Positions 1-28,315 of a stretch of 28,315 nt of DNA are shown piece by piece. The position numbers were made by a program, and so were the translations under genes. The first letter of the stretch is position 1; every line of letters starts with the position of its first letter. Under the pieces are notes generated by a model. The model was not told the DNA's origin, did not search any database, and was given only the letters and a program-made list of their open reading frames with translations. Source of the DNA: a virus; IMG/VR virus record IMGVR_UViG_3300046012_000340, positions 1-28,315 of that record; one strand, given 5' to 3'.

Positions 1-251
1 CCGTGCATCCCCCCGAACACCGCGACCGGGTAGCCGCCCTTCGCCTTCCCGTTCGCGCCGGCGCGCAGCGACCACCAATGCCCGATCGGGTCGAGCACAA
101 CCACCTGGACGCCGCCGTGGTCGAGAACCTCCTCGACGATCACCTTCGCCGTGTTTGACTTGCCGGCGCCCTTCTTCGCGAGCACCGCCGTCGACTCGCC
201 CGCGACGTCGATCGGCAGCTGCAGCGCCGGCGCGATCCGCAGCTCGCTCAC
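1..251 (-). CDS. HerA-like/DUF87-type ATPase, N-terminal fragment
   Basis: The coding sequence enters from the left edge of the window, so only about the first 83 residues are visible. A Walker A motif (KKGAGKSN, about residues 26-33) and a Walker B-like hydrophobic strand ending in LDP (about 50-55) are present, followed by GHWWSLR. This arrangement is typical of HerA/FtsK-like DNA-pumping ATPases found beside ParB-like genes in phages; that family assignment is by recall. The GTG start at 251 overlaps the parB stop codon (GTGA), which suggests translational coupling. The same reading frame stays protein-like for about 33 codons upstream of this GTG, so the true N-terminus may be longer or fused to ParB (see findings). 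Substrate and role cannot be deduced; DNA translocation or partition is an inference. Confidence 0.75.
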   Translation of the reverse strand, partial: MSELRIAPALQLPIDVAGESTAVLAKKGAGKSNTAKVIVEEVLDHGGVQVVVLDPIGHWWSLRAGANGKAKGGYPVAVFGGMH

Positions 252-1750
252 GTGATCCCCCGCGTTGAGCTCGGCGACCTGATCGTCGGGGATCCCCAGC
301 GAGCGCAGGCAGGCGGCGCGCGCCTCGAAGTAGGAGCGCTCGCCGCGTGTTTGCGGGCGAGCTTCTCGACGGCTGTGCGGATCGCCTTCGCGGCCGTGTC
401 GTAGGCGCCGCGGTGGATGCCGCGCACGTCAGGCCACCGCTGCGACTGCGGCACCGCGTCGCGGTTGACGTAGCGCATCGCGATGAGCGCCTGCAGGAGG
501 ACGCCCATGATCTCTTCGGCTGTCGTGGCCTCGGCGAGGCGCTCGTCGAGGAGCTGGCGCGAAGCGTTGCCTTCGACGTGGACGATCCGTGAGATGGTGC
601 CGTCCTTCTTCTCGAGGACGGTCTGCGAGTCGTCGTCGGTGAACTTGAACGACGAGTGCGCGAGATCGGTGCCGATCTCCATCACGAGAAGGTCGGCGAT
701 CAGGCGCATGTTCTCGGCGTCGATCTTCGGCGCCGACAGCTTGGTCTCCAGTGTGAGGCCGAGCGCGATGTTCTGCTCGCGCGCGCGCAGCGCGGCGGCC
801 TTCTGCTTCTCGCGTTCCTTGCGCGCCTGCTCCTTCTCGCCGGCCGGCGCCTGGATCGGCTTGCCCTTGTGCGACGCGGGTTTCGTGCAGACGTAGGCGA
901 CGCGTCCGTCGCGCGGACGCACCGCCGCTGCGTGGCACGGCTGACCCTTGTGCTTCGCGATCGTCAGGCCGAGCTGGCGTCCCTCGTAGCTGTCGAGCTC
1001 GACCGCCCCGCCCGTGAGCGACGGGTAGTAGCTGTTGCGCTGCGTCTTGTACTCGACGACCTTGACGCCCTGCCCTGTGAGCTCCTGCGTCGCCGCCGCG
1101 ATCTTCTGTTCGAGCTCGTGCTCGTCGAGTTCGTGCTCGACCGCGCGCGCGTACTTGCCGCGCCACTGCGCGCCCTGCGCGAACGCCGCCAGCTGCCGCT
1201 TCGGCAGGTCCTTCAGCTTCGTCAGCTCGAGCGCGTCCGAGACCGTTATTCCGCCGGAATCGAGAACGTCGCGGATCTTCTTCGGCAGCTCGACGAGAGC
1301 GAGCCGCTTGGAGATGTGCCCTTGCGAGCGTCCGACCTTGGTCGAGAGGTCGCGCTGGCTCATCCCGAACTCGTCGATCAGCCGGCGGAACGCGGCGGCT
1401 TCCTCGAGCGGCTGCAGGTCGCTGCGTTGCAGGTTCTCGACGAGCATCGCGGCGAGCCGCTCCTGGTCGTCGAGCTCCTTCACGTACACCGGCAGGTAAT
1501 CGAGGCCGGCCTGCGCCGCGGCCGCAAGGCGACGGTGCCCGGCGACAACGGTGTAGGTGCCGGCGGCGAGGTCGCGCGGTGTCGCGACGATCGGCTCGAT
1601 CAGCCCGACCGACTTGATCGACGTCGCGAGCTCGGCGAGGTCGCCGAGCTGGCGGCGCGGGTTGTCCTCGGCCGGGATCAGGCAGGCGAGCGGCAGCTCG
1701 AGCACCGAGTCCGCGAAGTGCGGCTCAGGCTTCCGGAGGGCGACGGCCAT
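248..1750 (-). CDS. parB-like: ParB/Spo0J-family DNA-binding protein
   Basis: The 500-residue product has the ParB N-terminal domain at about residues 15-110. This includes the nucleotide-binding signature GHRR (71-74) and the ENLQRSDLQPLEEA block (105-118) that precedes the helix-turn-helix SQRDLSTKVGRSQGHISKRL (131-150). ParB proteins are CTP-dependent clamps that bind centromere-like sites; some phage relatives have other roles. The middle contains a charged region with His and Cys residues, and the C-terminal third is helical. The ATG start overlaps the upstream stop (ATGA). The last ~35 codons have poor codon use while the -1 frame reads cleanly into the ATPase gene, so the C-terminus may be altered by a frameshift. 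No ParA is visible. A palindrome repeated elsewhere in the window lies within the gene at 1248-1261. Confidence 0.85.
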   Translation of the reverse strand: MAVALRKPEPHFADSVLELPLACLIPAEDNPRRQLGDLAELATSIKSVGLIEPIVATPRDLAAGTYTVVAGHRRLAAAAQAGLDYLPVYVKELDDQERLAAMLVENLQRSDLQPLEEAAAFRRLIDEFGMSQRDLSTKVGRSQGHISKRLALVELPKKIRDVLDSGGITVSDALELTKLKDLPKRQLAAFAQGAQWRGKYARAVEHELDEHELEQKIAAATQELTGQGVKVVEYKTQRNSYYPSLTGGAVELDSYEGRQLGLTIAKHKGQPCHAAAVRPRDGRVAYVCTKPASHKGKPIQAPAGEKEQARKEREKQKAAALRAREQNIALGLTLETKLSAPKIDAENMRLIADLLVMEIGTDLAHSSFKFTDDDSQTVLEKKDGTISRIVHVEGNASRQLLDERLAEATTAEEIMGVLLQALIAMRYVNRDAVPQSQRWPDVRGIHRGAYDTAAKAIRTAVEKLARKHAASAPTSRRAPPACARWGSPTIRSPSSTRGIT

Positions 1751-2049
1751 CAGAACCCCACCCCGCTCTCGATCTGCCGCGGCAGCTCCCACGTATGGAC
1801 CGGCTCGGGTGCGACGCGCACCGCGCGCACGACCTCTTCGGTCGTCGGGGTGATCGCGTAGACCGACGCCGGCGCGTAGAACTGCGTCGCGCCGCCGTCG
1901 CTGTCGTCGTCTGCGGCGAGTGCCGGCGGGACGTCGAGGCGCAGGAAGCCGTGGCCGGCGATCTGGACTTCGGTGAGATAGCCGGCGAGCCGGCGGTGGC
2001 CCATGAGCTCGACGATCGCCCAGCCCTCGAAGAGCGGCTCAGTTGACAT
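1750..2049 (-). CDS. Conserved small phage protein (FEGWAIVELMGHRR type)
   Basis: This 99-residue protein starts MSTEPLFEGWAIVELMGHRR and contains TQFYAPASVYAITPTTEEV towards the C-terminus. I recall closely similar small proteins in many phage genomes, with no assigned function. It is predicted soluble, with alternating beta-strand-like stretches and an acidic loop (about residues 46-51). The ATG at 2049 lies inside the end of the upstream membrane-protein gene, and its stop overlaps the parB start, so it belongs to a tightly coupled leftward operon. A role in replication or partition is suggested only by position. Confidence 0.75.
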   Translation of the reverse strand: MSTEPLFEGWAIVELMGHRRLAGYLTEVQIAGHGFLRLDVPPALAADDDSDGGATQFYAPASVYAITPTTEEVVRAVRVAPEPVHTWELPRQIESGVGF

Positions 2050-2224
2050 CGCGTGTGTGCTCCTTCCATCGTGCGAGCTCGAGGAGGTGCTCGTCGAGGC
2101 GCAGCTCGCGGGGCGCCTCGTCGAGTGGTTCGGGGAACGCGACCGTCACGAGGACGGCGGCGACGATGGCGGCCGCGGCGAACACGAGCACGGCGAGCGC
2201 GACGACGCTCACCTGCAAACCCAT
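2039..2224 (-). CDS. Small single-pass membrane protein
   Basis: This 61-residue product has a long hydrophobic segment at about residues 4-30, rich in Val and Ala, followed by a charged cytosolic-type tail (DEAPRELRLDEHLLELARWKEH). The ATG at 2224 overlaps the end of the transglycosylase gene by 16 nt, and the stop overlaps the next start by 11 nt. Good third-position GC and the ordered coupling support a real gene. The neighbouring secreted muralytic enzyme makes a holin- or anchor-like role conceivable, but no family is recognised. Confidence 0.6.
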   Translation of the reverse strand: MGLQVSVVALAVLVFAAAAIVAAVLVTVAFPEPLDEAPRELRLDEHLLELARWKEHTRDVN

Positions 2225-2709
2225 TCGCCGCCGCGGCCGACTCGATGCATCCAGGCGGCGGCGAGCGCCGCAGCGACCGGGTCGTATGGTGAGTCGGCGG
2301 CGTACGGCGTCGACGCCCACGTCGACGGCAGGAACTGCCAAGGCCCCGAGGCGCCCGACGTGTTGTGGAAGCGCGTCCAGCCGGAAGATTCGCAGCGGCC
2401 TTTCCGGATCAGCGTGGCGGCGTCGACGCCGTAGGCGATCGCCGCGAGCTTCGCGGCGTGCTCGTATGGCGGCTCGAACTTGACGAGCCGTGCGTGCCGC
2501 AGCCGTCGCAGAACGAGTCCGCGGGCGTTTGCGTCCTTGCGCGCCTGCACCGCACGCCGCGCCCACCACTCGACGCCCTTGCCCTGCACGAGCTCGACGC
2601 TCGCGCCCTTCGTCGCGGCGTGAGCGTAGGGGTCGCCGCCGGCGAGCACCGCGAGCACCGCGAGCACGCAGAGCGCGACGACCGCAGCGATGATCGCGGC
2701 GCGCTTCAC
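2209..2709 (-). CDS. Secreted lysozyme-like transglycosylase
   Basis: The 166-residue protein begins with KR and a long hydrophobic signal or anchor segment (about 3-24). The C-terminal domain (about 85-166) reads CESSGW, then NTSGASGPWQFLPSTW, then DPVAAALAAAW, ending in EWVC. This is the pattern of SLT/resuscitation-factor-like lysozyme folds that cleave the glycan strands of peptidoglycan. Glu107 is the likely catalytic acid, and Cys106 and Cys165 could form a disulfide. The GTG start overlaps the previous stop (GTGA). Its position in the replication block, far from the CHAP endolysin and tail genes, is odd: it could act in lysis, or modify the cell wall during infection. The family call is firm; the biological timing is inferred. 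Confidence 0.85.
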   Translation of the reverse strand: MKRAAIIAAVVALCVLAVLAVLAGGDPYAHAATKGASVELVQGKGVEWWARRAVQARKDANARGLVLRRLRHARLVKFEPPYEHAAKLAAIAYGVDAATLIRKGRCESSGWTRFHNTSGASGPWQFLPSTWASTPYAADSPYDPVAAALAAAWMHRVGRGGEWVCR

Positions 2710-2876
2710 GCGGCCGCCGCCGTTTTCGCGGGCTGGAGGTGTTCGCCGCAGTCGGTGCAGCAGGGCTCCCAGCGGACGTGACGGCCGCGCTGCGTGCGTA
2801 CGTCACGCTCGAACGAGGTCGTCCGGCCGCACGCGACGCAGGGTTCGCGGTCGCCTCGGATGCGTGCGCGCATCAT
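2706..2876 (-). CDS. Zinc-ribbon-like small protein
   Basis: The 56-residue product carries two cysteine pairs, CVAC (about residues 13-16) and CCTDC (about 39-43), separated by a basic strand region. This is the layout of a small zinc ribbon. Such proteins bind nucleic acid or protein partners; no specific family is recognised. The start is the first of two adjacent ATG codons at 2876, overlapping the initiator stop (ATGA). The stop overlaps the transglycosylase start. Gene size, coupling and spaced cysteines support it as real. Confidence 0.65.
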   Translation of the reverse strand: MMRARIRGDREPCVACGRTTSFERDVRTQRGRHVRWEPCCTDCGEHLQPAKTAAAA

Positions 2877-4174
2877 CAGGCGGTTTTCCGGCCGAGGTCG
2901 AGGTTGGCGAAGTCGGTGCGGATCGCGAGCCTGCGTTGCTTGGCCTGCTGGCGCATCTCGACCGCGATCGGCCCGTGCTCTGTCGGGTCGGTGCGGGCGA
3001 CGAGCTCGTGCCGCCAGGTGTCGTCGTCGAGGCGCCAACCTTCGGATTCGACCCAGCGGAGGAAGTGGGAGCGTGCGTCGACGCGTGCGAGGTACCCCTC
3101 CTCGACGAGCGTGAGGAGCCGGCGGCGCTCGTCTTCGGTGATCCGGATCGATGCGTTGACGATCCAGCGGGCGTGGTCGATGTCGCCGAGCCGCCAGCTC
3201 TCCTCGGTCGCCCACCGGAACAAGCCGAAGTACGACCGCTCGAGCGACGCGTTGATCCGCTGCCACGCCTTCGTCAGCGCGAACGCGAAGTTCGGGTTGC
3301 CGGGTTGCAGCTCGAGCGGCCAGCGCTTGAGGTACTCCCGCGATCGCGTCTCCATCTCCGACGGCTGCACGCCGGCGGCCGCGAGCGGCTTCATCGCAGC
3401 GCACCAGGTCGACCACTGGCCGTGCCCTTCGGGCCAGACGCCGACCGCCCGAGCGAGCGCCTCGACGAGGTCTTTCGGTGAAGCGTTGATCGGCGGTTCG
3501 TCGGCGCCAGCCGACACCCTGACATTCGCTTTTTGAATGGCAGGGTCACTGGACGGTTCCAAGGACGGTTGCTCTTGGACCGGTCCAATAAGGGGGGAGC
3601 GGACATTTGCGCCCGCTCGTCCAGCGGACATTTGAGCCCTCTCGTTTGGGCGCAGATGTCCGCCCGTCTCGACTTCGGACGAGCGGACAAAATGTCCGCT
3701 CGTGTTCGGGCGGCGGATACCGAGGTGGTCGAGCTGATTCGGGCTCAGCGCGTGCCCATCGAACGGCCGCTCCGACCACGGCAATTCGAGCTCCTCCGGC
3801 GTCCAGAATTGCCCCTCGAGTTCGGGCAGCCCGCGGCTGTAGTCGACCTCGATCGCGCGCAACGCGCCAACGACCAGCCGGTACATGAAGAACCGCACGC
3901 CGCCGTCACGAGCGACGACGACCTCGAGCTCGTCGAGATCCTGCAGCCGATCGACGCACCGCCGAACCTGCTTCTCGGACAGCTTCGTCCTGAACGCGAT
4001 ATTCGACGTGTCGAGCTTCTTCGACCGGAGCTGCTTCTTGCTCTTCGACGGGGCGATCCGCAGCCAGCCGACGCCATCGTGGTGCGCCGTCTCCGCGATC
4101 ACAAGCGCGACCGTCCGCGTCCCGTGCTTCGACACCGACTTGTGGACGATCTCTCTCGAGACCTCGTAGCTCAC
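2876..4174 (-). CDS. Phage replication initiator with winged-helix N-terminus
   Basis: The 432-residue protein starts at GTG 4174 (GTGA overlap with the gene before it). Residues about 15-110 look like a winged-helix DNA-binding domain; the segment FRTKLSEKQVRRCVDRLQDL reads as recognition helices followed by a wing containing VVARDGGVRF. Residues about 150-230 are a low-complexity polar linker. The remaining ~200 residues are helical and rich in Trp and Arg, possibly for helicase or loader contact. This three-part plan resembles lambda O-type and other phage initiators. The linker DNA contains iterons and palindromes (3523-3703), just as the lambda origin lies inside gene O. Function is inferred from that combination rather than from a confident family match. 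Confidence 0.7.
   Translation of the reverse strand: MSYEVSREIVHKSVSKHGTRTVALVIAETAHHDGVGWLRIAPSKSKKQLRSKKLDTSNIAFRTKLSEKQVRRCVDRLQDLDELEVVVARDGGVRFFMYRLVVGALRAIEVDYSRGLPELEGQFWTPEELELPWSERPFDGHALSPNQLDHLGIRRPNTSGHFVRSSEVETGGHLRPNERAQMSAGRAGANVRSPLIGPVQEQPSLEPSSDPAIQKANVRVSAGADEPPINASPKDLVEALARAVGVWPEGHGQWSTWCAAMKPLAAAGVQPSEMETRSREYLKRWPLELQPGNPNFAFALTKAWQRINASLERSYFGLFRWATEESWRLGDIDHARWIVNASIRITEDERRRLLTLVEEGYLARVDARSHFLRWVESEGWRLDDDTWRHELVARTDPTEHGPIAVEMRQQAKQRRLAIRTDFANLDLGRKTA
3523..3703. other. Candidate replication origin inside the initiator gene
   Basis: An unusual concentration of repeats lies in the DNA encoding the initiator linker. It contains: a T-rich inverted repeat (CATTC at 3523-3527, GAATG at 3535-3539); direct repeats of GGACGGTT (3551-3558, 3563-3570); a perfect palindrome TTGGACCGGTCCAA (3575-3588); AGCGGACATTTG iterons at 3598-3609 and 3623-3634; an inverted variant at 3653-3664; and a large inverted repeat with 11-bp arms (3679-3689 and 3693-3703) around AAA, whose arms contain the same AGCGGACA core. 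Iterons inside an initiator gene are a known phage origin design. Origin function is inferred. Confidence 0.65.
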
Positions 4175-4419
4175 CGCTGACGCTCCTCGAGCGACGGGCC
4201 GATCGCGAGCGACACCGGCGGTGTTGCCACGGTGTAGACGCGCAGCTCGACGGTGCCGCCGGCGGCGATCGCCGCCCGCTCGTCGTCGTCGAGCTCCCAC
4301 ACCGACTCGACGAACGGCATCCCGTCCTGCTGGCCGCGCCTGACCCACAGGTCGTTCTCCTCGCCGCCGCGCTGAAGCCGGAACACGACCGTCGTCTCGG
4401 GTGTCCGCCCCGGCCTCAC
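4171..4419 (-). CDS. Hypothetical small phage protein
   Basis: The 82-residue product, starting at GTG 4419, is acidic and beta-rich (VVFRLQRGGEENDLWVRR, later GGTVELRVYTVATPP). No family is recognised. The start overlaps the stop of the preceding gene (GTGA), and its stop overlaps the initiator start in the same way. The open frame extends further upstream, but there it reads as arginine-rich shadow sequence, so the GTG is the supported start. It is likely an accessory early protein; no function can be assigned. Confidence 0.65.
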   Translation of the reverse strand: MRPGRTPETTVVFRLQRGGEENDLWVRRGQQDGMPFVESVWELDDDERAAIAAGGTVELRVYTVATPPVSLAIGPSLEERQR

Positions 4420-4679
4420 GCGGCCGCGCCTTCGAGCTGGAGCTGCTCCCGGTCGGCGCGCGTGCCGCGGATCCCGGCGGCGTCGGCGAGGGAGACGACG
4501 ACGATCGCGGCGCCGAGCAGATCGAGCAGCGACTGGCCCGGTGCGCCGATCACGATGAACTTCGCCCACCGCCGCGCGCCGACGCTGCGGTAGCGCACCT
4601 GCAGCCCCTGCCAGCCGCCGCCGCCTTCGAGGAACACGCCGCCGTCGGCTGCGACGACGATCTCGACCTTGCCGGTCAC
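4416..4679 (-). CDS. Hypothetical small phage protein
   Basis: The 87-residue product starts at GTG 4679, overlapping the stop of the 53-residue membrane protein gene. It begins with beta-like stretches (KVEIVVAADGGVFLEGGGGW, then LQVRYRSVGARRWAKFIVIG) and continues with a hydrophobic helix (about 48-64, SLLDLLGAAIVVVSLAD) that is amphipathic rather than clearly transmembrane. No family is recognised. Coupled overlaps on both sides and high third-position GC support the gene. Confidence 0.6.
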   Translation of the reverse strand: MTGKVEIVVAADGGVFLEGGGGWQGLQVRYRSVGARRWAKFIVIGAPGQSLLDLLGAAIVVVSLADAAGIRGTRADREQLQLEGAAA

Positions 4680-4837
4680 CAGCGCACCCGCAGATCGACG
4701 TTGTCCGCAGGACGTCTGAGTGCGTGGCGCCGGTCGCGGCGCGCTTGCAGCTCGGTGACGACAGTGGCGATCGCGAGCGGAACGACGACGGTGACCACGA
4801 CGACGATCCAGTCGAGCGTGTGCATCGAGTCGCGCAT
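4676..4837 (-). CDS. Small single-pass membrane protein
   Basis: The 53-residue product starts at ATG 4837 (ATGA overlap) and ends at 4676, within the next start. A hydrophobic segment of Val and Ile (about residues 9-28) is followed by a basic tail (ARRDRRHALRR), so an N-out, C-in single span is likely. It sits within a chain of coupled early genes, and its function is unknown. A second in-frame ATG four codons in could be used instead. Confidence 0.55.
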   Translation of the reverse strand: MRDSMHTLDWIVVVVTVVVPLAIATVVTELQARRDRRHALRRPADNVDLRVRW

Positions 4838-5064
4838 CAGCGGTTGAGCTCCTCGACCGTGTCACGCACCCGCAGCTGCGCGAGCTCGAGGCGGCGGCGG
4901 GCGGCCGCAACATCGACACCTCGTGCGTCGGACGAGAAACGCAAGGCCCGGTAGAGATCCTCGGCGGCGACCTGCGCGCGCGCGGCCGCGACGACCGCGC
5001 TCTCCCGACGCATCAGCTCTGACACGGGCGCAGGCCCCGCCGCGGTCGGCGCTTCCGTCGTCAC
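4837..5064 (-). CDS. Small helical (coiled-coil) protein
   Basis: The 75-residue product starts at GTG 5064. From about residue 15 it is almost entirely helical and charged, rich in Ala, Arg and Glu, with heptad-like hydrophobic spacing (SELMRRESAVVAAARAQVAA, later RRRLELAQLRVRDTVEEL). It may oligomerise through a coiled coil. Its stop overlaps the following ATG and its start overlaps the stop of the gene ahead. No recognised family. Confidence 0.6.
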   Translation of the reverse strand: MTTEAPTAAGPAPVSELMRRESAVVAAARAQVAAEDLYRALRFSSDARGVDVAAARRRLELAQLRVRDTVEELNR

Positions 5065-5201
5065 GCTGCCGCCTCACGGATCGCGCGGCCACGGTCGAGC
5101 AGCCAGAGCGTGAGCTCGACCTGGCGGGCCGCCACGATCAGGTCGGAGTTGCCGTCGCCGACGGCGTCGCGCAGCCGGCTGGCGCGCGTTTTGCTGTCCG
5201 T
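5061..5201 (-). CDS. Small early protein, start unresolved
   Basis: This frame shows strong third-position GC and protein-like sequence (SRLRDAVGDGNSDLIVAARQ, then VELTLWLLDRGRAIREAAA). It ends in a TGA that overlaps the next GTG. No ATG, GTG or TTG is available at a sensible place: the frame runs back across the divergent Ku start region, and the only clear in-frame GTG would leave about 24 residues. The right boundary given here is approximate. Possibilities are a rare start codon, or a gene truncated when the Ku gene was inserted. Confidence 0.4.
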   Translation of the reverse strand, partial: TDSKTRASRLRDAVGDGNSDLIVAARQVELTLWLLDRGRAIREAAA

Positions 5202-5216
5202 GCAGGACGCTACGGT
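5189..5216 (+). promoter_or_regulatory. Candidate leaderless promoter for Ku
   Basis: TACGGT at 5211-5216 fits the actinobacterial -10 pattern TAnnnT. It lies only six bases before the GTG start, so the transcript would begin at or very near the start codon. A weak TTTTGC box (5189-5194) is 16 bp upstream. No Shine-Dalgarno sequence is well placed, which fits leaderless translation. Confidence 0.4.
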
Positions 5217-5222
5217 CGCGTT

Positions 5223-6062
5223 GTGTCCGATCTGCCCCGCTCGGCCTGGAACGGTGTGCTGCAGCTGCGCGAGCTCGTCGTCCCGATCGGCTTCGTCTCC
5301 GCGCAGACCAAGGCGCAGGACTTCAGCTTCCGGCTGATCCACGACGTGTGCGGCGAGCCGGTCGAGCAGACGCGCGGCTGCCCCGTCCACGGCAAGGTTC
5401 CCGAGGAGGAGCTCGTCAAGGGCTGGGAGATCGCACCCGGCACGTTCGTCCGTGTCGAGCCGGACGAGCTCGCCGCGATCGCGCCGCCCGACAACAAGGT
5501 CGTCGACGTCTACGCGATCGTCGACGCCGGCGACGTCGACCCGATGCTCGCGACGCGCGCCTACTACCTGCTCCCCAAGCGCAGCAAAGTCAGCCGCGAC
5601 GGATACGCCGCGCTCGAGCAGGCGCTCCGACTCGAGCAGCTCGTCGGCCTCGCCAGGTTCACCGCGTTCGGCACCGAGCATCTCGCCGCGCTCGTCCCGC
5701 ACCGCTACGTGCTCGCGCTGCAGGAGCTCGCGCCCGCCCACGACTTGCGCGACCCCGGCCCGATCGCCGACCTCGTCGCCGCGGTCGAGCTCGACGAGCG
5801 CACCTGCGCGCTCGCCCGCAAACTCGTCAGCCGGCTCGAGGTGCCCTACGAGCCGGCGCTCCTCACCAGCCGCCACCGCGAGCGGCTGCAACGGCTGTAC
5901 GACGCCCGGCTCGCCGACGGAACCAGCGCCCTGACCCGGCCCGCCGTCGACGAGCTCATGCCGGCGCCGACCGTCGACCTCGCCGGCGCGCTCACCGACA
6001 GCCTGCGCGGCATCCCGAAGAGCCGCAAGGCCCGCGTCGACGCCGCGCTCGCCCGGACGTAG
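5223..6062 (+). CDS. ku: Phage Ku protein (non-homologous end joining)
   Basis: The 279-residue product, from GTG 5223, matches bacterial Ku along its length. It has RSAWNGVLQL...VPIGFVSAQ at the start, HDVCGEPVEQTRGCP with the EEELVKGWEI block (about 40-70), and then the YYLLPKR, LARFTAFGTEHLAALVPH and LRDPGP segments of the Ku beta-barrel core. Ku binds DNA ends and recruits a LigD-type ligase. Ku proteins of mycobacteriophages Omega and Corndog are reported to help circularise genomes with short cohesive ends using host LigD. The gene points against all its neighbours: it ends 5 nt from the convergent wHTH gene and starts divergently from the small gene to its left. It appears to be a self-contained insert with its own promoter. 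No ligase gene is visible. Confidence 0.92.
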   Translation: MSDLPRSAWNGVLQLRELVVPIGFVSAQTKAQDFSFRLIHDVCGEPVEQTRGCPVHGKVPEEELVKGWEIAPGTFVRVEPDELAAIAPPDNKVVDVYAIVDAGDVDPMLATRAYYLLPKRSKVSRDGYAALEQALRLEQLVGLARFTAFGTEHLAALVPHRYVLALQELAPAHDLRDPGPIADLVAAVELDERTCALARKLVSRLEVPYEPALLTSRHRERLQRLYDARLADGTSALTRPAVDELMPAPTVDLAGALTDSLRGIPKSRKARVDAALART

Positions 6063-6067
6063 CGGCA

Positions 6068-6655
6068 CTACGACACCGCCTCGTCGAGGAGCGGCAGCTG
6101 CTCGCCACTCGGGGCGGGCAACGCCTCACCAGCTGATTCCGCCGGAAACAAGTCGCGCCAGCCCGCGTCGTCGAGCTCGTCGAAAGCAGGCTCGGGCCGA
6201 AACGGGGAGAGGATGTCCCGGCCCGAGTCATTCCCCGTTTGCCGTGCGTCGGCATGGGGCTCCGGAGAGCGAACGTGATCGAGCTCGTCACCGTCCGGCG
6301 CGGCCGCGCCCGCAACCGTCGCGGCCGCGCCGTCGACGGCGTCCGAGCGCCCCGAATCACCGACGCTCGACGAGCCCGAGGCTGCGGCAGCGAACCTCAC
6401 CTCGGACTCGTCCAACGCCGACGTCTCCTCGCCGGTCGCGATCAGCCGGTAGCTGAACATTCGCCGCCCCGTCGCACCCGGATTCCGCTGCTTGTCGATC
6501 ACGCAGCCGGCGCCACGCAGATCCGACAGCCGCGAATGCGCGGTCACCTCGCAGCGCTCCTCGATCTCCGCCGCCGTATGCCACTGCCGATCGTCGAGCA
6601 GCTCGAGCACGCGCACGTTCCCCGTCCGCAAAAGCGCACGCTCGTGCTCGTTCAC
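6068..6655 (-). CDS. Winged-helix DNA-binding protein
   Basis: The 195-residue product starts at GTG 6655, overlapping the stop of the 30-residue gene (GTGA). Residues 1-75 look like a winged helix: NVRVLELLDDRQWHTAAEIE, then HSRLSDLRGAGCVIDKQRNP and the wing GRRMFSYRLIA. The rest is a long acidic, Ala/Ser/Asp-rich, probably disordered tail. Such proteins often regulate early phage genes or load replication factors, but no specific role can be assigned. It is the third gene of the leftward operon beginning at 6977. Its 3' end contains an imperfect copy of the repeated palindrome (6135-6147). Confidence 0.65.
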   Translation of the reverse strand: MNEHERALLRTGNVRVLELLDDRQWHTAAEIEERCEVTAHSRLSDLRGAGCVIDKQRNPGATGRRMFSYRLIATGEETSALDESEVRFAAAASGSSSVGDSGRSDAVDGAAATVAGAAAPDGDELDHVRSPEPHADARQTGNDSGRDILSPFRPEPAFDELDDAGWRDLFPAESAGEALPAPSGEQLPLLDEAVS

Positions 6656-6744
6656 GAACACACACCGGCGACGAACTCGAGCGGCAACAGCAGCCCGTAC
6701 AACACGACCGCCATACACACGAGGAGCAGCTGGTCGAGACGCAT
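6652..6744 (-). CDS. 30-residue membrane micropeptide
   Basis: The product is 30 residues, nearly all hydrophobic from residue 5 onward (LLLVCMAVVLYGLLLPLEFV), and would span the membrane once. The ATG overlaps the stop of the HTH gene (ATGA), and its TGA overlaps the next GTG. Precise coupling on both sides is the main evidence that it is translated. It may be a leader whose translation enables the next gene, or a small membrane effector. Confidence 0.45.
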   Translation of the reverse strand: MRLDQLLLVCMAVVLYGLLLPLEFVAGVCS

Positions 6745-6977
6745 CAGACACCGTCCCTGCCGGCGGCGGCGAGGCTCTTGATCGAGACGCCGTAGATCGC
6801 GGCGAGCTGCTTCAAGCGCCAGCGCCGGACCGGCGTGGTTCCGTTTTCCCAACGCTCGAGCGTCTTCGCGGTGATCGGCGGATCGAGCTCGGGACGCCGC
6901 GTCACAGCCTCACGCGCAAGGCCGAGATCGTCGCGGGCGACTCGCAGCGGGCTCTTCGTGTTCGTCGTGACCGACAA
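6744..6977 (-). CDS. XRE-like helix-turn-helix regulator (Cro-like candidate)
   Basis: The 77-residue product starts at TTG 6977 and resembles a compact XRE/Cro-type HTH: RVARDDLGLAREAVTRRPEL, then ITAKTLERWENGTTPVRRWR and LKQLAAIYGVS. It is the first gene leftward from an operator-rich region facing the other HTH gene (7027). The start lies nine bases after a good -10 box (TATTGT on the minus strand), so the mRNA leader would be very short. By size and position it could be a Cro-like switch protein for the early genes; which of the two HTH proteins maintains lysogeny cannot be settled from sequence alone. Confidence 0.75.
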   Translation of the reverse strand: MSVTTNTKSPLRVARDDLGLAREAVTRRPELDPPITAKTLERWENGTTPVRRWRLKQLAAIYGVSIKSLAAAGRDGV

Positions 6978-7093
6978 TGTGTCTAGACAATAACCGACAC
7001 ATCGGATAGCTTCAAGTGTCTAGAAGATGTCTAGCCTTTACCTAGTGCTCCGTCGTAGGCTCGAAGAGGTCTTGGAATGGGTCGAGCTAGACA
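6977..7093. promoter_or_regulatory. Immunity-type control region: divergent promoters and operators
   Basis: Repeated TGTCTAG elements lie between the two HTH genes: a perfect palindrome TGTCTAGACA (6980-6989), TGTCTAGA (7017-7024), TGTCTAG (7028-7034), and an inverted CTAGACA (7087-7093) inside the rightward gene. A rightward promoter fits TAGACA (6984-6989), 17 bp, TAGCTT (7007-7012). A leftward promoter fits TTGAAG, 17 bp, TATTGT on the minus strand, and its -10 box overlaps the palindrome. Repressor binding would therefore cover both promoters. Both promoters are predicted from motif fit only. Confidence 0.6.
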
Positions 7094-7449
7094 CGGCAAC
7101 GATGAACAGCGCGCGGAGGGCGAAGGGCCTTTCGTACGAGGCTGTCGCGCGCCTGCTCAATGTCTCGAGCAAGACGTATGAGCGCTACGAAAAGGCCGGG
7201 CGCGTTCCGCGTTGGATGCTTCCAGCGGTTGCCGCCGCGCTCGATCTCGAGATCGAGCAGGCGGAGCCGCGTCGGATCAGGATTGACGATGAGGTTGACG
7301 AGGCTGAACAGCTGGCTCGTCTGGATGATCGGGTTGGCCGTGTGGAGGAAGAGCTCGCAACAGCGCGCGGTCTCCTCGCGGCAATCGCTCTCGCTGTCGG
7401 GGCGGAAGTCGCTGTACCTCCCGATGCAGAGCATCAGCGAGTGTCCTGA
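7027..7449 (+). CDS. HTH regulator (candidate phage repressor)
   Basis: The 140-residue product contains an HTH at about residues 25-75: MNSARRAKGLSYEAVARLLN, then SSKTYERYEKAGRVPRWMLP. The C-terminal 60 residues form a probable coiled coil (DDEVDEAEQLARLDDRVGRV followed by EEELATARGLL), as in dimerising regulators. The ATG at 7027 falls next to an operator-like TGTCTAG site, and a further half-site lies 60 bp inside the gene, so autoregulation is likely. It reads away from the early genes and towards the secreted protein gene. A lysogeny-maintenance repressor is the favoured reading. An internal ATG at 7102 would still retain the HTH. Confidence 0.75.
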   Translation: MSSLYLVLRRRLEEVLEWVELDTATMNSARRAKGLSYEAVARLLNVSSKTYERYEKAGRVPRWMLPAVAAALDLEIEQAEPRRIRIDDEVDEAEQLARLDDRVGRVEEELATARGLLAAIALAVGAEVAVPPDAEHQRVS

Positions 7450-7555
7450 CCGAGCGCACTTCGTTCTCCAGCCGCGCGACCTGATCCTCGAGCTCGGACA
7501 CCCGATTCGGCTTTCGATCGCCCAGCATGAACCGGCCACATTTGCCGCAGAGCAT
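7277..7555 (-). CDS. Possible antisense zinc-finger/coiled-coil protein
   Basis: From ATG 7555 the minus strand reads MLCGKCGRFMLGDRKPNRVS, then ELEDQVARLENEVRSVRTLA: a CxxC pair followed by a convincing coiled coil. The second half becomes proline- and arginine-rich and overlaps 173 nt of the HTH gene on the plus strand, which itself looks coding there. Either this is a short real gene with an antisense overlap, a pseudogene remnant, or an accident of reading opposite a coiled coil. Confidence is therefore low. Confidence 0.28.
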   Translation of the reverse strand: MLCGKCGRFMLGDRKPNRVSELEDQVARLENEVRSVRTLADALHREVQRLPPRQRERLPRGDRALLRALPPHGQPDHPDEPAVQPRQPHRQS

Positions 7556-7612
7556 GCTGGACAGGCCGTCAAACACGCCACCTCTCCCCCGCACTGGCAG
7601 CAGAATAGTCGC

Positions 7613-7640
7613 CCGCTGTCAACCGGCCTCGTGACAGCGG
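7613..7640. terminator. Inverted repeat after the repressor gene
   Basis: CCGCTGTCA (7613-7621) and TGACAGCGG (7632-7640) are perfect complements separated by 10 nt, followed on the plus strand by a moderately T-rich stretch. It may end the rightward repressor transcript, or act as an operator. The surrounding 7556-7741 holds no convincing gene, except the upstream signals of the secreted protein. Confidence 0.4.
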
Positions 7641-7741
7641 TCCTCGTTTCCTCGTTTGGGGGTATCGCAGCTGCCCCGAGGTCGCTGAAGATGCGGAGTG
7701 CCAGTTCGACGAATCGCCGGGTTGGGAGGACGAGGAACAGG

Positions 7742-8179
7742 ATGAGGCGTATGCACGCGGTTGGCCTGATGTTGCTCGCGATCGGTGGCACATTCGCAAC
7801 GACCGCGAGCCCGTCGCCGGCCGCGGGTGCTCCGCGGTGCGTGGACTACGACGGCCAAGTCTTCAACCGGATCCGCGACCACGGGATCTCCGATCAGGGA
7901 GTCCCGCTGAAGGTGTATCCGCTGAGAGCCGTGGGCGTGCCGGTGCGCGGCGGCTGGCTCGTCGCCGCAACGGTGTTCGCGAAGCACAACTACGGCTGGG
8001 GCGTCTGGCTGATCACGAAGCGGCTCGCCGACCCTGGTGCGACCGCTCTACACCCGAACGCAGGTGGCCGGATCTATTCCGTCAACGCGGTCGCGCGCGT
8101 GCATACGACGCTGCCCCGCTGGCCGAAGGCAGTCGCGAAGGCGAACATCGCGGCGGCGCTCGCCTGCGCTCGAAGCTAG
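7742..8179 (+). CDS. Secreted protein of unknown function
   Basis: The 145-residue product starts at ATG 7742, with GAGGA/GAGGAA purine blocks just upstream (7726-7737). A signal peptide is clear: MRRMH, a hydrophobic core (about 6-20), then a small-residue Ala/Ser/Pro-rich cleavage zone near residue 30. The mature part has Cys residues near both ends that could pair, and a region rich in Trp, Tyr and Val (GGWLVAATVFAKHNYGWGVW). No family is recognised. It lies on the repressor strand and opposes lytic transcription, so expression in lysogens (a cell-surface conversion or exclusion factor) is a reasonable but untested guess. Its TAG stop shares the palindrome CTAG with the stop of the convergent late gene. 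Confidence 0.7.
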   Translation: MRRMHAVGLMLLAIGGTFATTASPSPAAGAPRCVDYDGQVFNRIRDHGISDQGVPLKVYPLRAVGVPVRGGWLVAATVFAKHNYGWGVWLITKRLADPGATALHPNAGGRIYSVNAVARVHTTLPRWPKAVAKANIAAALACARS

Positions 8180-8352
8180 ATCAGGATTCGCGCGGCGAGC
8201 TCGGGCGCACAGCCGGCGCCGACGAGCTCAGCGAGCCGGTGCAGATCGCCGTCGCTGACCGCGAACTCTTCGGCGAGCGGCAGCGGGACTTCGAGCTCGA
8301 GCGCTTGCTCGAGCCGCCAGGATGCGACGGTCGGAATCGCGGCGGGCTGCAT
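8176..8352 (-). CDS. Small hypothetical protein ending the late operon
   Basis: The 58-residue product runs from ATG 8352 to TAG 8176 and reads MQPAAIPTVASWRLEQALEL, later FAVSDGDLHRLAELVGAGCA. It is acidic and helical with very high third-position GC. It follows the holin-like gene by 9 nt and is the last leftward late gene. It converges on the secreted-protein gene, the two stops sharing CTAG at 8176-8179. No family is recognised. Confidence 0.6.
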   Translation of the reverse strand: MQPAAIPTVASWRLEQALELEVPLPLAEEFAVSDGDLHRLAELVGAGCAPELAARILI

Positions 8353-8361
8353 CGGCTCGCT

Positions 8362-8625
8362 CTACTTCTGCGGGTCGCCGGCTGCCGGCGATTTGTCGGT
8401 AGCGGCCTTGCGGAACCGAGCCGCGAGGCCTGTCAGGGCGGGCGGGCCGAGCGTGAGGAAAACGACCATCCACGGATGGGCGGCGCCGTAGTCGCGCGCC
8501 GACTCGGATTTCGCCGCGGTGGCGACCGCGGTCAGCTCCCAGGCGACCAGGCCGTCGATCACGTGTGCGGAGTTCGGGCCGACGAGCTTGCTCAGCCCGG
8601 ACGAGATCTTCGCGGCGAGGTTCAC
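8362..8625 (-). CDS. Holin-like small membrane protein
   Basis: The 87-residue product starts at GTG 8625. It has an amphipathic N-terminal half (LAAKISSGLSKLVGPNSAHV) and one clear hydrophobic segment (about 52-68, PWMVVFLTLGPPALTGL), followed by a basic then polar tail. It lies directly after the CHAP endolysin, the usual place for a holin or lysis accessory protein. A single span is fewer than in most classic holins. There is no Shine-Dalgarno sequence; the start-associated motif lies five bases upstream. Confidence 0.55.
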   Translation of the reverse strand: MNLAAKISSGLSKLVGPNSAHVIDGLVAWELTAVATAAKSESARDYGAAHPWMVVFLTLGPPALTGLAARFRKAATDKSPAAGDPQK

Positions 8626-8630
8626 GCGTG

Positions 8631-8640
8631 CGTCTATCGG
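8631..8640 (-). promoter_or_regulatory. Start-associated motif, copy 1
   Basis: The minus strand reads CCGATAGACG, five bases before the GTG of the holin-like gene. No purine-rich ribosome-binding site is present in this gap. See the finding on the motif family. Confidence 0.7.
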
Positions 8641-8676
8641 CGTCGGGTCTGCGGAAGGGCACAGTCGTCGCCCGCG

Positions 8677-9666
8677 CTACTTCGTCAACCTTGGCAGGTT
8701 GATGAAGAGGCGCAGGCTCGAGCCGGGGACGGGGTAGTGCTTCACCCAAATACCTTCGGCGCCGCCACCCTCGGGATGCGTGTTCCCCTCGACGGTCGTG
8801 TAGCTGCGGACGTGGCCGGCCGAGTCGGCGTCGACGTCGGCCACGAAGCCGATGTGACCGTCGTCGCCGAGCCAGACCATCAGCGATCCGATCTGCGGCT
8901 TCGCAACGACCCAGCCGAGCGCCGCCGCAGTTCGATAGCTCGGGATCACGGCGAACGGTGACGCGGGGAAGAAGGGGATCGGCTGGTAGCCGTTCACGCT
9001 GAACGCGACCTCTTGGAAGATCTCGCAGTAGGCGAGGCCGCTCGTGCCGAAGACGCTCTGGATCCGGTTGATCGACCAGCCGCCAGGCCCTGGAACGCTG
9101 CCGACGTTCCAGCCGCCCTCCCTGGTCCCGACCTGCTGCAGCTCCCACGCTCTGATCGCGAGCGCCAGCTTCGTCGGCTGCGTGTCGTCGACGAGCTCGA
9201 TCCGCGACTGCGCGAGCGCGACCCAACACGCCGGCCTGGTCGCGATCAGCTTGCCGTTGTTGTCGCGCGTGCCACGCAGCAGCGCCCAGAACCACGGGCC
9301 GACCTCGGGCACGAGCTTCGAGGCCTTCGCGCCGCACTGGCCCTTCGCAGGGAAGCCGAGCCGGTAGCGGAGCGCGACCGTGGCGGCCTTGGTTCGCGCG
9401 CCGTAGCTGCCGGGCGTGTAGCGGTGGAGGGTCGGCTTCACCTTGCCGCCGCACGCAACGGCGAACCGGTTCGGGCAGTGACCGGAGATCATCCACTGCC
9501 AGCCGTCGACTCGCTCGCCGCACGAGCCGGCGTGCAGATTCCATGCGTCGCTGCACTTAGCCGGATGGGTGGCTGCGGTCGAGTGGGAGGCGGCCACGGC
9601 TGCGGGCGCGCCGGCGGAGATCGCGATCGCCGCCACGGCGGCGAGCAGGACGGCAAGTCGCTTCAC
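8677..9666 (-). CDS. Secreted CHAP-domain endolysin
   Basis: The 329-residue protein starts at GTG 9666 with a signal peptide (KRLAVLLAAVAAIAISAGAP, cleavage near residue 26). Residues about 80-130 resemble a peptidoglycan-binding-like module (YTPGSYGARTKAATVALRYR). The C-terminal region is a CHAP-type cysteine amidase/endopeptidase: Cys214 in GLAYCEIF, His271 in DDGHIGFV, and Glu293/Asn295 in TVEGN. CHAP enzymes cut peptide cross-links or the amide bond of peptidoglycan. A signal peptide suggests export by the host Sec system rather than full holin dependence. It lies between two small membrane-protein genes in a lysis cassette. The start is preceded by a start-associated motif instead of a Shine-Dalgarno sequence. 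Confidence 0.85.
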   Translation of the reverse strand: MKRLAVLLAAVAAIAISAGAPAAVAASHSTAATHPAKCSDAWNLHAGSCGERVDGWQWMISGHCPNRFAVACGGKVKPTLHRYTPGSYGARTKAATVALRYRLGFPAKGQCGAKASKLVPEVGPWFWALLRGTRDNNGKLIATRPACWVALAQSRIELVDDTQPTKLALAIRAWELQQVGTREGGWNVGSVPGPGGWSINRIQSVFGTSGLAYCEIFQEVAFSVNGYQPIPFFPASPFAVIPSYRTAAALGWVVAKPQIGSLMVWLGDDGHIGFVADVDADSAGHVRSYTTVEGNTHPEGGGAEGIWVKHYPVPGSSLRLFINLPRLTK

Positions 9667-9670
9667 ACGC

Positions 9671-9680
9671 CGCCTATCGG
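9671..9680 (-). promoter_or_regulatory. Start-associated motif, copy 2
   Basis: The minus strand reads CCGATAGGCG, one base different from the consensus, four bases before the GTG of the endolysin. Confidence 0.65.
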
Positions 9681-9687
9681 CGAGTCC

Positions 9688-9921
9688 TCAGAGCAGCTGC
9701 GTGAGGAGCGCGAACGCCGTCTTCGCGTTCTGCGCCGGCGCTTGATGTGTGGTCGCCGTGGTGGCGGCGACGAGGATGGCGGCGCCGACGATCGCGATGC
9801 ACCAGTTGCGCAGGCCGGTGATCCGTTCGCCCATCGTCTCGAGCTTCGCCTCGACGAGCTTCTCGAGGTTCTGGCCGAACTCGCGTGCGTCGTCCTTCGT
9901 GAAGGGGCGATCGTCGGCCAT
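9688..9921 (-). CDS. Holin-like coiled-coil/TM protein
   Basis: The 77-residue product starts at ATG 9921. The first half is charged and helical (DDAREFGQNLEKLVEAKLET), followed by one transmembrane segment (about 38-57, NWCIAIVGAAILVAATTATT) and a short tail. Proteins with this plan, a cytosolic coiled coil plus a membrane span beside an endolysin, are often class III holins or anti-holins in actinophages; the assignment is from position and topology. Another ATG five bases upstream opens a different, unlikely frame. Confidence 0.6.
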   Translation of the reverse strand: MADDRPFTKDDAREFGQNLEKLVEAKLETMGERITGLRNWCIAIVGAAILVAATTATTHQAPAQNAKTAFALLTQLL

Positions 9922-9926
9922 CGCAT

Positions 9927-9936
9927 CGTTTATCGG
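9927..9936 (-). promoter_or_regulatory. Start-associated motif, copy 3
   Basis: The minus strand reads CCGATAAACG, one base from consensus, five bases before the ATG of the coiled-coil/TM gene. Confidence 0.65.
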
Positions 9937-9968
9937 CCGGCGGCGGTGCTTGGGATGCCGCTAGTAGG

Positions 9969-10376
9969 TCAGGTGCCTGCGGTGGTGTCGAGCGCGCCGA
10001 TCGCCAACCGGATCAGCGCCGAGCATTCCTTCGTGAGCATCTTGACCTGGGCGAGCGTCTGCGCGTTCGTCGGTGCGTTGAGTGCGAGGAACGTGTCGTT
10101 CGCGGCCAGCGCAGCCTGCGCGCGCGTGACCAGTGCGGCACGGTTCGCGGCCGCGGTCTGGAACGTCGCGTCGATCGTCGCCAAGGTCGGGTCGGTGTTC
10201 GGTGTGACGGTCGCGATCGCGTCGGGGATGACGATCGCGACCTGAACCGGCTGGGATCGATCGATGCCGACGCCTGCTCCGACTTCTTGGCGGATCAGCT
10301 CGGCGGCCGCAGCGAGATCGGATGCAACGAATGGCTTGGTGACGATGCCGCCGTCGTGGACGATCAGGAAAACCAT
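9969..10376 (-). CDS. Hypothetical virion-region protein
   Basis: The 135-residue product starts at ATG 10376. It begins with a beta-like stretch (MVFLIVHDGGIVTKPFVASD) and continues as long helices ending in TNAQTLAQVKMLTKECSALI. The terminal block resembles conserved phage proteins seen between fibre and lysis genes; no function is known to me. It starts at the same base at which the fibre-like gene stops, so the two are coupled. Confidence 0.6.
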   Translation of the reverse strand: MVFLIVHDGGIVTKPFVASDLAAAAELIRQEVGAGVGIDRSQPVQVAIVIPDAIATVTPNTDPTLATIDATFQTAAANRAALVTRAQAALAANDTFLALNAPTNAQTLAQVKMLTKECSALIRLAIGALDTTAGT

Positions 10377-11272
10377 CAGGTGACCCCGTAGAGGAAGAAT
10401 GAGCTGCCGGCGAGGAGCGGCACGCCGCCGAAGATGATCTCGAGTCGAGTGATCGCGGCCGTGTTCTGCCAGGCGACCGAATACTCGCTCTCGAAGTGGA
10501 TGCCGGTGCCCGAGATTGCGGTCTGATAGGCGTTTCGCACCCGCGCTCGTTTATAAAAGGGCGATTGGTAGCGCTGGATCAGGAAGTCGACGGATCCGGC
10601 CATGTTCGCGTTCGCTGCTGACCCTGGAACGTTGCCGAGGTAGACGTATGCCTCGGTGGCCTTCGAAGCTGTGATCGAGGCGTCGTTGGCTTGGTAGGCC
10701 TGGCGGTAGTAGTTGGTGCCGGCGTCGTGGTTGATCTTCATCGTGCAGCCGACGGAGACGCTGCCGAAGTCGGCGGTGGTGCGACCCTCGAAGTAGCCGA
10801 TCAGATGGTTGTAGGTGGTCGGGATGTTGCCGCCCAGGAGCGCGTTCGTATCGAACAACAAGGCTGTGCTGACGGCGAGCACCTGGCTGCAGATGAGTGT
10901 CATCGCCCCGCTCGGCCCGGCAGCGATCGCTACGGAGCTGGCGCCGGTTGCGCGCCCCTTCGCGTCGAACGTCACCTGCGGTACATGAGTTGCGTCGCCG
11001 TATGTTCCCGCCGCCACCCCCGACGTGCCGAGCGCCGGGTTCGGGTAGGTGCCGCTGAGGTCGCCGCCCGCGGCTCCGGATGGTGCGGCGCCGGGAGGAG
11101 TGGCCCAGGTCGGCGGGTTCGTGCCGACGAGCACCTTCGTTGGGTCGGCGGGGCCTACCATCTCGTACTCGACATCGGCGACGCCGGCGCCGAGCGACGG
11201 GTCATCAGTCACGGTCGGAACGAGCAGCCCCGACGGCGACGATTTGAAGTTGATGCCTGCTTCGCGGAACAT
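10376..11272 (-). CDS. Tail fibre-like minor tail protein
   Basis: The 298-residue product starts at ATG 11272, overlapping the stop of the LamG-like gene. It has a short N-terminal attachment region. Next comes the fibre signature GGDLSGTYPNPALGTSGVAA with YGDATHVPQVTFDAKGRATG (about 68-110), a repeat type common in phage tail fibres. A C-terminal beta-rich domain (about 130-298) could bind the host surface. No chaperone gene is adjacent. The upstream open frame is arginine/histidine-rich shadow sequence, supporting this start. Host receptor recognition is inferred. Confidence 0.75.
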   Translation of the reverse strand: MFREAGINFKSSPSGLLVPTVTDDPSLGAGVADVEYEMVGPADPTKVLVGTNPPTWATPPGAAPSGAAGGDLSGTYPNPALGTSGVAAGTYGDATHVPQVTFDAKGRATGASSVAIAAGPSGAMTLICSQVLAVSTALLFDTNALLGGNIPTTYNHLIGYFEGRTTADFGSVSVGCTMKINHDAGTNYYRQAYQANDASITASKATEAYVYLGNVPGSAANANMAGSVDFLIQRYQSPFYKRARVRNAYQTAISGTGIHFESEYSVAWQNTAAITRLEIIFGGVPLLAGSSFFLYGVT

Positions 11273-12162
11273 CAGACGCCGTCCTTGTAGAAGGCGATCG
11301 TCTGCGGCTCGTACGTCACGGAACCGTCGCCGCCCGCGACAGGCACCGTTCCCGAACCGGGGATCCCGTGCGTGACGCCGGCGTTGTAGACCTCGAGCAC
11401 TTCGGCGCCGGATAGGCCGCGCGTCGCGGCCAGCATCCCGTACGACATCGTGCCGTCCGTGTCTCCCAGGACGCCGGATGGCGGCGAGCCGAACCAGATG
11501 CCTGCCGCGGGCGTGTAGAGGCCCTCCGTGTACGACGCGGCCTGCAGCAGCCCGTCCACGTACATCAGCCACTCGCCGGCGATCCGGGTGATGAGCCCGA
11601 GGTGGAAGTCCGTCGAGGTCATCGCGTTGTCGCTGAGAACGGTGTTCGGCCCGGAGGTCGTGTTGCCGACGAACAGCAGCAGCTTGCCGCTCGTGGCTTG
11701 CCTGATCAGCGCCCAGCCGGCGTGGCTCGAGTGGCCGCCGAAGAACCCGGAGCCCATGAAGTCTTTCGAGCCGGCGCCTTTGAACCAGACGCCGGCGGTG
11801 AAGTCGCCGGTGATCGTGCCGGTCGTCGTTTCCTCCATGCACGCGGAGGCAGGCGAGACCTCAAACAGCGCCGACTGTGTTCCGGGAGGGCCTGCGGCCT
11901 GCGCCCACGTCGGATCCGCGAAGCCGCTTACCGTCGATAGATCGTGACCGTTGCCCGTCGAGTCATGCGCGACGCTGCCGGCCGCGTCGTCGAACGGCCA
12001 TACGGCGTCGAAGCCGAGCGTGTCGAGCGTGTCGTTGAGACCGGGACCGCCGAGTAACCCGGGCGGGAGCTTGATATGCCTGCGCTCGAGCGCTTCGATG
12101 CGGCGGCGGTGGTCGCCGAGTGCGGGGCCGCGGCCCGGGCGTTGCGGGAAGCTGAAGCTCAC
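11272..12162 (-). CDS. LamG/concanavalin-like minor tail protein
   Basis: The 296-residue product starts at GTG 12162 (GTGA overlap). After an N-terminal ~50 residues, the body has the LamG jelly-roll pattern: WPFDDAAGSVAHDSTGNGHD, FTAGVWFKG, WALIRQATSGKLLLFVGN, GEWLMYVDG, and LSGAEVLEVYNAG at the end. LamG modules bind carbohydrates or proteins. Placed between the Gp37-like tail protein and the fibre-like gene, it probably forms part of the tail tip that contacts the cell surface. Confidence 0.75.
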   Translation of the reverse strand: MSFSFPQRPGRGPALGDHRRRIEALERRHIKLPPGLLGGPGLNDTLDTLGFDAVWPFDDAAGSVAHDSTGNGHDLSTVSGFADPTWAQAAGPPGTQSALFEVSPASACMEETTTGTITGDFTAGVWFKGAGSKDFMGSGFFGGHSSHAGWALIRQATSGKLLLFVGNTTSGPNTVLSDNAMTSTDFHLGLITRIAGEWLMYVDGLLQAASYTEGLYTPAAGIWFGSPPSGVLGDTDGTMSYGMLAATRGLSGAEVLEVYNAGVTHGIPGSGTVPVAGGDGSVTYEPQTIAFYKDGV

Positions 12163-13340
12163 GTGGTGCCGTCCGCGGAGACGAGCATGCCGGTGACGGT
12201 CTCGACGTCGTCGTCGGTGGGGGCGATCGTCATCCCCCAGACGCGTTGCAGGCCGGCGAGCGGTTTGCGGAGACGCTTCGACGCGTAGACCGGAAGCTCG
12301 TCGCCTTCCTGGTAGTCGTCGATCGGGTCGACGCCGGCTTCGGCGGCCGGCTGCAGGGTGACGGTCTCCTGGCCGTTTTTGCGGAGCAGTAGCTGCAGTG
12401 CCGCGAGTGCGGTGACGGCGTCGGTGAGGGTCTGGCCGGGCCAGGTCTGGGTCGCCCAGGAGACGCCGTAGGCGGTGATGCTGTCGGAATCAGAAGCGAT
12501 CTCGGCGATGTCGCCGTCGCTCGTGAACATCGCGACGCTGTTCGCGCGCTTGGTGCCGTCCTTGAGGCGGCCGATGCCGGCGAGGTTGCGCGGGAACTTG
12601 TCCCAGGAGAAGATCGCGTCGTTGCGCTGGCTGCCGGCCTGCGTGTAGATCGAGAGCTCGGCGAGGTAGCCGGGCCGGTTGATCGGGTCGTAGATCGGGG
12701 TGAGGATGATGTCGAGCGACCCGGTCTGCTCGAGCTCGTCCCAGGCGTCGCCGACCATCGCGCCTTGCTGGAAGTCGATGTTCAGCGGGGCGGTGTCTTC
12801 GATCGTGCCGCCCCAGAAGGCGGTGCCGCCGTAGTCGGGTCCGGCGTCGATGTAGCAGCCGCCGTCGGCGTCGATCGTGCGCGCGAGGAGCTGCGCGGCG
12901 ATCGTCGATCCGACGGTGCCGGTGTAGGAGATGCCGGCGGCGGCGGGGAAGTTCCCGTCGGCGTTGTAGACCGGCCGGGTGTAGAGGCTCTGGCGGGGGT
13001 CGTAGGCGACGAGGTCGGCGTAAGGGGTGTCGCCGTCGACGCGGTCCTGGACGGTGAGGAGCTCGCCGGCGAACACCGGCACGTAGGGCGGGTCGCCGTT
13101 CGAGCGGCGCAGCACGAGCAGCAGCCGGACGCCTTCCTCGACGAACGGGAGGCCGTCGTCGTGGGGGATGTTGACTTCCTTGTTGTCGCCGGGGACGGTG
13201 CAGCTGTACTGCCACGCCTGCCGCAAAGCTCGTGTGAGCTGCCGGTTGGTGGCGAGGCCGTCCAAGATCGTGAGGACGGCGAAGCTCGCCCGGTCGAGGA
13301 CGACGGTGCGGTAGCGGCGGCGGAGCGGCAGCGTCAGCAT
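12159..13340 (-). CDS. ReqiPepy6 Gp37-like minor tail protein
   Basis: The 393-residue product starts MLTLPLRRRYRTVVLDRASF and resembles the siphovirus Gp37-like family first noted in Rhodococcus phage ReqiPepy6; the match is by recall of the pattern. Recognisable blocks include CTVPGDNKEVNIPHDDGLPF, ADLVAYDPRQSLYTRPVY and, near the end, EGDELPVYASKRLRKPLAGL. Such proteins occupy the gene order of baseplate hub (gp27-like) proteins after the distal tail protein. The ATG is separated from the upstream stop by 10 nt; the downstream stop overlaps the next GTG. Confidence 0.75.
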   Translation of the reverse strand: MLTLPLRRRYRTVVLDRASFAVLTILDGLATNRQLTRALRQAWQYSCTVPGDNKEVNIPHDDGLPFVEEGVRLLLVLRRSNGDPPYVPVFAGELLTVQDRVDGDTPYADLVAYDPRQSLYTRPVYNADGNFPAAAGISYTGTVGSTIAAQLLARTIDADGGCYIDAGPDYGGTAFWGGTIEDTAPLNIDFQQGAMVGDAWDELEQTGSLDIILTPIYDPINRPGYLAELSIYTQAGSQRNDAIFSWDKFPRNLAGIGRLKDGTKRANSVAMFTSDGDIAEIASDSDSITAYGVSWATQTWPGQTLTDAVTALAALQLLLRKNGQETVTLQPAAEAGVDPIDDYQEGDELPVYASKRLRKPLAGLQRVWGMTIAPTDDDVETVTGMLVSADGTT

Positions 13341-13350
13341 CGCCGGCGGC

Positions 13351-14199
13351 CTAGACCGCGAACGCCCCGTTGACCTTGAACGTCGTGGTGTCGGCGCCGG
13401 TCAGTGTGATCGTGTTGTCGCCGACGGCGAGCGGGAAGAACTCGGAGGCGGTGACGTCGATGCCCTTCTTCAGGTTCGCGCCGCTGCCGTCGAGGTAGGC
13501 CTTGCCGCCGCCGAAGGTGGTGATCTCGGCGCTGTGTCCGGACGCGACCGAGACGGCGCCGGGCAGGGAGTCGTCGTAGACGATCTGCAGCGGGTTGCCG
13601 TCGTCGTCCACGACGGTCTCGTTCGTGAGCGTGAACGCGGTGAACGGACCTGCGACTTCGATCACCGGGTAGTAGGGGACGTTGCCGTCGTTCGTGACCG
13701 TGTCGGTGCCGCTGACGTCGACGTCGACTTGGGTCAGGTCGATCGCGTAGGGGAAGCGGGTGTCGAGCGCGACGGTGACGCGCTTCAGCGAGTCCTGCAC
13801 GACGGCCGGGTCGGGCCACTCGAGCAGCCGCAGCCCGTCGATGATCCGTGCGTCGCTGCCGCCGGTCGGGGTCCACTGGTAGCGGCCGTCGGCGTTCAGG
13901 AGCGCGTTGAGGTGCAGCATCAGCTCCTCGTACATCTCGCGCCTGGTGGCGCCGATCGCGATCGCGCCGTTGTCCCAGAGCTGCCAGGAGAGCCGGAGCA
14001 CGTAGCCGCCCTTGAAGCGGCTGTGGATCAGGTCGCCGTCGCCCTGCGGGATGTTCTCGACGGTCGAGCGGACGGTCAGGCCGACGTCGCAGGAGCCGGC
14101 TTCATGCACGTACCCGTTCAGCGTGCCGCCGTCCTCGAGGTCGAGCGTCCCCTCCGGGGAGGTGAGCGAGCTCGCAAGGTTCCATTCGATCCCCGGCAT
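13351..14199 (-). CDS. Distal tail protein-like
   Basis: The 282-residue product starts at ATG 14199, four nt after the tape-measure stop. It begins MPGIEWNLASSLTSPEGTLD and has beta-rich segments, including GYVLRLSWQLWDN and LHLNALLNADGRYQWTPTGG, then a C-terminal region of strands (about 155-282). Gene order (tape measure, this, Gp37-like protein) and composition fit the Dit family, which forms the ring at the tail tip. Assignment is by context plus general resemblance. Confidence 0.7.
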   Translation of the reverse strand: MPGIEWNLASSLTSPEGTLDLEDGGTLNGYVHEAGSCDVGLTVRSTVENIPQGDGDLIHSRFKGGYVLRLSWQLWDNGAIAIGATRREMYEELMLHLNALLNADGRYQWTPTGGSDARIIDGLRLLEWPDPAVVQDSLKRVTVALDTRFPYAIDLTQVDVDVSGTDTVTNDGNVPYYPVIEVAGPFTAFTLTNETVVDDDGNPLQIVYDDSLPGAVSVASGHSAEITTFGGGKAYLDGSGANLKKGIDVTASEFFPLAVGDNTITLTGADTTTFKVNGAFAV

Positions 14200-14203
14200 C
14201 GGC

Positions 14204-16933
14204 CTAGTACCCGTGCGTCGCTGCGTCGCTTACGAGGTCGATGTCGCGGAGCCGGTTCTTTTTCATCGCGCCGGTGTGCTTCTCGGTGCTCGCGGACGAG
14301 CTCGCGATCTTCGAGAGGTGCAGCGCGATCTCGGCAAGCTTCGCGCGCGCGTCCTGGCCGGACAGCAGCCCGTTCGGGCCGGCGATGTTCGACCCGTAGA
14401 GGCCGTACTCGTTCGCGGCCTCGGTGAAGAAGTCGCCGGCGCTCGTCGACGTCGTCTTCTTCTTTGTGAGCGTGTCGATCTTCTTCTGGATCGACGCCTT
14501 GGTGGTGTAGGCCTTGGCGACCGCGTCCTTGCTCGCGTTGATCTTGTGCAGCTGCGCGATCTGCTCGTCGAGCGCCTTCTTCTCCTGCTTGAGGATCGAG
14601 ACGAGTCTCTCGGTCGAGGCGCCGTTCGCGCGGGCGTTCATCTCCTCGATCACGAGGTCGGCGGGAACCTTCTCGAGCTTTGTGATGTGCGCGTCGCGCT
14701 GCTTGTCGATCTTCGCCTTCGCGGCCTTCGCCGCCCGCGCCCGGGCGGCGGCGTCCTGGGCCTTCTGCTGGGCGATCTGCTGCAGCTGCGAGCGGAGCGA
14801 CGCCTCGTCCTGGTAGACCGACTGCAGCGACTGGACGAGCTGCGGGTTGCCCTTCCCGGACGCGATTCGCTTCTCGGCGAACGCTGCGGCCTCCTGGTCG
14901 TAGTCGAGCTTCGCCTTGATCGCCGCCGGGCTGTTCGGGTTCTTCGCGAGCGCCAGGTTCAGCTGCGCCGCCCGGGACGGCTTGTAGTCGGGCATGGTCG
15001 TCGTCGACGGCGGCCCTTTCGTCGTCGTGGTCGAGGAGCCGCCGCCGCGGCCGGCTGCGTCGTGGAGCGGGTCGTTCGACATGCCGCTCGTGTTGGCCGG
15101 CTTCTTGTTGGAGCCGAAGATCGCGTCGCCGAGCTGGTGGATCGGGTTCCGTCCGGCGACGCCGCCGGTTGCGATGTTCTCGATGCCGCTGAAGAGCGCC
15201 GCGGCGCCGCGGCCGAGGTGATCCTTGATGAACGACTCCTCGGAGCCTTCGACCTTGATCGCGATCGGAATCACGATCGGTGCGATCGAGAGCGCGCCGA
15301 GGCCGAGCAGGCTCCCGCGCAGCAGCGCGACTTTGCCGTTCGCGCCGGTCGCGGCGCCGCCGATCAGCGCGACCTCGCCGGCGGTCGTGGTTGCGCTCAC
15401 GCCGAGCCCTGCGAGCTCGGCCTCGGTCGCGGCGATCGCCGGGGCCGCCTCGACGGGCATCAGCTTGAACGTCTTGCCGATCAGCGCGACCGACTTGATG
15501 ACACCGGCGGTCGCGAGCAGCAGCGGACCGCCGACGGCGAGGAGCCCAATGATCACCTCGATCTCGGTTTTCGCGGTGTGGCCGAGATGGTCGAAGCCGT
15601 CGGCGATCGCGGAAAGGCCGCCTGCGACCACGACGACGATCGGAGCGATGGTGGCGCCGAGCTTGATCAGGTCGACCTGCACCGACGACCAGGCGGTCGC
15701 GAGCTTGTACGCGTCCGAGTTCTTGACGTCGTGCTGGTCGTTGAAGAACTTGTCGGTGTTCTTGCGGACGTCGCCGAGCTTCTGCTGGTAGGAGGAGAGC
15801 TGCGCGTCGAGCGACTGGATCAGGGTGAGGATCGCGGCGCTCGAGCGGCCGCCGCCGAGCGCCTGGATGATGTCGCGGCTGCCGCGGGTGTCGCCGGCGG
15901 CTTGCATCTTGTCGTGCAGCAGCTGCAGCACCTTCAGGAGCCCGTCGGGCTGGCGCAGCAGCGTCGCGAGCTCGTTGGCGTCGATGCCGAGATCCTTGAG
16001 TGCCTTCTTGGCCTTCCCGGTCGGCGCTTCCATCAGCGCGAACGTCATCCGGAGCCTGGTCGCGGACTCGTCGGCGCCCATGCCGCGGTCGGTGAGCACC
16101 GCGAGCGCGGCGCCGACCTGGTCGAGCGAAAGGCCGGCGTTCTTCGCGGCCGGCAGGACGCCGGTGCCGAGCGCGGCCACGAGGTCGTCCATGCGCATGT
16201 TGCCGGCGCCGATCGTCGCGTTGAGGGTGCCCATCGCCCGGTCGTAGTTCTCGGTGCCCTGGATGCCGGTGACGACGGAGGCGCCGAGCGCGGTCGTGAC
16301 CTCCTCGAGGTCGGCGATGCCCATGAACGCGGCGATCGACGACGTCTTCAGCACACCCATAGCCTTGGCGCCGCGAAGGCCGAGCGACTCGAGGTGGTAG
16401 AGGCCCTTGGCGAGCTCCTCCGGGCTCTGCGGCACCGACCGTGCGAGCTGCAGCACCTGGCCGGTGAGGTTCTTCACCTCCGCCCCGGTCGCGCCGGCCT
16501 GCGTCTGGACCATCAGCATCTGCCGGTTGAACTCGACGCGCATCTTCACCGCCTCGAACGCGATCAGCGCGGTCGGCGCGGCGACGTAGCGGGTCAATGC
16601 GTGACCGACGGTCTGGGCGGCGCGCAGCTGCGCGGCGGTCGCGGCCGCGGCGGCGCGCTCCTGCGTGATCGCGGTCCGCTGCGCCTCGACGGCGAGCGCC
16701 CGGAGGTCGTTGCGGTAGGCGACGGTCGCCTTCTGCGTCGACAGCGACTCGGCGCCGGTGCGTGCGAGCGACCGGTTGAGCTTCTCCTGCGCGACCGCCA
16801 GGCGGAGCGCGTCGTCTGACATCGCGCCCGTCGTCTGCGAGTAGACGCGGCGGATCTCGCCCAGGTCCGCGCGCGTCTGGCCGACGGGTACCCGGAACTC
16901 GAGATCGGTGACGATCGGCTCGAACGAGCTCAC
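14204..16933 (-). CDS. Tail tape measure protein
   Basis: The 909-residue product is the longest gene in the window and starts at GTG 16933, one base after the chaperone extension stop. The N-terminal half has the TP901-type core (AVLTDRGMGADESATRLRMT, then FALMEAPTGKAKKALKDLGI). The middle has several hydrophobic stretches (about 425-485 and 545-565) and the C-terminal third is Ala/Lys/Gln-rich helix. Tape measure proteins set tail length and take part in DNA entry; using about 0.15 nm per residue, a tail of roughly 135 nm is implied. No peptidase or lysozyme domain is evident. Confidence 0.92.
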   Translation of the reverse strand: MSSFEPIVTDLEFRVPVGQTRADLGEIRRVYSQTTGAMSDDALRLAVAQEKLNRSLARTGAESLSTQKATVAYRNDLRALAVEAQRTAITQERAAAAATAAQLRAAQTVGHALTRYVAAPTALIAFEAVKMRVEFNRQMLMVQTQAGATGAEVKNLTGQVLQLARSVPQSPEELAKGLYHLESLGLRGAKAMGVLKTSSIAAFMGIADLEEVTTALGASVVTGIQGTENYDRAMGTLNATIGAGNMRMDDLVAALGTGVLPAAKNAGLSLDQVGAALAVLTDRGMGADESATRLRMTFALMEAPTGKAKKALKDLGIDANELATLLRQPDGLLKVLQLLHDKMQAAGDTRGSRDIIQALGGGRSSAAILTLIQSLDAQLSSYQQKLGDVRKNTDKFFNDQHDVKNSDAYKLATAWSSVQVDLIKLGATIAPIVVVVAGGLSAIADGFDHLGHTAKTEIEVIIGLLAVGGPLLLATAGVIKSVALIGKTFKLMPVEAAPAIAATEAELAGLGVSATTTAGEVALIGGAATGANGKVALLRGSLLGLGALSIAPIVIPIAIKVEGSEESFIKDHLGRGAAALFSGIENIATGGVAGRNPIHQLGDAIFGSNKKPANTSGMSNDPLHDAAGRGGGSSTTTTKGPPSTTTMPDYKPSRAAQLNLALAKNPNSPAAIKAKLDYDQEAAAFAEKRIASGKGNPQLVQSLQSVYQDEASLRSQLQQIAQQKAQDAAARARAAKAAKAKIDKQRDAHITKLEKVPADLVIEEMNARANGASTERLVSILKQEKKALDEQIAQLHKINASKDAVAKAYTTKASIQKKIDTLTKKKTTSTSAGDFFTEAANEYGLYGSNIAGPNGLLSGQDARAKLAEIALHLSKIASSSASTEKHTGAMKKNRLRDIDLVSDAATHGY

Positions 16934-16934
16934 C

Positions 16935-17222
16935 TCACCGGCCCGCCTTCGCCCGCTGCCGGTCGCGCCTGTCCGTCGACTTCTTCACGGCGGCGTCGCG
17001 TTCGGCCTTCTCCTGCGCCTCGATCATCGACGCCGCCTCGTGCAGCTCGCCGACGAGCGCGTAGGCCTCTTCGACGAGCCACTGCAGAACGTCGTCGACG
17101 GGCCGGCCGAGGTCATCGTTGAACCGCGGAAAGCGTCCACCCTGCCGTTGCGCATGCGTCGCAATCCGGAGCGCACTCGAGGCCGTGCGCTGCAGTGACG
17201 ACTCGAAACCAATCGAGCGCCA
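16935..17222 (-). CDS. Tail assembly chaperone, frameshifted extension (T-like)
   Basis: In the frame one base forward of the G-like gene, the sequence reads TASSALRIATHAQRQGGRFP, RFNDDLGRPVDDVLQWLVEE, then a charged coiled coil ending at TGA 16935. Third-position GC is high, yet no ATG, GTG or TTG opens this frame upstream. It is therefore probably expressed as a G-T fusion through a +1 (or -2) shift. Candidate slip sites in the zero frame are GTG GGG GTC (G5 run at 17226-17230), TTT CGA (17203-17208) and CTT TCC (17128-17133). The right coordinate marks the earliest candidate site, not a start codon. Confidence 0.7.
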   Translation of the reverse strand, partial: WRSIGFESSLQRTASSALRIATHAQRQGGRFPRFNDDLGRPVDDVLQWLVEEAYALVGELHEAASMIEAQEKAERDAAVKKSTDRRDRQRAKAGR

Positions 17223-17703
17223 CGACCCCCACGCGGCGGCCGACTGCGTCGTGGGCTGTCTTGCGGCTGATCAGCGACGAGAGCATCTCCAGGTCCGGGG
17301 TCGGGATCTGCTGCAGCTGCTCGACGGTCATCGCAGGCTCGACGAGCGCGAGCGCGACGACCTGCAGGTTGACCTGGCCGATGAGGTCGGTGACCCGGAA
17401 GAACTCCGCGTCGGCGGCCGCCTCCTGCTTCTTCGTGGGCGTCTTGCCGGACTGCTTGAGCTCGGCGAGCTCGTCGAACGGCGCGACGGCGAGCTCGGCG
17501 AGCGTGCCGGGGTGCGCCCACTCCTTCACGACGTGCTCGCGCAGCTCGGTCGGGAGCGACTCGAGGCGCTGAAGGTCGAAGAGCGAGACGTCGCGGTAGA
17601 CGGCTTTGCGGCCGGAGGGGAGGATCGGGTCGTGGAGGGTGTTCGTCCACTCCTCGGCCGTCGTCACCTCACGCGTGGACGGGTTCTCTGTGCTGGTGGT
17701 CAT
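17113..17703 (-). CDS. Tail assembly chaperone, short form (G-like)
   Basis: The 196-residue product starts at ATG 17703 with a strong Shine-Dalgarno AAGGGG. It is a helical protein: YRDVSLFDLQRLESLPTELR, later AEFFRVTDLIGQVNLQVVAL and PDLEMLSSLISRKTAHDAVG. Position between the major tail protein and the tape measure identifies it as the G-like chaperone, which coats the tape measure during tail assembly. The last 35 codons have weaker codon use than an overlapping frame, marking the zone where a ribosomal frameshift is likely. In the zero frame the tail ends with a Cys-rich stretch (CAPDCDACATAG). Confidence 0.85.
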   Translation of the reverse strand: MTTSTENPSTREVTTAEEWTNTLHDPILPSGRKAVYRDVSLFDLQRLESLPTELREHVVKEWAHPGTLAELAVAPFDELAELKQSGKTPTKKQEAAADAEFFRVTDLIGQVNLQVVALALVEPAMTVEQLQQIPTPDLEMLSSLISRKTAHDAVGRRVGVVALDWFRVVTAAHGLECAPDCDACATAGWTLSAVQR

Positions 17704-17872
17704 GTGCCTTGCCCCTTTCGGCTTCGCACTCGGATTGGCGGTGGGTCTGAAGTTCGGTCGCGAGCTGCGCGATCGCGCCCGCGGCGATCCGGTTCAGCCG
17801 GTCGGCGGCCTTGACGGCGCGGCGCGCGTTGTCGGCGAGCTCCTCGAGGTGGTCGAGCTGCGCTCCCGTCAC
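17669..17872 (-). CDS. Small helical protein between tail tube and chaperone
   Basis: The 67-residue product starts at GTG 17872, two nt after the major tail protein stop, and ends 35 nt inside the chaperone gene. It is helical: TGAQLDHLEELADNARRAVK, then AADRLNRIAAGAIAQLATEL, with a His- and Glu-rich tail in the overlap. Size, tight spacing and codon use support it. No family is recognised. Confidence 0.6.
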   Translation of the reverse strand: MTGAQLDHLEELADNARRAVKAADRLNRIAAGAIAQLATELQTHRQSECEAERGKAHDHQHREPVHA

Positions 17873-17874
17873 CG

Positions 17875-18879
17875 TTAGGCGGAGCGGTCGGCGGTCGCGA
17901 GCTGGTTCTTGACGACGGCCTGGATCACGTTGGCGGCGGTCGCCGAGCGCTTCGACTCGAAGTCGAACGTGGAGACGGCGCTTGTCCCGTCGGCCTTGAA
18001 CTGCGTCTGGAAGTTGAGGATCTGGGCGGCCGCGAGTGCCAGCGTGACGCTGAGGTTCGCGTTGCGGGTGAGCGCGATCGAGAGCGCCTCCGAGAACACG
18101 GCTGCGCTGAGTGCCGTCCCTGACGTCGAGCCGGTGTTCGCGGCGCGGGCGAGCTGGTCGGACTGGAACGCGACCCCGGCGGATCCGGAGACGGCCAGGA
18201 GGCCGTTCGGGACGTCGAGCGAGGCGAGGCCGTTGTCGCCCTTGAACCAGGTCGTGCCGCGGGAGATCATCAGGTCGATCGCGTTCACGACGCCGTTGTG
18301 GGCGCCGCCGAGCGAGACAGCGAGCTCGGGCCAGCCGTGCGCGAGCTCGCTCGCGAACAGGCCGCTCAGGTCGGGGATGTCGCCGGTGTCGACGTAGGTC
18401 GCGGCGAGCGCGACGGTCGCGTACTCGACTTCCATGAACCCGTCCGGCTTGCCCATGAAGTGGCCCGAGCCGAGACGCATGCCGTCGTAGCGGACGCACA
18501 TCTCGCCCGGCCAGATGTCCCAGCAGGTGAGGTAGGGCGTCACGAACGGCGCGTCAGGGTCGATCGTTTCGGTGTGGATGAAGTTGGGGGTGCTGCCGGA
18601 CTCGACGATCAGGCCGAGCAGCGCGCCGAGGAAGAAGTCCTCCTCGGAGGGGCGGATGTACTTCTTGAACGTGCCGCCGGGCTGGGCGCCCATGACGGCG
18701 ACGTCGCCCTGCTGGGCGAGCTGGTCGGACTCCTGCTGCTTCTCGCGCTGTACGCCGGGGTCGAGGCTGCAGTCCTCGAGCGCGATCGCGATCGTCGGGG
18801 TCGTCGCGGGCGTGTCCTTGTCGTCCTGGAACGCGAACGCGAGCACCTCGATGTTCGCCGGGATCAGCTCGATCGTCAC
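17875..18879 (-). CDS. Major tail protein (tail tube)
   Basis: The 334-residue product starts at GTG 18879 (GTGA overlap). Composition and gene position match siphovirus tail tube proteins: an N-terminal segment with LEDCSLDPGVQREKQQ, a middle with YLTCWDIWPGEMCVRYDGM, and a C-terminal third (about 225-334, SGSAGVAFQSDQLARAANTG onward) that may be a decorating Ig-like or helical region. It would polymerise as rings around the tape measure. Confidence 0.8.
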   Translation of the reverse strand: MTIELIPANIEVLAFAFQDDKDTPATTPTIAIALEDCSLDPGVQREKQQESDQLAQQGDVAVMGAQPGGTFKKYIRPSEEDFFLGALLGLIVESGSTPNFIHTETIDPDAPFVTPYLTCWDIWPGEMCVRYDGMRLGSGHFMGKPDGFMEVEYATVALAATYVDTGDIPDLSGLFASELAHGWPELAVSLGGAHNGVVNAIDLMISRGTTWFKGDNGLASLDVPNGLLAVSGSAGVAFQSDQLARAANTGSTSGTALSAAVFSEALSIALTRNANLSVTLALAAAQILNFQTQFKADGTSAVSTFDFESKRSATAANVIQAVVKNQLATADRSA

Positions 18880-19181
18880 TGCGGGTCGACCTCCTCAAGG
18901 TGCGGGTTGGCCGCGAGCCGCTTCGCGAGCTTCCGGTCGACGGTCGAGTACGTCTCGCCGGCGCCGAGTGACACGCGCGGGCTCGCGCCCAGCGAGACAC
19001 GGTGGACGGGGCTCTCGTCGCCGTCGGCGGGGTCGCGGAGCTTGAAGACGCGCGGCACCGGCGGCGCCTCGATCGCGGCGATCGCGTCGAGCACGGCCTG
19101 CTTGTTCGGGAGCTGCTCCGGGGCGTCGACGCCTGTGGCGGCGGCGACCTCGTTCAGCTCTTCACGCGTCTGCTCGCTCAT
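18876..19181 (-). CDS. HeH/LEM-like structural-region protein
   Basis: The 101-residue product starts at ATG 19181. Residues about 4-37 (TREELNEVAAATGVDAPEQL then PNKQAVLDAI) form a short helix-extension-helix of the HeH/LEM/Rho-N type. Residues about 57-101 carry GAGETYSTVDRKLAKRLAAN PHLEEVD. A very similar helix-extension-helix and a related second segment occur in the protein at 21641-22084, but in the reverse order. Position next to the tail tube suggests a neck or virion role. The start lacks a Shine-Dalgarno sequence and carries the start-associated motif instead. Confidence 0.65.
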   Translation of the reverse strand: MSEQTREELNEVAAATGVDAPEQLPNKQAVLDAIAAIEAPPVPRVFKLRDPADGDESPVHRVSLGASPRVSLGAGETYSTVDRKLAKRLAANPHLEEVDPQ

Positions 19182-19189
19182 TCTGCGGC

Positions 19190-19199
19190 CGTCTATCGG
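19190..19199 (-). promoter_or_regulatory. Start-associated motif, copy 4
   Basis: The minus strand reads CCGATAGACG, exactly the consensus, eight bases before the ATG of the HeH/LEM-like gene. It lies in a 32-nt gap without a ribosome-binding site. Confidence 0.7.
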
Positions 19200-19213
19200 C
19201 GGCCGCCGGCGGG

Positions 19214-19654
19214 CTAGGTGCGGTGGATGACCTCGCGGAGCTTCGCCCGGCCGGCGGTTCGGGCCTTCGCGAAGAACCGCTCAGGCGGGATGCCTTTGTC
19301 GCTGATGTCGCCGCGGTGGGCGGTGTAGGAGCCGCCGCGGCGTTTCACGGTCCAGGAGCTCCGGCCTGGCCGTTTCGGCTTCTTGCGCCGCTTCCCGAGC
19401 GTCCCGGCGTCGAAGAAGCCGGCGATCGGCGTGCCGCGCTTGCCCGTCTTCATCGCCCGGATCCCGGAGGCGTAGCCGTCTTCGGTGCCGTGCGCCTTGA
19501 CCGGCGCGATCTCGAGGTCGATCGAGGCGCCGGCCTGGGCGACGGAGGCCGCGTCGAGGGAGGCGGCGTCGAGGCCCTCGACGATCCGCGCCTCGAGCTT
19601 CTCGGTCAGCTCGGTGAACCCCTCGGCGAACGTGTTGATCGAGGAGCGGATCAC
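19214..19654 (-). CDS. HK97 gp10-like neck/tail-completion protein
   Basis: The 146-residue product starts at GTG 19654. The plan, an N-terminal helix (FTELTEKLEARIVEGLDAAS), a beta region with YASGIRAMKTGKRGTPIAGF FDAG, and a C-terminal helix (PPERFFAKARTAGRAKLREV), matches HK97 gp10-like proteins that join the head connector to the tail. The basic segment KRRKKPKRPGRSSWTVKRRG is notable. Gene order around it agrees. Confidence 0.75.
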   Translation of the reverse strand: MIRSSINTFAEGFTELTEKLEARIVEGLDAASLDAASVAQAGASIDLEIAPVKAHGTEDGYASGIRAMKTGKRGTPIAGFFDAGTLGKRRKKPKRPGRSSWTVKRRGGSYTAHRGDISDKGIPPERFFAKARTAGRAKLREVIHRT

Positions 19655-20085
19655 GCGGGCAGCGCTGCGGCGTTCATCATCCGCCCGTCGAGGGTCGCGA
19701 CGACGGAGAAGTCGGTGCGGTTCGGCGCGATCTCTCGGAGCTCGTAGTAGAGCTCGCCGGCGAGCAGCGCCTGCCGGTTTCGGAGCAGCAGCGTCGAGAG
19801 GTCCCAGTGGGCCTGCTCGAGCGGCGCGTCGTCACGCTGGATCTCCTTCAGCCGCGCCGAGGCCTTCGGGTCCTTGACGAAGTAGGCGATCGCCATCTGC
19901 GGCCGCATGTAGTTCGGGTTGCCGTCGAACGGTGTGCGCGGCCAGTAGACGGCGATCCGGTCCTTGTCGCGGGAGAGGCCGGTGCGGTAGCCGTCGAGCA
20001 CCTCGGCGTCCGGGAAGGCGCCAGCGAGCAGTTCGACGAGCGCCCGCCGCCATTCCGTGACGGGGTTCGTTGCCGGCTCGGTCAT
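19651..20085 (-). CDS. Tail terminator/neck-like protein
   Basis: The 144-residue product starts at ATG 20085 (ATGA overlap with the connector stop). Residues about 8-60 resemble the fold of tail terminator and neck proteins (WRRALVELLAGAFPDAEVLD, later DKDRIAVYWPRTPFDG). The strand-helix plan and the position between connector and gp10-like protein support a neck role. The longer open frame upstream is arginine-rich shadow sequence. Confidence 0.65.
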   Translation of the reverse strand: MTEPATNPVTEWRRALVELLAGAFPDAEVLDGYRTGLSRDKDRIAVYWPRTPFDGNPNYMRPQMAIAYFVKDPKASARLKEIQRDDAPLEQAHWDLSTLLLRNRQALLAGELYYELREIAPNRTDFSVVATLDGRMMNAAALPA

Positions 20086-21011
20086 CCGACCCGGACGTCC
20101 CGCATCCCGTCGCGACGGTCGAGCGCGGCCCGCTGGGCGCCGCCGAGGTTGAACTCGCCGCGGTTGGCCGCCTCGGCGAACTGGGTGCCGACCGAGGCGA
20201 CGTCGTTCAGGTAGCGGACGATCACGAGCGTCGCGACGGCGCGGCGGACGGTCTTCGGGATCTCGGGGAACCCGAACGTGCCGGTGACCTCGGCGATCTC
20301 GTCGTGGTGGACGTGGTTGCCGCCGGCGAGCAGGTTGCGGCTCGAGCGGGGCAGCATCGCCGGGGTCGTGACGCCGGCGGGGAACTCGATCGATCTGATC
20401 GGCTGCCAGCTCGGCCGGATCCGCGGCAGCGCCACCCAGGCGGTGTCGTCGAGCGTCTGGATGACTGTGCCGTCCTGCCGTTTGAACACGACCGCGGTGA
20501 TGGCGGTGGCGTCGCCGACCTGGAGCTCGCGCTCCTCTGCGACGAACTGGTCGAGCTCGAAGACGCGGGTCTGCGGCTGCGCGCCGATCGGAAGGATCTC
20601 GCGGCCGGTCTCCTGCAGCCAGTCGGTCGACTCGTCGAGGATCAGCTCGTTCAGGATCGCGTCGATCTCGGGGTCGTCGCCGGCGCTGTAGCCGGGGACG
20701 CGGCGGACGACGTCGCTGAGGGTGCAGAGCGCGCCGGCCTGCAGCACGTCGGGCGGCGCCGCGGTGAGCAGCTGCCGCACGATGAAGGTGCCCTGCTCGA
20801 CCTCGCCGTCGGCGGTGATCGACCATTCGTGCTCGCCGGTCTGCGTCGTGGCGAAGTCGAGCTGGTAGGTGCCGTCGCCGAGGTCGGTGATGTCGCCGGC
20901 GACGAACGCCGTGACGGTGTCGTCGGGCTCGCGCACCTCGGCGCTGTCAGGTGCCGAGCCGAGCCCGACGACGAGGTGGACGCTGTCGCCGACGTCGTAG
21001 ACGGTCGTCAA
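20082..21011 (-). CDS. Head-tail connector with N-terminal Ig-like domain
   Basis: The 309-residue product starts at TTG 21011, chosen because GAGGAG lies seven bases upstream. Residues about 1-80 are a beta-sandwich-like domain (GDSVHLVVGLG, TVTAFVAGDITDLGDGTYQL, EHEWSITADGEVEQGTF). Residues about 90-309 resemble gp6-type connectors: LCTLSDVVRRVPGYSAGDDP with helices, then VTGTFGFPEIPKTVRRAVAT and LVIVRYLNDV. Connectors seal the portal and join the tail. An Ig-like fold fused to a connector is less usual and could add a surface-exposed domain. Confidence 0.75.
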   Translation of the reverse strand: MTTVYDVGDSVHLVVGLGSAPDSAEVREPDDTVTAFVAGDITDLGDGTYQLDFATTQTGEHEWSITADGEVEQGTFIVRQLLTAAPPDVLQAGALCTLSDVVRRVPGYSAGDDPEIDAILNELILDESTDWLQETGREILPIGAQPQTRVFELDQFVAEERELQVGDATAITAVVFKRQDGTVIQTLDDTAWVALPRIRPSWQPIRSIEFPAGVTTPAMLPRSSRNLLAGGNHVHHDEIAEVTGTFGFPEIPKTVRRAVATLVIVRYLNDVASVGTQFAEAANRGEFNLGGAQRAALDRRDGMRDVRVG

Positions 21012-21023
21012 GGCCAGGCTCCT

Positions 21024-21056
21024 CTATTCGCTCTCGACCGCGGCCGAGCTGCGCAT
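21024..21056 (-). CDS. Possible 10-residue coupling ORF
   Basis: An ATG overlapping the upstream stop (TGATG) opens a frame of MRSSAAVESE and a TAG whose last bases adjoin the GAGGAG ribosome-binding site of the connector gene. It could carry ribosomes to that site, but a 10-codon frame is easily accidental. Confidence 0.2.
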   Translation of the reverse strand: MRSSAAVESE

Positions 21057-21547
21057 CAGGGGGTGGTCGCGGTGGTCGAGTCGGTGATGATTCCGGCGGA
21101 ATCGAGCGCCGTCAGCAGGTTCGCGAGCGCGCTCTCCGGGTCGTCACGGGCGCCCGCGACGTCGATCGGGCCTCGGTAGACGTCGGCGACGTCGCGGCCG
21201 ACGGCAATGAGCTCGACTTGCAGCTGCGGCTGCGGGTTCGTGCCTGAGACGTCCCAGGCGATCCGGACGAAGGCGGAGGGGTTGTCGACCGTGACCGACT
21301 GGACGCCGTCCGCCTCGAAAGTGAGCGCGGCCGCGGCCGCGACCCAGGTGTTGCCGTCGTCGGACTGCTCGACCGTGACGTCGACGGCGTCGACGGCTGC
21401 GGTGCCGCTGAGCCGGCTGACGCTGACGTTGGCGGTGACGCTTGCGGCGGCCTCGTAGCCGCTCTCGCCGGCGGAGTTGCCGTCGGCGTAGACCGCCTGG
21501 TAGACGGCGAGGTGCGCTTCGACGGATCCGGGTTCGAGGTTGATCAT
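21056..21547 (-). CDS. Beta-rich virion protein (possible capsid decoration)
   Basis: The 163-residue product starts at ATG 21547. The core (about 35-118) is a beta-sandwich with the pattern DVTVEQSDDGNTWVAAAAAL, VTVDNPSAFVRIAWDVSGTN and PQLQVELIAVG, as seen in many actinophage virion proteins. The C-terminus DDPESALANLLTALDSAGII is also typical of capsid-associated proteins. Location after the capsid and HeH/LEM-like genes suggests capsid decoration or a neck component. It begins a unit after two hairpins and has the start-associated motif nine bases upstream. Confidence 0.65.
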   Translation of the reverse strand: MINLEPGSVEAHLAVYQAVYADGNSAGESGYEAAASVTANVSVSRLSGTAAVDAVDVTVEQSDDGNTWVAAAAALTFEADGVQSVTVDNPSAFVRIAWDVSGTNPQPQLQVELIAVGRDVADVYRGPIDVAGARDDPESALANLLTALDSAGIITDSTTATTP

Positions 21548-21556
21548 CGGCTGCAG

Positions 21557-21566
21557 CGTCTATCGG
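21557..21566 (-). promoter_or_regulatory. Start-associated motif, copy 5
   Basis: The minus strand reads CCGATAGACG, exactly the consensus, nine bases before the ATG at 21547. It follows two terminator-like hairpins, so transcription may restart here. Confidence 0.7.
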
Positions 21567-21582
21567 TCGCCGCGGGTAGGTG

Positions 21583-21639
21583 TTCGTGGGGGCGACCGAA
21601 GCCGCCCCCACGAATCGAGGCCCTCCCGTTGGGCCTCGA
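21583..21639 (-). terminator. Tandem terminator-like hairpins
   Basis: Two perfect inverted repeats are adjacent. TTCGTGGGGGCG (21583-21594) pairs with CGCCCCCACGAA (21603-21614): 12 bp, 8-nt loop. TCGAGGCCC (21615-21623) pairs with GGGCCTCGA (21631-21639): 9 bp, 7-nt loop. They lie directly after the TAG of the HeH/LEM-like gene. No U-tract follows, which is common in GC-rich bacteria. Confidence 0.65.
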
Positions 21640-21640
21640 G

Positions 21641-22084
21641 CTAGGCGTCTCCCTGGATTCCGGCCTTGGCGACGATCTCGTCGATCACGGCCTGCTTGTT
21701 CGCGAGCTTCTCCGGATTCTCGATCCCGATCGCGGCCGCCTTCTCGTTCAGCGCGTCGCGCTTTAGCTCGCGCAGCTCTGCCGCGTCGACCGGGTCAGGG
21801 TCGCCGTCGACGTCATCGTCGTGGTGGTCTGCAGCTTCGCGGGCGGCCTGCTCGGCGGCTTCGCGCTCTGCCTGCTCGCGGGCGGCCTGTTCGGCTGCAT
21901 CGGCCCCTGCCTGCTCGCGGGCGGCCTGTTCACGCGCCGCGGCGTCGGGGTCGGACGAATCGGGAAGCTTGGCGATGCCGGCCTTGAGGAAGCGCTTCGC
22001 CTCGAGCTCGTCGAAGTCGTGGACGGAGCCGGCGCGCTTGACGCCGTCGGGGCCGGAGAGAGTCTTGAGGAGCTGCAGTTCCAT
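21641..22084 (-). CDS. HeH/LEM-like protein following the major capsid gene
   Basis: The 147-residue product starts at ATG 22084 with AAGGAG upstream. Residues about 1-41 form a short module (GVKRAGSVHDFDELEAKRFL KAG). A long charged helix built from EQAAR-type repeats spans about 50-85, then an acidic linker, and the C-terminus (about 108-143) is a helix-extension-helix, REELKRD-type start followed by ALNEKAAAIGIENPEKLANK. The same two end modules occur in reversed order at 18876-19181. Placement after the capsid gene, between hairpins, suggests a head-associated role; the family function is unknown. Confidence 0.65.
   Translation of the reverse strand: MELQLLKTLSGPDGVKRAGSVHDFDELEAKRFLKAGIAKLPDSSDPDAAAREQAAREQAGADAAEQAAREQAEREAAEQAAREAADHHDDDVDGDPDPVDAAELRELKRDALNEKAAAIGIENPEKLANKQAVIDEIVAKAGIQGDA
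21830..21946. repeat. 39-bp tandem coding repeat
   Basis: Three 39-bp (13-codon) units lie in the helical part of the HeH/LEM-like gene, starting near 21830, 21869 and 21908. The second and third share an identical 24-bp block (21869-21892 and 21908-21931); the first matches less well. They encode the EQAAR-type helical repeats and could vary in number. Confidence 0.65.
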
Positions 22085-22112
22085 CGTTGGGTCTCCTTAC
22101 GGGAAGAGGAAC

Positions 22113-22144
22113 GCGCGGCGGGCCTTCGGGGAGGCCCGCCGCGC
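22113..22144 (-). terminator. Hairpin after the major capsid gene
   Basis: GCGCGGCGGGCC (22113-22124) and GGCCCGCCGCGC (22133-22144) pair perfectly over 12 bp with an 8-nt loop. It sits ten nt after the capsid TAA and before the next ribosome-binding site, followed in the RNA by a moderately pyrimidine-rich stretch. It could end most capsid transcripts, protect the 3' end, or both. Confidence 0.6.
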
Positions 22145-22153
22145 GGGGTCGTC

Positions 22154-23401
22154 TTACGCGTGCGTCTTGAGGCTCTTGACGGCCGCGGTGTCGACGAGGT
22201 CACCGTCGACGCGCTCCGCGAAGCGGAACCCGACCTGGCCGTTGGCGGCGTACAGCTCGACGAGCCGCTGCGAGACCACGGGGCCGCACTCGCGGATGTA
22301 GTAGCCGGAGTGGTCGCCGAAGGTCGCGACGACCTTGGCCGCGGCGATCGTGTCGTAGAACGGATCGATGTAGACGGGGTAGCCGCGGATCATGTCCGGG
22401 TCGCCCGCCTTCAAGCCGGGCTGCCAGACGTAGTTGTTGAAGTCGTCGACGAGCTTTGCGATCGCGAGCAGCGTCGAGTCGTGCATGACCCACTGCGCGC
22501 CGGGCCGGTACGGCGGGGCGACGGAGTGGACGAAGTCGAGCAGCTCGTCGGAGGTGAGCGCCGTCGCGGACGCCGACGTGATTCCGACCGTCGCGGCGAC
22601 GGTGATGCCGTTCGGCTTCGAGGAGCCGTCGCCGGTTGCGAACGCGGCGCCTTCCTTCAGCGCGATCGCGCGGCCTGCGCGACGGCTGATGAACGGCGCC
22701 ATGTCGAAGAGCGAGTCGTTCAGGAGCTCCTCGCTGATCTTCACGATGACGCCGTACTTGTAGGCGTTCAGGATCGCCTCGTCGAAGGTGTCCTCGGACT
22801 CGGTGTAGCCGGCTGCCTCGGCCGTCAGCGTCGCGACCTGCGCGTCGGTGACCTTCGGGATGTGCAGCGGCTCGCCGCCGGCGGTCTGGATGATCGTCGC
22901 GAGCTGGCGCAGGACGCCGTACTGCGTGCGCGCCTCGACGAGCTGGTTGCGCCAGTTCTCCGGGACCGTGTAGCCGCCCTGGCCGTCTGTCGCGACGTTG
23001 AACGCGGCCGCCTGCATCTGCACGCGGTCGAGCACGGAGCGGCTATCGGGCGACATGCCGTTCGCCGTTCGCCGCATGTACTCGGTGAACGCGGCGTTGT
23101 ACTCGGGCGTCTGGAAGAGCGCCCAGAAGCTCTCGTCGGCGTCGTCGTCGGCGGCGGTCGCCGGGTTGACGATCACGGCCTTGTGCGCGAGGCGGCCTTC
23201 GCGTGCGGCCTGGCTCTCCTCGAGCTCGACCTTCTCGTCGAGCGACTTGAAGTCGGCCTCGGCCTTGGTGTAGGACTGCTTGTCCTCGGCCGTCAGGTCG
23301 CGGTCTTCACCGCGGGCCGTGTCGAGGATCGCGCGCATCTGCGTGACGAGCTCGGCACGGCGGGAGCGCATGTTCTCCAGCTCGTGAATGGGAAGTCCCA
23401 C
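22154..23401 (-). CDS. Major capsid protein, HK97 fold
   Basis: The 415-residue product starts at GTG 23401 with AAGGAG upstream. Residues about 1-75 are a coiled-coil scaffolding (delta) domain (LENMRSRRAELVTQMRAILD), presumably removed by the protease. The remainder fits the HK97 fold: GGYTVPENWRNQLVEARTQY, VKISEELLNDSLFDM, GDGSSKPNGITVAATVG and the C-terminal GYPVYIDPFYDTIAAAKVVA FGD. It follows the protease gene by one nt, as in HK97-like phages. Confidence 0.93.
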   Translation of the reverse strand: MGLPIHELENMRSRRAELVTQMRAILDTARGEDRDLTAEDKQSYTKAEADFKSLDEKVELEESQAAREGRLAHKAVIVNPATAADDDADESFWALFQTPEYNAAFTEYMRRTANGMSPDSRSVLDRVQMQAAAFNVATDGQGGYTVPENWRNQLVEARTQYGVLRQLATIIQTAGGEPLHIPKVTDAQVATLTAEAAGYTESEDTFDEAILNAYKYGVIVKISEELLNDSLFDMAPFISRRAGRAIALKEGAAFATGDGSSKPNGITVAATVGITSASATALTSDELLDFVHSVAPPYRPGAQWVMHDSTLLAIAKLVDDFNNYVWQPGLKAGDPDMIRGYPVYIDPFYDTIAAAKVVATFGDHSGYYIRECGPVVSQRLVELYAANGQVGFRFAERVDGDLVDTAAVKSLKTHA

Positions 23402-23402
23402 G

Positions 23403-24599
23403 TCAGTTCTCCTTCGTCAGGGTTTCGTTGAGTGCCTGGGTGAGCGCCCAGGGGTTGTGCTCGTCACGTGTTGCATCACGGGGCTTGTCGGAGCCGGACG
23501 CCGGCTCGGGTTCGTCGGTGGCGGCGATCGGCTCGATCACCGCGACGACCGGTGCGGCCGGAAGCTCGCCAGAGGCCTTGAGCTTGTCTTCGATCGACGC
23601 GTCTGCGTCGTCGGCGCGCTTGCCGTAGGCCTTCGTATCCTCGGCGCGCTTGCCGTTCTTCTTGTTCGAGCTGCCGCGCGCGAGGCGCGCGAAGGCGTCG
23701 TCGAACGTCTCGACCCGATCGACCATCCCGGCGTCCAGCGCCGCGGCCGCGGTGAGCATCCGACCTTCGCCGTAGCCGTCGAGCACGGCCTTGTTGCTGA
23801 CGCCGCGTCCTTTCGCGACGTCGCCGACGAACATGCCGTAGTACTCGTCGACGGTCGCCTGCAGGTTCGCGAGCGCCGCCTCGGTCAGCGGCTCGTACGG
23901 GTTGCCCTCTGTCTTGAAGCGGCCGGCGTGGATCAGGGTGACCGTGACGCCCTCCTGCTCGAGCTGGCCGCTGAACTCTTGGTGGCAGCAGATGATGCCG
24001 ACGGAGCCGACCATGCCGGACGGGGTGACGGAGAGGCTGTCGGCCTGCGAGCCGAGCCAGTAGGCGGCGGAGGCGGCGTCGCAGTTCGCGACCGCCTCGA
24101 TCGGCTTCGATCCGCGCGCGTCACGGATCGCCTGTGCTGCTTCGGGGATCATGTCGGTCGACCCGCCGGGCGAGTTGATGTCGATCAGGACGGCGCCGAC
24201 GTTGTCGTTCGCGACGGCGGCCTGGAGCCCCGCGACGAAGTCCTGCACGGAGGTGCCGCCGCTGTACTGCGTCATCAGGCCTGCGCGGGGCATCAGGACG
24301 CCCTGGAGCGGCAGCACGGCGACGGTGCCGGCGATGTAGCCGGCGGAGCGGGCCGCGTTGCGTGAGACGGCGATGCGATGGGTCGCGCCGAGCTCGCGTG
24401 CGCGGGCGTCGTCGTCGAGCTCGTCGACGGCTCCGATCCGGTCGCGGATCTCCTGGTCGGTCAGCCGGCCGCCTGCGTCCCGGAACGCGAGCAGGTCGGT
24501 GATGACGGCGAGCTTGGACGGGAGGATCGCCCACGGCGTCTCACGGACGGCACGAAGGACGTTCGGGTAGAGGTGACCCTGCGAGTCGCTGCCCTGCAT
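23403..24599 (-). CDS. Prohead protease, S49 (SppA/ClpP-like) family
   Basis: The 398-residue product starts at ATG 24599. It has SPGG (143-146), the nucleophile Ser177 in DAASAAYW, GMVGSVGI (about 195-202), and Lys229 in GRFKTEGNPYEP. The Ser-Lys spacing of 52 equals that of the Ser147-Lys199 dyad I recall for Bacillus SppA. It should cleave the capsid delta domain during maturation. The C-terminal ~120 residues are polar and low-complexity (KKNGKRAEDTKAYGKRADDA) and may be scaffold-like. The start lacks a Shine-Dalgarno sequence and has the start-associated motif six bases upstream. Confidence 0.9.
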   Translation of the reverse strand: MQGSDSQGHLYPNVLRAVRETPWAILPSKLAVITDLLAFRDAGGRLTDQEIRDRIGAVDELDDDARARELGATHRIAVSRNAARSAGYIAGTVAVLPLQGVLMPRAGLMTQYSGGTSVQDFVAGLQAAVANDNVGAVLIDINSPGGSTDMIPEAAQAIRDARGSKPIEAVANCDAASAAYWLGSQADSLSVTPSGMVGSVGIICCHQEFSGQLEQEGVTVTLIHAGRFKTEGNPYEPLTEAALANLQATVDEYYGMFVGDVAKGRGVSNKAVLDGYGEGRMLTAAAALDAGMVDRVETFDDAFARLARGSSNKKNGKRAEDTKAYGKRADDADASIEDKLKASGELPAAPVVAVIEPIAATDEPEPASGSDKPRDATRDEHNPWALTQALNETLTKEN

Positions 24600-24605
24600 C
24601 GTCGG

Positions 24606-24615
24606 CGTCTATCGG
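24606..24615 (-). promoter_or_regulatory. Start-associated motif, copy 6
   Basis: The minus strand reads CCGATAGACG, exactly the consensus, six bases before the ATG of the prohead protease. It fills most of a 21-nt gap after the portal stop. Confidence 0.7.
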
Positions 24616-24620
24616 CGAGC

Positions 24621-25865
24621 TCAGTCGGCGGGCGCGACTTCGCCGTCCCTGCCGGCCGTCGACGTCGGTTTCATGCCGGGCAGGTACGGCTCGTCGCCCC
24701 ACGCGACGGGCGGCTTGTTCTCGCGCCGGCGCCACTCGTTGATCGTGATCGCGCCGCGGTCCATCATGATCGCCTCGCTCTCGTAACGAGTCTTGGTGTC
24801 GCCGCGCTGGATCTCATCGACGAGGAACTCGCACATCAGCCCGAGACGCGACGGGAAGATGACCGGGTCGTTCTTGATCGCGTTCTCGTGCCGGGTCAGC
24901 CAACGGCGGAGCGCCCAGCGGACGAAGTCGATGCCCTCCGTCTCGGCGTTCTTGTAGACCATCGACTTGCCGCCGGTGTCGGCGGCGAGCATGTGCGGCG
25001 GCAGCCGCAGCAGCTGCGCGCAGCGGACGTCGCCGAGCTTCTGCGCCTCGATGAACTGTGCGTCCTCGAGCGGCATGCTGATCGCCTTGAACTCGACGCC
25101 GTCCTCGAGGATCGCCGGCTTGCCGAAGTTGCGCGGCCCGCGCTGGGCCTTGTTCCACGACTTCTTCATCCGCTTGTAGACGTCGTCGTCGATCTTGTTC
25201 GGATGGGTGAGCACGCCGATCGGGACGGTGCTGTTCGCCCAGACGCGGCCGGCGTACTCCTGTAGCGCGAGCATCCCGCCGAGCTCCTGCCGGGCGATCT
25301 GCACCGGGCTGTAGCCGACGAGGCCGTCGTGGCCGAGGCCGGGGATGTGGAGGATCTCCGCGTTCGTGAGCATCGTCAGACCTGTGTGGCCGCCGTCGAC
25401 GACGAAGCGCTTGACGCCCTGGTCGTCGCGGTAGACCTGGACGCGCTCGGGCAGGAGCGGCCAGAGCTCGCCGATCGTGCCGAGGCTCGAGCGCTCCTTC
25501 CAGAAGAACGAGTTGCCCCAGGTGAGCAGCTGCGACTGGCTCAGCTCCCAGAGCTGGTCCGCGGTCATCTCCGGGTTCGGCTGGTCGTGCAGGATCCGCC
25601 ACTGGTCGGTGTCCCTGGCGCGCTCGCGGATGTCGTCGGGGCCGTCGCGGTAGACCATCAGCGGCAGCGACCCGACGGCGCCGGCGAGCAGCTGCACACC
25701 CGAGAAGTACGGGATCAGGGCGAGCACGCTGCGCGGGTTCGCTGTCTTGCCGGAGTACGACTCGCCGAAGAAGCCGGTCAGGCTCTCGGTCAGCCAGGTC
25801 GACGGGTTCCCGAGCGTCGCGGACGCGCGCCGCTCGAGGCCGCCGCGGAGGCGGTCAGCGAACAT
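24621..25865 (-). CDS. Portal protein, HK97 family
   Basis: The 414-residue product starts at ATG 25865 and matches HK97-type portals: SVLALIPYFSGVQLLAGAVG, LPLMVYRDG, LTWGNSFFWKERS, EILHIPGLGHDGLVGYSPVQ and, later, FRVPSRLG-type closing segments followed by TINEWRRRENKPPVAWGDEP. The portal dodecamer forms the DNA channel and docks the terminase. The ATG overlaps the small membrane protein gene by 11 nt. Size is typical. Confidence 0.92.
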   Translation of the reverse strand: MFADRLRGGLERRASATLGNPSTWLTESLTGFFGESYSGKTANPRSVLALIPYFSGVQLLAGAVGSLPLMVYRDGPDDIRERARDTDQWRILHDQPNPEMTADQLWELSQSQLLTWGNSFFWKERSSLGTIGELWPLLPERVQVYRDDQGVKRFVVDGGHTGLTMLTNAEILHIPGLGHDGLVGYSPVQIARQELGGMLALQEYAGRVWANSTVPIGVLTHPNKIDDDVYKRMKKSWNKAQRGPRNFGKPAILEDGVEFKAISMPLEDAQFIEAQKLGDVRCAQLLRLPPHMLAADTGGKSMVYKNAETEGIDFVRWALRRWLTRHENAIKNDPVIFPSRLGLMCEFLVDEIQRGDTKTRYESEAIMMDRGAITINEWRRRENKPPVAWGDEPYLPGMKPTSTAGRDGEVAPAD

Positions 25866-26112
25866 CGTTCGCCGACTCCGCCGGCGCCGGGCCGTCGGCG
25901 AGGCTGACGCCGAACGCGATCGATCCGGCGCCGCCGATCACGAACGCCGCCGCGACCGAGATGAGCGAGATCCCGTAGACCGCGGCGGCCGCGCCGACAA
26001 GCACGAAGCCGTCCGAAACGACAGGGCGCGCGAACCGCGACGAGAGCTGACGCAGCCTGACGAGACGCGGCGACGTGCGGGCGGAGCGGAGTCTGCGGAG
26101 AATGCGGCGCAA
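25855..26112 (-). CDS. Small membrane protein between terminase and portal
   Basis: From TTG 26112 the 85-residue product begins with a very basic stretch (LRRILRRLRSARTSPRLVRL), followed by two hydrophobic segments (about 34-50 and 54-72, VLVGAAAAVYGISLISVAAA) and an acidic tail. No ATG or GTG is available, and the start-associated motif lies eight bases before the TTG, supporting it. Function unknown; small membrane genes at this location are seen in other phages. Confidence 0.55.
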   Translation of the reverse strand: MRRILRRLRSARTSPRLVRLRQLSSRFARPVVSDGFVLVGAAAAVYGISLISVAAAFVIGGAGSIAFGVSLADGPAPAESANDVR

Positions 26113-26120
26113 CCTGACCG

Positions 26121-26130
26121 CGTCTATCGG
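26121..26130 (-). promoter_or_regulatory. Start-associated motif, copy 7
   Basis: The minus strand reads CCGATAGACG, exactly the consensus, eight bases before the proposed TTG start at 26112, just after the terminase stop. Confidence 0.7.
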
Positions 26131-26135
26131 CCTCG

Positions 26136-27941
26136 TCAGAGTGTCCGGATGCCCCGCTTGCTGTAGACGGTGCCGGCGCCCTTCGCGGTCGCGCGTGCGC
26201 AGCGCTCGCGGGCCATCGAGCCGGAGTAGACGAAGTCGATCGGCTCCGAGCTCTTCAGCTTGAACACCTTCCACCCGGATTCGGTCAGGACCGCCGCTGC
26301 GGCCGCGACCTGCTGTGCGAGCACCCGGTCGGGTGGCACGGTCATCGTCTTCTCGATCGCCGACTCGTAGAAGTGCTGCAGCGCGTCGGCCATCAGCGCC
26401 GAGTTCTGCGGGAACTCGGCGACGGTGAAGCCGGCCTCGGCGAGGTTCTCGCCCTGCGTGTCGAAGTAGCGCGGGTCGTACACGACTTCGCGCACCCGGT
26501 AGCGGCTGCCGAGCTCGTTGACGATGAAGTCCTCGACGAGGCTGTTGCGGATCCGGCCGCCCGGCACGAGCACGTGGTGCGGGACGTCGTCGCGGGCCGA
26601 CCAGACGCGGCCGCGGAGCGCGATCCGTCCGTCCTCGAGCCGGGTCGCCCAGCTGCAGCAGGTCGTGTCGCGCTTCTTCGCCGCGTCGACGCCGACCCAG
26701 ATGTCGGAGCCCTTCGGGATCTCCGGGTCGGCGAGCCAGGGCCGGTCGATCTCCTTGAACGCTGCGAGCGAGCGGATCGCGATCCAGACGCCGGCGGCGA
26801 ACCAGGAGCCCTTCGCCTTCGTCCAGCCGTTCAGGTTGAACCGGATCCACTCGTTCAGCTTGTCCTCGCGATCGCGGACGCGCTTCATCGCCCGCAGCAG
26901 CTCGTAGTGGTTGAGCCACGTCGCCGGGTTGCACTTCTTGATCACCTCGAGCATCGCCGCGTCGTTCTCGAAGTCGAGCTCGTAGCCGTCGGGCAGCCCC
27001 CACCAGAGGAAGAGCCGGCCGGACTCTTCGTCCCAGGCTCGGATATGGAAGCCGTCGTCGTGGTGCTCTACGTGCGGCAGCTTCAGCGCCGTCTCGTAGG
27101 CCTCGCCCAGCAGCGTGTCCTTGCTGTAGCCGGCGGTCGAGATCCACGCCCAGAACGCCTCGTCGATCTTGAACACGGCCGTCTCGAGCGCGGTGACCGT
27201 CTTCTCCTGCGCCGTCGTCTCGATCGTCCAGAACTCGTCGACGAGCCCGATGTTCGGCTTGCGGCCGTGGCCGAGCGAACCGGACGCCGCCATGATCGCG
27301 TACTCGCCGCGGCCGTCCCTGCGGGTGACCCGCGTCGACGACTTCGTCAGCCAGCTCTGCAGCCGCTCGTCCTCGTCGATCCAATCACTCACGTAGCCGA
27401 TCCCGAGCTTCGCCTGCTCCTTGCCGCCCGAGGTCTGGAACACCTTCGGCCGGCCGACGCCGGCGAGCGTCTGATGCGTGCCGATCCCCGACCAAAACGG
27501 CGTCTTGCCGCAGCCGCGCGGGATGCCCTCGCCGATCTCCTTGAAGATCCGACGGCCGAACTTGTCGCGCCGCCAGCCCAGGTCGATCGTCAGCACCTGA
27601 TACGGGTCGAGCTTGAACCGGCTGCCGTTCTCCCACTTCAGGAACGCCGGGAAGAAAGCCTTCAGCTGCTCGGCGCTGCCGGCAGGCCCGAGCTTCTCGA
27701 GGTGCTCGACCAGCGGCTTCGCCGACCGCGCCCGCCGGCCCTGCAGCTGCTGCGTCGCCCTCTCGAACTCGCGCGCGACCTGGCGCCGCTCGAGCTCGGT
27801 CGCCGCGGCGACGTAGCGCGCCTGCAGCTTCGACAGCGACTTCCACCGCAGCGGCTCCTCGGACAGCCGCTCATGGTGCTGGCGCGCAAGGAAACTCCCG
27901 TCCTCGACGAGCTCGAGGAGGGACTTCCGGGGTCTCGCCAT
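26136..27941 (-). CDS. terL: Terminase large subunit
   Basis: The 601-residue product starts at ATG 27941. The ATPase part has a Walker A-like PRGCGKT (141-147), Walker B IGLVDEF (231-237) and a coupling-motif-like FWAWISTAGYS (about 263-273). The C-terminal nuclease begins with an acidic strand DIWVGVDAAKKRDTT (about 413-426) and includes VYDPRYF further on. The enzyme packages DNA into proheads and cuts the genome. Size is normal. No small subunit is visible; it could lie beyond the right edge. A weak copy of the start-associated motif lies six bases upstream. Confidence 0.95.
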   Translation of the reverse strand: MARPRKSLLELVEDGSFLARQHHERLSEEPLRWKSLSKLQARYVAAATELERRQVAREFERATQQLQGRRARSAKPLVEHLEKLGPAGSAEQLKAFFPAFLKWENGSRFKLDPYQVLTIDLGWRRDKFGRRIFKEIGEGIPRGCGKTPFWSGIGTHQTLAGVGRPKVFQTSGGKEQAKLGIGYVSDWIDEDERLQSWLTKSSTRVTRRDGRGEYAIMAASGSLGHGRKPNIGLVDEFWTIETTAQEKTVTALETAVFKIDEAFWAWISTAGYSKDTLLGEAYETALKLPHVEHHDDGFHIRAWDEESGRLFLWWGLPDGYELDFENDAAMLEVIKKCNPATWLNHYELLRAMKRVRDREDKLNEWIRFNLNGWTKAKGSWFAAGVWIAIRSLAAFKEIDRPWLADPEIPKGSDIWVGVDAAKKRDTTCCSWATRLEDGRIALRGRVWSARDDVPHHVLVPGGRIRNSLVEDFIVNELGSRYRVREVVYDPRYFDTQGENLAEAGFTVAEFPQNSALMADALQHFYESAIEKTMTVPPDRVLAQQVAAAAAVLTESGWKVFKLKSSEPIDFVYSGSMARERCARATAKGAGTVYSKRGIRTL

Positions 27942-27947
27942 CGTGAA

Positions 27948-27957
27948 GGTCTGTCGG
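27948..27957 (-). promoter_or_regulatory. Diverged start-associated motif, copy 8
   Basis: The minus strand reads CCGACAGACC, two bases from consensus, six bases before the terminase ATG. The spacing agrees with other copies, but the match is weaker. Confidence 0.4.
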
Positions 27958-27967
27958 CCCGGCCGTC

Positions 27968-27973
27968 TAACCT
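27968..27973 (+). promoter_or_regulatory. Candidate -10 box for the rightward small gene
   Basis: TAACCT fits TAnnnT and lies eight bases before the ATG at 27982, so the mRNA leader would be absent or only a few bases. No clear -35 box or Shine-Dalgarno sequence is visible. Confidence 0.35.
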
Positions 27974-27981
27974 AGGCGGCG

Positions 27982-28218
27982 ATGGAACTCGGCGACGCAG
28001 CGCGCGACACGATCACCGGCTTCGCCGGCGTCCTCGTGGGTCGCGCCGAGTACTTGACCGGCTGCGAACAGTTCCTCGTCGAAGCGAAGTCGAAGGACGG
28101 CGAGCCGTCGAAGGCGAGCTGGATCGACGGCGATCGCCTCGAGGTCACCAAGGCAGGCGCCGCGAAGATCGCGGTGACCGCGGCCGGCGGCCCGCAGCAG
28201 CACGCCCCGACGCGCTGA
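27982..28218 (+). CDS. Small conserved phage protein divergent from terminase
   Basis: The 78-residue product contains GDAARDTITGFAGVLVGRAE, then YLTGCEQFLVEAKSKDGEPS and SWIDGDRLEV. I recall a widespread family of small phage proteins with the pattern D-x-x-TGF-x-G-x-x-x-G/A-R-x-x-YL-x-GC, function unknown, probably an SH3-like beta barrel. The gene reads away from the terminase, and the short region between them carries both starts. An early or separately controlled role is likely. Confidence 0.75.
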   Translation: MELGDAARDTITGFAGVLVGRAEYLTGCEQFLVEAKSKDGEPSKASWIDGDRLEVTKAGAAKIAVTAAGGPQQHAPTR

Positions 28219-28227
28219 CCCGGCGCT

Positions 28228-28242
28228 GATTCCGCCGGAATC
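28228..28242. repeat. Repeated palindrome, intergenic copy
   Basis: GATTCCGCCGGAATC forms a 6-bp inverted repeat around GCC. The same element, or nearly so, occurs at 1248-1261, 6135-6147 (one arm incomplete) and 21089-21103 (opposite orientation). This copy lies nine nt after the stop of the small gene and could also act as a weak terminator. Confidence 0.55.
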
Positions 28243-28261
28243 GGGCGTCTGGCGGCGACCT

Positions 28262-28315
28262 TCGTTTCGCACGCGAACGTATGAAACGTTTTGGGAGCTA
28301 GCGCGGGTCTTTTTT
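28262..28315 (+). other. Non-coding right end of the window
   Basis: No gene is visible after 28218. The stretch has a small inverted repeat (AACGT at about 28276-28280 and ACGTT nearby, followed by TTTTG) and ends in a run of six T. It may be the end of a transcript or flank a packaging site. The sequence is too short to decide. Confidence 0.3.

Follow-up and report, generated by a model that had tools for sequence, protein, structure and literature searches.

The window, that is, the whole 28,315-nt stretch of viral DNA analysed (IMG/VR record IMGVR_UViG_3300046012_000340), carries a short repeated word, CCGATAGACG, a few nucleotides upstream of late genes. Exact copies are present at positions 8631, 19190, 21557, 24606 and 26121, all on the minus strand, which is the coding strand. 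Copies with a single change lie on the same strand at 9671 (CCGATAGGCG) and 9927 (CCGATAAACG), and a weaker minus-strand copy, with two changes, lies at 27948 (CCGACAGACC). The copies and the start codons that follow them are:

27948..27957, minus strand: weak copy CCGACAGACC, 6 nt before the ATG (27941) of the large terminase gene; doubtful, because it is two changes away from the consensus
26121..26130, minus strand: exact motif, 8 nt before the TTG of an 85-codon ORF (26112-25855), an uncertain gene call
24606..24615, minus strand: exact motif, 6 nt before the ATG (24599) of the head maturation protease gene
21557..21566, minus strand: exact motif, 9 nt before the ATG (21547) of a late gene encoding 163 aa
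19190..19199, minus strand: exact motif, 8 nt before the ATG (19181) of a late gene encoding 101 aa
9927..9936, minus strand: CCGATAAACG, 5 nt before the ATG (9921) of a gene encoding 77 aa; it holds a complete GCCGATAA
9671..9680, minus strand: CCGATAGGCG, 4 nt before the GTG (9666) of a CHAP-type endolysin gene
8631..8640, minus strand: exact motif, 5 nt before the GTG (8625) of a gene encoding 87 aa and adjoining the endolysin gene

The copy at 9671 corresponds to the G form of the motif, the one common in other phages. These sites confirm the original prediction of seven minus-strand copies (five exact, two with one change) and a weaker one, 4–9 nt before late starts, and the absence of a Shine-Dalgarno (SD) word from the gaps was also confirmed for all eight copies. 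Only late genes bear the motif in the window. Genes lacking it have SD sites, AAGGAG (capsid, 23401; 22084), GAGGAG (21011, 18879) and AAAGGGG (17703), in agreement with the AAGGAG, GAGGAG and AAGGGG types previously reported for such genes.

A first-order Markov model predicts 0.030 exact copies on the plus strand and 0.036 on the minus strand (about 0.07 in all), and the chance share of start-associated positions on the minus strand of the window is only 9%. The plus strand of the window has no exact copy, and no copy of the motif read backwards was found. When up to two mismatches are allowed, the total of 54 matches shows no excess over shuffled sequences (46.7 ± 6.6), because CCGATCGNCG-type words are common within genes. 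The signal in the window is carried by exact and near copies, not by loose matches.

The late-gene word takes two forms, GCCGATAGACG and GCCGATAGGCG, with the consensus GCCGATAGRCG. This consensus was detected in 11 viral contigs, on one strand only in each (51:0), and at least eleven viruses of high-GC bacteria, most of them only very distantly related, have the motif. Once a further contig is counted, an ORF start follows 47 of the 52 copies, as against 0 of 13 for the sister word CCGATCGRCG; the motif does not occur within genes or far from starts as often as it does at starts. Its conservation among related phages is mixed: it is kept in distant relatives, the TerL proteins of other motif-bearing phages having only 23–46% identity to that of the window, and it is absent from some of the TerL relatives examined. 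Distant portal and capsid relatives, many of them Firmicutes-like, have no motif array, only single stray copies. Single-protein scans (terminase, portal) identified no close relatives, and no nucleotide relatives were found among isolated phages. Genome contigs were searched for a host with a terminase profile and with a 25-mer from the tRNA-Cys adjoining the integrase of contig G004, with no match in either case; an Rfam search yielded nothing except one tRNA in G004. The motif-bearing phages are mosaic, and carry proteases of different families (phrog_53 and phrog_80).

The motif and the SD site are nearly exclusive of each other: among gaps of 15–250 nt, 30 contain the motif only, 15 an SD only and 1 both. 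The proposal of a shared, start-associated control motif that excludes SD sites holds and extends to other phages. Across phages, the distance from motif to start is mostly 4–6 nt. The start codons at the 48 motif-linked sites are ATG (31), GTG (16) and TTG (1), a bias that would be expected if RTG had to stand at the RNA 5' end; in mycobacterial reporters, RTG is functional in that position and TTG is not (PMC4633059). Downstream of the motif, position 5 is a pyrimidine in 69% of sites, and position 6 is a purine in 79% and never C. This pyrimidine-purine pair is kept in 7 of the 8 sites at which the start codon is at least 7 nt from the motif. How far the start codon stands from the motif varies with the base preceding that codon (p = 0.0057, stratified within genomes), for a pattern that had been spotted in the same data before its test and for sites that are not independent within a genome.

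Upstream, no column as far as -60 exceeds 0.25 bits at the 48 sites. The classical -35 words TTGAC and TAAA are absent, TAAA occurring within 45 nt upstream in 0 of 48 sites, and G+C content upstream of the motif is as high as elsewhere. Such flat, G+C-rich upstream DNA is unusual for promoters. The motif is not complementary to the CCUCC at the 3' end of 16S rRNA; AGGAG/GGAG is present only in a variant from contig G006, GATAGGAG, and the consensus contains neither. Contig G016 has a tandem upstream motif copy with no start codon at the right distance. An RNA hairpin, GCC-GATA-GGC, was considered and rejected: it fits the G form only; in the A form one pair is broken and the opposite base is still C, and covariation therefore gives a hairpin no support.

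G005, G006 and G016, which are all the motif-bearing contigs known to span the region upstream of the terminase gene, each have a gene for a divergent sigma-like protein; this protein was not found in the motif-less relatives G008, G009 and G010. The gene is missing from the window and from G004, which both end just upstream of TerL, and also from the shorter motif-bearing contigs. For two homologues, fold prediction gives a match to sigma region 2, with sigma-28 ranking first, and the predicted fold of the G005 protein matches T4 gp55 (Z 8.7); one of the models is of low confidence (pLDDT 46) and the Foldseek E-values are weak. The sequence match to sigma families is weak (Pfam Sigma70_r2, E 0.067), and PDB sequence searches returned chance or repeat-driven matches only. 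A scan for further viral relatives of the family recovered G005 and G006 again, and no others. The sigma-like protein of these three viruses could read the motif.

Sigma-28 (FliA/WhiG) promoters have the form TAAAGTTT-N11-GCCGATAA; mutations in the -35 TAAA abolish activity and, in one promoter, RNA starts 6 bp after the -10 octamer (PMC2859248). The motif consensus agrees with this -10 at seven of eight bases (GCCGATA is identical), and the copy at 9927 at all eight, and among fold matches the sigma-like protein has its best one with sigma-28. Unlike sigma-28 promoters, the motif lacks the -35 TAAA, its eighth base is usually G, and the putative RNA start lies 8–9 bases after the octamer, not 6. 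The T4 late-promoter word, TATAAATA, is A+T-rich, whereas the motif is G+C-rich. T4-type late promoters are read by gp55, a small and divergent factor whose similarity to sigmas lies in domain 2, and recognition is confined to the -10 (PMC2988020). The two systems have in common a -10-only element at many late genes, here of a putative promoter, and the small, divergent sigma-like protein, whose predicted fold in G005 matches gp55, is a candidate counterpart of the T4 factor; unlike in T4, the start codon here would stand at the RNA start. The usual -10 of actinobacterial hosts is TANNNT, and the motif is not of this type. As in actinobacterial leaderless mRNAs (PMC4633059), ATG/GTG would be at or near the RNA 5' end, with no SD, although at many sites the leader would be one or a few nucleotides long.

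The motif, its strand and start association, SD exclusion, the pyrimidine-purine pair, the lack of a -35 and the sigma-like protein of three relatives were all obtained from sequence, and together they suggest that the motif is probably a -10-only late promoter, read by a phage-encoded sigma-28-like factor and yielding RNA that is leaderless or nearly so. GCCGATAGRCG, an extended -10-type element with no accompanying -35, would be all that is conserved in these promoters, and RNA polymerase with the sigma-28-like factor would melt the DNA at its GATAG core. Synthesis would begin at the purine 5–6 nt past the motif, at the ATG/GTG itself or one to a few nucleotides upstream; the motif most likely marks the start of RNA synthesis, with the RNA beginning almost at the start codon. 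Leaderless or near-leaderless mRNAs would need no SD site, and late genes neither coupled to an upstream neighbour nor provided with an SD would each have their own internal late promoter. The inferred parts are transcripts that begin at the motif, a sigma-like protein that recognises it and, in the window phage, a further copy of the gene beyond the contig end. Several observations count against this reading: the position of the pyrimidine-purine pair, 8–9 bases after the octamer versus 6 bp for the RNA start of one sigma-28 promoter; an upstream G+C content no lower than elsewhere; the sigma-like gene missing from the window, G004 and the shorter contigs, and its weak sequence and Foldseek matches; and the large number of internal promoters, about eight in one late operon.

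The original prediction saw the motif as replacing SD sites; the exclusion of SD stands, but a signal for translation is not the best-supported reading. The pyrimidine-purine pair at positions 5–6, the sigma-28-like -10 and the linked sigma-like protein favour transcription, and with it the leaderless -10-like element that was one of three options initially offered. There is an appreciable but clearly minor chance that the motif acts in mRNA, like a start-associated sequence (SAS): it would be recognised there by the ribosome itself, by a host factor or by an RNA-binding protein of the phage, and would recruit the 30S subunit instead of an SD. SAS were described in 2011, without a mechanism. 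That of Cluster K mycobacteriophages, GGGATAGGAGCCC, is 13 bp long, typically lies 3–7 bp before starts, has the SD core AGGAG and is found on non-structural genes (PMC3203893); that of Cluster EF Microbacterium phages, likewise of 13 bp, is GGGAAAGGACCCC (PMC7302621). Like these, the motif is an asymmetric repeated word in one orientation, a few nucleotides before many starts, and a ribosome-binding site would fit its position and spacing, the lack of an SD, the presence of either motif or SD at non-coupled genes, the missing -35 and the flat upstream G+C. GATAG is shared with Cluster K SAS, for which a translational role has been proposed (PMC3203893), so the comparison made earlier is valid for GATAG and distance. 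It fails for the rest: the consensus (48 start-linked sites) is neither GGGATAGGAGCCC nor GGGAAAGGACCCC, has no SD core, stands on late structural and lysis genes and spans phages of very low similarity; and no conserved column to -60 points to an upstream extension (ESAS) such as that at about half of SAS sites. A ribosomal signal without complementarity to CCUCC would also leave unexplained the sigma-like gene, the tandem copy in G016 and a pyrimidine-purine pair fixed relative to the motif whatever the position of the start codon.

In another version of the promoter reading, a host factor, perhaps one of the sigma-28/WhiG class, would recognise the same -10-only leaderless element, and the sigma-like protein of the phages would have nothing to do with it. 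An element dictated by the host would be common to phages of little protein similarity, GCCGATA is the sigma-28 -10, and the sigma-like protein is absent from G004 and the window; but these two contigs lack the region where its gene would lie and known sigma-28 promoters require the missing -35 TAAA, making this explanation unlikely. The single orientation relative to transcription of a repeated, asymmetric motif recalls the stoperators of Cluster A mycobacteriophages (PMC3203893), but a site bound by a repressor or some other regulator of that kind is a little less likely still, given that the motif keeps a fixed distance to the start codon, alternates with SD and is restricted to late starts; immunity sites would, moreover, be expected to diverge between such distant phages. 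Finally, a word common to the gene joints of mosaic phages with phrog_53 or phrog_80 proteases might be a conserved boundary for recombination, with no role in expression. This is highly improbable, as eleven bases are short for homologous recombination, the constraint reaches positions 5–6 downstream, and the motif is limited to starts, where its spacing varies little and it alternates with SD sites.

The -10-only promoter reading may have a wider reach. It is possible, and proposed here only tentatively, that in phages of an uncultured high-GC lineage a sigma-28-like domain-2 factor drives -10-only late promoters whose RNAs start at or beside the start codon, and that the SAS of Clusters K and EF may likewise be promoters, not ribosome-binding sites. 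With its SD-free sequence, its conservation across phages whose proteins have little in common and the sigma-like gene that goes with it, the motif forms a second start-associated family, one that makes the question of promoter versus ribosome signal testable. If it is a promoter, late expression would depend on a compact system of one small sigma and an 11-bp element, with no -35 and almost no leader, and the motif could serve as a marker by which phages that infect an uncultured host group are found.

The window phage is an HK97-type tailed phage (record length, 28,315 bases), with PHROGs assignments for the terminase, portal, protease, capsid, tape measure and Dit proteins; an endolysin is also present. 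The genes bearing the motif in the window are late genes, with structural and lysis functions. The exact word CCGATAGACG is found five times on the minus strand of the window and never on the plus strand, with only about 0.07 copies expected over both strands (first-order model), and there are two copies with one base changed and a weaker copy with two. Two-mismatch matches display no excess over chance in the window, in which 9% of positions would be start-associated by chance. The original prediction placed the copies just before late-gene starts and attributed Shine-Dalgarno (SD) sites to other genes; its coordinates, gaps to starts and list of SD-bearing genes were all correct on re-examination of the window.

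A first scan of other viral contigs, for GCCGATAGACG-N4-9-ATG, yielded mostly chance matches, but several G+C-rich contigs among them held further copies, leading to the consensus GCCGATAGRCG. Rescanning with the G form of the motif added contigs G016–G019. Seven loci were obtained in a terminase-profile search for which the motif was not a criterion: the motif was present at starts in L288 (contig G006) and L289 (G007), G001 and G002 were already known from the motif scan, and the start-linked motif was absent from three of the seven (G008, G009 and G010). Seed sites are circular because some contigs were seeded with the motif plus ATG; GTG starts, additional copies and contigs found by terminase are free of this circularity. 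In the whole records of eleven contigs, CCGATARRCG is split 51:0 between the strands and the reversed word does not occur. In the fetched stretches plus G002, 47 of 52 CCGATAGRCG copies lie 3–9 nt before an ORF of at least 45 codons; for the control word CCGATCGRCG in the same stretches, the count before ORF starts was 0/13. Judging from protein sequences, the motif-sharing phages are far apart: their large terminases (TerL) are 23–46% identical to that of the window and their portals 24–43%, and they have two protease families. No close relative was found among isolated phages.

In the other contigs, the motif-bearing genes lie mostly in the terminase-to-tail region. Start calls were mechanical, so the following counts are approximate: among starts preceded by gaps of 15–250 nt, 30 carry just the motif, 15 just an SD site, one both and 23 neither, and the motif is present at 1 of 65 starts overlapping or abutting the upstream gene. 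The motif is sharply defined, with eleven conserved positions; no position is conserved over the 60 nt upstream, where G+C content is 0.68–0.70, and neither TTGAC nor TAAA was found upstream of the motif sites. The start codons at 48 sites are ATG (31), GTG (16) and TTG (1, the doubtful 26121 gene). Among the sites read by eye, there is one clear co-occurrence of motif and SD site, at G005:20140-20150 (L325:1140-1150), where the SD-like AAGAGGAG lies between the motif and a possible TTG start. A tandem motif pair, 18 nt apart, is present on the minus strand of G016 (L463) at 24415-24442; only the second copy has a start codon in the usual position after it.

These sites are best read as late promoters consisting of a -10 element alone, from which late mRNAs would begin at the ATG/GTG or within a few nucleotides of it, making them leaderless or near-leaderless. 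RNA polymerase favours a purine start following a pyrimidine. Of the sites, 69% have a pyrimidine at position 5 past the motif; at position 6, 79% have a purine and none has C. This pattern was first seen in the same data later used to test it. Of the 48 start codons, 38 coincide with the pyrimidine-purine step or follow it by one base; where the codon is at least 7 nt from the motif, the pair is kept in 7 of 8 sites. Spacing depends on the base preceding the start, within genomes too (p = 0.0057). The main rival, a translation signal resembling the start-associated sequences of Cluster K/EF phages, appears rather unlikely: the spacing of 4–6 nt at most sites is compatible with a ribosome signal as well as a promoter, but such a signal does not account for a pyrimidine-purine pair at constant spacing from the motif. 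The motif can be grouped with start-associated sequences as a pattern, but differs from them in consensus, SD core and extension, and is therefore not a Cluster K or EF member. Three points separate promoter from ribosome signal: the pyrimidine-purine pair, the sigma-28-like -10 element and an accompanying sigma-like protein family. For translation in mycobacteria it is enough that the RNA begins with RTG, whereas TTG fails (PMC4633059).

GCCGATA is the beginning of the sigma-28 -10 element, GCCGATAA (PMC2859248). However, the -35 is missing, so these are not ordinary sigma-28 promoters, and the geometry differs: a mapped sigma-28 start is 6 bp past the -10 octamer, whereas the purine here is 8–9 bases past. 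In sequence comparisons, the sigma-like family accompanies the motif. The product of G005 34,026-34,649 weakly matches Pfam Sigma70_r2 (E 0.0088 in the record, 0.067 as a protein), and homologues are encoded upstream of the terminase in G006 (10,494-11,126; phmmer 6.5e-7) and upstream of the motif-bearing genes in G016 (27,586-28,197). A search of 15 records with a profile of the family, covering the motif-less G008–G010 and Streptomyces phage Chymera among others, found no further copy; the window and G004 contigs end just upstream of TerL, making this negative uninformative for these two. For the predicted G005 structure (mean pLDDT 46), the top structural alignments are with sigma-28 (Z 9.3), the SigE N-terminal domain (8.9), WhiG (8.8) and T4 gp55 (8.7), and nearly all chains listed for it are sigma factors; for the predicted G006 structure (pLDDT about 80 in residues 11–90), sigma-28 is again at the top (Z 7.2). 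These predicted folds provide support rather than proof, because the Foldseek matches have weak E-values (8e-3 for G005, 0.6 for G006) and helical bundles readily reach middling Z scores. The motif is inferred to set the RNA start and to be read by the sigma-like protein. T4 gp55, with sigma similarity limited to domain 2 and recognition limited to the -10 site (PMC2988020), is a precedent; such a mechanism would be similar to the late transcription of T4 combined with leaderless mRNAs.

Other genes noticed in the window were:
3-251, minus strand, start of an ATPase, HerA/FtsK-like by eye, after the ParB-domain gene
248-1792, minus strand, ParB-domain protein (PF02195, PF17762)
4923-6062, plus strand, Ku protein (Pfam PF02735, E 1.1e-25)
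6744-6977, minus strand, small helix-turn-helix (HTH_31) protein, divergent to 7027-7449
7027-7449, plus strand, small helix-turn-helix (HTH_31) protein, divergent to 6744-6977

Ku is a bacterial non-homologous end-joining factor, and its gene lies on the strand opposite to the surrounding phage genes. The ParB-domain and ATPase genes may form a module for partition or plasmid-like maintenance, and the divergent HTH_31 pair is likely to be a repressor/switch region separating the early from the late genes. In G004 (L327:6057-6127), a tRNA-Cys gene adjoining a tyrosine integrase is probably the attachment site; a 25-mer from this tRNA gene had no exact match among genome_contigs. Small LuxR/GerE-type or sigma-region-4-like helix-turn-helix proteins are encoded upstream of the terminase in L290, L291, L293 (motif-less) and L329:9851-10150, and are possibly the late regulators of motif-less phages.
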